From positions 1-59,215 of the forward strand of contig CACWTR010000023.1 in assembly GCA_902763865.1 (NCBI GenBank): 59,215 nt of DNA, given 5' to 3'. This DNA is from an uncultured Bacteroidales bacterium (GTDB taxonomy: Bacteria; Bacteroidota; Bacteroidia; Bacteroidales; Bacteroidaceae). Position 1 is the stretch's first letter, and every line of letters begins with the position of its first letter. Made by a program: the position numbers and the translations under genes. A model generated the notes under the pieces. That model did no database searches. It was given only the letters and a program-made list of their open reading frames with translations, and had not been told where the DNA came from. Shown piece by piece: positions 1 through 59,215 of the stretch.

Positions 1-71
1 ACCTCGCCCTGCCGGTACGCTTCATTGGCCTCAGCCAAGGCCTGTTTCATGTAGAAGACATCATTTTCCAT
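1..71 (-). CDS. tadA: tRNA-specific adenosine deaminase, N-terminus only
   Basis: Partial gene running off the left edge. The reverse strand starts ATG at 71 and reads MENDVFYMKQALAEANEAYR-QGEV. This matches the first helix of TadA, which deaminates A34 to inosine in the tRNA-Arg anticodon. In the family this helix is followed by the P-I-G-A-V strand, which lies outside the window. The start lies 7 bp after the stop of the upstream transposase gene, so the two are probably co-transcribed. Only 23 residues are visible, so the call rests on the N-terminal signature. Confidence 0.75.
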   Translation of the reverse strand, partial: MENDVFYMKQALAEANEAYRQGE

Positions 72-78
72 AGTTCTA

Positions 79-1203
79 TTATGCTTTGTAGTCAGATATG
101 TTCAGAAGGACGGCATCGGTGGTCTTGCATATTTCTGCGGCGAGGTCGTTTAGCCGATGGAAGCTTGCAAAATCAGATGGTGAATGTTCATCGAGTCCCC
201 AGGGTGCCATGATTAGCAATGAACCGCGGGCGCAGGCTTCGAAACGACGAAGCTCCGGCTTCCAATACTGGGCGATGGGCTCTTTCTGTAGATGTATGAC
301 AGGCAACCCCTCTTCTATCGCAGCATCGATAACCTTTTTCTCTCCTCTTGAAATGGCAGGCGAGACAAGCACGACACCTTCTCGCGCTTCTGCCAACAGG
401 CGTTCACGCTCCTGCTTGTAAGCGTCCGTCTGCTCTGTGGGGAGGCCTGTGGCTGCATCGCGACGATGGAAGAACACCTGTTCCTTCTCTGCCCGCTTCA
501 ACAGGAAAAGGGCACCGAAAGCGGCATAGTCCTGCGCCCCGATGTGCAAGTGCAGGCGTCGCTCCATCAGGCGCGGCAGCTGGCGCCTCATCAGGGCACG
601 GAGGGGGTTGTCATTCATATAGCGCTTGATGGTGTCGAGCATTCCAGGGCGCTTGATGATGCGGTCGTGATAGCCGGCCTCGAAAAGGGAGGCGCGCCGG
701 GCCGCTGGTTTGACCGCGCTTGAAAGCGCGGGAACAGGGGCCGCCGCTGTTCCCGTGCTTTTTAGCACGGTCCCCGCCGCCGTTCCGCTTCCCCACCAGG
801 CGCGGCTGCATCCCCCCTTGAAGCTGCGGATGACATCTCCCAGCCTCTTCCCTTGCGGCAAGGGCTCTGCTACATACAGGAGAAGGTGAAGGTGGTCGGG
901 CATCATAGCAGCCTGCCACATCTCTATCTGCGGATAAAAGCGGTGAATCTTTGGCAGCTCCTCTTCGAGGATAGTGCGCCCAAGGGGGCTAAGGACAATA
1001 TGCGGGAAGTCTGCCTGCCCGCGCTTTGCGCTGATATTCCCTTCGAGGTGCCCGAAGAGAGGATGTCGGCCATCGATGCAAAGGGTTATCATATACAGGC
1101 CGGTGCCGCCGTAGTCTTGCCATTCAGCGCGCCGGTGTTGGTTGTGCTGAATCTCATGGGGTGTCAATCCTCTGCGCAGCAATTCTTCTTTCGAGGTAGG
1201 CAT
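79..1203 (-). CDS. REP-associated tyrosine transposase (RAYT) with C-terminal Rossmann-like domain
   Basis: 374 aa. The N-terminal part is a Y1/IS200-like HUH domain: HLH at residues 104-106 in AMMPDHLHLLLY, and the likely nucleophile Tyr195 in TIKRYMNDNP. RAYTs of this family nick and move palindromic REP elements, and this genome segment is rich in such palindromes. Residues ~145-164 are encoded by a paired palindrome (712-772) inserted in frame between RSFKGGCSRAWWG and LFEAGYHDRII, which are normally close together. Residues ~277-335 (VVLVSPAISRGEKKVIDAA, then GLPVIHL and ACARGSLLIMAPW) resemble a DprA/SLOG-type nucleotide-binding Rossmann fold, which is inference. There are no flanking IS ends. 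It is a single-copy domesticated-type gene driven by a promoter at 1246-1253. Confidence 0.8.
   Translation of the reverse strand: MPTSKEELLRRGLTPHEIQHNQHRRAEWQDYGGTGLYMITLCIDGRHPLFGHLEGNISAKRGQADFPHIVLSPLGRTILEEELPKIHRFYPQIEMWQAAMMPDHLHLLLYVAEPLPQGKRLGDVIRSFKGGCSRAWWGSGTAAGTVLKSTGTAAAPVPALSSAVKPAARRASLFEAGYHDRIIKRPGMLDTIKRYMNDNPLRALMRRQLPRLMERRLHLHIGAQDYAAFGALFLLKRAEKEQVFFHRRDAATGLPTEQTDAYKQERERLLAEAREGVVLVSPAISRGEKKVIDAAIEEGLPVIHLQKEPIAQYWKPELRRFEACARGSLLIMAPWGLDEHSPSDFASFHRLNDLAAEICKTTDAVLLNISDYKA
712..772. repeat. paired palindrome (BIME-like) inside the RAYT gene
   Basis: Two inverted copies of a 26-bp arm: GACCGCGCTTGAAAGCGCGG plus GAACAG, and on the right the reverse complement of GACCGTGCTAAAAAGCACGG plus GAACAG. 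Nine bases separate them. Each arm is itself a hairpin (CCGCGCTT/AAGCGCGG and CCGTGCT/AGCACGG). It is translated in frame as a Gly/Ala/Thr/Ser/Pro-rich linker. Confidence 0.8.
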
Positions 1204-1245
1204 TATGCACGTCTTTTTGTCCGATGAGTCATTCCTTTATGAGAG

Positions 1246-1253
1246 CAAAGATA
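1246..1253 (-). promoter_or_regulatory. Bacteroidetes -7 box for the RAYT-tadA transcript
   Basis: TATCTTTG on the minus strand, 42 bp before the RAYT start codon. No clear -33 TTTG box is seen at the usual distance. Confidence 0.55.
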
Positions 1254-1302
1254 CAACTTAAAGTAAAAAGAGGAAAGTGTAAGGCATATAAAAAGTGCTA
1301 TA

Positions 1303-1334
1303 TTTGTTTTTTTACTCACTTAATCGTATCTTTG
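1303..1334 (+). promoter_or_regulatory. Bacteroidetes promoter for the HD-domain gene
   Basis: TTTG at 1303-1306 and TATCTTTG at 1327-1334 with 20 bp between, the standard -33/-7 arrangement. The start codon at 1376 follows by 41 bp. Confidence 0.7.
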
Positions 1335-1375
1335 CATCGCTCTATAGCTATTCGCACTTTCCTAATAAGACAACT

Positions 1376-2254
1376 ATGAACAACAAGGAATATCTCGTCA
1401 TAAGCCGTGCAAACGGTACGACCAAGACAGGGTCGCCCTATGCTTCGCTCAAGGTGGCGAACCTCACGGAGACTATCAACGTAGCGGTCTGGGACATGCC
1501 GCCGACGGCAGAGCCGCAGGTGGGCGGGCTGGTCGTCTTCTACAACATGAAGGACAACGACGGCAAGAAGTCGTGCGACCTGCGCGACCTCAAGCCCCTG
1601 GGCGAGCCGCTGCTCGACCATCCGCTCTACAACCTGCTGCCCAGGCCGGTGCGCCGCGACGCCTGGGACGCCACCGTCCGGAAGCTGCTCTCCTACTGCA
1701 GCGACCATACGCTCGCGGGCATCATAGAGGAGTTTGCAGATCGCTTCTACGAGCCTTTCAGCCAGTACCCAGCAGCCACCAGCATGCACCATGCCTACCC
1801 GGGCGGCCTGCTGAACCATACCCACCAGATGCTGCGGATGCTCGAGGGACTCTATCCCTGCCTGCCCTACCGGGTGAAGGTGGAGCACTGCATCCTGGCT
1901 ATCCTCTTCCACGACAGCGGCAAGATGAGCGAGTACAACCGGCAGGGCGAGACGCAGCCCGACATGTACCTGCTCGGACACATCTACATCGGGGCCCACT
2001 GGCTGCAGAACATCCTCGAAGGCAAAGGCATCGACAAGGAGGAGGTGAAGCGCATCGTCCACTGCGTGCTGGCGCACCACGGCAGCCGCGACTTCGGCAG
2101 CCCCGTCGTGCCCTGCACGCAGGAAGCCATCGTGGTGAGCCATATCGACAACCTCAGCGCCAAGACCGACACCCTGGACGGTGCCGGCGACATGGAGTAC
2201 GTCAACGCCTTAGGGACAAAGAAGGTGGCCCCACTGATACAACGCGAACCATGA
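1376..2254 (+). CDS. HD-domain 3'-5' exoribonuclease YhaM-like protein
   Basis: 292 aa from ATG 1376, chosen because it follows the promoter and opens the conserved N-terminal OB-like strand region (YLVISRANGTTKTGSPYASL). The HD domain occupies about residues 120-285, with metal-binding HTHQMLRML, LFHDSGKM and VLAHHGSRDFGSP, and the closing motif VVSHIDNLSAKTD. This OB-plus-HD order is that of YhaM/CBF1, which degrades RNA and ssDNA from the 3' end in the cytoplasm. The stop overlaps the start of the next gene by 4 bases (ATGA), indicating translational coupling. Substrate specificity cannot be read from sequence. Confidence 0.82.
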   Translation: MNNKEYLVISRANGTTKTGSPYASLKVANLTETINVAVWDMPPTAEPQVGGLVVFYNMKDNDGKKSCDLRDLKPLGEPLLDHPLYNLLPRPVRRDAWDATVRKLLSYCSDHTLAGIIEEFADRFYEPFSQYPAATSMHHAYPGGLLNHTHQMLRMLEGLYPCLPYRVKVEHCILAILFHDSGKMSEYNRQGETQPDMYLLGHIYIGAHWLQNILEGKGIDKEEVKRIVHCVLAHHGSRDFGSPVVPCTQEAIVVSHIDNLSAKTDTLDGAGDMEYVNALGTKKVAPLIQREP

Positions 2255-3153
2255 ACTACAGCCAGGAGGAACTTCAGCGCCTGCAGGATGCACTCTACCA
2301 GACGCTCGCCGAGGTGGATCGCATCTGTCGGAAGCACGGCATCCGCTACTTCGTGACGGGCGGCACGGCCATCGGCGCCTACTTCTGGGGGAAGATTCTG
2401 CCCTGGGACGACGATGTCGATGTCGGCATGATGCGCCCCGACTACGAGCGCTTCGCCAAGGTGGCGCAACAGGAGATGGGTGACCGCTTCTTCCTCCAGT
2501 CGCCCGAAACCGAGCCCCATACGCCCTTCTACTTCATGAAGGTCCGGATGAACGGTTCCCGCTTCTCGGAATCGACGTTCCGCCACATCGACATGCACCA
2601 GGGCATCTACGTCGATATCTTCCCCTTCGACAGGATTCCGCGCCAGCGCTGGCTCCAGAGGCTGCAGCAGAAGACTGTCTTCGCCCTGAACGGACTGTTC
2701 ATCGCCACCGAGATATGGCAATGGAAGCACTTCGGCAAATGCGACATCCCCGAGCCGCGCAAGCGAGGATGGCTGCCATGCCTCGTCACGCGCCTGCTCA
2801 TCACCCTCCTGCCCAAACGGACTATATATAATATAATGTATAGGGTGCAGACGGCCTTTAATAGGGGCAAGGAGCAAGGAGCAAGGGGCAAGAGGATACA
2901 AGATGCAAGGGGCAAGGAGCAGGTGAAGAACGTCATCACGCGGAGCGAGTATCTGCCCGTTGCAGACATCGTGGAGGCACAGACCGTTGCACTTGGGCCC
3001 TTGCAGGTCAGTGCGCCGCGCGACCTCCTGCTCTACCTCACGAACCACTACGGACAAGTCCGCAAGGACATCCCCGACGAGATGAAGGTCAGCCACCGGC
3101 CCGCCGAACTCGTCTTCCCCGACAACAACCAGAAGCAAACAGCTGAAGAATGA
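2251..3153 (+). CDS. LicD family phosphotransferase
   Basis: 300 aa. LicD-type nucleotidyltransferase fold: YFVTGGTAIGAYFWGKILPW followed by DDDVDVGMMRPDYERF, the metal-binding DxD region, then HQGIYVDIFPFDRIP. Members move phosphocholine or other phospho-groups onto surface glycans. Residues ~205-227 (RGKEQGARGK-RIQDARGKEQ) are an odd Gly/Arg/Lys/Gln-rich segment encoded by a GGGGCAA/GGAGCAA heptamer tract. It sits between NIMYRVQTAFN and VKNVITRSEY and looks like a later insertion. The start overlaps the upstream gene by 4 bases, and the stop overlaps the ATG of the next gene (3150). It probably acts with the adjacent acyltransferase in polysaccharide decoration. Confidence 0.85.
   Translation: MNYSQEELQRLQDALYQTLAEVDRICRKHGIRYFVTGGTAIGAYFWGKILPWDDDVDVGMMRPDYERFAKVAQQEMGDRFFLQSPETEPHTPFYFMKVRMNGSRFSESTFRHIDMHQGIYVDIFPFDRIPRQRWLQRLQQKTVFALNGLFIATEIWQWKHFGKCDIPEPRKRGWLPCLVTRLLITLLPKRTIYNIMYRVQTAFNRGKEQGARGKRIQDARGKEQVKNVITRSEYLPVADIVEAQTVALGPLQVSAPRDLLLYLTNHYGQVRKDIPDEMKVSHRPAELVFPDNNQKQTAEE
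2862..2932. repeat. GGGGCAA/GGAGCAA heptamer tract inside licD
   Basis: Iterated GGGGCAAGGAGCAAGGAGCA and related units, interrupted once by AGAGGATACAAGAT. The same heptamer words occur in the birA insertion at 38943-39085. A one-unit change would shift the reading frame. Confidence 0.8.
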
Positions 3154-4190
3154 AACAGCGCAACCACGCCTTCGACATCCTCTGCGGCATCTGCATCATC
3201 CGGATGGTGACGCTCCACATCATGTCCTTCTGCGGACAGGACAGGCAGGAGTGGTGAGTCGAGGTGATGCGCTGGAGCTTCTTCTTCATGAGTTTCTTCT
3301 TCTTCAAGGCCGGCTACTTCAACAAAGGCACGTCGGCAGCCTCCGACCTCGACTACCTGCGCGACAGGAGCAAGCGGCTGCTCGTGCCCTACCTGATGAG
3401 CGGCATCATCGGAGCCGCCGTCTATTTCAGCTTCTACTTCCCCCTGACGGAACGCTACCACAAGTTCGTCGAGCCCCTGGAGTGGAGCCACCTCTGGATG
3501 AAGAGCGGCTTCTACGGCAACTCGCCCATCTGGTTCCTCTTCTCCTTCTTCACCGTCTATATTATGGTGCACTACATCGACAAGGTGCGCCACCTGTGCT
3601 GGCTCACACTTCTCTTCCCAGCCGTCAGCTATTGGGCCTTCAGGACGGGCAATCAGGTACCGATGAGCCTCGGCAATGTCTTCATCGCCTGCTACTTCTT
3701 CTATCTCGGCAGGCTGTGGCGATGGGTGATGCAACGCTTCAGCCGCAGACAGGTGATGACCGCCTCCTGGCTGATGGTGCTGGCCTTCGTCATCCTGGGA
3801 CTGACCTGGCCCGGCACCTACAACATGAGCCAGAACACCTTTACGGGTCATCCCCTGATGGCCGTCGTGAACGCCACCCTGATACTCTGCGGCCTGGCGG
3901 GAGTCCTGCTGACCCTGCACGTGCCACGCATCCCCCTGCTCTGCTTCATCGGCGAGCACAGCATGGTCTTCTTCATCTCCCACTACCCGATGCTCTACTT
4001 CTACAAGTTCACGCACCTCTGCTTCGGGCGGAGCATCTACGGACGTACCGACGACGTGCTCATCCTCCTGCCCGTCGTCTTCTGCCTCTGCGCCTGGCTG
4101 GTTCCCTACGTCGAGCGCATTCCCTGGCTCAGCGGAAGATGGCCGAACCCGAAGACTGCATCTGCAGAAGCCGCGAGACTCCAAGGCTGA
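3150..4190 (+). pseudogene. acyltransferase family 3 protein interrupted by an in-frame TGA
   Basis: Reading from ATG 3150 gives MKQRNHAFDILCGICIIRMV, the classic first membrane helix of Acyl_transf_3 (OafA/NodX type) enzymes. The frame reaches TGA at 3255-3257 right after GQDRQEW and then continues in the same frame as VEVMRWSFFFMSFFFFKAGY to 4190. The expected sequence would be EWWVEVM, so one TGG to TGA change explains the break. The rest (308 aa from ATG 3264) keeps about nine hydrophobic helices and is otherwise intact. Restart at 3264 would lack the first helix and its conserved His region. Family role: O-acetylation of surface sugars. TGA serves as a normal stop elsewhere here, so recoding is unlikely. 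Confidence 0.78.
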
Positions 4191-4686
4191 TAGACTTCAG
4201 CCCGAAGTCCTCCGCCCTGACTTCCCGCCAAGGCAGCCACAGCACCTCGCCCGCATCGTCCATCGCCGTGGCACCCCGCGTCTCGGCCACACGGCAGAAG
4301 AAGAACAAGTCGAGCGTCGGGATGTCGAGTCCCCCGAAACGGTACATGTTGGGCAGCGAGAAGAGGTAGCGCGAGGCGGTAACCTCCAGCCCCGTCTCCT
4401 CCATTACCTCGCGACGGACACCTTCCTCCCCCGTCTCGTGGCAGTCACAGAAGCCGCCGGGCAGGTCGAGCGTCCCGCGTGCAGGTTCCTTGCTGCGGCG
4501 CACGACAAGCAGGCGCTCCGCCTCGTCAACGATGACTGCCACCGTCGAAGCACTCGGGTTCATGAAGTAATTGAAGCCGCAAGCCTCGCAACGCTTGCTC
4601 TTCTCCGTGTCCTCCCTGAATGACCTTGACCCGCACCGCGGGCAATAGGCAAACAGGCTCAACAAGTGGTTTCCTCCTTCACACAT
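4129..4686 (-). CDS. Nudix hydrolase with N-terminal zinc ribbon
   Basis: 185 aa from ATG 4686 (MCEGGNHLLSLFAYCPRCGS). An upstream ATG at 4794 would precede the promoter and is rejected. Zinc ribbon: CPRCGS near residue 15 and RCEACGF near 33. The Nudix box is complete: GGFCDCHETGEEGVRREVME followed by ETG. NADH pyrophosphatase-like and ADP-ribose/nucleotide pyrophosphatases share this layout, but the substrate is undetermined. Its 3' end overlaps that of the convergent acyltransferase by 62 bp, so the two transcripts run into each other. Confidence 0.85.
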   Translation of the reverse strand: MCEGGNHLLSLFAYCPRCGSRSFREDTEKSKRCEACGFNYFMNPSASTVAVIVDEAERLLVVRRSKEPARGTLDLPGGFCDCHETGEEGVRREVMEETGLEVTASRYLFSLPNMYRFGGLDIPTLDLFFFCRVAETRGATAMDDAGEVLWLPWREVRAEDFGLKSISLGVSRLLQMQSSGSAIFR

Positions 4687-4712
4687 ACTACTTTTTTGAT
4701 ATTTGTTGTTTG

Positions 4713-4720
4713 CAAAAGTA
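4713..4720 (-). promoter_or_regulatory. -7 box for the Nudix gene
   Basis: TACTTTTG on the minus strand, 26 bp upstream of the start at 4686. It lies back to back with the plus-strand promoter at 4774-4781. Confidence 0.55.
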
Positions 4721-4773
4721 GGGAAAAACGCAACATTAAGCAAGTTTTCGTTGCACATTACACGAGAAAAATC

Positions 4774-4781
4774 TAACTTTG
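4774..4781 (+). promoter_or_regulatory. -7 box for the NfeD/flotillin operon
   Basis: TAACTTTG with TTG at 4751-4753 at the -33 distance. The start codon at 4816 follows. Confidence 0.6.
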
Positions 4782-4815
4782 TACTGCAATGCACTTCTAA
4801 ACAGAACTACAAACT

Positions 4816-5424
4816 ATGAATTACGAACTCCTCACCTCCTGGTATCAGGCATTGCCACCACACATGCGTGTCTATTGGATAATAGCCATCGCAGTCACCA
4901 TCATCTTTACCATACAGATGGTCTTCACCTTGATAGGCCTTGGCGACACCGATGCCGGCGACATGGGCGACGGCAACCTGGACATGGGCGACGGCCATGC
5001 CGACACGATAGGAACGGGCGGTGCCATCCAGCTCTTCACGATCCGCAACACCATCAACTTCCTGCTCGGTGTCGGTTGGGGCGGAGTCTGCCTCAGCAGC
5101 GTCATCGGGAACCGCTTCCTGCTGGCCTTGGCAGCCATCCTGTGCGGCTGCATCATGGTGGCAGCCTTCATCATCATGTACAGGCAGCTGATGCGGCTCG
5201 AGGGCAACGGCTCCTACCGCATCGAAGAGAGCAAAGGGCAGGTGTGCGAAGTCTATATACGTGTCCCCGCCCACCGCAGCGGCAGCGGCAAAGTGCAGGT
5301 CAGCTTTCACGGCTCGGTGCAGGAACTGCCCGCCCAGACCGAAGGCGAAGCCATCGGAAGCGGCACGAAAGTGCGCGTCGCAGAGGTCATCGAGGGGAAA
5401 CTGCTCATCGTAGAAAAGCTATAG
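4816..5424 (+). CDS. NfeD-like membrane protein, flotillin partner
   Basis: 202 aa. Three or four hydrophobic segments: ~20-42 (VYWIIAIAVTIIFTIQMVF), ~83-95 and ~100-125. Between the first and second is a Gly/Asp-rich loop (DTDAGDMGDGNLDMGDGHAD). The C-terminal ~75 residues (GQVCEVYIRVPAHRSGSGKV to KLLIVEKL) look like the NfeD OB-fold domain. NfeD-type proteins are encoded beside SPFH proteins and act with them in membrane microdomains, as in YqiJ-YqiK and YuaF-FloT. The flotillin gene follows 71 bp downstream across a repeat-rich spacer, which supports the pairing. Confidence 0.8.
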   Translation: MNYELLTSWYQALPPHMRVYWIIAIAVTIIFTIQMVFTLIGLGDTDAGDMGDGNLDMGDGHADTIGTGGAIQLFTIRNTINFLLGVGWGGVCLSSVIGNRFLLALAAILCGCIMVAAFIIMYRQLMRLEGNGSYRIEESKGQVCEVYIRVPAHRSGSGKVQVSFHGSVQELPAQTEGEAIGSGTKVRVAEVIEGKLLIVEKL

Positions 5425-5431
5425 AAGCCAG

Positions 5432-5490
5432 ACCCCTTAACCCTTTCACCCTTTAACCTTTAACCTTTTCACCCTTTAACCATTTAACAA
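5432..5490. repeat. TTTAACC heptamer-like array
   Basis: The spacer between the NfeD-like gene and flotillin is almost entirely iterations of TTAACCC, TTTCACCC and TTTAACC. It lies within the presumed transcript. Confidence 0.75.
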
Positions 5491-5495
5491 CGATT

Positions 5496-6869
5496 ATGGA
5501 TCCGTTCTTTCTCCTCGTGATAGGAATCATCGTCCTCGTATTCCTCTTCATGGCCATCATCAACCGCTACCGTCGCTGCCCAAGCGACAAAGTGCTGGTC
5601 ATCTACGGTAATCGCGCCGGCAGCAGAAGCGCCAAGTGCGTACATGGCGGAGGCGCCTTCGTATGGCCCATCATCGAAGACTATGCCTACCTCTCGCTCA
5701 CGCCCATCGGCATCGATGCCAACCTGACCAATGCCCTCTCGCGGCAGAACATCCGCGTCGATGTGCCCTGCCGCTTCACCGTCGGCATCAGCACGGAACC
5801 CGAGAGCATGCTGGCTGCTGCAGAGCGCCTGCTCGGGCTCACGCCGCAGCAGATTCAGGAGCTGGCACGCGACATCCTGTTCGGTCAGCTGCGTCTCGTC
5901 ATTGCCACCATGAGCATCGAAGAGCTGAACTCCGACCGCGACAAGTTTCTCGAGGCTATCACGGCCAACGTCGAAGTCGAGCTCAAGAAGATAGGACTCC
6001 GCCTCATCAATGTCAATGTGACCGACATCAAGGACGAGAGCGGCTACATCGAGGCCCTCGGACAGGAAGCAGCCGCCAAAGCCATCAACGAGGCCAAGGT
6101 GCGCGTGGCCGAGCAAGAGCGAAACGGCGAGATAGGCAAGGCCGAAGCAGTTCGCGAAACCCGCATCCGCACCGCAGAAGCCAACGCCGAGGCCGTGAAG
6201 GGCGAGAACGAAGCAAAGATAGCCATTGCCAACTCCGATGCAGTGCGCCGCGAGCGCGAGGCAGAAGCACAGCGCAAAGCCGTCGCCGCAGAAAAGGTAG
6301 CCAGCGCACAGGCACTGGAAGAAGCCTACGCAGCAGAGCAGAAAGCTGAAAACGCCCGTGCCGACAAGGAGCGTGCCAGCCAGCAGGCTAACGTCATCGT
6401 GGCACAGGAGATAGAGAAGAGGCGTCTCGTCATTGCAGCCGAAGCCGAGGCAGAGCAGAAGCGCGTGAACGCCAAAGGCGAAGCCGATGCCATCTACGCC
6501 AAGATGGAGGCAGAGGCTAAGGGCCTCTTCCAGGTACTGACCAAGCAGGCCGAGGGCTACGACAAGATGATACAGGCAGCCGGAGGCGATGCCACGAAAG
6601 CCTACACCCTGTTGCTCCTGGAGAAGCTGCCCGACCTGGTCAAGACGCAAGTCGAGGCCATCAAGGGCATCAACATCGACAAGGTAACCGTCTGGGACAA
6701 CGGCGGAGGCAGCGGCGACGGCAAGACCAGCACCGCAAGCTTCCTGGCCGGACTGATGAAGAGCGTGCCCCCGCTGGCCGAGCTCTTCGACCAGGCCGGC
6801 ATGGCACTGCCCGAATACCTGGCAAAGAAAAAGGAGGAAACACCCCAGCAGTCCGGTGAGACTGAATGA
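5496..6869 (+). CDS. flotillin family SPFH protein
   Basis: 457 aa. N-terminal hydrophobic anchor (residues 4-22, FFLLVIGIIVLVFLFMAII) and a basic stop NRYRRCPSDKVLVIYG. The SPFH domain spans about 25-190 (GGGAFVWPIIEDYAYLSLTP, then VDVPCRFTVGIST). From ~190 to 350 there is a long Ala/Glu/Lys-rich coiled coil with repeated EAE/AEA units, as in FloT/YqiK, which oligomerises in the membrane. The tail contains ATKAYTLLLLEKLPDLVKTQ and ends PQQSGETE. Downstream sits a hairpin terminator at 6958-6992. It probably acts with the upstream NfeD-like protein; its cargo is unknown. Confidence 0.9.
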   Translation: MDPFFLLVIGIIVLVFLFMAIINRYRRCPSDKVLVIYGNRAGSRSAKCVHGGGAFVWPIIEDYAYLSLTPIGIDANLTNALSRQNIRVDVPCRFTVGISTEPESMLAAAERLLGLTPQQIQELARDILFGQLRLVIATMSIEELNSDRDKFLEAITANVEVELKKIGLRLINVNVTDIKDESGYIEALGQEAAAKAINEAKVRVAEQERNGEIGKAEAVRETRIRTAEANAEAVKGENEAKIAIANSDAVRREREAEAQRKAVAAEKVASAQALEEAYAAEQKAENARADKERASQQANVIVAQEIEKRRLVIAAEAEAEQKRVNAKGEADAIYAKMEAEAKGLFQVLTKQAEGYDKMIQAAGGDATKAYTLLLLEKLPDLVKTQVEAIKGINIDKVTVWDNGGGSGDGKTSTASFLAGLMKSVPPLAELFDQAGMALPEYLAKKKEETPQQSGETE

Positions 6870-6957
6870 GCCGAAGCATGCCGCATTTGTCTATAAGGTA
6901 TGCATTGATAGGAGCGCAAGCCTGTCGGCTCATCAATTTTGGGTATTTTCTCAGCTC

Positions 6958-6992
6958 GGGGCACATGGCCGTTTGTCATGTGCCCTTTTTTT
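6958..6992 (+). terminator. Rho-independent terminator after flotillin
   Basis: GGGGCACATG and CATGTGCCC form a 9-bp stem around a GCCGTTTGT loop, followed by seven T residues. The loop supplies the TTTG -33 box of the feoB promoter. Confidence 0.8.
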
Positions 6993-7002
6993 CGTACCTT
7001 TG
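6972..7002 (+). promoter_or_regulatory. feoB promoter overlapping the upstream terminator
   Basis: TTTG (6972-6975) lies in the terminator loop, and TACCTTTG lies at 6995-7002, with 19 bp between. The start codon at 7032 is 29 bp further on. No Fur box could be confidently read. Confidence 0.7.
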
Positions 7003-7031
7003 CACCGCAATAGAAACAAAGGAAAGATACC

Positions 7032-9437
7032 ATGACATTACGAGAATTAGGTAAAGGTCAGTCAGCCACCATCCTTCGCATCGGAGGGGAAGGAGCGTTG
7101 CGGCAGCATTTCCTCGACATGGGTATGATACCGGGCGTGCAGGTGACGCTGCAGAAGTATGCTCCGCTGGGCGACCCGATGGAGCTGCGCATACACGGCT
7201 ACGAGCTGACCCTCCGACTGGCAGATGCCGAGAAGATAGAAGTCAGCCTCCCCCGGACAGAGACCCCCTCTGACTCCTCCTCAAGGGGGGAGAACAGCGG
7301 GAAGAAAGCCTCCACCTTAAGGGGAGGTATGGAAGGGTCTGAGGGCTGGGAAGGGTCTGTTCCTCATCCCGGCCTGGGCGAGGCAGGACACTATCACGAA
7401 GAGGACACGCTGCATCCGCGCACGCCACTGCAGAGGGGGCGCATCAACCTGGCCCTCGTCGGCAATCAGAACAGCGGCAAGACGACACTCTTCAACCAAC
7501 TGACGGGCAGCAAGCAACACGTAGGCAACTTCCCCGGCGTGACCATCGACCGCAAAGAGGGAACCATCAAGGGCCACCCCTCCACCGGAGTCACCGACCT
7601 GCCCGGCATCTACAGCCTCAGTCCCTACACCAGCGAGGAGGTCATCAGCCGCCGCTTCATCCTTGAGAGCCATCCCGACGGCATCATCAACATCATTGAT
7701 GCCAACAACATAGAGCGCAGTCTTTACCTCACCATGCAACTCATGGAACTGGGCATCCCCATGGTGCTTGCCCTCAACATGATGGACGAGGTGAAGAACA
7801 ACGGCGGCACTGTCCGCATCAATGAGATGGAGCGTCTGCTCGGCATTCCCGTCGTCCCCATCAGTGCATCGAAGAATGAGGGCGTGAGCGAGGTCGTGAG
7901 CCATGCCATCCATGTAGCCCGCTACAAGGAAGGCCCTGCGCGTCAGGACTTCTGCGACCCCACGGAGCACGGCGGTGCCGTGCACCGCTGCCTGCATGCC
8001 ATCATGCACTTCATCGAGGACCACGCCCTGGCAGCCGGCATCCCCGTCCGCTTCGCGGCAAGCAAGCTGATAGAGGGCGACAGCCTCGTGGCCGAGGCGC
8101 TCCGCCTGACGCGGAACGAGCAGGAGACCGTGGAGCACATCATCTGCCAGATGGAGGAAGAGCGCGGGCTGGACCGCCAAGCTGCGATGGCAGACATGCG
8201 CTTCCATTTCATCCTGCAGGTGAGTCGCCGCTGCGTGGTTCGCCCCGATGAGACCGAAGAGCACCGGCGAAGCGTCCGCATCGACAGGGTCCTGACCGGG
8301 CGCTACACGGCCATCCCCGCCTTCCTGCTAATCATGGCGGCTGTGTTCTACCTCACGTTCAACACCATCGGGGCCTGGCTTCAGGACCTCTTCCAGGAAG
8401 GCATTGACCGCTTCACCGCCTTCTCCGACGAGTTGCTGACGCAGTGGAACATTGCTCCGCCCATCCATTCGCTCATCATCGACGGCATCTACTCGGGCGT
8501 AGGCACCGTACTCGTCTTCCTGCCGCTCATCGTCTGCCTGTTTTTCTTCCTGAGCATGCTCGAGGACACCGGCTACATGGCTCGCATTGCCTTTGTCATG
8601 GACCGCCTGCTCCGCGGGCTGGGCCTCTCCGGACGAAGCATCGTGCCGCTGCTCATCGGCTTCGGCTGCTCGGTGCCCGGCATCATGGCAAGCCGCACCC
8701 TCCCGAGCGAACGCGACCGCCGGCTCACCATCATGCTCACGCCTTTCATGTCCTGCACGGCCAAGATTCCCATCTACGCCTTCTTTGCGACAGCCTTCTT
8801 CCCGGGTCGTGCGGCCTGGGTGATGATGTCGCTCTACGTGATAGGCATCCTCGTGGGCATCGTCGTAGCGCTTTTCCTGAAGCACACCCTCTTCCGGGGC
8901 GAGGCCGTGCCCTTCGTCATGGAACTGCCCAACTACCGTATGCCGGCGGCCATGAACGTGTGGCACCTGCTGTGGGACAAGGCCAAGGACTTCCTCACGC
9001 GGGCCTTCACGGTCATCTTCCTGGCAAGCATCATCATCTGGTTCCTCCAGACCTTCGACTTCCACCTGCAAATGGTTCCCGACGGCGAGGCGTCGCGAAG
9101 CATACTGGCACAGGTGTCGAGCCTGGTTGCTCCGCTGTTCGAGCCGCTGGGCTGCGGCGACTGGCGCGTGGTGACATCGCTCGTCAGCGGCCTGCTGGCC
9201 AAAGAAGTGGTGGTGAGCACCCTGAGCACCCTCTTTGCAGGCGTAGCCATCTCCGAGGTCTTCACGCCTTGCGTGGCCTACACGCTGCTGGTCTTCTGCC
9301 TGCTCTACACGCCTTGCATGGCAGCGATGGCTACCATCCGGCGCGAGCTCGGCACCCGCTGGATGCTTCTCATCATGGTGGGGCAGTGCCTCATCGCTTG
9401 GGTTGCTGCCTACGTCACTCACCTCATCCTCTGCTGA
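7032..9437 (+). CDS. feoB: ferrous iron transporter, FeoA-FeoB fusion
   Basis: 801 aa. A FeoA SH3-like domain (residues ~1-75, LRELGKGQSATILRIGG) is fused to FeoB, as is common in Bacteroidetes. The G domain begins at ~138: G1 GNQNSGKTT (144-152), G3 DLPG (~189), G4 NMMD. The NFeoB helical region and a C-terminal membrane domain with two Gate motifs follow (SGRSIVPLLIGFGCSVPGIM and SLVSGLLAKEVVVSTLSTLF). The protein imports Fe2+ across the inner membrane. The linker between FeoA and the G domain (~77-103) is encoded by a REP-like paired palindrome. Strong promoter at 6972-7002; downstream is the FeoB-associated Cys-rich segment. Confidence 0.95.
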   Translation: MTLRELGKGQSATILRIGGEGALRQHFLDMGMIPGVQVTLQKYAPLGDPMELRIHGYELTLRLADAEKIEVSLPRTETPSDSSSRGENSGKKASTLRGGMEGSEGWEGSVPHPGLGEAGHYHEEDTLHPRTPLQRGRINLALVGNQNSGKTTLFNQLTGSKQHVGNFPGVTIDRKEGTIKGHPSTGVTDLPGIYSLSPYTSEEVISRRFILESHPDGIINIIDANNIERSLYLTMQLMELGIPMVLALNMMDEVKNNGGTVRINEMERLLGIPVVPISASKNEGVSEVVSHAIHVARYKEGPARQDFCDPTEHGGAVHRCLHAIMHFIEDHALAAGIPVRFAASKLIEGDSLVAEALRLTRNEQETVEHIICQMEEERGLDRQAAMADMRFHFILQVSRRCVVRPDETEEHRRSVRIDRVLTGRYTAIPAFLLIMAAVFYLTFNTIGAWLQDLFQEGIDRFTAFSDELLTQWNIAPPIHSLIIDGIYSGVGTVLVFLPLIVCLFFFLSMLEDTGYMARIAFVMDRLLRGLGLSGRSIVPLLIGFGCSVPGIMASRTLPSERDRRLTIMLTPFMSCTAKIPIYAFFATAFFPGRAAWVMMSLYVIGILVGIVVALFLKHTLFRGEAVPFVMELPNYRMPAAMNVWHLLWDKAKDFLTRAFTVIFLASIIIWFLQTFDFHLQMVPDGEASRSILAQVSSLVAPLFEPLGCGDWRVVTSLVSGLLAKEVVVSTLSTLFAGVAISEVFTPCVAYTLLVFCLLYTPCMAAMATIRRELGTRWMLLIMVGQCLIAWVAAYVTHLILC
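7262..7341. repeat. REP-like paired palindrome in the feoB linker
   Basis: Left arm 7262-7292 begins GACCCCCTCTGACTCCTCCT and ends AAGGGGGGAG. Right arm 7310-7339 reads CTCCACCTTAAGGGGAGGTA then TGGAAGGGTC, the inverted form. Translated as ETPSDSSSRGENS and STLRGGMEGS, the same frame as the copies in sufS (ETPSNSPVKGED and PLPLREGRGGS). Confidence 0.8.
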
Positions 9438-9477
9438 CCACCATGCTACGAACATGCCCTACCATAACGTCCCGCCT

Positions 9478-9543
9478 CCAGTACCACCGCGAGAAAACTC
9501 CAGTACTCCCGCGGGAGTACTCCAGTACCACAGCGGGAGTACT
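9478..9543. repeat. three tandem 22-bp palindromic units, locus 1
   Basis: Units at 9478-9499, 9500-9521 and 9522-9543. The middle unit holds the perfect palindrome AGTACTCCCGCGGGAGTACT. The outer ones are imperfect versions (CCAGTACCACCGCGAG and CCAGTACCACAGCGGG starts). The symmetry centres are exactly 22 bp apart. The array lies between feoB and the FeoB-associated/sialidase gene, probably inside one transcript. Confidence 0.9.
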
Positions 9544-9590
9544 GGACTCAACTCTCGAAAATTAAATTCCTGAACCAAAAACCACGAAAC

Positions 9591-11012
9591 ATGAACATAC
9601 AAAGTATCCTCCTGCTGGCCGCAGTGATAGTTGTTGCGGCCTACGTCCTGTACCGCTACCTGCGCGGTGCAGGCAAATGCAGCTGCTGCGACTGCTGCGA
9701 CAAAGACTGCTGTGCGAAGCTGCTGCTCCTGCTGCTGCTCCTTTCGGTGAATGCCGTGCCCTCCCTGGCACAGGACATCGACGGCACGTCGGGGGCCTCG
9801 GAGCTCCAGCCGACACGGCACGAAGGAAAGCAAATCCTGGCCTTCAGCACCGACAGCCTGCGCGATGTCTATCGCATCCCCGCCATCGCACAGAACCGCA
9901 AGGGCGAACTGGTGGCCGTTTACGACTACCGCGTCTGCGGCACCGACATCGGCTTTGGCGAGGTGGATCAGGTGATGCGCATCTCGCGCGACAATGGCAA
10001 GACCTGGTCGCAGGAGAAAAAGATAGCCGACGGCGTGGGAGGCGAGGCGAATGTCTTCGGCGTCGGTTTCGGCGACCCGGCCCTCTGCCTGGACCGCAAA
10101 AGCGGCAGGGGCGTCCTCATCACGGTCAGCGGACGCTGCATCTACGGCTACGCCACAGCCAGCCACCGTCCCTTCATCGCACGGCAAGTCACCACCGATG
10201 GCGGCCACACCTGGAGCCAGCCGGAGGACATCACCCGACAGTTCTGGGGCCGGAAAGGTGCCATCTTCCAGCAGAGCGAGACGGACGACGGCACGGGCGT
10301 CTTCGCCTGGGCAGGCTTCTTCGGCAGCGGCAAGATACTGCAGAGCCGGCTCACGAAGGTGGGGCAGTACTATCGCCTCTATGCAGCCCTGCTGGTGCGG
10401 GGAACGGGGCTGAAGGGAGCCTACGTGGTCTATAGCGACGACATGGGCATGACCTGGCAGCTCCTGGGCGGCGACCCCGCATTCCAGGCAGCACCGGACA
10501 GCGACGAACCGAAGGTGGAGGAACTCCCCTCGGGTCAGATTGTGCTGAGCGGCAGGAAATGGTACGGTCGCACCTTCAACGTCTGGACCTTTGCCCAAGG
10601 CAGCACTACGGAAGGCTCCTGGGACAAGCCCGTCAACAGCCACGACGCTGCGGGAGGCATCAAGGTGGGGGCCAACAGCTGCAACGGCGAGATACTCATC
10701 CTGAAAGGCAAGCTCGCCGAGAGCGGCAAGTCGTGCTTCGTAGCCCTGCAAAGCCTGCCGAAGGCCGACAAGCGGGCCGACGTGACCATCTACTACAAGG
10801 TGCTGGAGAAAGGCAAGAGCTATACCACTGCCGAGTTTGCCGAGGGCTGGACCGAAGGACTGCAAGTGACGGACCAGCGCTCCGCCTATTCCACCATGTG
10901 CCTGCAAAAGGACCGGCGCATCGCCTTCTTCTACGAGGAGGAACCCTACATCTACAACATGGTCTATGTGCCCCTCAGCCTCAGCCAAGCCACGAAGGGC
11001 AAGGTCAGATAG
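9591..11012 (+). CDS. FeoB-associated Cys-rich segment fused to an exo-sialidase
   Basis: 473 aa. Residues 1-43 (membrane helix LLLAAVIVVAAYVLYRYLRG followed by KCSCCDCCDKDCC) are a typical FeoB-associated Cys-rich membrane protein in its usual place after feoB. Without a stop it continues into LLLLLLLLSVNAVPSLAQ, a signal-peptide-like segment, and then a six-bladed sialidase: YRIPAIA (RIP motif, ~94) and Asp boxes SRDNGKTW, TTDGGHTW and SDDMGMTW. Sialidases release terminal sialic acid from host glycans. No ATG, and no suitable alternative start, lies between the two parts. The topology is workable: Cys-rich loop in the cytoplasm, second helix leading the enzyme into the periplasm. Confidence 0.85.
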   Translation: MNIQSILLLAAVIVVAAYVLYRYLRGAGKCSCCDCCDKDCCAKLLLLLLLLSVNAVPSLAQDIDGTSGASELQPTRHEGKQILAFSTDSLRDVYRIPAIAQNRKGELVAVYDYRVCGTDIGFGEVDQVMRISRDNGKTWSQEKKIADGVGGEANVFGVGFGDPALCLDRKSGRGVLITVSGRCIYGYATASHRPFIARQVTTDGGHTWSQPEDITRQFWGRKGAIFQQSETDDGTGVFAWAGFFGSGKILQSRLTKVGQYYRLYAALLVRGTGLKGAYVVYSDDMGMTWQLLGGDPAFQAAPDSDEPKVEELPSGQIVLSGRKWYGRTFNVWTFAQGSTTEGSWDKPVNSHDAAGGIKVGANSCNGEILILKGKLAESGKSCFVALQSLPKADKRADVTIYYKVLEKGKSYTTAEFAEGWTEGLQVTDQRSAYSTMCLQKDRRIAFFYEEEPYIYNMVYVPLSLSQATKGKVR

Positions 11013-11089
11013 CTCCCCCGCGTCGCGCAAAGCACACCGAATTTAACATTTTTCTGTACTTTCTTGCTGCATAATACAGAAAATATATG

Positions 11090-11097
11090 TACCTTTG
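11090..11097 (+). promoter_or_regulatory. -7 box for the TlpA/DUF6029/Omp28 operon
   Basis: TACCTTTG, 39 bp before the start codon at 11137. A candidate TTCTTG lies about 20 bp upstream. Confidence 0.65.
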
Positions 11098-11136
11098 CAT
11101 CCGAAATAAGTGAGTACTAACTATAATTATTGCATT

Positions 11137-11628
11137 ATGAAGAAATCGATACTTGTTTCGCTTGTGGCGTTTGCCTTTTCCCTGCTTCCTGCTCAGGCGC
11201 AGTTGCCGGCAGTCACCCTGAAGACCATGAATGGAGCCGAAGTGCGCACCGACACGCTCTCCAATGGCGGCAAACCGTTCATCATCGACTTCTTTGCCAC
11301 CTGGTGCAAGCCCTGCAACCGCGAGCTCGATGCCATCAGCGAGGTATATGAGGAATGGCAGGAAGAGACCGGCGTGAAGATCTATGCCGTCAGCATCGAC
11401 CAGGCACAGAACATCAACAAGGTAAAGCCCCTGGTGAGCAATCACGGATGGGAATACGAAGTGCTGCTCGACCCCAACGGCGACCTGAAGCGGGCCCTGA
11501 GCATCCAGATGATTCCCTACGTGCTGATTGTTGACGGGAAGGGACAGATCGTCTATAAGCACAACGGCTATACCGACGGCGCCGAGACGGAACTGATAGA
11601 GAAAGTTCGCGAGCTGCTGAAGCAATGA
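11137..11628 (+). CDS. secreted TlpA/thioredoxin-like protein
   Basis: 163 aa from ATG 11137, giving a signal peptide MKKSILVSLVAFAFSLLPAQ with cleavage near AQA-Q. An ATG at 11110 would precede it with a non-signal stretch and is less likely. Thioredoxin fold: PFIIDFFATWCKPCNRELDA carries the WCKPC active site, and the cis-Pro is in IQMIPYVLIVD. TlpA-like proteins reduce or oxidise thiols of exported proteins in the periplasm. The stop overlaps the next gene by 4 bases. The neighbours include two Omp28-type proteins with CxxC motifs, which could be its partners (inference). Confidence 0.88.
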   Translation: MKKSILVSLVAFAFSLLPAQAQLPAVTLKTMNGAEVRTDTLSNGGKPFIIDFFATWCKPCNRELDAISEVYEEWQEETGVKIYAVSIDQAQNINKVKPLVSNHGWEYEVLLDPNGDLKRALSIQMIPYVLIVDGKGQIVYKHNGYTDGAETELIEKVRELLKQ

Positions 11629-13187
11629 AGAGGGCACTCCTATTCCTGACAGCCTGCTGCTGCCTCCTCAGTGCCGGCGCATGGGACTGGAAAGGTCTCA
11701 ACTTCTCGGGCAGCATACAGAGCGACATGCTTGTTCCCCGCAACGACAGCGGAACAGGAGCCACGAAGACAGGCAGCTTCCTGACCAACACCTACGCCGA
11801 CCTGCTGATGCAGAGCCGCTACGTCGATGCCGGCCTGCGCCTGGAGTTCCTGGAGTATCCGCTGCCCGGCTTCGAAAAGGACTTCGAGGGATGGGGCGTA
11901 CCCCACTTCTGGGTGAAGGGACGCGTAGGCAAGTTCGAGCTGACAGGCGGCACGTTCTACGAGCAGTTCGGCTCGGGCTTCATCCTCCGCACCTACGAGG
12001 AACGTTCCCTCGGCATCGACAACTCGCTGCTGGGAGGCCGCGTCGTGGTGAAGCCCCTGAAGGGAGTGACCCTGAAGGTACTATCCGGCGTGCAGCGTCG
12101 CTACTGGAAGTGGAACAAGTCGGTCGTGAGCGGAGCCGATGCCGAAGTGAACATCGACGAATGGATTCCGCGACTGCAGCTAACAGACACCAAGCTGCTG
12201 GCCGGCTTCTCCTGGGTGAACAAGTACGAGAAGAAGGAAGACATCTACGCCGACCCCACCCACCGCTATAACCTCCCCAAGTTCGTGAACGCCTGGGACG
12301 TCAGGCTCAGGCTGGACAAAGGCCCCTGGAGCGTTCTGGCCGAATACGCCGAGAAGACGCAGGACCCGTCCTTCGACAACCACTACAACTTCGACAAGGG
12401 ACGCGCCGCCATGATTTCAGCGTCCTACTCCGAAAAGGGACTGAGCGTGTTGCTCCAGGCCAAGCGAAGCGAGAACATGTCCTTCCGCAGCAGACGCTCC
12501 ATGAACGGCACCTCGTCCTTCATCAACCACCTTCCCGCCTTCACGCAGGACCAGACCTATGCCCTAGCCGCCATCTATCCCTACGCCACACAGCTTGCCG
12601 ACGGCGAATGGGCTTGGCAGGCAGAAGCCGGCTACAACTTCAAGCGCAACACACCGCTGGGCGGCAAGTACGGCATGAACCTGAAGGCCAACTTCTCGCA
12701 CGTCCGTTGGGAGGGAACCACCAACTATCAGGATATTGACGTGCAGCTGACCCGCAAGTTCTCGAAGGCATTCAAGCTTAGCCTGATGTACATGAACCAG
12801 TTGTACAACCAGACGGTTGTCGAGGGACACGGCGGCATGATTCGCAGCAACATCTTCATTGCCGACGCCAAGTACCAGTTCACGCCCAAGACGACACTGC
12901 GCTGCGAGCTGCAATACCTGACGACGCCTCATGACCAAGGCGACTGGGCCTACGGATTGCTGGAGCTGTCGCTCGCGCCGCACTGGATGTTCACCGTCAG
13001 CGACATGTGGAATTGCGGCACGACGGGCCTGCACTACTATCAGGGCCTCGTCACCTACAACGTCGGGCAGCACCGCATCCAGGGAGGCTACGGTCGCACC
13101 CGTGCCGGCTATAACTGTTCGGGCGGCGTCTGCCGCTATGTGCCTGCCTCAACGGGATGGACGCTCTCCTACAACTTTAACTTCTGA
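11625..13187 (+). CDS. DUF6029 family outer-membrane beta-barrel protein
   Basis: 520 aa. Signal peptide MKRALLFLTACCCLLSAGAW. The rest alternates polar and aromatic residues typical of outer-membrane beta strands and ends with a strand finishing in aromatic residues, GWTLSYNFNF. Recognisable blocks are FSGSIQSDMLVPRNDSGTG, GGTFYEQFGSGFILRTYEER and GHGGMIRSNIFIADAKYQF. The order TlpA-DUF6029-Omp28 in one run with 4-bp overlap or short gaps suggests a shared envelope process. The molecular function of DUF6029 is not known to me. Confidence 0.75.
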   Translation: MKRALLFLTACCCLLSAGAWDWKGLNFSGSIQSDMLVPRNDSGTGATKTGSFLTNTYADLLMQSRYVDAGLRLEFLEYPLPGFEKDFEGWGVPHFWVKGRVGKFELTGGTFYEQFGSGFILRTYEERSLGIDNSLLGGRVVVKPLKGVTLKVLSGVQRRYWKWNKSVVSGADAEVNIDEWIPRLQLTDTKLLAGFSWVNKYEKKEDIYADPTHRYNLPKFVNAWDVRLRLDKGPWSVLAEYAEKTQDPSFDNHYNFDKGRAAMISASYSEKGLSVLLQAKRSENMSFRSRRSMNGTSSFINHLPAFTQDQTYALAAIYPYATQLADGEWAWQAEAGYNFKRNTPLGGKYGMNLKANFSHVRWEGTTNYQDIDVQLTRKFSKAFKLSLMYMNQLYNQTVVEGHGGMIRSNIFIADAKYQFTPKTTLRCELQYLTTPHDQGDWAYGLLELSLAPHWMFTVSDMWNCGTTGLHYYQGLVTYNVGQHRIQGGYGRTRAGYNCSGGVCRYVPASTGWTLSYNFNF

Positions 13188-13209
13188 CCCCTCTTTTACT
13201 TGAAACGGT

Positions 13210-13986
13210 ATGCAGAGACAATATCTATATATAATAATGTGCAGTATCTGCCTAGTGCTGACCGGCTGCGACTACATTGCGGAAGACGAGCGACTGATCT
13301 ACGAGAAGCCAGAGCCTGCGCAGCGCGTCGTGTTGCTGGAGGACTTCACGGGTCAGCGATGCTCGAACTGCCCCACGGCAACGGCGGTCATCGAACAGCT
13401 GCATGAAGCTTACGGCGAAGCACTCGTGGCTGTCGGCATCCACGGCGGTCCGCTGGCTTTTGCAGGCAACGCAAAGGTCGTCGGGCTAAAGACGGACATC
13501 GGCGATGAATACTACAACCACTGGAAACTCGACCATCAACCTGTAGGGCTGATTGACAGGACAGGCTCTGTCGATTACGACCTGTGGGCCACTCGGGTGA
13601 AGGAGGAACTGACCAAGCCTGCTCCCCTGCGCCTGGAGGGAACGGCTGTGCTTGCAGGCGAAGAGGTCAGCATCCATCTCAAGGCTGACACCGACGGGAC
13701 CGTCACGGGCAAGCTGCAAGTATGGCTGCTCGAAGACGGCATACAGACGCTTCAGCTCATGCCGGACGGGACGGCCAATCAGACTTATACCCACAACCAC
13801 GTGCTGCGCACGACAGTCAACGGCACATGGGGCGAGGACTGCATCGTCAAGGAAGCCGAAACTTCGGAATGGACCATGTCGCAAGCGCTGGAGCCGGACT
13901 GGAACCGCGAACAGCTGAGCATCGTGGCTTTCGTCTATAACGACAGCGGCGTGCAACAAACAGTGAAGATAAAAGTTGAACATTAA
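13210..13986 (+). CDS. Omp28-related lipoprotein with CxxC motif
   Basis: 258 aa. Lipoprotein signal peptide with lipobox LTGC (Cys20). Just after it comes VVLLEDFTGQRCSNCPTATA, the Omp28/thioredoxin-like start with CSNC, then a beta-rich second half (LEGTAVLAGEEVSIHLKADT). Omp28 proteins are outer-membrane-associated proteins of Bacteroidetes whose role is poorly known. It follows DUF6029 after 22 bp and overlaps the next gene by about 10 bp at its own stop, consistent with one operon. Confidence 0.8.
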   Translation: MQRQYLYIIMCSICLVLTGCDYIAEDERLIYEKPEPAQRVVLLEDFTGQRCSNCPTATAVIEQLHEAYGEALVAVGIHGGPLAFAGNAKVVGLKTDIGDEYYNHWKLDHQPVGLIDRTGSVDYDLWATRVKEELTKPAPLRLEGTAVLAGEEVSIHLKADTDGTVTGKLQVWLLEDGIQTLQLMPDGTANQTYTHNHVLRTTVNGTWGEDCIVKEAETSEWTMSQALEPDWNREQLSIVAFVYNDSGVQQTVKIKVEH

Positions 13987-13993
13987 AGCCAAT

Positions 13994-14617
13994 ATGCCTA
14001 TGAAGAAATGTTTTACTCTATGTGTTGGAATGCTGATTGCCCTGACCTCTTGGGCGCAGGGTTTCGCTTTCCAGTATCGAGGACAGATTTTGCCCGACGG
14101 GGAGACGGTCATCATCGCTGCCGAGGAGTCTATCTTCGGCGACCTTGCGTGCGAGACGAACAATGCCGACAATCCTGCCGACGGACTGGTGCTCCGCATG
14201 CTTGGCAGCGCAGCAGCCTCCGGTACTGCCACGTTGCAGATTACCAGCAACAGCCTTAACCCAAGCGGCTTGCAATGGTGCATGGGCGGCGCTTGCACGA
14301 ACTTTGGCAACCAGACATCGCTCACCAAGCAGTTCACGGCAGGAGGCGGAGTCACCCTTGTCCAGTTCGACGCTACAGACATTCGCTCCGAGGGACTGCT
14401 TACTGCCACGCTCCGTGCCACCATCGGACTGGAGTCGCACACGGTGAACATCCACTTCGTCAACGGCGACTACGACGGCCTCCGTGCGCTCCCTCAGGGT
14501 GCCGGCAGCGGGAAGAGCTGTTTCGACCTCCAGGGCAGGCCGGTGCAGCGGCAGCAACTGCGCGGCCTCTACATCGTGAACGAGGGGGGACACATCCGCA
14601 AGAAAGCATTCAAATAA
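13994..14617 (+). CDS. secreted hypothetical protein with a C-terminal sorting-type tail
   Basis: About 207 aa from ATG 13994 (MPMKKCFTLCVGMLIALTSW; the next ATG, 14000, is equally possible). After signal cleavage near SWA-Q it is beta-rich with Gly/Thr repeats. There are three Cys in the body (ACETNN, QWCMGGACTN). The end, CFDLQGRPVQRQQLRGLYIV followed by NEGGHIRKKAFK, resembles the C-terminal tails seen on the proteins at 14650 and 25672. I do not recognise a catalytic domain. The position between two Omp28-type genes suggests a role in the same surface complex. Confidence 0.65.
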   Translation: MPMKKCFTLCVGMLIALTSWAQGFAFQYRGQILPDGETVIIAAEESIFGDLACETNNADNPADGLVLRMLGSAAASGTATLQITSNSLNPSGLQWCMGGACTNFGNQTSLTKQFTAGGGVTLVQFDATDIRSEGLLTATLRATIGLESHTVNIHFVNGDYDGLRALPQGAGSGKSCFDLQGRPVQRQQLRGLYIVNEGGHIRKKAFK

Positions 14618-14649
14618 CCTAAGTTTTCAGTCTTAACAACCTTAACATT

Positions 14650-16482
14650 ATGAGAAAAATTCTACTCCTTGCTGCGGCAGCTATTCTGCTGACCGCAACG
14701 ACCCAGGCTAAAGTCATTACCCCGGGAGAGAATCAAGTTTGGTGGGGTTACTTCAGCGAGAGTGACTTTGCAACCAGCGACAACACCATCGGCACAGGTT
14801 CGCCAATGGCACTGATGGGCGCCATCTACGTTCCCGCCAACCACGAACAGCTGGGCAAGGCCACCGTCATGGGAGCCCGCATCTACATTTCCTCGAGTGC
14901 TGTATCGTCGCTCAGCAGCCTGAAAATATGGGTTTCGAAGACTCTGCCCAACAAGGTCACCGATGCCGACATCGTACAGACCACGCTGGGAACCCTCACG
15001 ACCGGTGCCAACGACTTCAAGTTCCGCACTCCCTTCGAGGTGGATAATCAGGGATTCTACGTTGGCTACTATGTGAACAGCACCACGGGCTACTTCATCA
15101 GGATGGGCGGCTCGGATGCTCCCAACGCTGCCTGGGTAGGCAATCCCGATGCAGGCATGGGATGGACGGACCTGAACGGCAACGGCCTGGGCAAGCTGGC
15201 TTTCCAGATTCTTGTCCAGGGAGGCAGTTTCCCCGAGGACTGTGTCACAGCCGACGACTTCGGCCAAAAGGTTGTGCTCCAGGGCGAACAAACATCTATC
15301 CCTATCACCGTCACGAACCAGGGCTCCACGCCCGTCAAGAGCATCTCCTACACCATTACGACTGAAGGCGGCAGCACCACGGATGAGACGAGCGTTTCCC
15401 TTGCTTCCCTGCCCCTGAACGGCACCGCAACCATCAACGTTCCCTTCGCTTCCGACAATGAGACGAAGAAGTTCCGCAAGACATTCACCATCACGCAGGT
15501 GAACGGCAAGCCCAACACTGCCACACACAACAGCGCCACCGGCTTCCTCATTACGCTGAAGGACAAGCAGCCCGTGACGCCCGTCATCGAGGAGTTCACC
15601 GGCACGTGGTGCGGCTGGTGTCCGCGCGGCACGGTCGGCATGGAGAAGGTGCACGATGCCTACGGCGACCAGGTGGTGCAGATAGCAGCACACAACAGCG
15701 ACCCGATGGCCATCTCGGAGTACCAGAACGTCATCAACGCCTACACGAGCGGCTTCCCCAATTCCATTACGGACCGTCAGTTCGTGGCTGACCCGTCGTT
15801 CTCCGGTCTGAAGACAGCCCTGGACGCTTCCTTCAACAGGGTGGCTCCGGCCACCATCGGCCTGACTGCCGAATGGGAGAGCGCAACCAAGACGAAGGTC
15901 GTCTTCAAGACCACGACGCGCTTTGCCTACGACGACGACAATGCCAACTTCGGCATCGCCTTCCTGCTCCTGGAGGACGGCATGAAGGGAACTGGCAGCA
16001 ACTGGGCACAAGCCAACTACTATAGCGGCATGAGCGTTCAGCAGGCCGGTACTGACATGCAGTGGTGGTGCAAGCAGGGCTCTTCCGTGACAGGCGTAGA
16101 GTTCAACCACGTCGTCGTGGCAGCATGGAGCGCACTGAACGGCGTCAACAACTCCGTCGAGCCGGTCATCGAAGCCGGAGCGGACCAGGAATACACCTAC
16201 ACCGCAAGCATCGCCGGCAAGAGCCTGATTCAGGACAAGACGAAGCTGAAGGCTGCCGTCCTGCTCATTGACCGCACGTCCGGCACCATCGTCAATGCAG
16301 CACAATGTGCCATCTCCGACGAAGCAACCGGCATACAGTCCGTCCGCAACGGCGAAGGCTCTATGGCCGACGTACCTGCCGGACGCTACACCATCGACGG
16401 GCGTAAGCTCTCGACCGTGCAGAAGGGCATCAACATCGTCCGCATGAACGACGGAACCGTCAGGAAGGTTCTCGTCAAGTAA
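14650..16482 (+). CDS. large Omp28-type thioredoxin-fold surface protein
   Basis: 610 aa. Signal peptide MRKILLLAAAAILLTATTQA. The first ~200 residues are a beta-sandwich-like domain (IGTGSPMALMGAIYVPANHE), followed by an Ig-like segment (~210-290, SIPITVTNQGSTPVKSISYT). The Omp28/thioredoxin domain starts near residue 310 with VIEEFTGTWCGWCPRGTVGM (active site CGWC). The C-terminus carries AGRYTIDGRKLSTVQKGINI then VRMNDGTVRKVLVK, a tail shared by many exported Prevotella-type proteins. It closes the TlpA-DUF6029-Omp28 run. Thiol-disulfide activity at the cell surface is inferred from CGWC. Confidence 0.8.
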   Translation: MRKILLLAAAAILLTATTQAKVITPGENQVWWGYFSESDFATSDNTIGTGSPMALMGAIYVPANHEQLGKATVMGARIYISSSAVSSLSSLKIWVSKTLPNKVTDADIVQTTLGTLTTGANDFKFRTPFEVDNQGFYVGYYVNSTTGYFIRMGGSDAPNAAWVGNPDAGMGWTDLNGNGLGKLAFQILVQGGSFPEDCVTADDFGQKVVLQGEQTSIPITVTNQGSTPVKSISYTITTEGGSTTDETSVSLASLPLNGTATINVPFASDNETKKFRKTFTITQVNGKPNTATHNSATGFLITLKDKQPVTPVIEEFTGTWCGWCPRGTVGMEKVHDAYGDQVVQIAAHNSDPMAISEYQNVINAYTSGFPNSITDRQFVADPSFSGLKTALDASFNRVAPATIGLTAEWESATKTKVVFKTTTRFAYDDDNANFGIAFLLLEDGMKGTGSNWAQANYYSGMSVQQAGTDMQWWCKQGSSVTGVEFNHVVVAAWSALNGVNNSVEPVIEAGADQEYTYTASIAGKSLIQDKTKLKAAVLLIDRTSGTIVNAAQCAISDEATGIQSVRNGEGSMADVPAGRYTIDGRKLSTVQKGINIVRMNDGTVRKVLVK

Positions 16483-16530
16483 ATACCGACATCCCCACAG
16501 GGGCCTGCACCGAAGTGGTCCCCGGAAAGT

Positions 16531-16600
16531 ACACGAGCTTATGGCCATAAGCTCGTGTGCTTATTTCAATAAGCTCGTGAGTCGATGGCCATCGACTCAC
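16531..16600. repeat. three tandem 22-bp palindromic units, locus 2
   Basis: Symmetry centres at 16544.5, 16566.5 and 16588.5, exactly 22 bp apart. The first is a perfect 28-bp palindrome (ACACGAGCTTATGG and its reverse complement), the second GCTTATT-TC-AATAAGC, the third a perfect 24-bp palindrome (GTGAGTCGATGG and its complement). The array lies between the Omp28-type gene and the purD promoter. Confidence 0.92.
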
Positions 16601-16665
16601 GTGCTTCCGACAGCGCACCGCAGAATGTTTCGAGCTACTTCAGTGCACGGAAATACGCAAATAAA

Positions 16666-16697
16666 TTTGGTAGTTCGCTCGCTTATTCGTACCTTTG
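16666..16697 (+). promoter_or_regulatory. purD promoter
   Basis: TTTG at 16666-16669 and TACCTTTG at 16690-16697, 20 bp apart, 29 bp before the purD start. Confidence 0.75.
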
Positions 16698-16726
16698 CAG
16701 AGGAAAAACAAACATTATAGTCAGAT

Positions 16727-17995
16727 ATGAGAATACTGTTGTTAGGCAGCGGCGGGCGCGAGCATGCGCTGGCCTGGAAAATCAGCCAAAGCAAGAAATG
16801 CGAGAAACTCTTCATTGCACCGGGCAATGCAGGCACGGCCACCGTGGGCGAGAACGTACCCATGAAGGCCGACGACTTCGATGCCATCAGGACCTTCGTC
16901 CTGAACAACCGGATAGAGATGGTGGTGGTAGGGCCCGAGGACCCGCTGGTGAAGGGCATCTACGACTTCTTCCGGGACGACGCCGAGCTGAAGGACATCG
17001 CCGTCATCGGTCCCTCGAAGGCAGGAGCCGTGCTCGAAGGGAGCAAGGACTTTGCCAAAGGCTTCATGCAGCGGCACGGCATCCCGACAGCGGCCTACCG
17101 GACCTTCGACGGCCTCCACCTGCAGGAAGGGCTCGCCTTCCTGGAGACGTTGCAGCCCCCCTATGTCCTGAAGGCCGACGGACTCTGCGCCGGCAAGGGA
17201 GTGCTCATCCTGCCCACGCTGGAAGAGGCCAAGGAGGAACTCGGCAAGATGCTGGGCGGCATGTTCGGCTCGGCCAGCAGCCGCGTCGTCATCGAGGAAT
17301 TCCTGAGCGGCATAGAATGCTCCGTCTTCGTCCTGACCGACGGCAAAAGCTACAAGATACTGCCCGAAGCAAAGGACTACAAGCGCATCGGCGAAGGCGA
17401 CACCGGCCTCAACACCGGCGGCATGGGCAGTGTAAGTCCCGTACCCTTTGCCACCAAGGAGTGGATGCAGAAAGTGGAACAGCGCATCATCCGCCCCACA
17501 GTGGAAGGACTCCGCTCGGAAGGCATCGACTACAAAGGCTTCATCTTCTTCGGCCTCATCAACACGGGCGGCGACCCGAAGGTCATCGAGTACAATGTCC
17601 GCATGGGCGACCCCGAGACGGAAACCGTCATGCTCCGGCTCAAGAGCGACCTGCTGGACCTGCTGGAAGGCGTAGCCACCGGCACACTGGACGGACGCAG
17701 CATCGCTTTCGACGAGCGCTCAGCCGTCTGCGTCATGATGGTCAGCGGGGGCTACCCCGGCTCCTACGAAAAGGGATTCCCCATCAGCGGCATCCAGGAC
17801 GTGGAGGGCAGCATCGTGTTCCACGCAGGCACTGCACTGAAGGACGGGCAGGTCGTCACCAGCGGCGGACGCGTCATCGCCGTCAGCAGCTACGGCAAGG
17901 ACAAGGAGGAAGCACTCCGCAAGAGCTTCACCGAAGCACAGAAGATACAATTCCACGGCAAGTACTTCCGGCGCGACATCGGCGCTGACCTGTAG
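16727..17995 (+). CDS. purD: phosphoribosylamine-glycine ligase
   Basis: 422 aa, the usual length. N-terminal domain start [23 protein letters not shown]-grasp centre [20 protein letters not shown], then [20 protein letters not shown]. Metal-binding [20 protein letters not shown] then DPETE. The C-terminal domain covers the last ~100 residues. It makes GAR from phosphoribosylamine, glycine and ATP in purine synthesis. It has its own promoter, and a membrane protein gene follows 40 bp later across a short CAATG repeat. Confidence 0.97.
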
Positions 17996-18004
17996 AGAAT
18001 GCCC

Positions 18005-18032
18005 AATGCGCAATGGTCAATGCTCAATGAAC
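18005..18032. repeat. CAATGNN heptamer array
   Basis: Four consecutive CAATG units at 7-bp spacing (CAATGCG, CAATGGT, CAATGCT, CAATGAA) in the purD to membrane-protein spacer. Confidence 0.7.
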
Positions 18033-18035
18033 TGA

Positions 18036-18986
18036 ATGAAGCCCCGGTTGCAGAATAAGATAGCGGGAAGCCACTTCACCCTCCCCGCGTGCGTCGCGAT
18101 AGCCGTAACCCTATGGTGGCTGCCCGAATGCAACCCCTCATGGCAAGGACTGCTGGGACTGCTCTTCTGTCTGCTGACGGCCTACGTCCTGATGGAGACC
18201 AATACCCGGCACCTCATCATCCGCATCCGCACCCGGATGGTGTCGGCAACCTGGCTTGTACTGGCCGCCTGTCTGCCCTTCATGCATCCGCTGGGGGCAC
18301 CTATCATTGCGGCAACCCTCCTCAGCATCAGCTACCTGCTGCTCTTCAGTTGCTACCAGCAGCACCACCCGCAGCAACTCGTCTTCCACGTCTTCCTCAT
18401 GCTCGGAGCAGGCAGCTTCTTCGCACCCGTCATGCTTCCGATGGCCGCCCTCTACTACTTCTACCTGGCCGTCCTGCTTCGTTCCCTGACGTGGAAAGCC
18501 TTCTGGGCAGGCATCGTCGGACTCATCACACCATGCTGGTGCTACGCCGTCTGGAGCTTCCTGACGAACAGCATGCCGGACTTCATCGCACATCTGTCCG
18601 CAATGGCACAGATACAGTTGCCAAGCATCGGGCAAGTCAAAGCGCTGCCCTTCGCCTGGCAACTCTCGGCAGGCATCGTCGCCCTCTCCTGCATCGTCAG
18701 CATCCTCCACTTCCTCCGCACGAACTACGACGACAAGATACGCGTGCGCATGTACCTATATATATATATCACGCAAACCCTGGTGCTGCTGGCCTTCCTG
18801 CCCTTGCAACCCGCACACTATCCGACCACGATGGCACTCATCCTGGTCAGTGCCTGCCCGCTCATCGCACATTATTTCGCACTCACCGGCAGCCGCCTCA
18901 GCAACCTGTTCTTCCTCCTTTCCCTCCTGCTCACGGCAGGAATGGCAGTCCTGAACCTATGGATGACATCATTCAGCATCTCATAA
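18036..18986 (+). CDS. hypothetical multi-pass membrane protein
   Basis: 316 aa with about eight to nine hydrophobic segments, for example TLPACVAIAVTLWWLP, LLGLLFCLLTAYVLM, SATWLVLAACLPFMH and LFFLLSLLLTAGMAVLNLW. Few charged residues lie between helices. I recognise no catalytic motif. It overlaps the following YqaA/DedA-type gene by 28 bp, so the two are probably co-translated, and it follows purD closely. The function is unknown. Confidence 0.7.
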   Translation: MKPRLQNKIAGSHFTLPACVAIAVTLWWLPECNPSWQGLLGLLFCLLTAYVLMETNTRHLIIRIRTRMVSATWLVLAACLPFMHPLGAPIIAATLLSISYLLLFSCYQQHHPQQLVFHVFLMLGAGSFFAPVMLPMAALYYFYLAVLLRSLTWKAFWAGIVGLITPCWCYAVWSFLTNSMPDFIAHLSAMAQIQLPSIGQVKALPFAWQLSAGIVALSCIVSILHFLRTNYDDKIRVRMYLYIYITQTLVLLAFLPLQPAHYPTTMALILVSACPLIAHYFALTGSRLSNLFFLLSLLLTAGMAVLNLWMTSFSIS

Positions 18987-19411
18987 CCTATGGCTACACC
19001 GGCATGGGCGTGGCCGCATTCGTGGCAGGCAGCGTGTTCCCCTTCAGCAGCGAAACGCTGTTGGCAGCCCTCCAACTGGCAGGACTGAAACCGTGGCCGC
19101 TCTTCCTCAGCGCCACCGTCGGCAACGTCCTGGGCAGTATGTTCAACTACTGGATCGGCACCTTCGGGCGCTTGGAATGGATAGAACACTACCTCCACAT
19201 CCGACGCGAGAAAATCGAAAAGACGCAACGCTGGCTTCAGGGACACGGAGCATGGATGGGCTTCTTCTGTTTCCTGCCCATCATCGGCAGCGCACTGAGC
19301 GTCACACTCGGCTACATGCGCGCCAATCCCTACCTCTCCGTCCTGAGCATCTTCATGGGCAAAGCGCTCCGCTATGCCGTCCTCATCTGGGCCATCAACA
19401 TGATGGGCTGA
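18959..19411 (+). CDS. YqaA/DedA-like SNARE-associated membrane protein
   Basis: 150 aa from ATG 18959 (MDDIIQHLITYGYTGMGVAA), inside the 3' end of the previous gene. Features are PFSSETLLAALQLAG (the conserved Ser-Glu of the family), LSATVGNVLGSMFNYWIG with the G-N-xx-G motif, and FFCFLPIIGSALSVTLGYMR near the C-terminus. DedA-superfamily proteins take part in lipid-carrier recycling; the YqaA branch is small and less studied. No separate promoter is seen. It ends 7 bp before the convergent fasciclin gene. Confidence 0.82.
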   Translation: MDDIIQHLITYGYTGMGVAAFVAGSVFPFSSETLLAALQLAGLKPWPLFLSATVGNVLGSMFNYWIGTFGRLEWIEHYLHIRREKIEKTQRWLQGHGAWMGFFCFLPIIGSALSVTLGYMRANPYLSVLSIFMGKALRYAVLIWAINMMG

Positions 19412-19418
19412 GAAACCC

Positions 19419-21587
19419 TTACCAGATGTCCTCCAGCTCCTCCGGGTTATCATAGACCTCTTTGGGCACATACTCAAAGTAGTCCATATAGAATTCCTTG
19501 GCCTCCGCGTCGAGAACAGACTTGAAGCGGATATGATAGTTCTGATGAGGCTGCAGGTAGGCATTCAGCAGGATGCGGCGTGACATGTAGTGATAGGTGC
19601 GCACGGACACATCGCTTCCGAAGCTGGGCGTCCACGAATTAGGAGCTTTCATGAATCCCTTCGTGCGCATGGACTTCGTCACGCGGTCGTTGTATTCCTC
19701 GTCGTTGGTGTCCGCCTCCCATCCCACGTTTGACGGAGCCGTCGTGTTGCCCATCCTCTTCTCCAGCCCGCCGATGCGAAGGTCCAGAGGTATGCCTGCT
19801 GCCGGCATCTTCTCGCGGTCGGGACCAAAATAGACTTGTGCCATCGAGCGGACATACGAGCCTGTAGCCACGCCGAAGCGCACCTCATATTGTCCCGCAC
19901 GGGGCACGGGAGGCAGCTGCATCGTGAAGTCGTAGCGTCCGATGATGTTGAACTCATCACCCTGCATGTTGTGGTAGGGGGAAGGATAACCGGAGAGGAA
20001 GTAGAAGAGTGTCCCTTCCCGTATCTCCACGCCTGACAAGTAAGGGTAGTTTGTCGGTATGGCTCGCACGCTGGGAGCTCCAGAGGTGTAACTGGTGCGA
20101 GGGGCGCGGATGTCATTGTTCATCATCTCGGGCATCATGCATCCCACATCGATGCGTATGCGTTGGCTCGCCATCTGGTTGCAGACGTTCTCCGTACATA
20201 CCAGCAGCTTATCAATAGGATAAACGATAGCATTGGCAATGTTTGTGGCGTCGGTCTCGGCTTCGGTGCTTGTCAATATACGGATGCCCATGTTCTCGTC
20301 GGCAGTCGTGCTCGAGCCTTTCAGCTGCGGGAAGAGTCCACTCTCGTGGTAGTCATTCACATTCTCGCGGGTTTGGCCGAATTGTCCGCGTCCGTTCCTG
20401 AGGCGGGGGAAGCGGTTCAAGTAGATGCCGTTGCTCTCGAGACTTTCGTAGGTTTTCAGTAGGCGCGGCAGTCCCATCGTCTGGTAGAAGTCCATGATGG
20501 GGATGGTGGGACTCTTCTTGTTATAGCCCAGCTCGTTGTAGTGAATCACCAGCTTATCGCGACCGATGCGTTGCGGCAGCAAGTGGTACGTGACAAACTG
20601 GTTAAGCACGTTCATCTGGTTCGTGTAGTCATCGTCGTAGAGTGTGCCTTCTACATGTCCGAAGAGGCCTGAGTCGCGCAGGAAGTCCCGCACCTGGCCG
20701 ACGGTAATGTCCTCGGCTTTGCACCCCAACTTCTCCTCCCAGAACTTGTCGGTCTCGGCAAAGAGGGTGAACCCGAAGTATCGATGCTCGGGAATGGTGC
20801 CTGCCTGACCCACGGAAGTATGCCGGGGCAGGTCCTTCACCTCGCCCGTCAGGTAGAGGTGCTCCCACGTCTCGTCGCGATAGGCATTGAGAGTGTCTTC
20901 CAGTCCGCAAGCCAACACCAGGCGCGACATCACGCTGTAGCCGCTCTTCCGCTGTTTGGACCAGAGGCGCAGGAAGTCGCTCAGGCGTCCGTCGCTCGGC
21001 GCAATCACGCCATTCACCTGATGAATGTAGCCGTTGCTCATCATGATGCCCCTGTTCGTCTTGGATATTTCTGCCACGTTCTCAATACTGATGCTGTCTG
21101 GGTCTGTCTGCCCGCGGAAGACGCGCAGCTTGCGGTTGTTCATGTTCGCCAGGTCGAATTCATGTTCGTGCTCGGGAATGTCGGAGACGTCGAAGGCATA
21201 CTGGTCGCCGCCGTCGAGGATGCTGTTGAAGACTATCACCTTCTCGATGCTGTCAAGGCTTCTCTCGTCGGGGAAGCCTGTCCACGAAGGCTCCGTTATG
21301 ACGCCTTTACGGAAGAGGGAGTCGAGATACTGCTGTATGGCCTCGTTGGTCGGGGCGAACACCGTGTAGTGCCCACGGGCAGAGAGCAGCTGGAGCAGGG
21401 TTGTCTCGGAGTAGGAGCTCACGGGCCGCTTGCCGAGCAGACGCACGTATTCGCTGTAGTATTCCTTACCTTCCAGGTATTGGGCAATGGTCTTGCCCTC
21501 GAAGACGTACCTCGAGGACATTTCTATCTGTTCGGAGCAGCTCACCAGTGCGACGAGAATGGCTGCCACATAAAAAAGTTTCTTCAT
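19419..21587 (-). CDS. fasciclin-domain surface lipoprotein
   Basis: 722 aa. Lipoprotein signal MKKLFYVAAILVALVSCSEQ with lipobox VSC (Cys17). A fasciclin domain with YTVFAPTNEAIQQYLDSL near residue 75 and a second degenerate one around 270-390 (DKLVIHYNELGYNKK). The C-terminal third is beta-rich (DFTMQLPPVPRAGQYEVRFG, then RILLNAYLQPHQNYHIRFKS), like a jelly-roll binding module. Fasciclin lipoproteins in Bacteroidales usually accompany SusC/SusD pairs; none is present here. The promoter at 21702-21709 gives a leader of about 110 nt. Confidence 0.82.
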   Translation of the reverse strand: MKKLFYVAAILVALVSCSEQIEMSSRYVFEGKTIAQYLEGKEYYSEYVRLLGKRPVSSYSETTLLQLLSARGHYTVFAPTNEAIQQYLDSLFRKGVITEPSWTGFPDERSLDSIEKVIVFNSILDGGDQYAFDVSDIPEHEHEFDLANMNNRKLRVFRGQTDPDSISIENVAEISKTNRGIMMSNGYIHQVNGVIAPSDGRLSDFLRLWSKQRKSGYSVMSRLVLACGLEDTLNAYRDETWEHLYLTGEVKDLPRHTSVGQAGTIPEHRYFGFTLFAETDKFWEEKLGCKAEDITVGQVRDFLRDSGLFGHVEGTLYDDDYTNQMNVLNQFVTYHLLPQRIGRDKLVIHYNELGYNKKSPTIPIMDFYQTMGLPRLLKTYESLESNGIYLNRFPRLRNGRGQFGQTRENVNDYHESGLFPQLKGSSTTADENMGIRILTSTEAETDATNIANAIVYPIDKLLVCTENVCNQMASQRIRIDVGCMMPEMMNNDIRAPRTSYTSGAPSVRAIPTNYPYLSGVEIREGTLFYFLSGYPSPYHNMQGDEFNIIGRYDFTMQLPPVPRAGQYEVRFGVATGSYVRSMAQVYFGPDREKMPAAGIPLDLRIGGLEKRMGNTTAPSNVGWEADTNDEEYNDRVTKSMRTKGFMKAPNSWTPSFGSDVSVRTYHYMSRRILLNAYLQPHQNYHIRFKSVLDAEAKEFYMDYFEYVPKEVYDNPEELEDIW

Positions 21588-21701
21588 TCAGAGGATACTT
21601 GTTCCGGAACATTCCCCTAAGTACGTTCCGCGGTTAATGAATAAGTCAGTTTTAGCGTTGTCAGGTTGCAGGAAGCTTATGTTTTCCCGCACATTTGCCC
21701 G

Positions 21702-21709
21702 CAAAGGTA
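21702..21709 (-). promoter_or_regulatory. -7 box for the fasciclin lipoprotein
   Basis: TACCTTTG on the minus strand, 114 bp upstream of the start codon. Confidence 0.6.
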
Positions 21710-21773
21710 CGATTTTTTTTGTTATAAAATGTGCTTTGTCGCCTTTATTTGCATTATTTTGGATAAAAAGTTG

Positions 21774-21781
21774 TATCTTTG
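21774..21781 (+). promoter_or_regulatory. -7 box abutting the glycosyltransferase start codon
   Basis: TATCTTTG ends 5 bp before the ATG at 21787. TTTG at 21748-21751 is a possible -33 box at 22-bp spacing. This would give an almost leaderless mRNA. Confidence 0.6.
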
Positions 21782-21786
21782 CGTGC

Positions 21787-22821
21787 ATGAAGTCCTCTTT
21801 AGTCGATATTTCCGTGCTCATTCTGTTCTTCAACAGGCCGCAGCAGCTCAGTCAGGTCTTTGCCGAGGTTCGCAAGGCTCGTCCTTCGCGCCTTTTCCTC
21901 TATCAGGACGGACCGCGCTCGGAGGCAGACATGCCCGGCATACTGGCCTGCCGCGAGGTGGTGGCCCAGGTCGATTGGGACTGTCAGGTCGAGACACTCT
22001 ATCAGGAACGGAACTACGGCTGTGACCCTTCGGAGTACATCTCGCAGAAGTGGGCCTTCAGCCGTGTTGACAAATGCATTGTGCTGGAGGATGACGACGT
22101 GCCAGCCGTCAGCTTCTTCTCGTTCTGCAAGGAGATGCTCGACCGCTACGAGCATGACGAGCGCATCACGATGGTGAGCGGCTTCAACGTAGAAGAGCAG
22201 ACCGATGACTCGGAGGGCGACTACTTCTTCACGACGAATTTCAGCATCTGGGGCTGGGCCTCGTGGCGACGGGTCATCGACCTGTGGGACGAGCACTACA
22301 CCTGGCTCGACGATGCAGTTGCCGTGCACCAGCTGGAAGAGCTGATTCGCGAGCGTGGCTACCGCGACGATTTCCTGCCTATGTGCCGCAAGCATCGGGA
22401 ACAGGGCAAGGCTTTCTACGAGACCATCTTCTGGTCGCACATGCTCCTTTCGGGCGGGTTGGCTGTCACGCCCCGCCGCAACATGATTAACAACCTCGGT
22501 GCCACTGCCGACAGCACTCACTTCGGCGGTTCGCTCCAGACGATGCCCCGCGGCTACCGTCGCATCTTCACCATGCAGCGCTTCGAACTGCCTCAGGGCG
22601 AGGACGGGAGCCTCATCCTGCGGCATCCGCCCTACGTCATCGAACATGTTGCCTACCGCCACCGCGCGTACCGCATCATGGGATGGATGTGTCCCTGGGT
22701 CAAGGTGGGGCGCTCCCTGGAGGAACTCCTGCTGAACCTCCGCTACGGCAACTTCCGCCACATTCTGAAAGCCCTGCGCAACCGCATCAAAAAATGGTCC
22801 GGGAAGGAGGCATACAGATGA
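21787..22821 (+). CDS. glycosyltransferase, GT2-like (GNT-I/hemolytic-type fold)
   Basis: 344 aa. It begins directly with the nucleotide-sugar fold VDISVLILFFNRPQQLSQVF. The DxD-type metal site is in IVLEDDDVPAVSFFSFC, followed by NFSIWGWASWRRVIDLWDEH, a motif common in Bacteroidales glycosyltransferases of this type. The later parts, FYETIFWSHMLLSGGLAVTP and NNLGATADSTHFGG, are also family-typical. It probably builds surface polysaccharide or glycoprotein glycan. It is first of three glycosyltransferases; the next gene overlaps by 4 bases. The start is fixed by the conserved first strand, even though it abuts the promoter. Confidence 0.83.
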   Translation: MKSSLVDISVLILFFNRPQQLSQVFAEVRKARPSRLFLYQDGPRSEADMPGILACREVVAQVDWDCQVETLYQERNYGCDPSEYISQKWAFSRVDKCIVLEDDDVPAVSFFSFCKEMLDRYEHDERITMVSGFNVEEQTDDSEGDYFFTTNFSIWGWASWRRVIDLWDEHYTWLDDAVAVHQLEELIRERGYRDDFLPMCRKHREQGKAFYETIFWSHMLLSGGLAVTPRRNMINNLGATADSTHFGGSLQTMPRGYRRIFTMQRFELPQGEDGSLILRHPPYVIEHVAYRHRAYRIMGWMCPWVKVGRSLEELLLNLRYGNFRHILKALRNRIKKWSGKEAYR

Positions 22822-24014
22822 AAGTCCTGCTTGTAAGCACCAGCGAACAGAGCGGCGGCGGTGCTATTGCTGCATACCGCCTCGCAAACGCCCTGAGCCT
22901 GACAAACGATGTAGAGGTCAAGCTCCTTGTGCGCGACGGGAAGTGCCCCGACGTGGCAGGCATGGGCTTTGTCCGTCCGGTGGGCAACAAGCTGCCGAAA
23001 TTCCTCGAGCGCCTTTGCATACTGCCGCATGTGGGATTCAGCCGCAAGCGCCTCTGGCAGGTTGACACTGCCCGGATGGGTATCGACATTACCCGCACGC
23101 CCGAGTTTCGCGAGGCAGACGTCGTCCACTTGCACTGGGTTAATCAGGGAATGCTTTCGCTCGACGGCATTCGACGCATCCTTCAGAGCGGCAAGCGCGT
23201 CATCTGGACGCTTCACGACGAGTGGCCCTACCTGGGCGTTTGCCATTATCGGGGCGACTGCAAGGCGGAGCGGTGCTATCCCTGCCCCCTCTACAGCGGC
23301 CACACACCCCTGACGACCCTACAGCGCAAGCGCGATATGTTCCGCCGCTGGCACCCGACCTTCGTAGGCTGCAGCCAGTGGATTACCGACCAGGCACGGC
23401 GTGCCCTGCCACAGGAGCGCGTGGTGCACATCAACAACTGCATCCCCTCCGTCCTCTTCAGTCCTTCCGACGTGCAGCAGGCGCGACGGTCCCTCTCCTT
23501 GCCGCCGGACAAGCGGCTGCTGCTCTTCTGCAGCCAGAAGGTGACGGACGAGCGCAAGGGCATCAGCTATCTGGCCGAAGCACTGAACCTGTTCGACAAG
23601 GACGAACTGCAACTGGTCGTCGTAGGAAAGGACTCGGAAAAGATTCCCTTGCCCGACGGCATCAAGGTCCACCGCCTCGGCTCCGTCGGAGAGCGGGACA
23701 TGCCGCTCATCTACAATGCCGCAGATGCCTTCGTGACCCCCAGTCTGCAGGACAACCTGCCCAACACCATAGCCGAAGCCATGAGCTGCGGCACTCCCTG
23801 CGTGGGCTTCAACGTGGGCGGCATACCCGAAATGATAGACCACTGCAGGAACGGTTACGTGGCCCGCTACCGCGACGCCGCGGACCTCGCCGCAGGCATA
23901 CGCTACGTCCTGAGCCACGACCTGCGCAAGGCTGCCCACGAGAAAGCCAAGGCTGCCTACGACATGCTGGGCATAGCGCAACAGTACATCCAGTTATACA
24001 ACGAGAAAAGCTAA
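22818..24014 (+). CDS. glycosyltransferase family 4
   Basis: 398 aa from ATG 22818, which overlaps the previous stop (ATGA). GT-B fold: N-terminal GGGAIAAYRLANALSL, then HLHWVNQGMLSLDGI and WTLHDEWPYLGVCHYRGDC with a Cys-containing insertion (CKAERCYPCPLY) typical of this subfamily. The donor-binding motif is in PNTIAEAMSCGTPCVGFNVG followed by GIPEMI. Retaining enzymes of this class transfer sugars from nucleotide donors to surface glycans. The next gene follows after 25 bp. Confidence 0.9.
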   Translation: MKVLLVSTSEQSGGGAIAAYRLANALSLTNDVEVKLLVRDGKCPDVAGMGFVRPVGNKLPKFLERLCILPHVGFSRKRLWQVDTARMGIDITRTPEFREADVVHLHWVNQGMLSLDGIRRILQSGKRVIWTLHDEWPYLGVCHYRGDCKAERCYPCPLYSGHTPLTTLQRKRDMFRRWHPTFVGCSQWITDQARRALPQERVVHINNCIPSVLFSPSDVQQARRSLSLPPDKRLLLFCSQKVTDERKGISYLAEALNLFDKDELQLVVVGKDSEKIPLPDGIKVHRLGSVGERDMPLIYNAADAFVTPSLQDNLPNTIAEAMSCGTPCVGFNVGGIPEMIDHCRNGYVARYRDAADLAAGIRYVLSHDLRKAAHEKAKAAYDMLGIAQQYIQLYNEKS

Positions 24015-24039
24015 GGGGCAGACAAAAAAGAAACCCTCC

Positions 24040-24861
24040 ATGAAACCACTCATCACCATAGCAACCGTCACCTACAATGCCGAGGCCACCCTGGAGCGGA
24101 CGCTTCAGAGCGTAGCCCGGCAGGACTATGCCGGCATCGAGCATCTCATCATCGACGGCTGTTCCTCCGACCATACACTATCCCTCATCCATCGCTATGT
24201 CGAGGAGAACCAGGCACGCCACAACATACGCCTCATCAGCGAACCCGACAACGGGCTCTACGATGCCATGAACAAGGCGCTGCTCAATGCCTCGGGCGAC
24301 TACATCGTCTTCCTCAACGCCGGCGACTGCCTGCACAGCTCCGACACCATCTCCGCCCTCGTCGCTCAGACGCAATGGGCGGAAGACGAGCAGCGGCATC
24401 CCGCCATCCTCTTCGGCGACACACACATCGTCGATGCAGAAGGCCACTTCCTGCACCGCCGCCGCCTCACGCCGCCAGACGAACTTACGCCCGACACCTT
24501 CCGCGACGGGATGCGCGTCTGCCACCAGTCCTTCTACGTCCGAACCGACCTGGCACGCCAGGAGCCCTATGACCTGCACTATCGCTTCTCTGCCGACTTC
24601 GACTGGTGCATCCGCCTCATCCGGCACGCCTCGCGCCGCCGCCTGCAAATCATCAACACGCACCTCGTCCTGACCGACTACCTCAGTGAAGGCATGACCA
24701 CACGCAACCATCGCGCCTCGCTCCTGGAGCGCCTGCGCATCATGGCACACCACTACGGCTGGCCCTCGGCCATCCTGCGCCACTGCTGGTTCGTCGTCAG
24801 GGCCTGCCTCCACAAGGTTTCACCGCCTCATCGCGACGAGAGGGGAAACGACACACGTTGA
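24040..24861 (+). CDS. glycosyltransferase family 2
   Basis: 273 aa. GT-A fold: ITIATVTYNAEATLERTLQS, IIDGCSSDHTLSLI, and SEPDNGLYDAMNKALLNASG with the conserved Asp-Asn-Gly-Leu-Tyr-Asp. CLHSSD and the late FSADFDWCIRLI complete the WcaA-like pattern. It is the third enzyme of the cluster and probably extends the same glycan. A 22-bp palindrome triplet (24867-24932) follows its stop, before rnhB. Confidence 0.9.
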   Translation: MKPLITIATVTYNAEATLERTLQSVARQDYAGIEHLIIDGCSSDHTLSLIHRYVEENQARHNIRLISEPDNGLYDAMNKALLNASGDYIVFLNAGDCLHSSDTISALVAQTQWAEDEQRHPAILFGDTHIVDAEGHFLHRRRLTPPDELTPDTFRDGMRVCHQSFYVRTDLARQEPYDLHYRFSADFDWCIRLIRHASRRRLQIINTHLVLTDYLSEGMTTRNHRASLLERLRIMAHHYGWPSAILRHCWFVVRACLHKVSPPHRDERGNDTR

Positions 24862-24866
24862 TACGG

Positions 24867-24932
24867 ATTGTTTCCCGCGGGAAACAATTTGTTTCCACTG
24901 GAGAAACAAAGTCTTTCCACTCGTGGGGAAAA
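24867..24932. repeat. three tandem 22-bp palindromic units, locus 3
   Basis: Units 24867-24888, 24889-24910 and 24911-24932, centres 22 bp apart. The first is a perfect palindrome (ATTGTTTCCCG and its reverse complement). The second (TTGTTTCCACTGGAGAAACA) and third (GTCTTTCCACTCGTGGGGAA) are decayed versions. Confidence 0.9.
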
Positions 24933-24981
24933 GCAATACAAAACAAGAACACAACAAGAACTACAGCACAAGAGAAGGACG

Positions 24982-25620
24982 ATGCTACAGCCTTTTTACC
25001 ATAACGGCGTCATCGAGGCCGGCTGCGACGAGGCCGGACGCGGCTGCCTGGCAGGACCCGTCTTTGCCGCAGCCGTCATCCTGCCGCCCGACTTCAGCAA
25101 CGACCTGCTGAACGACTCCAAGCAACTCAGCGAAAAGAAGCGCTATGCCCTGCGCGACGTCATCGAGCACGAGGCGACGGCATGGGCCGTAGGCATCGTC
25201 AGCAACGAGGAGATTGACCGCATCAACATCCTGCGTGCCAGCATCCTGGCTATGCACCGCGCACTGGACGCACTCAAGGTGCGACCCGAAGAAATCATTG
25301 TCGATGGCAACCGCTTCATGCCCTACACGCCCCCCCTTCCCGAAGGGGGACGGGCAGAGGCACTGCCCCACACCACCATCGTCAAGGGCGACGGCAAGTA
25401 CATGAGCATCGCCGCCGCCAGCATCCTGGCCAAGACATACAGGGACGACTGCATGAAGCAGCTCCACAAGGAATATCCCGCCTACCACTGGGACCAGAAC
25501 AAAGGCTACCCGGCACCCGCCCACCGACAGGCCATCCGCCTGCATGGAACTACGCCCTATCACCGCCTGACCTTCAACCTGCTCGGTTCCCCACAGCTGG
25601 AATTCAACTTCGACCAATAA
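24982..25620 (+). CDS. rnhB: ribonuclease HII
   Basis: 212 aa from ATG 24982. The ORF opens upstream in the palindromic spacer, but conserved sequence begins at [20 protein letters not shown], with catalytic Asp-Glu in DEAGRG. It continues [28 protein letters not shown] and [20 protein letters not shown]. The enzyme cuts RNA of RNA-DNA hybrids and removes ribonucleotides. Between GNRF and [10 protein letters not shown] lies [13 protein letters not shown], encoded by a GC-palindrome (CCCCCCTTCCCGAAGGGGG) and longer than I expect for this loop; it looks like a small REP-derived insertion. Confidence 0.95.
25331..25354. repeat. short palindrome inside rnhB
   Basis: CCCCCCTTCCCGAAGGGGG and flanks, translated PPLPEGGRA. 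Resembles a shortened right arm of the REP-like element in sufS (PLPLREGRGG). Confidence 0.55.
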
Positions 25621-25671
25621 GACCCATGAGGCCCATGAACCCAGTGAAAACCTGAAAAAATCCTCAACCCA

Positions 25672-27756
25672 ATGAAAGCCATACATACCCTATTCCTTCT
25701 CCTCCTGCTGGTCGCCCAGGCCGTGCAAGCCCAGGAGCTCAGCGTATGCACCTATAACGTCCGCTACAAGAACTCCGGCGACACCGACGCCGGCAACGGA
25801 TGGAACACTCGCCGCACCTACCTCATCGACCTCGTCAACTTCCAGCAACCGGACCTGCTCGGCGTGCAGGAAGCAGTGTCGGCACAGATGACCGACATGG
25901 CAAACGGGCTGAAGGGCTATGCCTACATCGGCGTAGGACGCAACGACGGCGGCACCAGCGGCGAATACTCCGCCATCTTCTACCGCAAGGAGAGCATGGT
26001 GCTGCTCGACAACGGCGACTTCTGGCTGAGCGACACACCCTACAAGCCCTCAAAAGGCTTCCCCAGCAAAGGCGGCTCCACAACCTACTACCGCATCTGC
26101 ACATGGGGCAAGTTCTTCCATAAACCAACCGGTACCGTCATCTACCACTTCAACACCCACCTCGACCTGGACGAGACGAACCGCCAGCAATCCTACTACC
26201 TCATCAGGCAGAAGATACAGGAGATAGCCAGCACGTCCGCCCCCGTCATCGTGTCGGGCGACTACAACGCCGTGCAGACAGGCGACGCCTACAAGCTGTT
26301 CCTCAACTCCGGCATCCTCTACGACTGCTACGTGCGGGCCAAGCAGAAGTTCATCACCAACGGCACATGCCCGGGCTTCAATGCCAACAACTACAGCACG
26401 GTCAGCGGAGAACTGCGGCGCATCGACCACATCTTCGTCTCCAAAGCCTTCAACGTCGAGCACTACGGCGTGCTCAATCCCTGCTACTACTCCACCAGCG
26501 GCACTGCGGACTATGCCGAGAAAGCCTATTCGGACCACAGTCCCGTGATAGCAAAGCTCACCCTGAAAGCCCCCGAGATGGAAGAGCTCACCACCACACC
26601 GCCGCCTGCCGTTGACGGCATCTACCAGATATCCACTGCCCAGGAGTTGCAAGCCTTCTCCTACATCGTGGACGGCGTAGCAGGATACACTCAGAACACA
26701 GCAGCCAAGGCAGTCCTGTTGGAAGATATCGACATGAAGGGACAGACGAGCTGGCTCCCCATCGGAACAGCTGCCGCACCCTACCGGGGCACCTTCGACG
26801 GCCAGGGACATGCCATCCGGAACCTCGTCGTCAAGACGGGCAAGAGCTACTCCGGACTGTTCGGCAACACGCAGGGCGCCACCATCCGCGACTTCCATCT
26901 CGACGGCACGCTTACCGCCTCGGAAGGCTCCGGCGAGCATGGCACCGTGGGGTATGCCTCCGGCACCACCCTCAAGGACGTACACTCCGCACTGAACATC
27001 ACCACCGGCAAAGCCAATGCCGACACAAAACACATCGGAGGCATTGCCGGCACAATGGCTGCCAAATCCGTCATCAGCAGGTGTTCCTTCGCAGGCACAC
27101 TCTCCGATGCAGGCACCAACACCGTGGGCGGCATCGCAGGCTATGCAGACCAGTCGGCCAACAGCATCACGCATTCTGCCAACTATGGCAAAGTCCAGTC
27201 GAAAGGCAGCGAGACGAACACCGGCGGCATCCTGGGATACGTGAACTATGCCGGATTCCGAATCTCGCATTGCCTCAACGTGGGGGACGTCAGCGGCAAC
27301 CGGACCTATGCCGGACAAATCGTCGGACGGCAGATGAAGGGCATGACAACACCTCCGGCCAATCTCTATTACCTGAACGGAGAAGAGCTGACAGCATTCG
27401 GCTCGGGCACGGAGACCACCTCTGCCGTCGGAGCCGCGGCTGTCAGCAACCAGCAGTTGGCAAGCGGCGAAGTCTGCTACGCACTGAATGGCGACCAGAC
27501 GGAAATCAACTGGTACCAGACGCTCCCCAGTCAGGACACGACGGTCGAAGCGAACCCTTACCCCGTGCTCCTCGACACAAGCCTGCGCGTCTGGCTACAG
27601 GACGGCACATACACCAACGAGAATCCCACCGGCATAGCCTCCGCCCGTGGGCTGCCCGAAGAAGGGAATGCCATCTACAGCCTCACCGGTCAGCGGCTGC
27701 AGAAGGCACGGAAAGGCATCAACATTATTAATGGGAAAAAATACATTGCACGATGA
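25672..27756 (+). CDS. secreted endonuclease/exonuclease/phosphatase with GLUG-type C-terminal modules
   Basis: 694 aa. Signal peptide MKAIHTLFLLLLLVAQAVQA. The EEP domain is at ~22-300 with all key residues: CTYNVRYKN, LLGVQEA, YHFNTHLDLDE, VSGDYNA, RIDHIFVSK, YSDHSPVIA. From ~315 come beta-helical GLUG-like repeats (AVLLEDIDMKGQTSWLPIGT, TFDGQGHAIRNLVVKTG) closely related to those of the giant protein at 28696, sharing ALNGDQ-x-NWYQTL. The tail is AIYSLTGQRLQKARKGINII then NGKKYIAR. It is probably an exported nuclease or phosphoester hydrolase; the substrate is unknown. The stop overlaps the next gene by 4 bases. Confidence 0.82.
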   Translation: MKAIHTLFLLLLLVAQAVQAQELSVCTYNVRYKNSGDTDAGNGWNTRRTYLIDLVNFQQPDLLGVQEAVSAQMTDMANGLKGYAYIGVGRNDGGTSGEYSAIFYRKESMVLLDNGDFWLSDTPYKPSKGFPSKGGSTTYYRICTWGKFFHKPTGTVIYHFNTHLDLDETNRQQSYYLIRQKIQEIASTSAPVIVSGDYNAVQTGDAYKLFLNSGILYDCYVRAKQKFITNGTCPGFNANNYSTVSGELRRIDHIFVSKAFNVEHYGVLNPCYYSTSGTADYAEKAYSDHSPVIAKLTLKAPEMEELTTTPPPAVDGIYQISTAQELQAFSYIVDGVAGYTQNTAAKAVLLEDIDMKGQTSWLPIGTAAAPYRGTFDGQGHAIRNLVVKTGKSYSGLFGNTQGATIRDFHLDGTLTASEGSGEHGTVGYASGTTLKDVHSALNITTGKANADTKHIGGIAGTMAAKSVISRCSFAGTLSDAGTNTVGGIAGYADQSANSITHSANYGKVQSKGSETNTGGILGYVNYAGFRISHCLNVGDVSGNRTYAGQIVGRQMKGMTTPPANLYYLNGEELTAFGSGTETTSAVGAAAVSNQQLASGEVCYALNGDQTEINWYQTLPSQDTTVEANPYPVLLDTSLRVWLQDGTYTNENPTGIASARGLPEEGNAIYSLTGQRLQKARKGINIINGKKYIAR

Positions 27757-28559
27757 AAAAGACCATATTCACCCTGTTCCTGCTCCTGCTCTTCGCTCCG
27801 TGCTGCACGCATCAGGCCGAAGCTCAGGAACTCTACATAGGCAGCTTCTACGTCACCTCCATCGCAGAGGAAAGTCTTTACGGCGACGGCAAGGACAAGT
27901 GGGCGACACGTCTGCCCGTCATCAGCGAAATGTTCAACTTCGAGCAACCCGACGTCCTGGGCTTGCAGTCCCTGACAGAAACGCAGCTCTCGCAACTCTC
28001 CCGACGACTGACAAACTACAGCGTGGCCCCCGACAGCTACATTCTCTACAACAAATCCCTCGAGCTCGACACGTGCGGAATCGTCGATGAAATGCCCGAA
28101 GGCAGCACCTGCACGTGGGCCAGGCTGCGGAAGGACGGCAAAGCCTTCTACGTCTTCAACATCTGCTTCGCGACAGGAGCAAGTGTCGCCACCGCGTCGT
28201 CCGCACGTGTCCGCACGGCAATGGGCGAAGTCAACACGGAAAACCTGCCGAGCTTCATCGTCGGGTTCCTTGGCGTCAACGAAGGGAAGACGGCCTACAC
28301 CAGACTGCTGTCCAAGCACTACGACTGCTTCACAAGGGCCGCTGTTGTCAGCGCGGAGTACGGCACGCGCAACAACTTCGACCTCTCGGCCAATCACGGC
28401 ACAGACCGCTTCGACTTTGTCCTGGCCTCCAAGACCGTCACCGTCCGCTCCTACGGACAGCTGCAGTACGGCTACTACACACTGGAGCCCGGCAACACCT
28501 ACAAGCGACGCCTGCCCTCCACGCATTTCCCCGTCATGGCAAAGGTGACGCTGCCCTGA
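27753..28559 (+). CDS. catalytically degenerate EEP-fold secreted protein (pseudoenzyme)
   Basis: 268 aa. Signal peptide MKKTIFTLFLLLLFAPCCTH to QAEAQ. It aligns with the EEP domain of the upstream gene: ELYIGSFYVTS, FNFEQPDVLGLQSLTE, FYVFNICFATG, FIVGFLGVNEG, RFDFVLASKTV, STHFPVMAKVTLP. Most catalytic and metal positions are replaced: Asn of YNVR is Tyr, Glu of QEA is Ser, His of NTH is Cys, the GDYN Asp/Asn are lost, His of DHIF is Phe, Asp of SDH is Thr. The reading frame is intact, so a binding or regulatory role beside the active enzyme is more likely than decay (inference). Confidence 0.75.
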   Translation: MKKTIFTLFLLLLFAPCCTHQAEAQELYIGSFYVTSIAEESLYGDGKDKWATRLPVISEMFNFEQPDVLGLQSLTETQLSQLSRRLTNYSVAPDSYILYNKSLELDTCGIVDEMPEGSTCTWARLRKDGKAFYVFNICFATGASVATASSARVRTAMGEVNTENLPSFIVGFLGVNEGKTAYTRLLSKHYDCFTRAAVVSAEYGTRNNFDLSANHGTDRFDFVLASKTVTVRSYGQLQYGYYTLEPGNTYKRRLPSTHFPVMAKVTLP

Positions 28560-28636
28560 CACATTTGACGAAGTTAATTATTGTTAATAATATATATATG
28601 TACGCGCGTAGGCTTCAAGGAAATGTTAAAAACACA

Positions 28637-28644
28637 TAACTTTG
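28637..28644 (+). promoter_or_regulatory. -7 box for the giant surface protein
   Basis: TAACTTTG, 51 bp before the start codon at 28696. It is preceded by an AT-rich stretch with TATATATATG. Confidence 0.55.
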
Positions 28645-28695
28645 CGACGGACTGACAACAAACCTTCTTTTATATTAACCTTAAAACAAACCAAC

Positions 28696-31600
28696 ATGAA
28701 AAAGAACTTCTACTCCCTCCTCCTGTGTGCCCTGTTGGGCATAACGGGAATGCAGGCGTGGGCACAAGAGCTGTCCACCACAGAGATTGAAGGCGTTGAG
28801 TACTACCAGATAGGTAGTGCTGAGGACCTTGAGGCGTTTGCCGCTCTGGTGTGCGACGAAGGGCAGAGCGGTGCCAACGCCATCCTGACGGCAGACATTG
28901 CTCTCACCCAACCCTGGGAAACGCCAATCGGAATCTCGGGGGCTGCCTACACCGGCATCTTTGACGGTCAGGGGCACCAGATCAGCGGCTTTGATGCGAC
29001 AGCAGAAGCCGACGCCTGGGGCCTCTTCGGTCTCACCGCCAATGCCACAATCCGCAATTTCAGCATCAGCGGCAAACTGACGGCCAACGGCGGAACAGGC
29101 TCCGGCGTGATAGGCTATCCCTCGAACAGCACCATCTTCAACGTGCACTCCGCACTGGAAATCAACGTTCCCCTGCCTTCCGTGCACCACGTCGGCGGCG
29201 TCGTAGGCTCGGCACGCGGCGGCAACACCATCAGCAGCTGCACCTTCAGCGGCTCCATGACGGTGGAAGACGGAAGCACTGACAACTTCGCCGGCATCGT
29301 GGCCTACTTAGGCGGCGACAGCGTGGCTTACTGCACCAACTACGGAAGCATCACCTTCTACGCCGCAGGCTGTGCAGCAGGCGGCATTGCAGGCTACCTC
29401 AACAATACTGGCTCCTACGTGAAGGGATGCCTGAACATGGGAAAGGTCACCTGCAGCGACACGGAGGCCACACCCACCTACGGCGGTGCCATCGTGGGAC
29501 GTCTCAGAACCTACGACACTGCAAAGCTGACAGGCAACTGCTGGCTTGAAGGCAGCGGATATGCCGGCGCACACAACGACACCGGAACCGAAGCCCTGGC
29601 AGCAGCTCTGTGCTTCACCTCCGACAAGCTGGCAACCGGCGAGGTCTGCTATGCCCTGAACGGCGACCAGACGCAGATTGGTTGGTACCAGACGCTGGGC
29701 ACCGACGAGGTCCCCGTGCTTGATGCCACACATGCCCGAGTCTATATGAACGGCAGGCTGCACTGCAACGGCGATGTCTATGAAGGCTCTGCCTACTCCA
29801 ACGAAGACACAGGCGTGACGCAGGACGAACACAACATCGTAGATGGCTTCTGCGACTATTGCAACCTCTTCGACGAGACCTACCTGACTCCCAATGCCGA
29901 CGGCTACTACGAGCTGTCAAATGCCAAGCTACTGGCATGGTTCGAGCAGAAGGTGAACAGAGGCGAGTTCAACGCCAAAGGCATTCTGACTGCCGACATC
30001 GACTTCGCCGAGCTCGGCGAGAATGCTGCCTGGACACCTATCGGCGACTGGGGCGCCACCCGCGGCGTCTCCAGCGCAGGTTATTGCGGACACTTCGACG
30101 GACAAGGCCACACCCTGAAGAACTTCAACTTCACCGGCACACAGAACTACTACGGTGTCTTCGGTGTCCTCACGGCAGGGGCTCTCGTCGAGAACTTCAC
30201 CATCTACGGCGAAGTGACCTGCAGCTTCAAGACGATGGGCGTGGTAGGCTACACGCGCGACACCTCTACCACCGTCCGCGGCATCCACAGCTACATGAAC
30301 ATCCACAACGTCACTGTCGGCAACCGCTTCGGCGGCATCGTGGGCAGTGCCGTCAACGGCACGACCAACATCGAGAACTGCACCTATTCCGGCACCCTGG
30401 ACGGTTATGACAGCGCAGGCAACGGCAACTATGGCGGCATCGTGGGCTACGTCAACAACAACGCGGCAGCCATCGTCAACATCACCAACTGTCTGTTCGA
30501 CGGCGAGGTCATCAACACCGTCTCCTCTCCTGGAGGCTGCACCTTCGGCGGCTTCGTCGGCTATAGCAATAGCGGTATCGTCACCATCAAGAACAGCCTC
30601 TCCATCGGCACCGTGCAGTCTGCCATCTATGGTCAGTTCTTCGGCGCCGTGAAGTCTGCCAAGAGCTCTCTGCCCAACTGCTACTACGTGGGCGAGTTCG
30701 TGAACGGCTCTGCCAGCAGCGTAGATATTCCCGCCACTCAAACCAACGCCTTCGAGCTCGGCACGGGCGAGATAGCATGGAAGCTGAACGAGGAGACCTT
30801 CCTCGACGCCCCCTGGCACCAGACGCTCGGCGAGAATGCCTATCCCGTGCTTGACGCGAGCCAGGCCGTTGTCTATAAGGACGTGTCCGGCGGGTATGAC
30901 TGCATCTCGAAAGATGATTCTGATTCCTTCTCCAGTTTCCTCCAGACCGTTATCACGAATGAACGCGAGTTCATAGAGGACCCGGACCTGGTGGCATATC
31001 AACCTTTGGTAGCAGCATACAAGCAAGCCATCGAGTCCTGGGAGGAAATTAGCAACTACGACGATTTCCTTGCTGCCTACAAGGAGGCATCTGCATTGAA
31101 GGACGGCATCCTGAAGTCGGCAGCTGCCTATGCCAGCTATGTCCAGGCATGCGAGGCCACTGCCGCCTATATGAAGGAAAACGAACTGGAAGGCACGTGG
31201 AGCAATTTCCTCAAGGCCTACCTCGAGGAAACCATCGAGCCGAATACCGACTATCCCAATGGCAGCTTCGCCTACATCATGGAGAACCTTAACCTCGACG
31301 ACGAGGCTTTGGCCGAGGAGATTGCCTTCGTGAATCAGATGCTGGAGAACGCCCTCGCAGGTGGTGTCACCAGCGGCACCGAGGTGACTCGCCTGCTGGC
31401 TAATCCTTCCTTTGCCGACAACCTGGAGGGTTGGACCACTCAGGAAGACGGTGCCAGCGTCGCCACCGGCGGTGTGGCAGAGGTGATGAAGGTGGCCCGC
31501 GGCAAGGGAAGCGGCCAGTTCAGCATCTCCCAGACCCTGACAGAGCTGCCCAACGGTATCTACCTGATGAAGGCCAACGGCCTGTTCCTGGCCGGACAGG

Positions 31601-34440
31601 ACATCTACTCACAGTACTATGCAGGCCAGCTCTACCTGAACGGCACGTCGAACTACTTCATGTCGCCCGGCGAGGACATGCTTGCCACAGACGAGGCTGA
31701 GGACAAGGTGAACTGTGACCTTGCAAGCGACAGCCAATACGAGAAGGACGGCGAGACGGGCTACGTGCCCTCCACGTTCACCGGCTGCTCCTATGCCTTC
31801 CATGCAGGACGCTACGAGAACTTCTGTGCCACAGAGGTGACCGACGGCAACCTGACCGTCGGTGTCCGCAACCTCGGCACGGACCTGAGCAGTGACGACT
31901 GGTTGCCCTTCGGCGGCGTACGTCTTTACTATCTCGGCACTGCCGAGGAAGCAAGCACGGAGCTCTCCGAGGCACTCGAAGGCTATAAGGCCCGCGCTCA
32001 GGTCATCGTGGATTTCACCTACAGCGAAGACCCTGCCGACTTCATGCAGTATCCCAACATTTCCAGCGACCTGAAGGACCAGCTCACAGCAGCCATTGCA
32101 GCTGCCGACGCTGCAAGCACGGGCGAGGAAAAGATGACGGCCATCGGCGAGTTCTCGCGTCTCTTCGGCGAGGTATATGCTTGCCGCAAGGCCTACATCG
32201 CCATGTACGATGCAGCCAACAAGCTCTATGACATGCTCGACGCGCTTTACTACGACTTGGGACTCATCTCCGAGATGGAGTACAACGACTATGCCAGCCT
32301 GATTGACCAAACGCAGGACCACTTCATGAACGGTGACATCTCCACGGAAGAGGCCCTTGCCATTGCAGAGCGCCTGAGCGTCCTCGACGAGATGATGCCT
32401 CAGGTGGATGGTGTTTACCAGCTTGGCTCCGTCGCTCAGCTGAAGCTCTTCGCCATGAACGTCAACAACGGCGAGAGCGATGCGAAGGCTGTCCTGACAA
32501 ACGATATCGACATGGGCGAAGTGGAATACTACCAGCCGATTGGCACGAAGGAGAAACCCTTCAAGGGAGTGTTCGACGGCCAGGGCTTCAAAATTACCAA
32601 CTTCGGCCAGTACGTGCAGGAAAGCGAAGAGAGCGGCTACTACACCCTCTCCATGTCGGGCGACGGCCAGGGATTCATCGGCTGGGCTTCCGGTGCCACC
32701 ATCCAAAACTTCAGCATCGACGGTGCCATCGAATATACCGGCGGCACGGGTGTGGGCACTATAGGCTGGGCAACCGGTTCCAAGCTCATCAACATCCACT
32801 CCACGCTCGACATAGCCGTCGTTGCCACGTCCCACCACATCGGCGGCATCTGCGGCCATCTGAGTGAAAACAGCTCTGCCACCAGCTGCTCCTTCGGCGG
32901 TTCTATCACGGACACAGCCGGCTCCAACGACTGCATCGGCGGCATTGGCGCCTATTCCAACAACGGCGTGAGCTACACCAATTGTGCCAACTACGGCGAC
33001 ATCATCTACACGAACAGCGCAGCCTACGCCGGCGGCATCTGCGGCTACGTCAACAACGACAGCTTCACCGGCATCTTCAACTGCCTCAATACGGGCAGGG
33101 TTGCCATGGCCGACGGCTCCATGCCAAGCGGTGCTATCGTAGGCCGTCTGCGCGGTCACGCCAATTCAAAGTTCGAGAACAACTACGTCCTGGAAGGCAG
33201 TGCTGCCAAGGCTGCCAACAACAACGACGGCGTAGAGACCCTTCCGTCAACGCCCTTCGTCAGCGCCGACCAGCTGGCCAGCGGCGAGATTTGCTTCAAG
33301 CTGAACGGCGACCAGAGTGCTGTCAACTGGTACCAGACACTCCAGGAAGACGTCTATCCCGTGCTTGACCCGACTCACAAGGTTGTCTATGATGCCGGCG
33401 ACGGCACCTACACCAACGAGAAGGTTTCCAAGCCCGACGGTTCGAAGGAGAATCCCTTCGTTGTGAAGTCGGCAGCCGACCTCGCTGGCCTGATTAACCA
33501 GCTCGTTTCCGGACGCATGAACTATGTGGTGATGGAGGCCGATGTAGATATGACAGGCGTGACGGACTGGACGCCTCTCTTCAACATTCCCGACCAGTCG
33601 AATGGCTATCCCTTCATTGACTTCGACGGTAAGAACCACGTCATCCGTAACCTCACTTCCAACACGACGGGTGCCTACGACTACTGCGGCCTCTTCGGCA
33701 TCCTCTGCGGCAATGTGCGCAACCTGGGTGTGGAGAATGCCGACGTGACGTGTGCCGGCGGCACAGGCATCCTGGCCGGCTATCTCGGACATGCGTCCTA
33801 CGGCCAGCCCTGCTACGTGGAGAACGTGTGGGTAACGGGTAAGCTGACTGCCAGCGGCTACTGCGGCAGCCTGTTCGGTAATGTGGCCGACGAGGCCCAC
33901 ATCCTCAATTGCTATGCCAATGTGGAGGTGACGGGTTCGAGCGACCTCACGGGCGGCATCATCGGTCGTGTACGCAACCGCGTCGAGATGACTCAGGTCT
34001 ATGCAGCCGGCAGCATCAATCGCGGCGGCGGCATCATCGGCGGCGGTCAGCAGGCTGCTACTCCGCTGGGAGCCTACAAGCACGTAGCCGTATGGAACAA
34101 CACCGAGAAGAACTTCGGTCCGGTTCGCGAGGGCGAAGAACCAATCATGGCTCTCTACTACGACGGCACCAACTTTGCTGAGATGCAGAGTCAGGTAGTG
34201 GCATGGGATCCCGCTGTATGGGCCTGCGACATGCAACCCGAGAGCTATCCCGTGCTGAAAGCCTTTGCCGGACTCAGCGGCGACCTGAACGGCGACGGCA
34301 AGACGGACATCGCCGACGCCGTGACCGTGCTGAACATCATGGCAGCCAGCGAGTACCAGGCAGCAGCCGACCTCAATGGCGACGGCAAGGTTGATATTGC
34401 CGACTTCGTCACCATCCTGAACCTCATGGCTCAGCAGTAA
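28696..34440 (+). CDS. giant secreted GLUG-repeat protein with C-terminal dockerin-like module
   Basis: 1914 aa from ATG 28696 (signal peptide MKKNFYSLLLCALLGITGMQ to AWAQ). Three or four beta-helical GLUG-type blocks start near residues 25, 410, 1240 and 1585 (ILTADIALTQPWETPIGISG; IFDGQGHQISGF; VFDGQGFKITNFGQ). Between them are a helical segment (~755-890) and a jelly-roll-like segment (~910-1090, NPSFADNLEGWTTQEDG). The end carries paired Ca-binding loops LNGDGKTDIADAVTVLNIMA and LNGDGKVDIADFVTILNLMA, a type I dockerin pattern. Such proteins are cell-surface or assembled through cohesin-like partners; no cohesin is seen here. Ligand unknown. A terminator follows at 34483-34519. Confidence 0.85.
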   Translation: MKKNFYSLLLCALLGITGMQAWAQELSTTEIEGVEYYQIGSAEDLEAFAALVCDEGQSGANAILTADIALTQPWETPIGISGAAYTGIFDGQGHQISGFDATAEADAWGLFGLTANATIRNFSISGKLTANGGTGSGVIGYPSNSTIFNVHSALEINVPLPSVHHVGGVVGSARGGNTISSCTFSGSMTVEDGSTDNFAGIVAYLGGDSVAYCTNYGSITFYAAGCAAGGIAGYLNNTGSYVKGCLNMGKVTCSDTEATPTYGGAIVGRLRTYDTAKLTGNCWLEGSGYAGAHNDTGTEALAAALCFTSDKLATGEVCYALNGDQTQIGWYQTLGTDEVPVLDATHARVYMNGRLHCNGDVYEGSAYSNEDTGVTQDEHNIVDGFCDYCNLFDETYLTPNADGYYELSNAKLLAWFEQKVNRGEFNAKGILTADIDFAELGENAAWTPIGDWGATRGVSSAGYCGHFDGQGHTLKNFNFTGTQNYYGVFGVLTAGALVENFTIYGEVTCSFKTMGVVGYTRDTSTTVRGIHSYMNIHNVTVGNRFGGIVGSAVNGTTNIENCTYSGTLDGYDSAGNGNYGGIVGYVNNNAAAIVNITNCLFDGEVINTVSSPGGCTFGGFVGYSNSGIVTIKNSLSIGTVQSAIYGQFFGAVKSAKSSLPNCYYVGEFVNGSASSVDIPATQTNAFELGTGEIAWKLNEETFLDAPWHQTLGENAYPVLDASQAVVYKDVSGGYDCISKDDSDSFSSFLQTVITNEREFIEDPDLVAYQPLVAAYKQAIESWEEISNYDDFLAAYKEASALKDGILKSAAAYASYVQACEATAAYMKENELEGTWSNFLKAYLEETIEPNTDYPNGSFAYIMENLNLDDEALAEEIAFVNQMLENALAGGVTSGTEVTRLLANPSFADNLEGWTTQEDGASVATGGVAEVMKVARGKGSGQFSISQTLTELPNGIYLMKANGLFLAGQDIYSQYYAGQLYLNGTSNYFMSPGEDMLATDEAEDKVNCDLASDSQYEKDGETGYVPSTFTGCSYAFHAGRYENFCATEVTDGNLTVGVRNLGTDLSSDDWLPFGGVRLYYLGTAEEASTELSEALEGYKARAQVIVDFTYSEDPADFMQYPNISSDLKDQLTAAIAAADAASTGEEKMTAIGEFSRLFGEVYACRKAYIAMYDAANKLYDMLDALYYDLGLISEMEYNDYASLIDQTQDHFMNGDISTEEALAIAERLSVLDEMMPQVDGVYQLGSVAQLKLFAMNVNNGESDAKAVLTNDIDMGEVEYYQPIGTKEKPFKGVFDGQGFKITNFGQYVQESEESGYYTLSMSGDGQGFIGWASGATIQNFSIDGAIEYTGGTGVGTIGWATGSKLINIHSTLDIAVVATSHHIGGICGHLSENSSATSCSFGGSITDTAGSNDCIGGIGAYSNNGVSYTNCANYGDIIYTNSAAYAGGICGYVNNDSFTGIFNCLNTGRVAMADGSMPSGAIVGRLRGHANSKFENNYVLEGSAAKAANNNDGVETLPSTPFVSADQLASGEICFKLNGDQSAVNWYQTLQEDVYPVLDPTHKVVYDAGDGTYTNEKVSKPDGSKENPFVVKSAADLAGLINQLVSGRMNYVVMEADVDMTGVTDWTPLFNIPDQSNGYPFIDFDGKNHVIRNLTSNTTGAYDYCGLFGILCGNVRNLGVENADVTCAGGTGILAGYLGHASYGQPCYVENVWVTGKLTASGYCGSLFGNVADEAHILNCYANVEVTGSSDLTGGIIGRVRNRVEMTQVYAAGSINRGGGIIGGGQQAATPLGAYKHVAVWNNTEKNFGPVREGEEPIMALYYDGTNFAEMQSQVVAWDPAVWACDMQPESYPVLKAFAGLSGDLNGDGKTDIADAVTVLNIMAASEYQAAADLNGDGKVDIADFVTILNLMAQQ

Positions 34441-34443
34441 GAA

Positions 34444-34473
34444 GACCCCTCCTGACCTCCCTGTAGGGGGAGG
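34444..34473. repeat. intergenic REP-like arm
   Basis: Begins GACCCCTCCTGACCTCCCTG and ends TAGGGGGAGG, the same family as the left arms in feoB and sufS, here outside a gene just after the dockerin protein. Confidence 0.7.
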
Positions 34474-34482
34474 AACACAATC

Positions 34483-34519
34483 AGCCCCTTGCGGACCAGC
34501 CCGCAGGGGGCTTTTTTTC
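34483..34519 (+). terminator. Rho-independent terminator
   Basis: AGCCCCTTGCGG and CCGCAGGGGGCT form a 12-bp stem with one wobble pair around ACCAGC, followed by seven T residues. It ends the giant-protein transcript. Confidence 0.85.
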
Positions 34520-34562
34520 TGACTTTTCCGTCATTATCCTTGCACATACGGGGGAAAGTCGC

Positions 34563-34570
34563 TACCTTTG
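34563..34570 (+). promoter_or_regulatory. -7 box for the GH2 gene
   Basis: TACCTTTG, 34 bp before the start codon at 34605. Confidence 0.65.
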
Positions 34571-34604
34571 CAGGGAGATATACGCTAAAACATTATATTA
34601 TATT

Positions 34605-36473
34605 ATGGTAAAGAGATTATTCCTTTCCCTGCTGCTGCTTTGCGCTGCGGCAGGAGCATGGGCAGCAGAATGCCCCAGGGCAGAGTACCCCCGCCCGCAA
34701 TTCGAGCGCCAGGACTGGCTCAACCTCAACGGCGACTGGACCTACACCTTCGACTTCGTGGGGTCAGGCATGGAGAAGCGCCTCTTCGAGAGCCGCGGCT
34801 TCACGGGGAAGATCACCGTCCCCTTCTGCCCCGAAAGCAAGCTGAGCGGCGTGGGCTACACCGACTTCATCGGAAACATCTGGTATCAGCGCACCATACG
34901 CAGACCGCAGGAGTGGGCAGGCCGCAACGTCATGCTCAACTTCGGAGCCGTCTATTACAACAGCGAGGTGTTCATCGACGGACGCCTGGCCGGACGTCAT
35001 TTCGGCGGCAGCACTTCGTTCTCCATCGACGTGACGCGTTTCCTTTCCGACGGAGCGGAGCACTCGCTCGTCGTGCATGCCTACAGCGACACGCGCACCA
35101 CCAAGCAGCCTGCCGGCAAGCAGAACGTGCGCCTCAACCAGTTTGAATGCATGTACACTCGCACCACCGGCATCTGGCAGACGGTGTGGATGGAGCCCGT
35201 GGATGAGAACGCCCTGCTGCGCACACAGGTCATTACCGACATCGACCAGAGCCAGGTCATCGTGCATCCCACGTTCTACCGCGAGTCGCCCGCCACGCTG
35301 ACCGTCACCCTGAGCGACGCGGGCAAGGTGGTTGCCACCAAGACCGTGCGGGCCCAGAACAACAGCACCATCGTCCTGCCCGTCAGGAAGCAGAAGCTCT
35401 GGAGCCCCGAGAATCCGTTCCTCTACGACCTCACCTACGAGGTGAAGGACGCCGACGGGAAAACCATAGACCGCGTAGAGAGCTACGTCGGCATGAGGAA
35501 AATCCACGTCGAGGGCAACAAGACCTATCTCAACAACGAACCCTTCTACCAGCGCCTCGTCCTGGACCAGGGCTTCTACCCCGACGGCATCTGGACGGCT
35601 CCCTCCGACGAAGCGCTCCGCCGCGACATAGAACTCTCGCTCGCTGCCGGCTTCAACGGCGCACGCCTGCACCAGAAAGTCTTCGAGGAACGCTTCCACT
35701 ACTGGGCCGACCACCTGGGCTACATCACCTGGGGCGAGGCTCCCTCCTGGGGCATGAACGCCAACGACCCCGAGGTGGCTCGCAACTTCCTCAGCGAATG
35801 GACCGAGGAAATCGTGCGCGACCGCAATCACCCAAGCATCGTCACCTGGACCCCGATGAACGAAGAGTGGTGGCCGGACCGCGTACAGTTCCCGCGCTTC
35901 GTCGGCGACGTCTATGACCTGAGCAAGGCGCTCGACCCCACGCGCCCCGTCTGCGACGTCAGCGGCGGCGTACACATCAAGACCGACATCTGGACCACCC
36001 ACTGCTACGAACAGGACCCTGCCCGCCTCAAGGACATGATATACAACGGACAGCGCTGGTTCCAGACACCCAACGAATACCCCGGCATCCCGCGCACCAA
36101 CACTGGCTTCAACCGCCCAACGGACAATGAGGTCTATGACTTCCCGCTCTACGAGAAGGCCGACAAGCCCTATCTGCTCGACGAGTTCGGCGGCATCAAG
36201 TGGGTGAAGGGTCAGGACACGGCCACCGGCAACACCGGTGCCTCCTGGGGCTACGGCGAGCCGCCACACAGCCTCGAGGAGTTCTACACGCGCCTCGAGG
36301 GACAGGTCGATGCCCTCATGGAAATCTCCGACAACGTCTGGGGCTACACCTACACGCAGCTCACCGACGTGGAGCAGGAGCAGAACGGCATCTATTTCTA
36401 CGACCGCTCCGCCAAGTTCGACATGGCCCGCATCAAGGCTATCTTCTCCAAGAAACCCGCTTCAAGCAAATAA
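34605..36473 (+). CDS. secreted glycoside hydrolase family 2 protein
   Basis: 622 aa. Signal peptide MVKRLFLSLLLLCAAAGAWA. Jelly-roll sugar-binding domain (~20-190, LNLNGDWTYTFDF), Ig-like domain (~200-290), then a TIM barrel. Acid/base Glu is in WTPMNEEWWPD and the nucleophile Glu in PYLLDEFGGIKW. Members are beta-galactosidases, beta-glucuronidases or beta-mannosidases acting with retention. The exact sugar cannot be told from motifs. It has its own promoter and sits alone between the giant surface protein and the repeat field. It may process plant or host glycans in the periplasm. Confidence 0.88.
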   Translation: MVKRLFLSLLLLCAAAGAWAAECPRAEYPRPQFERQDWLNLNGDWTYTFDFVGSGMEKRLFESRGFTGKITVPFCPESKLSGVGYTDFIGNIWYQRTIRRPQEWAGRNVMLNFGAVYYNSEVFIDGRLAGRHFGGSTSFSIDVTRFLSDGAEHSLVVHAYSDTRTTKQPAGKQNVRLNQFECMYTRTTGIWQTVWMEPVDENALLRTQVITDIDQSQVIVHPTFYRESPATLTVTLSDAGKVVATKTVRAQNNSTIVLPVRKQKLWSPENPFLYDLTYEVKDADGKTIDRVESYVGMRKIHVEGNKTYLNNEPFYQRLVLDQGFYPDGIWTAPSDEALRRDIELSLAAGFNGARLHQKVFEERFHYWADHLGYITWGEAPSWGMNANDPEVARNFLSEWTEEIVRDRNHPSIVTWTPMNEEWWPDRVQFPRFVGDVYDLSKALDPTRPVCDVSGGVHIKTDIWTTHCYEQDPARLKDMIYNGQRWFQTPNEYPGIPRTNTGFNRPTDNEVYDFPLYEKADKPYLLDEFGGIKWVKGQDTATGNTGASWGYGEPPHSLEEFYTRLEGQVDALMEISDNVWGYTYTQLTDVEQEQNGIYFYDRSAKFDMARIKAIFSKKPASSK

Positions 36474-36479
36474 AAGGAA

Positions 36480-36518
36480 ATGGAGGCGTGGCGTTAAGGA
36501 ACGACACAGCCTCCATAT
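36480..36518 (+). terminator. possible terminator after GH2
   Basis: ATGGAGGC and GCCTCCAT form an 8-bp stem with a 21-base loop, followed by ATTCTTT. There is no strong T-run, so this is a weak call. Confidence 0.4.
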
Positions 36519-36519
36519 T

Positions 36520-36779
36520 CTTTAACCACAAATTAGCGGACTTAAAGAGAACCACGGATTAAACGGATTAGGCGAATCATTCTACAGATATGTTATCTTG
36601 ACCACGAATTACTCGAATTGCACGAATTGGCTACGCCCCGGACGGAAACGAAAGGTCGCTGAAGCGATGCCTAAAAGCAAGCTCCATAAATTCGTGCAAT
36701 TCGTGTAATTCGTGGTTATATAATCTGTTCAATCCGTTCAATCCGTTGTTTTATCTAAGCCTACTAATTCGTGGTTTAG
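36520..36779. repeat. three-level nested inverted repeat
   Basis: Inner arms 36601-36628 and 36689-36716 (ACCACGAATTACTCGAATTG then CACGAATT) match 27 of 28. Middle arms: ACCACGGATTAAACGGATT at 36551 against AATCCGTTCAATCCG at ~36731. Outer arms: AACCACAAATTAGCGGACTT at ~36523 against CTACTAATTCGTGGTTTA at ~36761. No coding potential is seen. Confidence 0.85.
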
Positions 36780-36787
36780 TAGTATTT

Positions 36788-37041
36788 TAAGATTATTCTG
36801 GGTCGTACCACCAGCGCCCTGAAAGGGCGGTAAGCTCATAGCCCAGGGCATCGCCCTGGGGCATAGCGTATATCATCCTTCGCCCTGAAAGGGCAAAAGA
36901 ATAATACAGGAAAGTCTTTTGCCCCTTCAGGGCGTGCCACATGTCACATAGACCACCCAGGGCGATGCCCTGGGCTATGAGCTTACTGCCCTTTCAGGGC
37001 TGTTCCAGAACTAATGAATGGTGGTACGACCCAGGATAATC
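36788..37041. repeat. 254-bp composite inverted repeat built from GCCCTGAAAGGGC and CCCAGGGCATCGCCCTGGG
   Basis: Left arm 36788-36860 (GATTATTCTGGGTCGTACCA, then the two palindromes and TAAGCTCATAG) is repeated inverted at 36955-37041 with an extra ~15 bp. Inside lies another pair, CGCCCTGAAAGGGCAAAAGA and its inverse, around 36880-36934. No ORF and no terminal target duplication could be identified. It is probably a REP/MITE-like cluster. Confidence 0.85.
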
Positions 37042-37548
37042 ATATAGTATCTTCAGTGTTTGGCGCGGTATCCGACACTCGGATCGTGCGTTTGACAAAT
37101 TGCTGCTTTCTGGCGGTTTTTGCTTACATTGCGAATTCGGGAAAACCGCAAATTTGGCCCCGAAACGGCTTCCGGAGTGATTTTCTGCCTTTCGGGGGGT
37201 TCGCGCGCTCAGAAAGCTTTCGGCTGATAATCAGCAGGGTGCAAAACGTGCGTCTTCACCCAAGCTGGCTGTTTTGCTAACTCCACGTGCCAAAACAGCG
37301 CGTTTTGGGCCGTTTTTGCACACTTTTCTGACCCCGTGATTCGCTGTCCCGACGGTCAGAAGGACGTGAGCCGTTGGCCAACACGTCACGATGTCTTTGC
37401 CATAAGACCACGTCCTTCTGCCCGGAAGAACGCTTTCCGGGCCCTTTTACGACGCTTTTCGGGAGTGTGCAAAAACTGACAAAATGAAAGCATCTCGGCG
37501 GCAAGCCCGACTTTGTGTCAAGCCGGGGTTCCTGCCAGAGGGGGAGGC
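37042..37548. other. non-coding stretch with stacked inverted repeats between GH2 and pyrH
   Basis: No convincing gene. Inverted pairs are CAGAAGGACGTG (37357) with CACGTCCTTCTG (37409), GCCCGGAA with TTCCGGGC (37430-37443), TTTTTGCACAC (37313) with GTGTGCAAAAA (37465), and GCAAAAC with GTTTTGC (37240-37276). The open frame at 37014-37280 starts in the upstream repeat and looks unlike a protein. The stretch is 3' to both flanking genes. Confidence 0.6.
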
Positions 37549-38259
37549 TCAGTTGTGCACCAGGGTGCCGATGTCGTCGCCGCTGAGGACGCGCCGCAGG
37601 TTGCCTACGATGTCCATGTTGAAGACGTAGATGGGCAGGTCGTTCTGCATGCACATGGCGATGGCGGTGATGTCCATTACCTTCAGGCCGCGGGCAATGA
37701 CCTCGCTGTAGGTGATGTCGTGGAACTTCGTGGCCGTCGGGTCCTTCTCCGGGTCGGCAGTATAGATGCCATCGACGCGTGTGCCCTTGAGCATGACGTC
37801 GGCCTCTATTTCGATGCCGCGCAGTGACGAGCCGGTGTCGGTGGTGAAGTACGGGCTGCCCGTGCCGGCGCTGAAGATGACCACCTCGCCCTGCTCCATA
37901 GCCTCGATAGCCTTCCACTTGTTGTAGAACTCGCCGATAGGCTCCATGCGGATAGCCGTCATCACGCGGTTCCTCTGCCCTATCGCGCCCAGGGCGCTGC
38001 TCAGGGCCAGGGAGTTGATGACCGTGGCACACATGCCCATCTGGTCGCCCTTGACGCGGTCGAAGCCCTTGCCTGCTCCCGTCAGTCCGCGGAAGATGTT
38101 TCCGCCGCCGATGACGATGCCTATCTGCACGCCCATGTCGGCCACTTCCTTAATCTGTGCGGCATACTCGCTGAGACGCTTCACGTCGATGCCGTAGCCT
38201 TGTTCACCCATCAGGCTCTCGCCGGAGAGCTTGAGTAGAATGCGGTTGAATCTTGTCAT
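37549..38259 (-). CDS. pyrH: UMP kinase
   Basis: 236 aa, normal length. Amino-acid-kinase fold: RILLKLSGESLMGEQGYGID, VIGGGNIFRG, then DQMGMCATVINSLALSSALG. Later parts are GTGSPYFTTDTGSSLRGIEI and DDIGTLVHN at the end. It phosphorylates UMP to UDP with ATP in pyrimidine synthesis; bacterial forms are hexamers activated by GTP. It shares the strand with birA upstream, separated by a 223-bp repeat-filled spacer. No clear TAnnTTTG promoter is visible immediately before it. Confidence 0.97.
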   Translation of the reverse strand: MTRFNRILLKLSGESLMGEQGYGIDVKRLSEYAAQIKEVADMGVQIGIVIGGGNIFRGLTGAGKGFDRVKGDQMGMCATVINSLALSSALGAIGQRNRVMTAIRMEPIGEFYNKWKAIEAMEQGEVVIFSAGTGSPYFTTDTGSSLRGIEIEADVMLKGTRVDGIYTADPEKDPTATKFHDITYSEVIARGLKVMDITAIAMCMQNDLPIYVFNMDIVGNLRRVLSGDDIGTLVHN

Positions 38260-38289
38260 ATTTGTGTTTTATTTTTGTGTTGTTGTGTT

Positions 38290-38478
38290 TTTGAGGGAAG
38301 TTAAAGAAGTTATGGAAGTTAGCTCGCAGTGCTCGCTTTGGGGAAGTTAAAGGACAATAGTTTTTGCGGCTAATTTCATGGTTGGAAAACATTCCACATC
38401 CAAAATGTATTGTCTCTTAACTTCTTTAACTTCCCTTAACTTCTTTAACTTCCCCCAATTTCTTTAACTTCCCTTAAT
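38290..38478. repeat. inverted array of TTTAACTTC-type words
   Basis: Left side 38293-38357 has GGGAAGTTAAAGAAGTTATG and similar units; right side 38405-38478 has their inverse, TCTTAACTTCTTTAACTTCC and so on. They flank a 50-bp unique core. The array fills the pyrH-birA spacer. Confidence 0.75.
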
Positions 38479-38482
38479 TTCA

Positions 38483-39385
38483 TTATATAATATACTTCAC
38501 TTCTTTGAATGCGTAGCGGCGTGTCGTGCCGTTGCTGTCTTGCAGAACGAGGTGTCCCGAGGGCTCCACGTCGGTGAGCGTGGCACGGAAGGTGCCGTCC
38601 TTGTCGCTGTAGCCGTGCTCCTGCCCGAGGCGGTAGAGAAGGCTCTTGTAACGGCAGTGCAGGGCGTCGAGGGCGTCGGGACTTCCGTCGGTTATCTGCC
38701 CGAACAGGCGGACGAAACGTTCCATGAAGCGCTCCAGCACCACGCGGCGCTCCACGTCGTGCCCCACGATGTCGGCCAGGGAACGCGGATTGGGTGCATC
38801 GCTCAGGAAGCGGCGCTGATTGACGTTGATGCCAATGCCGATGACGGAACGCAGCACACGGGCGCCCTGCAAGTCGTTCTCGATGAGGATGCCGGCCACC
38901 TTGCTGTCGCCATAGTAGATGTCGTTGGGCCACTTGATGGAGAAGGGGGCAAGGGGCAAGGGGCAAGGGGCGAGGGGCAAGGGGCAAGGGGCAGGGGGCA
39001 AGGGGCAAGGGGATTGCTGGGCCAGATTGTATTCTCCTGCTCCTTGCCCCTTGCTCCTTGCCCCTTCTCCTGCTCCTTGCCCCTCCAAAAAGCTCGTCAG
39101 AGCTTTAGCCAGTGCCAGCGCTGTCGCCTCGGAAAGAGCAAACATCCTGCTGATCGGCAGGTTGGCAGGCTCCACGCGGAGACTCAGCAGGAGGTTCTCG
39201 CCGCGAGCCGACTCCCAGCGGTTCGTGTCGGCTCCGCGGCCCGCCGACTGGTAGTCAGCCGTCACGAGCATCATGGGGCAACCCTCCGCCGCATCAAGGC
39301 GGCGAAGGTAGCTGTTGGTGGAATCCACCTCGTCAAGCTCTATCATGCGGCACGTCAAGCCGCCTATGCTGATGTCTCTCTCCAT
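38483..39385 (-). CDS. birA: biotin-[acetyl-CoA-carboxylase] ligase
   Basis: 300 aa. No N-terminal HTH, so the enzyme-only class. DEVDSTNSYLRRL at the start, SAGRGADTNRWESARGENLL (biotinyl-AMP loop), FSIKWPNDIYYGDSKVAGIL, then VIGIGINVNQ. It joins biotin to the carboxyl-carrier protein. About 50 residues between LTSFL and FSIKWPND are unlike any BirA: GQGAGEGARSKGQGAGE, then repeated PCPLPLA units, encoded by an inverted GGGGCAA heptamer array. The insertion ends next to the catalytic KWPND motif, and the frame is preserved. Whether the protein is active needs a test. Confidence 0.92.
   Translation of the reverse strand: MERDISIGGLTCRMIELDEVDSTNSYLRRLDAAEGCPMMLVTADYQSAGRGADTNRWESARGENLLLSLRVEPANLPISRMFALSEATALALAKALTSFLEGQGAGEGARSKGQGAGEYNLAQQSPCPLPPAPCPLPLAPCPLPLAPFSIKWPNDIYYGDSKVAGILIENDLQGARVLRSVIGIGINVNQRRFLSDAPNPRSLADIVGHDVERRVVLERFMERFVRLFGQITDGSPDALDALHCRYKSLLYRLGQEHGYSDKDGTFRATLTDVEPSGHLVLQDSNGTTRRYAFKEVKYII
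38943..39085. repeat. inverted GGGGCAA heptamer array inside birA
   Basis: Left arm 38944-39012 has about ten GGGGCAA/GGGGCGA units. Right arm 39035-39085 is the inverse (CTCCTGCTCCTTGCCCCTTG and so on). A 20-bp core lies between. The same words occur in licD at 2862-2932. Confidence 0.88.
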
Positions 39386-39416
39386 TCGTGTCCGGGTGTC
39401 GCATCCAAGCGCGCTG

Positions 39417-39424
39417 CAAAGGTA
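39417..39424 (-). promoter_or_regulatory. -7 box for birA
   Basis: TACCTTTG on the minus strand, 31 bp before the birA start. Confidence 0.6.
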
Positions 39425-39520
39425 GCAAACTTTTTCCGATTGACAGCTATGGCAAAGCAGAAAAGAACAAAATAAGACAGCTTTTTGGCCTCAAAGCTTC
39501 ATGGAATGCAGACTTTTACT

Positions 39521-39528
39521 TATCTTTG
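39521..39528 (+). promoter_or_regulatory. -7 box for the GHMP kinase/nucleotidyltransferase operon
   Basis: TATCTTTG, 40 bp before ATG 39569. Confidence 0.6.
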
Positions 39529-39568
39529 CACAAAAATATATCTATTCACACCGAAAAACCCTACGACA

Positions 39569-40629
39569 ATGAAGTGCCAAGAAAGGTTCCAAGAGATTTA
39601 CAAACGAGAGCCGGAGGCCCTTGCCTTCTGCCCCTACCGCGTCTGTCCCATCGGCGCACACAGCGATGCCAACCTCGGGAAAATCACAGGACTGGCTATC
39701 GACAAGGGCATCCACATCGCCTACAGCCCGAAGCTCAACGGATCAAACTGGGCGAGCACTATCCCCTCACCTACGGACTGAGCGGCGTCATCGAGGGAAG
39801 CCTGCCCATCGGGGGCCTCTCCTCGTCGGCAGCCGTGGCACTCGTCTTCCTCAAGGCACTCTGCCACGTTAACCTCATCCATCCCGAACCGTTGGAACTC
39901 ATACTCATCTCGATGGCAGCCGAGAACGACTACGTAGGCGTCAGCAGCGGCAAGCTCGACCAAAGCTGCGAGGTCTATTCTAAGAAGAATCACCTGCTCT
40001 ACCTCGACACCAAGACCGACCAGTACGAACTCATCCCCACGCATCCCGACATGAAGCCCTACCGCATTGCCATCTTCTTCAGCGGAATAGAGCGGACGCT
40101 GGCCGGCAGCAAATTCAACATGCGCATCGACGAGGCACGCAGCGCCGCCTACGCACTCATGGCTTACGCCGGAATGGAATACGGCAAGTTCGGCGAAGCA
40201 AACCTGCGGGCCGTGCCGCGCGAAGTCTATGAACAGTACAAGGAACGCCTGCCCGAAACCTGGCGCCGACGTGCCAAACACTGGTACACCGAGTTTGACC
40301 GCGTGGAGCAAGGAGCAGAAGCCTGGCGGAAAGGCGATATCGAGACCTATGGCCGCCTCAGCTTCGAAAGTGGAAAGAGCAGTATCTGCAACTGGGAGAC
40401 AGGTTCCCCGGAACTCAAGACGCTCTACGACATCATGTGCCACACCGAAGGCATCTACGGCGGACGCTTCAGCGGAGCAGGCTTCAAAGGCTGCTGCATG
40501 GCGCTCATCGACCCTGCCTACGAGTCAGCCATCACGCGTCAGGTCACAAAGGAATACCTGGCAGCCTTCCCGCAACTCGAGGGCAAGTACAGCGTCCACA
40601 TCTGCGACAGCGCCGACGGACTGATGTAA
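39569..40629 (+). pseudogene. GHMP (galactokinase-like) sugar kinase, internal deletion plus frameshift
   Basis: The first frame runs from ATG 39569: MKCQERFQEIYKREPEALAF, then CPYRVCPIGAHSDANLGKIT (motif 1) to SPKLNG, then goes out of register and stops at 39781. The remainder is in another frame from about 39742: LGEHYPLTYGLSGVIEGSLP, IGGLSSSAAVALVF (motif 2, phosphate loop), and GGRFSGAGFKGCCMALID (motif 3) to the stop at 40629. Only about 44 residues separate motifs 1 and 2, against roughly 90 in galactokinases. So about 40-45 codons are missing as well as the frame. The partner nucleotidyltransferase downstream is intact. Confidence 0.82.
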
Positions 40630-40632
40630 AAT

Positions 40633-40790
40633 AATTAAGAATTAAGAGAGAAGGATTAAGAATTATTCTTGACGGCAGCCTCCTGCCCCCTTCTCTCCTG
40701 ATTCTTGTCCCTCATCACCGAAAAATCCTTCTCTGTGAATTCTCAATTCTTCTCCTTTAATTCTTAATTCTTCTCTCTTAATTCTTAATT
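40633..40790. repeat. 33-bp inverted repeats of AATTAAG heptamers
   Basis: Left arm 40633-40665 and right arm 40758-40790 match 32 of 33 as inverted copies (AATTAAGAATTAAGAGAGAA start). The 92-bp core also contains TTCTC-type iterations. Located between the kinase pseudogene and the nucleotidyltransferase. Confidence 0.85.
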
Positions 40791-40803
40791 CCACAAGCTG
40801 ACA

Positions 40804-41541
40804 ATGAAGTGCCTTATCCTTGCAGCGGGCTATGCCACCCGCCTCTATCCCCTCACCGAGAACTTCCCAAAGCCCCTCCTCAAAGTGGGCGACAAAGCTA
40901 TCCTCGACTGGCTCATCGACGACATCGACGGTGCCGGACTGGTCGATGAATACATCGTCATCTCCAACCACAAGTTTGCCCGTCACTTCCAGGAATGGGC
41001 CGCAGCCAAGACACAGAAAGTCACCATCGTCGATGACGGCACTGAGAGCAACGAGACGCGCCTCGGAGCTGTCTGCGACATTCAGTTCGCCATCGACCAG
41101 CTCCACCTTGACGACGACATGCTCGTCCTGGCAGGCGACAATCTGCTGGACTTCAGCCTCCAGCACTTCGTCCGCTATGCCCGTGAGAAGCAGACTTCCT
41201 GCATCATGCGCTTCTGGGAAGACGACGAGAAGCGGCTGCTGAAGTGCGGCATCGTGGCCTGTGATGCAGACGACCGCGTCCTGCGCATGACGGAGAAATC
41301 CCCAACCCCCGAGACCCACTGGTGCTGCCCTCCCTTCTACTACTATACCCGCCAGGACGCGCGCCTCGTCCGGCGCGGCATCGAGAGCGGCTGCGGCACG
41401 GATGCCCCCGGCAGCTACATCGCCTGGCTCTGCACCCAGACCGCCGTCCACGCCATGCAAATGCCCGGCAAGCGCTACGACATCGGCAACCTCCAGAGCT
41501 ACGAGCAGGTGCAGCGCGACTACCAGGGCATCACCGTCTGA
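40804..41541 (+). CDS. sugar-phosphate nucleotidyltransferase
   Basis: 245 aa. Signature AAGYATRLYPLTENFPKP near the N-terminus, then KAILDWLIDDI, LVLAGDNLLDFSL and GKRYDIGNLQSYEQV at the end. Enzymes of this family make NDP-sugars from sugar-1-phosphates. Its position after a GHMP sugar kinase suggests a salvage pair (kinase makes the sugar-1-phosphate, this enzyme activates it). The kinase is broken here, so the pathway may be idle or fed differently. An inverted heptamer repeat separates the two genes. Confidence 0.87.
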   Translation: MKCLILAAGYATRLYPLTENFPKPLLKVGDKAILDWLIDDIDGAGLVDEYIVISNHKFARHFQEWAAAKTQKVTIVDDGTESNETRLGAVCDIQFAIDQLHLDDDMLVLAGDNLLDFSLQHFVRYAREKQTSCIMRFWEDDEKRLLKCGIVACDADDRVLRMTEKSPTPETHWCCPPFYYYTRQDARLVRRGIESGCGTDAPGSYIAWLCTQTAVHAMQMPGKRYDIGNLQSYEQVQRDYQGITV

Positions 41542-41638
41542 AGCGCCACGCCCCGCTTACAATCGCACCTTGGCAAAGGTTGTTTACACTTCCCGACAGG
41601 AGAATCGGATAAAATAACAGCATTTTTCGGCGCATTTA

Positions 41639-41670
41639 TTTGCATGTTTCGCAGAAATAGCATACCTTTG
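41639..41670 (+). promoter_or_regulatory. promoter of rimP-nusA-infB-cvpA
   Basis: TTTG at 41639-41642 and TACCTTTG at 41663-41670, 20 bp apart. The leader to rimP is 75 nt. Confidence 0.75.
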
Positions 41671-41745
41671 CAGGCGGAAGATGAAAGTGAGGAGCTCTGA
41701 AGGTTCCTCACTTTTCGTTAATAAACCATTAAAAAGCTAAGATAC

Positions 41746-42213
41746 ATGATCAGCAAAAGTGCAGTGCAGCAGGCCGTGGAGGAATGGCTTCAGGGCAAAG
41801 AGTATTTCCTGGTTGACATCAGCATCAGCCCCGACGACCGCATCGTGGTGGAGATAGACCATCAGGACGGTGTGTGGATAGAGGACTGTGCCGACTTGAG
41901 CCGCCACATCGAGTCGCGCCTCAACCGCGACGACGAGGACTACGAGCTCGAGGTGGGCAGTGCCGGCCTGGGACAGCCGTTCCGCGTGCGCCGGCAGTAT
42001 GAGATTCACGTCGGCAAGGAGGTGGAGACGCAGCTGCACGACGGGCACAAGCTGCGCGGCACCCTGCTCAGCGTGAGCGACGAAGGTTTCTGCCTGAGCA
42101 TCCCGCAGAAGGTGAAGGAGGAAGGAAAGAAACGTCCCATCGTGAAGGAAGTTCCCACCGACATCCGCTTCGAGGACGTAGCCTACACAAAGTATCTCAT
42201 CAAGGTGAAGTAA
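41746..42213 (+). CDS. rimP: ribosome maturation factor RimP
   Basis: 155 aa. The N-terminal domain has VDISISPDDRIVVEIDHQDG and the conserved LSRHIESRLNRD. The hinge YELEVGSAGLGQPFRVRRQY corresponds to the family's VSSPGLxRPL. A C-terminal SH3-like part follows. It assists 30S subunit maturation. First gene of the conserved rimP-nusA-infB cluster, with its own promoter. Confidence 0.95.
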   Translation: MISKSAVQQAVEEWLQGKEYFLVDISISPDDRIVVEIDHQDGVWIEDCADLSRHIESRLNRDDEDYELEVGSAGLGQPFRVRRQYEIHVGKEVETQLHDGHKLRGTLLSVSDEGFCLSIPQKVKEEGKKRPIVKEVPTDIRFEDVAYTKYLIKVK

Positions 42214-42214
42214 C

Positions 42215-42279
42215 CTCTAGAAAATCTAGATAATCTAGACAATCTAGAAGCTCTAGACAATCTAGACAATCTAGAAGTT
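42215..42279. repeat. 9-bp CTAGANAAT tandem array
   Basis: Seven units at exact 9-bp spacing (CTAGAAAAT, CTAGATAAT, CTAGACAAT, CTAGAAGCT and so on) in the rimP-nusA spacer. Each contains or nearly contains the TCTAGA palindrome. Confidence 0.85.
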
Positions 42280-42314
42280 CCTGCATAACCAAGCTAAAAA
42301 AAACAAACAACATA

Positions 42315-43577
42315 ATGGCTAAAACAACAAAATCAAAAGAGGCGATAAACATGATTGAGGTTTTCGCCGACTTCAAGGAGAAGAACAACATCGACCGCGC
42401 CACGCTGGTCAGCGTCCTGGAGGAATGCTTCCGCAGCGTCATCGCCAAGATGTACGGTTCCGACGAGAACTACGACATCATCGTCAATCCCGACAAGGGC
42501 GACTTTGAAATCTACCACAACCGCGTCGTCGTGCCGGACGGCCAAGTAACCGACGAGAACAAGGAAATCTCGCTGAGCGAGGCAAGGCAGATAGAGGACG
42601 ACTACGAGGAAGGCGAGGAAGTGAGCCAGCGCGTAGATATGTCGGAGTTCGGACGCCGCGCCATCCTGCAACTCAGGCAGACACTGGCCAGCCGCATCAT
42701 GGAACTGGAGTACGACTCGCTCTACAACCAGTACAAGGACCGCGAAGGCGAAGTCATCAGCGCCGAAGTCTATCAGACCTGGAAGCGCGAGACCCTGCTC
42801 ATGGACGAGGAAGGCAACGAGCTGCTGCTGCCCCGGCAGGAACAGATTCCCGGCGACTTCTTCCGCAAGGGCGAAACCACTCGCGCCGTCATCCTGCGCG
42901 TGGAGAATACCGGCGGCAAGCCACGCATCATTCTGAGCCGCACCGCACCCGAGTTCCTGCAGCACATGCTCGAGGCCGAAGTGCCGGAGATACAGGACGG
43001 ACTCATCACCATCCACAAGGTGGCACGCATCCCCGGCGAGCGAGCCAAGATAGCCGTGGAAAGCTACGACGACCGCATCGACCCCGTCGGAGCCTGCGTC
43101 GGCGTCAAAGGCAGCCGTCTGCGCGGCATCGTCCATGAACTGCGAGGAGAGAACATCGACGTCGTAACCTGGACATCAAACATACAGCTCATGATAACAC
43201 GTGCCCTGAATCCGGCTCGTGTCAACAGCGTATCCGTCAACGAAGAAGAGCACAAGGCAGAAGTCCTGCTCGACCCAGACCAAGTGTCGCTTGCCATCGG
43301 TAAGGGCGGACTGAACGTCAAGCTTGCCAGCATGCTCGTCGGCTACACAATCGACGTCTTCCGCGACCTGGGCGAAGGTGCCGACGACGACGACGTAAGC
43401 CTCGACGAGTTCACCGATGCCATCGACCCCTGGATCATCGACGAGCTCAAGAAGATTGGCTTCGAGACAGCAAAGGACGTATTGGGCGCACAGCGCGACA
43501 TGATCGTGAAGAATGCCGACCTCGAAGAGGAAACCGTTGACGAGGTGCTGAAAACCCTCCAGGAGGAATTTGAGTAA
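42315..43577 (+). CDS. nusA: transcription termination/antitermination factor NusA
   Basis: 420 aa. NusA N-terminal domain (FADFKEKNNIDRATLVSVLE), an S1 domain near 130-200 (REGEVISAEVYQTWKRETLL) and KH domains (DPVGACVGVKGSRLRGIVHE; LAIGKGGLNVKLASMLVGYT). The C-terminal acidic tail ends LEEETVDEVLKTLQEEFE. It binds RNA polymerase and affects pausing and termination. Cytoplasmic, between rimP and infB as in many bacteria. Confidence 0.96.
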   Translation: MAKTTKSKEAINMIEVFADFKEKNNIDRATLVSVLEECFRSVIAKMYGSDENYDIIVNPDKGDFEIYHNRVVVPDGQVTDENKEISLSEARQIEDDYEEGEEVSQRVDMSEFGRRAILQLRQTLASRIMELEYDSLYNQYKDREGEVISAEVYQTWKRETLLMDEEGNELLLPRQEQIPGDFFRKGETTRAVILRVENTGGKPRIILSRTAPEFLQHMLEAEVPEIQDGLITIHKVARIPGERAKIAVESYDDRIDPVGACVGVKGSRLRGIVHELRGENIDVVTWTSNIQLMITRALNPARVNSVSVNEEEHKAEVLLDPDQVSLAIGKGGLNVKLASMLVGYTIDVFRDLGEGADDDDVSLDEFTDAIDPWIIDELKKIGFETAKDVLGAQRDMIVKNADLEEETVDEVLKTLQEEFE

Positions 43578-43659
43578 GCCAAGACGGGCCGCAAGCCAAT
43601 CCAAATAGTCCCACACAAGCGTAAAACCATAAAACCAAAGCGAAGGAGCCGGAACATAT

Positions 43660-46626
43660 ATGAGTGTCAGATTAAACAAAGTAACAAAAGAGTTCAACAT
43701 CGGACTGCAGACAGCTGTTGAGTTTCTTCAGAAGAAAGGCTTCAATGATGTTGAGGCCAATCCCAATTTCAAAATCACCGAAGAGCAGTACGCCACCCTT
43801 CAGAACGAATTCAGCTCTGATAAAGGACTGCGCAAGGAGGCTACACAGCTCATCCAGCAACACATCGGTCAGGCCAAGGAGCGCAAGGAAACTCCCAAGC
43901 CCAAGCCAGTGGAAGAAGCGCAGATTGAGACTCCTAAGGTTGCCGGCCCGAAGATACTGGGACGCATTGACTTGAGTGGCGGACAGAAAGAAGCTCCGAA
44001 ACCGGAGAAAGAGCTGGAACCGAAGCCCGACAAGCCCGTCGCAGTGGAGGAAAAGAAGCCTGAGCCAAAGCCCGTCGTAGTGGAAGAGAAGAAGCCCGAG
44101 CCCAAGCCCGTCGTGGTGGAGGAAAAGAAGGCTGAGCCCAAGCCCGCTCCTGCTCCGAAGAAAGAGGCAGCCAAGCCTGTCATCGCAGAAGAGAAGAAGC
44201 CCGAGCCCAAGCCCGTTGCCGCGGAGGAAAAGAAGCCCAAGCAAAAGCCCACTCCCGCCCCGACACCGGCTCCAACGCCTGCTCCCGCTCCCAAACCGGC
44301 TCCGAAGGAAGCGCCTGCTCCGAAGAAGGAACCCGCCGCACCGGAAGCGGCCCCGAAGGAAAAAAAGGAGGACGAAGTGTTCCGCCTTACACCGGCTGCC
44401 AGCACCATGCCAAGCCTGACCATCAAGGGAAAGATTGACCTCGACAGCCTGAACCAGAACACCCGTCCGAAGAAGAAATCCCACGACGAGCGCCGTCGCG
44501 AACATGGACAAGACGGACAGGGAGGCGACCGCAAGAAGCGCCTGCGCTTAGGAAAGGAGCGTGTCGATGTCAATGCCATAGCCAACCAGCCGCAGCAAAA
44601 CGCACAGAAGAAGAAAGGCGACAATGGCGGACAGGCACAGCAGCAGGCACAAGGCAGCGGCAAGAAGAACAAGAAGCAGAAGAACCAGCCCAAGCAGGCT
44701 CCCGTCCAGCCCGAAGTGAGCGACGAGGAAGTTGCAAAGCAGGTTCGTGAGACACTGGCCCGCCTCACCAGCAAAGGCAGCAAAATGGGCAAGGGAGCCA
44801 AGTATCGCCGCGAGAAGCGCGAAGCCATCCGCCAAGGCATGGAGGAAGAGCTGGCAAACGAGGCAGCAGAGAGCAAGGTACTCAAGCTGACCGAGTTCGT
44901 CACGGCCAACGAGCTCGCCACGATGATGAACGTCCCCGTCACGAAAATCATTGCCACATGCATGAGCATCGGCATCATGGTCAGCATCAACCAGCGCATG
45001 GATGCCGAGACTATCAACCTTGTGGCCGAAGAGTTCGGCTTCACCACGGAATACGTCAGCGCTGAGGTCAGTGCCGCCGTCAGCGAAGAAGAGGACGACG
45101 AGGCAGACCTCGTGCCCCGCGCTCCCATCGTCACCGTCATGGGTCACGTCGATCACGGTAAGACTTCGCTGCTCGACTACATCCGCCAGACCAACGTCAT
45201 TGCAGGCGAGGCAGGCGGCATTACGCAGCACATCGGTGCCTACAACGTGACGCTCGACGACGGACGCCACGTCACCTTCCTTGACACGCCCGGCCACGAA
45301 GCCTTCACTGCCATGCGTGCCCGCGGTGCACAGGTCACCGACATTGCCATCATCATCGTGGCTGCCGACGACGACATCATGCCGCAGACCAAGGAAGCCA
45401 TTGCTCATGCCACGGCTGCCGGCGTGCCCATTGTCTTTGCCATCAACAAAATAGACAAGCCCAACGCCAACCCCGACAAGATAAAGGAAGGACTGGCAGC
45501 CATGAACTTCCTCGTGGAGGAATGGGGCGGCAAGTATCAGAGTCAGGACATCAGTGCCAAGAAGGGAACCGGCGTGGCCGACCTGCTGGAGAAGGTGCTC
45601 CTCGAAGCTGAGATGCTCGACCTCAAGGCCAACCCGAACCGCAAGGCCACGGGTTCCATCATCGAGTCCAGCCTCGACAAGGGACGCGGCTATGTTGCTA
45701 CGGTGCTCGTCAGCAACGGCACCCTGCACGTGGGCGATGTCCTGCTGGCCGGCACGAACTACGGTCGCGTCAAGGCCATGCTCAACGAGCGCGGGCAGCG
45801 CGTACAGGAAATCGGTCCGTCGCAGGCAGCCACCGTGCTCGGCCTGAACGGAGCGCCGCAGGCAGGCGACACGTTCCACGTCATGGACTCCGACCAGGAG
45901 GCACGCGAGATAGCCAACAAGCGCGAGCAGCTGGCACGCGAGCAGGGTCTGCGCACCATGAAGCGTCGCGGCCTGGAAGAGCTGGCACACAACATTGCCC
46001 TGGGCGGCGTGCAGGAACTCAACCTCATCGTCAAGGGCGACGTCGATGGTTCCATCGAGGCCCTCAGCGACTCGCTTATCAAGCTTTCGACGGAGAAGAT
46101 TCAGGTCAACGTCATCTACAAGGCTGTCGGCCAGATCAGCGAAAGCGACGTCAACATGGCTGCCGCTGCCGACAACTGCTTCATCGTTGGTTTCCAGGTG
46201 CGCCCCTCTGCCGCAGCACGCCGCCTTGCAGACCAGATGGATGTAGATATCCGCCTCTACAGCGTCATCTACGATGCCATCGAGGAGGTGAAGGATGCCA
46301 TGGAAGGCATGCTCTCGCCCGAGATAAAGGAGGAGGTGACGGCACAGGTGGAGGTGCGTCAGGTCTATCACATCACGAAGGTGGGCACCGTGGCCGGTGC
46401 ATACGTCGTAGATGGCAAGGTGAGCCGCACGAACAAGGCCCGCGTCATCCGCGACGGCATCGTGGTCTTCACCGGAGCCATCAATGCGCTGAAGCGCTTC
46501 AAGGACGACGTGAAGGAGGTGAGCACCAACTTCGAGTGCGGTATCTCGCTCGTCGGCTACAACGACTTGCGCGAGGGCGACATGATTGAGACTTTCCAGG
46601 AGATAGAAATCAAGGCAACGCTGTAA
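43660..46626 (+). CDS. infB: translation initiation factor IF-2
   Basis: 988 aa. N-terminal winged helix ([20 protein letters not shown]), then a long Lys/Pro/Glu/Ala-rich linker (~90-260) built from near-identical [11 protein letters not shown] units. The second N domain has [21 protein letters not shown] domain: G1 GHVDHGKT, G3 DTPGHEAF, G4 NKIDKP. Domains II to IV continue to the C-terminus, EIEIKATL. It places initiator tRNA on the ribosome. The repetitive linker is common in Bacteroidetes IF-2. Confidence 0.97.
44036..44250. repeat. [11 protein letters not shown] coding repeat in infB
   Basis: Four to five degenerate copies of a unit of about 45-60 bp encoding [11 protein letters not shown], rich in codons for Pro, Lys and Glu. 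Part of the disordered IF-2 linker. Confidence 0.75.
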
Positions 46627-46630
46627 TTGA

Positions 46631-47104
46631 GTGACTGACATTCTGCTGCTCGTCCTTCTCGGAGTCGGCTTTGTCAGCGGACTCATATCGGGAGCCGTCA
46701 AGCAGGTCATCTCGCTGGCAGCTTTCGTAGGAGGGTTTGTCGTTGCCTGCCTGTACTATGAGGAACTGGCAGCGGTGATGGCCGGCCTCGTGCAGATGCC
46801 GGCTCTCTGTCAGGCGGTGTCCTTCCTGTTGCTGTGGGCCATTGTGCCCCTCGTGGCGCGGCTGGTCAGCGCACTGCTCACGTCGCTGCTGGACGAGCTT
46901 CTCGTCATGGGGATGCTCAACCGTCTGCTGGGCGGCATCCTTGGCGTGGTGAAATATGCCCTTGTGCTGGGCGCACTCATCTGGTTCTTTTCGTCCGCCG
47001 GCATGCTGAAGGAGGAGACGATGCGGCAGTCGCGGCTCTGTGTGCCTCTCAAGGCCGTGCCGGAATTCATCTACAATTGTCTGTCTGACAAACCCTCACC
47101 TTGA
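46631..47104 (+). CDS. CvpA family membrane protein
   Basis: 157 aa with a GTG start 4 bp after the infB stop. Four hydrophobic helices (DILLLVLLGVGFVSGLISGA; LAAFVGGFVVACLYYEELA; AVSFLLLWAIVPLVARLVSA; LGGILGVVKYALVLGALIWF), the usual CvpA pattern, including the conserved G-xx-G-x-xxG in helix 1. CvpA proteins affect colicin V production or envelope functions by unknown means. It ends the rimP-nusA-infB transcript. The tail overlaps the convergent YhcH gene by 38 bp. Confidence 0.85.
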   Translation: MTDILLLVLLGVGFVSGLISGAVKQVISLAAFVGGFVVACLYYEELAAVMAGLVQMPALCQAVSFLLLWAIVPLVARLVSALLTSLLDELLVMGMLNRLLGGILGVVKYALVLGALIWFFSSAGMLKEETMRQSRLCVPLKAVPEFIYNCLSDKPSP

Positions 47105-47552
47105 TGATGGCCTTGTGCAGTCCCCTTGGGGAGATGGCCGGGGCGTGTCCGTCGGAAGGGAAGAAGATGGCGAACTGCCCGGGGTGCAGCTTGAAGTAGG
47201 TCTGCGCCACGTCCTCCGATGTCTGGGGTGCTGCGGGGTCGTGCATCGTCATGTCGGAGGCTTCGTCGTATGTTCCGCGGGGCAGGGAGGCGGTTGGTGT
47301 CCAGCCGTATTCCTCGCTGTCTGAAAGGGGAACTTGTATGTCAATCATCTGCCTGTGGGACTCGAAGCGAGCCTCGCGGCGCGTCTTGGGCGATGCCTGC
47401 TGCACGTTGATGTAGAGGTCGTCGCCCTTAATTTTTGTGATGCCTGTGGGCAGGCTGTTGAGGTCCGTCGTGCGCAGGAACTCTGCGACGGATGCGAAGA
47501 GCGGGTTCAAGCCGACGTAGCGGTCAAACTCCTGAATGTTGTCGATAATCAT
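47067..47552 (-). CDS. YhcH/YjgK/YiaL family protein
   Basis: 161 aa from ATG 47552 (MIIDNIQEFDRYVGLNPLFA). Cupin-like fold signatures: GDDLYINVQQ, RFESHRQMIDIQVPLSDSEE, then FAIFFPSDGHAPAISPRGLH with the metal-binding His. Members are linked to sialic acid or beta-galactoside metabolism and may act as sugar anomerases. It sits between cvpA and sufB, on the opposite strand, where the two blocks are often adjacent in relatives (from memory). A longer reading to 47582 lacks homologous sequence. Confidence 0.85.
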   Translation of the reverse strand: MIIDNIQEFDRYVGLNPLFASVAEFLRTTDLNSLPTGITKIKGDDLYINVQQASPKTRREARFESHRQMIDIQVPLSDSEEYGWTPTASLPRGTYDEASDMTMHDPAAPQTSEDVAQTYFKLHPGQFAIFFPSDGHAPAISPRGLHKAIIKVRVCQTDNCR

Positions 47553-47560
47553 ATCTTTTT

Positions 47561-47845
47561 CTAATATATACTGCAAAGCCACATCTCCATAAATTTGTCA
47601 GCAACGCTATAGACCTTGGTGCGCTCCTCGTCCTGATACGTCAGGAGCTGTTTTTCCAGGAGGGCACTGATGGCGAACTGAACAGAACTGGGAGATTTCA
47701 GTGCATGTCTTTTCACAAAAGCTACAGAGGTTACGCCACTTGCCTTTCCATCCTTGGGAAAGGATTCACTGTCGGACGGTCTGAGCGCTGTGTTGTTGGT
47801 TTCATTATGCTCTTTTTGGGTGCAAAGGTAAGTAAAATGTTTCAA
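47561..47845 (-). pseudogene. C-terminal remnant of an AAA-type ATPase
   Basis: The readable frame ends FVKRHALKSPSSVQFAISAL, LEKQLLTYQDEERTKVYSVA, DKFMEMWL. This is the winged-helix end of the DUF234/archaeal-type ATPases common in Bacteroidetes (typically SSVQSA..LLEK..V..DRFF..WL). The ATPase domain with Walker motifs is absent, and upstream sequence is unrelated. So this is a leftover fragment rather than a gene. It lies next to the YhcH start. Confidence 0.6.
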
Positions 47846-47910
47846 TTATACAAATTCTATAATAGGAATCCTATAATCGTCGTTCATATTCCGTCAAAGC
47901 GTTCCTTTGT

Positions 47911-47976
47911 TTGCTTCATCGCAATGGAGTGATTGCTTCATCGCGATGAAGCAATTGCTTGTTCGCGATGAAGCAA
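47911..47976. repeat. three tandem 22-bp palindromic units, locus 4
   Basis: Centres at 47921.5, 47943.5 and 47965.5. The middle one is a perfect 24-bp palindrome (ATTGCTTCATCG and its reverse complement). The flanking ones are imperfect (TTGCTTCATCGCAATGGAG and TTGCTTGTTCGCGATGAAGC). Located upstream of the sufB promoter. Confidence 0.9.
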
Positions 47977-48038
47977 CGAAGTCATCGTGTAGTGTTTGGC
48001 AACAAAACTGCATTTGCACTCGGAAATACCCTAATTAT

Positions 48039-48070
48039 TTTGGTTATTCTCGCGCTTTTTCGTACCTTTG
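48039..48070 (+). promoter_or_regulatory. sufB promoter
   Basis: TTTG at 48039-48042 and TACCTTTG at 48063-48070, 20 bp apart, 20 bp before ATG 48091. Confidence 0.75.
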
Positions 48071-48090
48071 CAGCTGCAAAGGAAGAATGC

Positions 48091-49536
48091 ATGGAAGAGA
48101 AGAACAGTTTTGTGCGTCAGGTGACGGAGAAGAAGTACGAGTATGGCTTCACCACCGACGTGCACACGGACATCATAGAGAAAGGGCTGTCGGAGGACGT
48201 GGTGCGCCTCATCTCGCAGAAGAAGGAAGAGCCGGACTGGCTCCTGGACTTCCGCCTGAGTGCCTACCGCTACTGGCTCACAATGGAGGAGCCCACGTGG
48301 GGACACCTCAAGATGCCTGAGATTGACTATCAGGACATCAGTTACTATGCGGCTCCAGCCTCCACCGACGCCTCCAAAGGAGGGGGGACCATTGACCCCG
48401 AGCTGATAAAGACTTTCGACAAGCTGGGCATCCCCCTGGAAGAGCGGATGGCACTGGCCGGCACAGCCGTCGATGCCGTCATGGACTCCGTAAGCGTCAA
48501 GACCACGTTCCGCGAGAAGCTCCGCGAGAAGGGCATCATCTTCTGCTCCATCAGCGAAGCCGTCCGCGAGCATCCCGACCTGGTGCGCGAGTACCTGGGC
48601 AGCGTCGTTCCCTACAAGGACAATTTCTTTGCTGCCCTGAACTCGGCAGTATTCAGCGACGGCTCCTTCGTCTATATCCCCAAGGGCGTGCGCTGTCCGA
48701 TGGAGCTGAGCACCTATTTCCGCATCAATGCCCGCGGCACGGGACAGTTCGAGCGCACACTCATCGTCTGCGACGACGATGCCTACGTCTCCTACCTGGA
48801 AGGCTGCACGGCCCCCATGCGCGACGAGAACCAACTGCACGCCGCCATCGTGGAGATAGTGGTGAAGGAACGGGCAGAGGTGAAGTACTCCACCGTGCAG
48901 AACTGGTACCCGGGCGACAGCGAGGGACGCGGCGGAGTGCTCAACCTTGTCACCAAACGCGGACACCTGCGCGGCAAGGACAGCCGCCTCTCCTGGACAC
49001 AGGTCGAGACGGGCAGCGCCATCACCTGGAAGTACCCCAGCTGCATCCTCTCGGGCGACGGCAGCCAGGCTGAGTTCTACAGCGTAGCCGTCACCAACAA
49101 CCACCAGCAGGCCGACACCGGGACCAAGATGATTCACATCGGACGGAACACACGCAGCACTATCATCTCGAAAGGCATCAGCGCCGGACAGAGCCAGAAT
49201 GCCTACCGCGGACTCGTCCGCGTGGCATCCACTGCCGACGGCGCACGCAACTACAGCAGCTGCGACTCCCTGCTGCTCGGCAGCCACTGCGGAGCACACA
49301 CCTTCCCCTACATGGACGTCCACAACGAGACGGCCATCGTGGAGCACGAAGCCACAACCAGCAAAATCAGCGAAGACCAGCTCTTCTACTGCAACCAGCG
49401 AGGCATCAACACCGAAGAGGCCGTGAGCCTCATCGTCAACGGCTATGCCAAGGAAGTCATCAACAAACTGCCGATGGAGTTCGCAGTCGAGGCACAGAAG
49501 CTGCTCGGCGTCAGCCTGGAAGGAGCCGTAGGATGA
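48091..49536 (+). CDS. sufB: Fe-S cluster assembly protein SufB
   Basis: 481 aa from ATG 48091; the open frame extends upstream through the promoter and is not used. Typical blocks: [60 protein letters not shown], and late [20 protein letters not shown]. SufB is the scaffold of the SufBCD complex. Near residue 87, [11 protein letters not shown] replaces a usual spacer between ISYYAAP and the [13 protein letters not shown] helix. It is coded by a GC-rich palindrome (CCTCCAAAGGAGG), a possible REP-type insertion. Its partners sufC, sufD and sufS lie 3.7 kb downstream, beyond rhaBAD. Confidence 0.96.
48361..48390. repeat. short palindrome inside sufB
   Basis: TCCACCGACGCCTCCAAAGG then AGGGGGGACC, centred on CCTCCAAAGGAGG. 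Similar in style to the REP-like right arms but more diverged. Confidence 0.45.
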
Positions 49537-49540
49537 CTGG

Positions 49541-49668
49541 GGATTTAATGGATTAGGGATTAGGAGGATTAGAGATTAGGGATTAGAGATTAGAGATTAG
49601 AGATTAGGGATTAGGAGGATTAGAGATTAGGGATTAAAGGATTAGAAATTAGAAATTAAGGACTAAAG
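49541..49668. repeat. GGATTAG/AGATTAG heptamer array
   Basis: About 16 heptamer units, with occasional AGGATTAG or AAATTAG variants, fill the whole sufB-rhaB spacer. I see no canonical promoter or terminator in it. Confidence 0.88.
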
Positions 49669-49671
49669 ATA

Positions 49672-51144
49672 ATGACAACGAGTAATTTCTTTGCGGTTGA
49701 CTTGGGAGCCACAAGCGGTCGGACCATTCTTGGCTCCATCTGCGACGGGACACTCACTCAGCGGGAACTGACACGCTTCCCCAATCACATCATCCGGACA
49801 GGCGGGCATTTCTTCTGGGATATCTACGCCCTCTACCATGAAATTATACGTGGGCTGAAGCTTGTGGCCGAGGAAGGCATCAAGCTGACCAGCATCGGCA
49901 TCGACACTTGGGGCGTTGATTTCGTCTGCATAGGCAAGGACGGCGGACTGCTGCGCAACCCATACTCCTACCGCGACCCGCACACCCAGGGAGCAATGGA
50001 AGAGTACTTCAAGCTCATACCCAAAGAACGCGTCTATGAGAAGACGGGCATCCAGTTCATGAACTTCAACTCGCTGTTTCAGCTCTCCGCCATGCACAGC
50101 CACGGCGACTCTGCCCTGGAAGCAGCCTGCAAGATACTCTTCATCCCCGATGCACTGACCTATATGCTCACAGGCGAAGCCGTCTGCGAATACACCATCC
50201 TGAGCACCAGCCAGACGCTCGACCCGCGCACCAGGCGCATCGACCCCGAACTCATCGGCGCCATCGGCCTGAAGGAAGAGCAGTTCGGACGCTACGTGAA
50301 CCCGGGCGACACCGTAGGCACGCTCTCGACCGAAGTGCAGCAGCAGACGAGACTCGGCCCCGTGCCCGTAGTGGCAGTAGCAGGCCACGACACCGCCTCC
50401 GCCGTAGCTGCCGTACCGGCTCAGGACGAACACTTCGCCTACCTCAGCTGCGGCACGTGGAGCCTCCTGGGCATCGAGACACGAGAAGCCATCATCAACG
50501 GGAAGAGCTTCAGCTACAACTTCACCAACGAAGGCGGCATAGAGGGAACAACACGCTTCCTGAAGAACATCTGCGGCATGTGGCTGCTGGAACGTTGCCG
50601 ACAGGAATGGACCGATGCCCCCGCCGACGTGAACACCGTCAACCGCGAGGCAATGGAAGCCGAACCCTTCCGCTCCTTCATCAATCCCGATGACCCGCGA
50701 TTCGCCAACCCGACAAGCATGGTGCAGGCCATTCAAGGCTATTGCCGGGAGACCGGACAACCCGTCCCCGAGGACTACCGGCAGATGGCACGCTGCATCT
50801 TCGAGAGCCTCGCCCTCCGCTACAGGCAAGTGACCGGATACCTCCGCGAGCTGGCACCTTTCCCCATCGAAAGGCTCCACGTCATCGGCGGAGGCTCACT
50901 CAATCCCTACCTCATGCAGATGACGGCAAGCAGCCTGCAGATGCCCGTACTGACAGGACCGGTGGAGGGAACAGCCATCGGCAACATCATGCTGCAAGCA
51001 AAGGCTGCCGGACTCGTGAGCGACATTTTCCAGATGCGAAACATCATCGCACAGAGCATCGAGATGAAAACCTACCTGCCCCAAGACGCAACCGAATGGA
51101 ACCAAGCATACAAAAGATACACTGACACAACTACAACCACCTAA
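49672..51144 (+). CDS. rhaB: rhamnulokinase
   Basis: 490 aa, FGGY kinase fold. N-terminal ATP site FFAVDLGATSGRTILGSICD, SIGIDTWGVDFVCIGKDGGL, GHDTASAVAAVPAQDEHFAY and C-terminal VIGGGSLNPYLMQMTASSLQ. It phosphorylates L-rhamnulose at O1. First of rhaB-rhaA-rhaD in the same orientation. There is no transporter or regulator gene alongside. It lacks a visible promoter of its own, so transcription might come from the sufB promoter (inference). Confidence 0.93.
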   Translation: MTTSNFFAVDLGATSGRTILGSICDGTLTQRELTRFPNHIIRTGGHFFWDIYALYHEIIRGLKLVAEEGIKLTSIGIDTWGVDFVCIGKDGGLLRNPYSYRDPHTQGAMEEYFKLIPKERVYEKTGIQFMNFNSLFQLSAMHSHGDSALEAACKILFIPDALTYMLTGEAVCEYTILSTSQTLDPRTRRIDPELIGAIGLKEEQFGRYVNPGDTVGTLSTEVQQQTRLGPVPVVAVAGHDTASAVAAVPAQDEHFAYLSCGTWSLLGIETREAIINGKSFSYNFTNEGGIEGTTRFLKNICGMWLLERCRQEWTDAPADVNTVNREAMEAEPFRSFINPDDPRFANPTSMVQAIQGYCRETGQPVPEDYRQMARCIFESLALRYRQVTGYLRELAPFPIERLHVIGGGSLNPYLMQMTASSLQMPVLTGPVEGTAIGNIMLQAKAAGLVSDIFQMRNIIAQSIEMKTYLPQDATEWNQAYKRYTDTTTTT

Positions 51145-51151
51145 AACCTTC

Positions 51152-52414
51152 ATGACAATGAAAACCGAGAACATCGAAAAAGCCTACAGACTGGCACAGG
51201 AACGTTATGCCGAGTTCGGCATCGACACCGAGAAAGTATTGAAGCAACTACAGGACTTCCACCTCAGCATGCACTGCTGGCAGGCCGACGACGTAGTCGG
51301 CTTCGAAGTACAGGCCGGCGCACTCTCAGGCGGCATACAGAGCACGGGCAACTACCCCGGCAAGGCTCGCAACATCGACGAGCTGCGCTCCGACATCCTC
51401 AAGGCCAAAAGCCTCATCCCCGGCAACCACCGACTTAACCTGCACGAGATATACGGCGACTTCAAGGGAAAAGTCGTGGATCGCGACGAAGTGACAGCCG
51501 AGTACTTTCAAAGCTGGATTGAATGGGGCAAGGAAAACGACACGAAGCTCGACTTCAACAGCACATCCTTCTCTCACCCCAAGAGCGGCAACCTCACGCT
51601 CGCCAATCCCGACAAGAGCATCCGCGACTTCTGGATTGAACACACGAAGCGATGCCGCGACATTGCCAACGTCATGGGCCAGGCACAAGGCGATCCCTGC
51701 ATCATGAACCTCTGGGTGCACGACGGATGCAAGGACCAGAGCGTGAACCACTACCTCTACAGGCAACTGCTCCGCGAAAGCCTCGACGAGATATTCTCCA
51801 AGCCCCAGCCCATGATGAAGGACTGCATCGAAGGCAAAGTCTTCGGCATCGGGCTGGAAAGCTTCACCGTAGGCAGCCACGACTTCTACACCGCCTACGC
51901 AGCCAAGAACAATAAAATCCTCACCATCGACACCGGCCACTACCATCCCACCGAAAGTCCTGCCGACAAGGTCAGCGCTGTCCTGCAGTTCGTTCCCGAG
52001 CTGATGCTGCACGTGAGCCGCCCCATCCGTTGGGACAGCGACCACGTCACTCTCATGGACGACCCCACGTTGGAACTCTTCCAGGAAATCGTGCGGGCCA
52101 AGGCAATGGACCGTGTCCACTACGGACTCGACTACTTCGACGGCAGCATCAACCGCGTCGGAGCATACGTCACCGGCTCACGTGCCGCACAGAAGTGCAT
52201 GACACGCGCCCTGCTGGAACCCACGGCACAAATCGCAGAGTACGAACTCGAGGGCAAGGGCTTCCAGAGCCTCGCACTGCTCGAAGAGGCAAAGGCACTG
52301 CCCTGGAATGCCGTCTATGACGAGTTCTGCCTGCGCAGCAACGTACCCGTCGGGAATGCCTTCATCGCCGAGGTGGAGAAGTATGAAGCAGAAGTAACAA
52401 GTAAAAGGAACTAA
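51152..52414 (+). CDS. rhaA: L-rhamnose isomerase
   Basis: 420 aa (ATG 51152; a second ATG at 51158 gives MKTENIEKAYRLAQERYAEF and may be the true start). TIM-barrel enzyme with NLWVHDGCKDQSVNHYLYRQ, LTIDTGHYHPTESPADKVSA and IRWDSDHVTLMDDPTLELFQ, which carry the metal-binding His, Asp and Glu residues. It converts L-rhamnose to L-rhamnulose. It follows rhaB by 7 bp and touches rhaD with no gap. Confidence 0.95.
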   Translation: MTMKTENIEKAYRLAQERYAEFGIDTEKVLKQLQDFHLSMHCWQADDVVGFEVQAGALSGGIQSTGNYPGKARNIDELRSDILKAKSLIPGNHRLNLHEIYGDFKGKVVDRDEVTAEYFQSWIEWGKENDTKLDFNSTSFSHPKSGNLTLANPDKSIRDFWIEHTKRCRDIANVMGQAQGDPCIMNLWVHDGCKDQSVNHYLYRQLLRESLDEIFSKPQPMMKDCIEGKVFGIGLESFTVGSHDFYTAYAAKNNKILTIDTGHYHPTESPADKVSAVLQFVPELMLHVSRPIRWDSDHVTLMDDPTLELFQEIVRAKAMDRVHYGLDYFDGSINRVGAYVTGSRAAQKCMTRALLEPTAQIAEYELEGKGFQSLALLEEAKALPWNAVYDEFCLRSNVPVGNAFIAEVEKYEAEVTSKRN

Positions 52415-53236
52415 ATGAACAGCATACTCGATACCCGCCCTGCCCTGCGTGCCGTCATCGACGAAGTGGCCGAAGTGACCGGCTACCTCTGGCAGAAGGG
52501 ATGGGCAGAGCGCAACGGCGGCAACATCACCGTGAACATCACGGAGCACGCCGACGAGGAGATGGCCTCGCTGCCTGCCATCGCTCCCGTCGGGCAGATA
52601 GGCAAGCGGCTCCCCTTCCTGCAAGGCAAATACTTCTATGTAAAGGGAACGGGCAAGCGCATGCGCGACCTTGCCCGCCAGCCTATGCAGAACGGAGCCG
52701 TCATCCGCATCTGCCCCGACTGCGCTTCCTACGAAATCATTGCCGACGAACCGGTACTGCCCACCAGCGAACTGCCCAGCCACCTGGCCCTGCAAAACTA
52801 CCTTCTCCAGACGGGCAGCAGCTACAAGGCCACACTCCACACGCATCCCATCGAGCTGGTTGCCATGAGCCACAACGAGCGCTTCCTGCGCCCCGGCGAG
52901 ATGACCCGCGTGCTCTGGTCCATGATACCCGAGACGCTGGCCTTCGCCCCCTTGGGCATCGGCATCGTCCCCTACACCCTGCCCGGCAGCGTAAAGCTGG
53001 CGGATGCCACACTGGAACAAATCAAGGAACACGACGTAGTGCTCTGGGAGAAGCACGGCACGGTGGCCGTGGGAAAGGACATCATGGATGCCTTCGACCA
53101 GACCGACGTGCTCTGCAAGGCAGCAAACATCTATATGTGTGCCCGCTCGATGGGCTTCGAACCCGACGGCATGACCCCGGAGGCCATGCGCGAAGTGCAG
53201 CAAGTCTTCAAGCTGCCTACAAAGAGACCTTGTTAA
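52415..53236 (+). CDS. rhaD: rhamnulose-1-phosphate aldolase
   Basis: 273 aa. Class II aldolase with zinc-binding His in ATLHTHPIELVAMSHNERFL and the third His in LWEKHGTVAVGKDIMDAFDQ. The N-terminus GWAERNGGNITVNITEHADE is typical of RhaD. It splits rhamnulose-1-phosphate into DHAP and lactaldehyde. It starts immediately after the rhaA stop, and sufC begins 12 bp after its own stop, so sugar catabolism and Fe-S assembly genes appear in one transcript. Confidence 0.95.
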   Translation: MNSILDTRPALRAVIDEVAEVTGYLWQKGWAERNGGNITVNITEHADEEMASLPAIAPVGQIGKRLPFLQGKYFYVKGTGKRMRDLARQPMQNGAVIRICPDCASYEIIADEPVLPTSELPSHLALQNYLLQTGSSYKATLHTHPIELVAMSHNERFLRPGEMTRVLWSMIPETLAFAPLGIGIVPYTLPGSVKLADATLEQIKEHDVVLWEKHGTVAVGKDIMDAFDQTDVLCKAANIYMCARSMGFEPDGMTPEAMREVQQVFKLPTKRPC

Positions 53237-53248
53237 TACAGAACATAC

Positions 53249-54001
53249 ATGCTAAAGATAGAAAACCTGCATGCCAGCATCAATGGCAAAGAGATACTGA
53301 AAGGCGTGAACCTGACGGTGCGCGACGGCGAGGTGCATGCCATCATGGGCCTCAACGGAGCGGGCAAGAGTACCCTCTCCAACGTCATCGTCGGACATCC
53401 TTCCTATGAGGTCACAGAGGGCAGTATCACCTGGGACGGAAAGGACCTGCTGGCCCTCAAGCCTGAGGAGCGAGCCCACGAAGGCATCTTCCTGAGCTTT
53501 CAGCAACCGGTGGAGATACCGGGCGTGTCGATGGTCAACTTCATGCGAGCCGCCCTGGGCGCCAAGCGCAAGTATCAGGGACTCGAGCCCTTGCCTGCCC
53601 CCGACTTCCTGAAACTCATGCGGGAGAAACGCGCCGTAGTGGAGCTGGACAGCAAGCTGACGAGCCGGAGCGTGAACGAAGGCTTCTCGGGCGGAGAGAA
53701 GAAGCGGGGCGAGATATTCCAGATGGCAATGCTCGAGCCGAAGCTTGCCATCCTGGACGAGACGGACAGCGGACTCGACGTGGATGCCCTGCGCACCGTG
53801 GCCGAGGGCTTCAACAAGCTGCGCCGCCCCGAGACGAGTGCCATCGTCATTACCCACTACCAGCGCTTGCTCGACTATCTGAAGCCCGACGTCGTGCACG
53901 TCCTCATCGACGGTCGCATCGTCAAGACGGCTGGCCCCGAGCTGGCCGCTGAGATTGAGAGCCACGGGTTTGACTGGATAATAAAAGGGCTGTCGTTATA
54001 A
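53249..54001 (+). CDS. sufC: SufC ATPase
   Basis: 250 aa ABC ATPase. Walker A GLNGAGKST, signature FSGGEKKRGEIFQMAMLEPK, Walker B LAILDETDSGLD, and H-loop IVITHYQRLLDYLKPDVVHV. It powers the SufBCD scaffold. It should follow sufB; here rhaD precedes it by 12 bp. The end overlaps a tandem 16-bp element (GTTATAACGTCATAAC, GTTATACCGTCATAAC) that runs to sufD. Confidence 0.97.
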   Translation: MLKIENLHASINGKEILKGVNLTVRDGEVHAIMGLNGAGKSTLSNVIVGHPSYEVTEGSITWDGKDLLALKPEERAHEGIFLSFQQPVEIPGVSMVNFMRAALGAKRKYQGLEPLPAPDFLKLMREKRAVVELDSKLTSRSVNEGFSGGEKKRGEIFQMAMLEPKLAILDETDSGLDVDALRTVAEGFNKLRRPETSAIVITHYQRLLDYLKPDVVHVLIDGRIVKTAGPELAAEIESHGFDWIIKGLSL

Positions 54002-54026
54002 CGTCATAACGTTATACCGTCATAAC
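53995..54026. repeat. tandem 16-bp near-palindromes at the sufC stop
   Basis: GTTATAACGTCATAAC followed directly by GTTATACCGTCATAAC. The first contains the sufC TAA. Confidence 0.7.
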
Positions 54027-54033
54027 AGAAGCA

Positions 54034-55269
54034 ATGGAAGCAACGAAGCAATACATAGATTTCTTTGGCGAGGTGCGCGACGTGCTTGCCGCCCGCAGTT
54101 GCAGCGAGATGAATGCCCGGCGCGAGGATGCCCTAAAGGTGTTTGCCGAGCAGGGGTTCCCTTCGCGCAAGGTTGAGCGCTACCGCTATGCGAATGTCGA
54201 GGCCGACTTCTCGCCCAACTACGGCATACAGCTCTCGCCGCTCGGACAGAAGCTGCCGCCCTACTGCTTCCGCCTGTCGGAGGCCGACCCTCGCGTGCGC
54301 GTATTATATAATAATGTAGCAGATGAGGCGGACAGCATCGTGGCCCTGAACACGATGCTTGCAGTCGATACGCTTGTAGTCCACGTGCCGCGGGGAACAA
54401 AGGTGGAGCACCCCATACAGGTGGGCAACGTCCTGGCGGGCAGTCAGGACACGATGGTCAGCCGCCGTCTGCTCATCGTCATGGAAGAGCTCTCCGAGGC
54501 CGACATCATCATCACCGACCGTGCTGCCTCGCAGAACCGCTTCCTGACGAATCAGGTCGTGGAGGTCGTCATGGGCGACGGCTCGCACCTCAACCTCTAC
54601 GACATCGAAGAGACACACCTGCTCTGCACGCGCTATGGCAGCACCTTCGTGCGTCAGGGCCGCAACAGCAGCCTGCACCATACAGCCCTGACGCTCTTCA
54701 ACGGCCACACGCGGAACCGCCTCGACGTCCTGCTGCAGGGCGAGGGCAGCGAAGTGACCCTGGGCGGCTGCGTCATTGCTGACAAGATGCAGCACGTCGA
54801 TAACAACACCCTCATCGACCATCAGGCACCCGGCTGCACGTCCAGCGAGCTCTACAAGTACGTCCTCGACGACAACGCCGTCGGTGCCTTTGCCGGCAGG
54901 GTGCTGGTGCGCGAAGGGGCGCAGAAGACCAGCAGCCAGGAGACGAATGCCAACCTCCTGGCTACCCGCACGGCCCGCATCTACACGCAGCCGATGCTCG
55001 AGATATATGCCGACGACGTGCGGTGCAGCCACGGCAGCACTGTCGGCCAGATGGACGAGGCCGCCCTCTTCTATATGCGGCAGCGAGGCATCAGCGAAGC
55101 GGAGGCACGCCTGCTGCTCAAGGCCGCATTCATCACCGAAGTCATTGAAACCATTCCCCTCCACTCGCTGCGCGACCGCCTGCACGTGCTGGTCGATAAG
55201 CGACTGAGAGGCGAACTGAGCAAGTGCGAAGGGTGCAAACTCTGTGGACCCCCTCTAACTCCCCCGTAA
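54034..55269 (+). CDS. sufD: Fe-S cluster assembly protein SufD
   Basis: 411 aa. SufB/D family core: TLVVHVPRGTKVEHPIQVGN, VVEVVMGDGSHLNLYDIEET, EGSEVTLGGCVIADKMQHVD, then CSHGSTVGQMDEAALFYMRQ. It forms the SufBCD complex with SufB and SufC. The last residues, GPPLTPP and the stop codon, come from the left arm of a REP-like palindrome (55247-55277) instead of native sequence; the native end is probably near GCKLC. Confidence 0.95.
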   Translation: MEATKQYIDFFGEVRDVLAARSCSEMNARREDALKVFAEQGFPSRKVERYRYANVEADFSPNYGIQLSPLGQKLPPYCFRLSEADPRVRVLYNNVADEADSIVALNTMLAVDTLVVHVPRGTKVEHPIQVGNVLAGSQDTMVSRRLLIVMEELSEADIIITDRAASQNRFLTNQVVEVVMGDGSHLNLYDIEETHLLCTRYGSTFVRQGRNSSLHHTALTLFNGHTRNRLDVLLQGEGSEVTLGGCVIADKMQHVDNNTLIDHQAPGCTSSELYKYVLDDNAVGAFAGRVLVREGAQKTSSQETNANLLATRTARIYTQPMLEIYADDVRCSHGSTVGQMDEAALFYMRQRGISEAEARLLLKAAFITEVIETIPLHSLRDRLHVLVDKRLRGELSKCEGCKLCGPPLTPP

Positions 55270-55277
55270 AGGGGGAG
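55247..55277. repeat. REP-like left arm ending sufD
   Basis: GACCCCCTCTAACTCCCCCG then TAAAGGGGGAG. The TAA is the sufD stop. Its inverted partner is at 55336-55369 inside the sufS start. Confidence 0.85.
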
Positions 55278-55295
55278 AAAAGATAGTAATTGCAG

Positions 55296-56639
55296 ATGGA
55301 TAAGATAAAATATAATCAATCGAAAAAGGAAACTTCTCCCCTCCCTTTAAGGGAGGGTTGGGGAGGGTCCTTCCCTATCCTGGAGAAGGTCATCTACGGC
55401 AAGTACCCGCTGGTCTATCTCGACAACGCCGCCACGACGCAGAAGCCGCGCTGCGTGGTCGAAGCCATGACGGACGAGTACTACAACGTCAACGCCAACG
55501 TGCACCGCGGCGTACACTTCCTCTCGCAGCAGGCCACGGAGCTGCACGAGCAGTCGCGCGAGACGGTGAGGCGCTTCCTCGGTGCCCGCTCGACGAGAGA
55601 GATTGTCTTCACCCGCGGCACCACGGAGAGCATCAACCTCGTGGCATCGTGCTTCGGACAAGCCTTCATGAAGGAGGGCGACGAGGTCATCATCTCCGAG
55701 ATGGAGCACCACAGCAACATCGTCTCCTGGCAGCTCGTACAGGCGCGGCAGGGCATCCGTCTGCGCGTCGTGCCCATCACCGACGACGGCCTTCTCCGCA
55801 TGGACGAGTACGAGAAGCTCTTCAACGAGCGCACGCGCCTCGTCAGCCTGACGCACGTCAGCAACGTCCTGGGCACGGTCAATCCCGTGCGCGACATCGT
55901 CCGCATCGCCCACGACCACGGCGTGCCCGTCCTCATCGACGGCGCACAGAGCACCCCCCACATGCCTGTCAACGTGCAGGAGCTGGACTGCGACTTCTTC
56001 GCTTTCAGCGGCCATAAGATATACGGCCCTACCGGTATCGGCGTACTCTACGGCAAGGAGGAGTGGCTTGACCGCCTTCCGCCCTACATGGGAGGCGGCG
56101 AGATGATTAAGACGGTCAGCTTCGAGCACACCACCTTCAATGACCTGCCCTACAAGTTCGAGGCCGGCACACCCGACTACGTAGCCTCCACCGGCCTGGC
56201 CCGCGCCCTCGACTACGTCACCTCCATAGGCCTCGAAGCCATCGAAGCCCACGAGCGCGACCTGACAGCCTACGCCCTCCGGCGCATGAACGAGATTGAA
56301 GGCATGCACATCTTCGGCCCCACCGACCCCGTTCAGCACGACGCCGTCATCAGCTTCCTGGTGGAGACCCCCTCTAACTCCCCCGTAAAGGGGGAGGACA
56401 AAGGCCCCCTTCCTTTACGGGAAGGTCGGGGAGGGTCTTCCTTCATCCACCATCTCGACATGGGCACCCTGCTTGACCGCCTCGGCATAGCCATCCGCAC
56501 CGGCCACCACTGCGCCGAGCCCCTCATGCACCGCCTCGGCATCGAAGGCACCTGCCGTGCCAGCTTCGCCCTCTACAACACGCGGGACGACGTCGATGCC
56601 CTCGTCGCAGGCATCCGACGCGTCAGCCAGATGTTCTGA
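55296..56639 (+). CDS. sufS: cysteine desulfurase SufS
   Basis: 447 aa from ATG 55296. PLP-binding Lys in FFAFSGHKIYGPTGIGVLYG and the active Cys in IRTGHHCAEPLMHRLGIEGT. It takes sulfur from cysteine for Fe-S assembly. Two REP-like insertions interrupt it in frame. One is at the N-terminus (SPLPLREGWGG before SFPILEKVIYGK). The other, 72 bp or 24 codons, lies between AVISFLVE and FIHHLDMGTLLDR (TPSNSPVKGEDKG, then PLPLREGRGGSS). Both use the same frame of the element as in feoB. The insertion lengthens a surface loop, leaving the core intact. Last gene of the suf run. Confidence 0.95.
   Translation: MDKIKYNQSKKETSPLPLREGWGGSFPILEKVIYGKYPLVYLDNAATTQKPRCVVEAMTDEYYNVNANVHRGVHFLSQQATELHEQSRETVRRFLGARSTREIVFTRGTTESINLVASCFGQAFMKEGDEVIISEMEHHSNIVSWQLVQARQGIRLRVVPITDDGLLRMDEYEKLFNERTRLVSLTHVSNVLGTVNPVRDIVRIAHDHGVPVLIDGAQSTPHMPVNVQELDCDFFAFSGHKIYGPTGIGVLYGKEEWLDRLPPYMGGGEMIKTVSFEHTTFNDLPYKFEAGTPDYVASTGLARALDYVTSIGLEAIEAHERDLTAYALRRMNEIEGMHIFGPTDPVQHDAVISFLVETPSNSPVKGEDKGPLPLREGRGGSSFIHHLDMGTLLDRLGIAIRTGHHCAEPLMHRLGIEGTCRASFALYNTRDDVDALVAGIRRVSQMF
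55336..55369. repeat. REP-like right arm in the sufS N-terminus
   Basis: CTCCCCTCCCTTTAAGGGAG then GGTTGGGGAGGGTC, translated PLPLREGWGG. Confidence 0.85.
56366..56437. repeat. complete REP-like paired palindrome in sufS
   Basis: Left arm GACCCCCTCTAACTCCCCCG with TAAAGGGGGAG, eight bases, then right arm CCCCTTCCTTTACGGGAAGG with TCGGGGAGGGTC. Total 72 bp, a multiple of three, no stop in the used frame. Confidence 0.9.
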
Positions 56640-56700
56640 TCCACCGGTCCCTTCAGCCACAAAGTTCCACGGATTACCGTTCTTCGTGCGGCGCACAGCG

Positions 56701-56766
56701 TTGCACGTACATGTAGATGCAATTGCACGTACATGTATGTGCAATTGCATCTACATGTACGTGCAA
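56701..56766. repeat. three tandem 22-bp palindromic units, locus 5
   Basis: Units 56701-56722, 56723-56744 and 56745-56766, all TTGCAYSTACATGTANRTGCAA-like. The whole 66 bp is also one near-perfect palindrome with two mismatch pairs. Located between the convergent sufS and AraC-type genes. Confidence 0.93.
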
Positions 56767-56815
56767 CAAACACAACGTGGAGTATTGAATGAAGTGTCCT
56801 TTTGCGGAGGGGTTT

Positions 56816-57889
56816 TTATTCCTTGCGCGTCTGGGCTTCGAGCCAGGCAGCGGGCGTCGTGCCGGTGAACTTGCGGAAGTTGCGGAAGAAGGACTGTTCG
56901 CCCGAGAAGCCGGCATCGGTGGCTATGGTGGAGAACTTGCTGATGCCGCCGTGACGGGCGTGCTGCAGCATGACCATCTTGGCATGCTCGATGCGCAGAC
57001 GGTTCACATAGTCGGAGAAGGAGCAGCGCATCTCCTGATTGATGTAGTTGGAAACGTAGGTGCGGCAGGACCCCACCTCGCGCGCCACGGCAGTGAGCGT
57101 GATGTCCTGACGGAGATAGTAGGCCTGCGTCACCATCAGATGCTCTATCTTTGCTCCCAGCTCCTTGTTGTCGGCAGGTGCCACGGGCACGGCCTCAGGC
57201 GGGTTGTCGGCAAGGAACTGCTCCGTGCGGAAGGAACGGCTGTGGCCTATCAGTCCCAACGCGAAAAGCAGCATGGCGATGGGGCCGAGTCCGAAAGCTA
57301 TCAGCCACTGCGATGCGATGATGAACTCACGCCCCAGGATGTTCAGCACAAAGGAGTTGAGCGATGTCAGCATCACGGCGACGAGCAGGATGCGAAGGGA
57401 GCGCACGCTCTTGTCCTCCGTCTCGGCATAGAGGTCGGTCAGCCGGCGGTCGAAGGCGTGCAGGCGCCGGTAGCCGTAGGCCACTACGTCGATGACCTGC
57501 AGGGCCGTCATCACCTGGCGCACGGCATCGGTCGTGCGGTTGTTCCAAACCAGGATGGCAAGGGCCACCAACAGGCCCGGGACAAGGACGAATGCCTTCT
57601 GACGCGTCGAGGCCGGCTGTGCCGTCAGCTGGCAGATGTAGAGATAGTAGAGGGGATAGACGGTGAGCGAGCAGGCTGCCCAGAGCGCTTCGAGCGGCGC
57701 GGGAAGCCCCGTCTCGGCATAGCGGAAGTAGAGCAGGCAGTGGCAGGAGTAGAGCACCGAGCAGATGCCGAAGAAGTACGTCAGCATCCGCTTGGCGGCA
57801 TCGGCGCGGCGATGCTCGAGTGCGAAACGCACAAACCAATATACGCAGACCGCCAGCGGCAGGACGGCAAATGACGAACCTAACATCAT
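56816..57889 (-). CDS. membrane-anchored AraC-type regulator
   Basis: 357 aa from ATG 57889, chosen because the -7 box at 57912-57919 rules out upstream ATGs. About six or seven helices fill residues 1-210 (LGSSFAVLPLAVCVYWFVRF, AFVLVPGLLVALAILVWN, FGLGPIAMLLFALGLIG). A soluble linker follows, then a C-terminal AraC/XylS DNA-binding domain: ITLTAVAREVGSCRTYVSNY, ISKFSTIATDAGFSGEQSFF, and RNFRKFTGTTPAAW. This membrane-sensor-plus-HTH layout is common in Bacteroidetes. The target and signal are unknown. It is divergent from the LRR surface gene, which may be its target (inference). Confidence 0.85.
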   Translation of the reverse strand: MMLGSSFAVLPLAVCVYWFVRFALEHRRADAAKRMLTYFFGICSVLYSCHCLLYFRYAETGLPAPLEALWAACSLTVYPLYYLYICQLTAQPASTRQKAFVLVPGLLVALAILVWNNRTTDAVRQVMTALQVIDVVAYGYRRLHAFDRRLTDLYAETEDKSVRSLRILLVAVMLTSLNSFVLNILGREFIIASQWLIAFGLGPIAMLLFALGLIGHSRSFRTEQFLADNPPEAVPVAPADNKELGAKIEHLMVTQAYYLRQDITLTAVAREVGSCRTYVSNYINQEMRCSFSDYVNRLRIEHAKMVMLQHARHGGISKFSTIATDAGFSGEQSFFRNFRKFTGTTPAAWLEAQTRKE

Positions 57890-57911
57890 AGTTGTTTCTG
57901 TAATCTGCATG

Positions 57912-57919
57912 CAAAGATA
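57912..57919 (-). promoter_or_regulatory. -7 box of the AraC-type gene
   Basis: TATCTTTG on the minus strand, 22 bp before ATG 57889. Confidence 0.6.
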
Positions 57920-58059
57920 CACTTTTTATGGATTACCTCGCTTAAAGCACCGCAGGAAAAATGCCGATGGAATGGGATTTTGTACTTTTTGATAGTGGTT
58001 TTGTATGAAATGCGAGGGGATTTGTACCCCTTTTATGCATGAACATAATCATATAATCG

Positions 58060-58067
58060 TATCTTTG
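58060..58067 (+). promoter_or_regulatory. -7 box of the LRR gene
   Basis: TATCTTTG, 64 bp before ATG 58132. The 140-bp region between it and the divergent -7 box could hold operator sites; none was identified. Confidence 0.6.
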
Positions 58068-58131
58068 CAGTGAGAATTCAGCAAGAGAACACAAATAATA
58101 AACAGTTATAACCATTAACTACATCTACACT

Positions 58132-59215
58132 ATGAGACAAAGACAACTACTTTTCATCGCACTGTTCGCCTTGACGGGACTCAGTGCATGGGCTCAGACC
58201 TTCACTCAAGGAAGTCTGAAGTTCACAGTGCTTGACACAGCTGCCAAGACCGTGTCTGTGGCAAAGGCAAACAACGACATCGCGGGCGACATCGTGATTC
58301 CCTCGACTGTCACCAACGGGAACGTGGCCTATACCGTGACCACCATCAAAGAGTATGGCTTCCAAGATGCACGCATCGCCAGCATCACCATCCCGGCTAC
58401 GGTGGAAAAGATGGAGTACTACGCCTTCCTGGGCTGCTCCTCTTTGGCAAAAGTTACCATTCAGGACAGTGACACACCCATAGAGTTCGTCACAGGATAC
58501 TCTCGTTCCTTCGGCGGCACACTCAAGGAAGTTTACATTGGTCGCGATGTCAACCGTACAGGCGACTACTACAATGAACCCATGTTCGCCAATGTGGAGA
58601 AAGCCACCTTCGGCCCGAAAGTGACCGCAATCCCCAACAACTTCATGTCGGGTCAGGACAGCATGAACACACTCGTCATTGGCGACGGCGTGAAGACCAT
58701 CGGCGACGATGCCTTTGCAGGCGACCGCTACGGAGAGCCTGAACTATCTGTCACGATGGGTGCCAACGTGGAGAAGCTGAAGACTATTGGCGCCCAAGCA
58801 TTTGAAAGCACCCAAATCTCATCCATCACCATCCCCGCTTCGGTCACCGACATTGAATACTATGCCTTCTACTCTTGCGGACAACTGACCAGCATCAACT
58901 TCGAAGACAGCGACGAGCCCGTCAACTTCGTCACCGGATACGCTCGTTCCTTCGGCTTCTCAGACAAGGAGATATACATTGGCCGCGACATCAACCGCAC
59001 AGGCGACTATGCTGGCGAGCGCCTGTTCGACAATGTAACGAAGGTGACCTTCGGTCCGAAGGTGACTGCCATCCCCAACAACTTTATGTCGGGCCAGGAC
59101 AAAATGCACACGCTCATCATTGGCGACGGCGTGAAGACCATCGGCGACGATGCCTTTGCAGGCGACCGCTACGGAGAGCCTGAACTATCTGTCACGATGG
59201 GTGCCAACGTGGAGA
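58132..59215 (+). CDS. BspA-like leucine-rich repeat surface protein, 5' part
   Basis: Partial, open to the right edge (361 codons visible). Signal peptide MRQRQLLFIALFALTGLSAW to AQ. LRR_5 (BspA/TpLRR) units such as ITIPATVEKMEYYAFLGCSS and NTLVIGDGVKTIGDDAFAGD. A 147-residue module repeats, with the second copy starting near residue 200. The last 94 bp of the window are identical to 58681-58774. BspA-like proteins bind host matrix or other cells in oral and gut Bacteroidetes. It is divergent from the AraC-type gene, with its own promoter. Confidence 0.88.
   Translation, partial: MRQRQLLFIALFALTGLSAWAQTFTQGSLKFTVLDTAAKTVSVAKANNDIAGDIVIPSTVTNGNVAYTVTTIKEYGFQDARIASITIPATVEKMEYYAFLGCSSLAKVTIQDSDTPIEFVTGYSRSFGGTLKEVYIGRDVNRTGDYYNEPMFANVEKATFGPKVTAIPNNFMSGQDSMNTLVIGDGVKTIGDDAFAGDRYGEPELSVTMGANVEKLKTIGAQAFESTQISSITIPASVTDIEYYAFYSCGQLTSINFEDSDEPVNFVTGYARSFGFSDKEIYIGRDINRTGDYAGERLFDNVTKVTFGPKVTAIPNNFMSGQDKMHTLIIGDGVKTIGDDAFAGDRYGEPELSVTMGANVE
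58681..59215. repeat. 441-bp period direct repeat in the LRR gene
   Basis: 58681-58774 and 59122-59215 are identical over 94 bp. The offset of 441 bp equals 147 codons. The rest of the module is similar but diverged. Confidence 0.88.

What the first reader, a model, noticed from the sequence alone, without database searches (positions are those of the whole stretch)
9478..56766. Five loci each with exactly three tandem 22-bp palindromes, unit sequence different at every locus
At 9478-9543, 16531-16600, 24867-24932, 47911-47976 and 56701-56766 the symmetry centres are spaced exactly 22 bp, three per locus. At least one unit per locus is a perfect or near-perfect palindrome. Units are alike within a locus but unrelated between loci (halves CCAGTACTCCC, CGAGCTTATGG, ATTGTTTCCCG, TTGCTTCATCG, TTGCACGTACA). 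The conserved properties are architecture, period and copy number, not sequence. That is unlike ordinary REP, MITE or CRISPR families. It suggests a process that amplifies or corrects palindromes locally, or a structure-reading factor (22 bp is about two helical turns; in RNA, three adjacent hairpins). All five lie between genes, none inside one. I know of no named element with these properties.
Basis: seen in the sequence. Interest (0 to 1): 0.9.

Follow-up and report, generated by a model that had tools for sequence, protein, structure and literature searches.

The report
Dispersed palindrome arrays, fixed 22-bp pitch
Short blocks of DNA, usually three back-to-back 22-letter palindromes, are scattered by the dozen between genes in a group of uncultured gut bacteria, and related species keep the 22-letter spacing while often using quite different letters.

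Summary
In detail: all five loci carry three tandem palindromes with centres 22 bp apart, and one resample per sequence gave no such triple. 'Different unit at every locus' is true only inside the window. In the whole genome each locus belongs to a dispersed family (102 other places tallied). The best-studied family is a conserved 66-bp core between two hypervariable 22-bp units. Two unit types mix, but only by whole units. The 22-bp pitch is genus-wide: lag 22 marks 148 of 1268 sampled gaps, the next best lag 31. Units are often unrelated between species, and 30 of 211 arrays keep the pitch with weak symmetry. Arrays show no clear bias for gene orientation and often differ between species at the same junction; some junctions carry unrelated arrays in two species, only slightly more often than chance. 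I read them as non-autonomous, REP/BIME-like elements acting as duplex DNA. RNA roles are disfavoured. RAYT transposases, one in the window, do not explain them: arrays are rarer where RAYT matches are many. The mover and the reason for 22 bp are unknown.

The parts
9479..9544 (.).
   Evidence: dispersed copies
16534..16599 (.). Family 2 core, three units (CGAGCTTATGG / TGAGTCGATGG halves)
   Evidence: weaker dispersed copies
24867..24932 (.). Family 3 core; first unit a perfect palindrome, the other two pair at 6 of 11 positions
   Evidence: dispersed copies
47889..47910 (.). Hypervariable flanking 22-bp unit of locus 4
47911..47976 (.). Family 4 (type A) core, 66 bp, upstream of sufB
   Evidence: 39 other places, (lower bound: 40 of 61 candidates scored)
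47977..47998 (.). Hypervariable flanking 22-bp unit of locus 4, other side
56679..56700 (.). Left flanking unit of locus 5, shared with three other copies
56701..56766 (.). Family 5 (type B) core; the 66 bp as a whole is also an inverted repeat with one mismatch (half units 1=6, 2=5, 3 and 4 differ once)
   Evidence: relatives in four other species
56767..56788 (.). Right flanking unit of locus 5; similarity common to the four copies ends here

Best explanation
The five loci are copies of five families of short non-autonomous mobile elements of the REP/BIME kind. Shown: each is an array of 22-bp units, mostly palindromic and usually three; in family 4 a conserved core lies between two degenerate units that keep only a skeleton. 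Family members are scattered between genes, are present at a junction in one species and absent in another more often than shared, and two families exchange whole 22-bp units. Inferred: the array is recognised as duplex DNA, most likely by a dimeric or oligomeric protein sitting on successive units two helical turns apart. This would explain why the pitch persists while sequence, and sometimes symmetry, changes, and why neither transcription direction nor RNA wobble pairing matters. New copies are inserted by an enzyme that was not identified.
For: Dispersal: locus 4 has 39 further places (40 of 61 candidates scored), 34 of them spanning the whole 66-bp core; loci 1, 2, 3 and 5 also have copies (102 places tallied, weak family 2 matches included). 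Core against flank in family 4: mean pairwise identity 0.83 for 31 three-unit cores (0.93 for the 19 all-A cores), 0.50 for 76 flanking units, 0.26 for DNA 44-66 nt to the left. Of six family 5 copies printed, four share 22+66+22 bp and then diverge (two of these share more on the right). In 40 three-unit arrays unit types switch only at unit borders: AAAAAA 20, BBBBBB 7, AABBAA 10, three single mosaics. Gene context of 45 of 51 arrays: 23 tandem, 15 divergent, 7 convergent, against 56, 24 and 16 kb of such gaps. Orthologous junctions with an array on at least one side: 8 of 26 pairs on both sides when both gaps are 66 bp or more; in 15 more pairs the other gap is under 66 bp. Three own gaps with arrays are 143, 153 and 210 bp where array-free relatives have -4, 2 and 58. 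Genus: 45 period-22 centres against 0 in a resample, in 1.42 Mb from 25 genomes; with a pitch-plus-symmetry score 211 of 1268 gaps of 66 bp or more, resample 0, other pitches 2-18 except 21 bp with 44. Family 5 relatives occur in five species, many cross-species matches ending at or near the 66-bp core; another family fills G012 and G023.
Against: No mover was found, and no target duplication (longest shared word in outer flanks 3.95 against 4.04 for mismatched pairs). Ends are less conserved than the middle, opposite to a typical transposon. Shared junctions: 7 of the 8 array-array pairs carry unrelated units, and the eighth (cvpA-sufB in G012 and G023) carries one family in both; permutation within genome pairs expects 5.3 of 8 (p 0.02), but 4.2 of 6 (p 0.10) for gaps of 100 bp or more and 4.6 of 6 (p 0.16) for 150. 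A coarser permutation by gap size gave 6 against 1.8. So some site preference or site function is possible. Flanking units show no consistent arm covariation (one pair of 11 at p 0.018, three pairs fewer than shuffled). Pairing falls to 0.53 at the innermost pair in the 11-genome 'rest' group, as a looped hairpin would. 30 of 211 arrays have weak symmetry, so dyads are not essential to the pitch. No protein binding was tested.
Confidence: 0.55

Rival explanations
1. Host binding sites: the arrays are operators or chromosome-organising sites for a host protein that needs 22-bp pitch; sequence turns over while the site stays.
For: Fixed two-turn pitch; core far more conserved than flanks; 7 orthologous junctions carry unrelated arrays in two species, expected 5.3 for all 8 shared ones, p 0.02 at gaps of 66 bp or more.
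Against: The excess is gone (p 0.10-0.16) at larger minimum gaps. No clear bias towards gene starts or ends. 33 of 41 array-bearing orthologous pairs have the array on one side only. Five unrelated families in one genome.
Confidence: 0.22
2. Classical RAYT/REP system: Y1 (HUH) REP-associated transposases of the genome recognise the units as single-stranded hairpins and scatter them.
For: The genome has four RAYT-like genes (window 79-1203; C18; C45; C66) and a shorter Y1 transposase; three of the four match NF047646 below its cut-off. Alternating palindromic units resemble BIMEs.
Against: No 22-bp palindrome array within 1.2 kb of the four own genes (the window gene lies at a contig end, so one side is nearly unseen). 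The short Y1 gene has another repeat type at its sides, with a family 2-like direct array about 275 bp away. Six arrays at a loose cut near 30 RAYT loci (110 kb) against 50 in 1,424 kb at a slightly stricter cut: no clear excess. Arrays fill 65 of 264 gaps in 13 genomes without one search match and 10 of 147 in nine genomes with 5 or more (matches count pieces of genes). Seven array-bearing genomes (G012, G023, G008, G024, G020, G022, G027) have no hit. No GTAG, GTGG or CGTC tag within 3 nt of the core in 38 elements. PF01797 itself was searched only in the own genome.
Confidence: 0.07
3. RNA elements: transcribed hairpins or terminators that act on mRNA.
For: Most units can form a stem; the innermost pairs are weaker in some species, as a loop would be.
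Against: 15 of 45 arrays lie between divergent genes. Family 4 polarity is 7 same and 5 opposite to flanking co-directional genes, and on the coding strand G-U mismatches (34) do not exceed A-C (49). No Rfam match in the window and only tRNAs in six scanned loci. A hairpin needs no exact pitch.
Confidence: 0.05
4. A local replication process (slippage, template switching, palindrome correction) makes and repairs 22-bp arrays in place.
For: Arms covary in the first unit of all-A arrays (z 3.7). Two-sided changes between units are common (383 against 289 one-sided in own arrays, inflated by A/B exchange). Some arrays are near-identical direct repeats.
Against: Copies at distant sites share the same core, so dispersal is needed as well. 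Flanking units do not become palindromic.
Confidence: 0.06

Closest known systems
BIMEs / palindromic units (REP) of enterobacteria
   Same: Mosaics of short palindromic units in alternating orientation, intergenic, dispersed, modular (alternating orientation as in the start of the abstract of PMC2817692, seen in the listing; the rest recalled).
   Different: Here units abut at a fixed 22-bp pitch, usually three, and several unrelated families share the layout; no GTAG tag.
GTAG- and CGTC-tagged REPs (PMC3733652, passages only)
   Same: Short palindromic high-copy repeats; CGTC REPs are reported in Bacteroidetes and to lack a dedicated transposase.
   Different: Those have 8-9 bp stems with 4-5 nt loops (CGTC), an end tag and mostly head-to-head dimers; no tag is found at the foot here and triplets are usual.
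Repeats of TnpA-Y1 subclass 2.6 of Bacteroidetes (PMC6006769, passages and section 13)
   Same: Bacteroidetes; structured repeats with copies elsewhere in the genome.
   Different: Those flank the transposase gene. The repeats beside the short Y1 gene here are of another type, and no array was seen beside the four own RAYT-like genes.
BrickBuilt MITE of Porphyromonas gingivalis (PMC4596501, outline and sections 5, 7 (part 1 of 2) and 8)
   Same: Bacteroidales; intergenic, dispersed, species-restricted tandem minisatellite of 23 nt without spacers.
   Different: BrickBuilt has direct repeats in 1 to about 23 copies with leader, tail and IS5-like inverted ends; here 22 bp, mostly palindromic, usually three, no such ends found.

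Membership tests
REP / BIME | short palindromic units, high copy, extragenic | tested here: met
   42 of 45 arrays wholly between called genes, 3 overlap a called end by 3-39 nt
REP / BIME | alternating orientation of units or half units in mosaics | tested here: met
   (11-bp half units alternate)
REP (GTAG or CGTC superfamily) | tetranucleotide tag at the foot of the palindrome | tested here: not met
   0 of 38 family 4 elements on either side; other families not tested
RAYT-mobilised REP | RAYT gene flanked by the repeats | tested here: not met
   0 of 4 own genes; 6 loosely scored arrays near 30 loci; 5 arrays in 75 neighbourhoods
RAYT-mobilised REP | repeats go with the presence of a RAYT | tested here: not met
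   (drafts; the seven hit-free genomes are 72-88% complete, so single absences are uncertain)
MITE (DDE-type) | terminal inverted repeats shared with an autonomous IS, and target duplication | tested here: inconclusive
   no target duplication signal in family 4; GGATGC/GCATCC ends visible in one copy; partner IS not searched
Intrinsic terminators | located after genes, absent between divergent genes | tested here: not met
   15 of 45 between divergent genes
CRISPR | repeats separated by unique spacers | tested here: not met
   units abut

The most novel reading that the evidence does not exclude
In this genus a dedicated factor reads DNA by a fixed two-turn pitch, with loose demands on sequence and even on symmetry, so that unrelated repeat families can replace one another on the same scaffold, sometimes at the same gene junction; a pitch-reading array system not tied to any known transposase class.
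Probability: 0.23. Interest if true: 0.85.

Novelty: new variant of a known kind. Interest (0 to 1): 0.64.

Why it matters
Dispersed bacterial repeats are usually recognised by sequence. Here a 22-bp pitch outlasts sequence across sampled species of a genus, and in about a third of the sampled wide intergenic gaps of some species an array is found. That gives a natural series of unrelated units on one scaffold, with which one can ask what a repeat-reading protein or transposase really measures, and whether repeat families invade a pre-existing architecture. It also adds to the repeats that have no known transposase.

Tried and rejected
RAYT as mover: C18 protein over 61 genus genomes, NF047646 over 20, gene neighbourhoods, comparison with array counts; not supported. 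The family 2-like array near the short Y1 gene on C4 was followed and dropped, because that gene carries another repeat type.

Terminators and operators: disfavoured by gene context. RNA structure: disfavoured by polarity and wobble counts and Rfam. Covariation in flanking units: none consistent. Target duplications: none seen. Viral carriage: no exact match of two unit patterns in viral contigs. The exact family 4 unit was not found in genome contigs (the own genome may be left out there). Literature: searches listed no paper that I recognised as describing this architecture; of the papers listed, I opened only the three named by PMC number as read above (PMC4596501, PMC3733652, PMC6006769) and passages of PMC12306157; for the rest only listings were seen.

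Positional conservation was first scored with a palindrome-only cut (arrays on both sides in 2 of 19 pairs, one of them the same genome twice; several other rows share one junction, six of them N232). Looking again at partners just below the cut showed real 22-bp arrays of other families, so the test was redone with a pitch-plus-symmetry score. This weakened my statement that arrays are absent from the same junctions. Because of it and I lowered the main reading from 0.6 to 0.55 and RAYT from 0.12 to 0.07, and raised host sites from 0.18 to 0.22, the local process from 0.05 to 0.06 and the novel case from 0.2 to 0.23.

Limits: own stretches were chosen around BLAST hits, so own density is biased; the window (5 in 59 kb) is not. 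Controls were one first-order Markov resample per sequence, a letter shuffle. At pitches other than 22 the combined score passes up to 18 of 1268 gaps, and 44 at 21 bp, so genomes with a single array may be chance. Gene calls came from a simple codon-score script. Six of 51 arrays were dropped for lack of a called gene on one side. Five masked G005 pieces were dropped. An interim note says 18 of 25 genomes; the table gives 15.
Full report
What was checked. The five loci are real: three symmetry centres 22 bp apart at each, between called genes. At 25 of 33 paired positions, 757 kb of own-genome sequence gave 82 period-22 centres and one Markov resample none at any period from 12 to 60. Pitches 20, 21, 23 and 24 gave 0, 8, 0 and 2 runs against 81 at 22. 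Weaker signals at 33 and 44 are multiples of the 11-bp half unit, since half units alternate in orientation.

The window misleads in one respect. Each locus, searched against the window's own genome (2.91 Mb, 75 contigs), has dispersed relatives: for locus 4, 39 further places (40 of 61 candidates scored), 34 spanning the whole 66-bp core; fewer for the others, family 2 weakest. So sequence is shared within families, and the window happens to show one member of each of five. The exact family 4 unit was not found in the named genome collection, where the own genome may be left out.

Anatomy. Family 4 (type A) has an ordered core: halves a|b', a|a', c|a', where a is TTGCTTCATCG. A flanking 22-bp unit on each side keeps only a skeleton: of 76 outward flanks 69 have AA at positions 3-4, 65 have C at 7 and 76 have C at 10; identity drops from 0.83 in the core to 0.50 in flanking units and 0.26 further out. 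Four of six printed family 5 (type B) copies share both flanking units and then diverge. Types A and B mix in one array, in the 40 three-unit arrays examined only by whole units.

Distribution. With the palindrome score alone, 15 of 25 genus genomes sampled (1.42 Mb) gave at least one array at 22 of 33, and 10 at 24 or more. A score that adds lag-22 identity to symmetry finds arrays in 211 of 1268 gaps of 66 bp or more (own genome and relatives, own stretches biased) against 0 after resampling, and in 20 of those 25 genomes; in G012, G026 and G034 they fill 18 of 50, 31 of 95 and 22 of 76 gaps. By lag identity alone 148 gaps stand out at 22 bp, 31 at 21 bp and at most 17 at any other lag from 15 to 33. 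Units differ strongly: AATAATGGTTAACCATTAT in G012 and G023, TTGAACATACATGTATGTTCAA in G034, others in G008, G014, G016, G020, G024. In 30 of 211 arrays symmetry is weak (17 of 33 or less), some being near-identical direct repeats. So pitch is kept more strictly than symmetry, and symmetry more than sequence.

Family 5 shows descent: relatives occur in G000, G034, G005, G026 and G012, many cross-species matches ending at or near the 66-bp core. The G012 family has 81 matches there and 80 in G023 (40 candidates scored in each) and none in G000, G034 or G026. Titles of nearby named genomes (uncultured Prevotellaceae, Bacteroidaceae, Bacteroidales, many from rumen) come; no tool named the genus.

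How it behaves. Arrays sit in tandem, divergent and convergent gaps roughly as such DNA is available, and family 4 polarity ignores gene direction, 7 against 5. Mismatches on the coding strand are A-C 49 and G-U 34, so pairing does not look kept for RNA. At orthologous junctions 33 of 41 array-bearing pairs have the array on one side only, and in 15 of these the other gap is under 66 bp. In three own junctions the gap is about 150 bp longer than in the array-free relative. This fits insertion of a short element.

A result that cuts the other way. Eight of the 26 pairs with wide gaps on both sides carry arrays in both species. One (cvpA-sufB, G012 and G023) is the same family; the own genome also has an array between these genes, but an extra reading frame lies between, so it is not counted. 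The other seven carry unrelated units. Since arrays are so dense in these genomes, 5.3 are expected by permuting within genome pairs (p 0.02), and for larger minimum gaps the excess is not significant (p 0.10, 0.16). Sequence replacement at kept sites is therefore possible but not shown.

What moves it. RAYT-like transposases were the obvious candidate; one lies at window 79-1203. Against them: no arrays beside the four own genes, five arrays in 75 RAYT neighbourhoods of 863 kb, arrays in seven genomes without a hit, and an array share of 65 of 264 gaps where one search found no RAYT against 10 of 147 where it found five or more. No target duplication was found. The mover remains unknown.

Why 22 bp. 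This is inference. Unrelated units keep the same length to the base pair across families and species. A stem-loop has no reason to do so; a protein on duplex DNA does, because 22 bp puts successive units on one face of the helix. Descent from one ancestral array whose length never changed is the other possibility; unit exchange would help to keep it.

Verdict. It fails the tag test in family 4 and the RAYT tests, so I do not file it as a GTAG or CGTC REP or as a RAYT-mobilised element; it works like one in being short, mostly palindromic, extragenic, modular and dispersed.

Noticed in passing
window 79-1203 (-): RAYT-like Y1 transposase of 374 aa, one of four in the genome; matches NF047646 below its cut-off. 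Related proteins of about 350-550 aa are very diverse in the genus.
   Followed up: partly
window about 36807-37035: Two stretches with GCCCTGAAAGGGC and CCCAGGGC-GCCCTGGG type palindromes, the type that flanks the short Y1 gene at G000:C4:17736-18074.
   Followed up: partly
window 49551-49662, 40724-40791, 38416-38485, 42216-42277, 5432-5488: Intergenic minisatellites with a 7-9 bp basic period and a different sequence at each place; a second class of tandem repeats with locus-specific units.
   Followed up: no
window 44031-44263: 36- and 105-bp tandem repeats (multiples of three) inside a 988-aa reading frame.
   Followed up: no
G000:C4 about 17286-17461 (in L063): Eight-copy direct 22-bp array related to family 2 with unlike arms, about 275 bp from a Y1 transposase gene.
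   Followed up: partly
gaps of 66 bp or more in the sampled genomes: A smaller peak of tandem repeats at 21 bp (31 gaps by lag identity, 44 by the combined score) beside the 22-bp peak; not explained.
   Followed up: no
family 4 flanking units: Left and right flanks are less complementary than shuffled pairs at positions 1, 2 and 9, and pairs 6-17, 9-14 and 11-12 within flanking units pair less often than shuffled; position 4 and pair 8-15 go the other way.
   Followed up: partly
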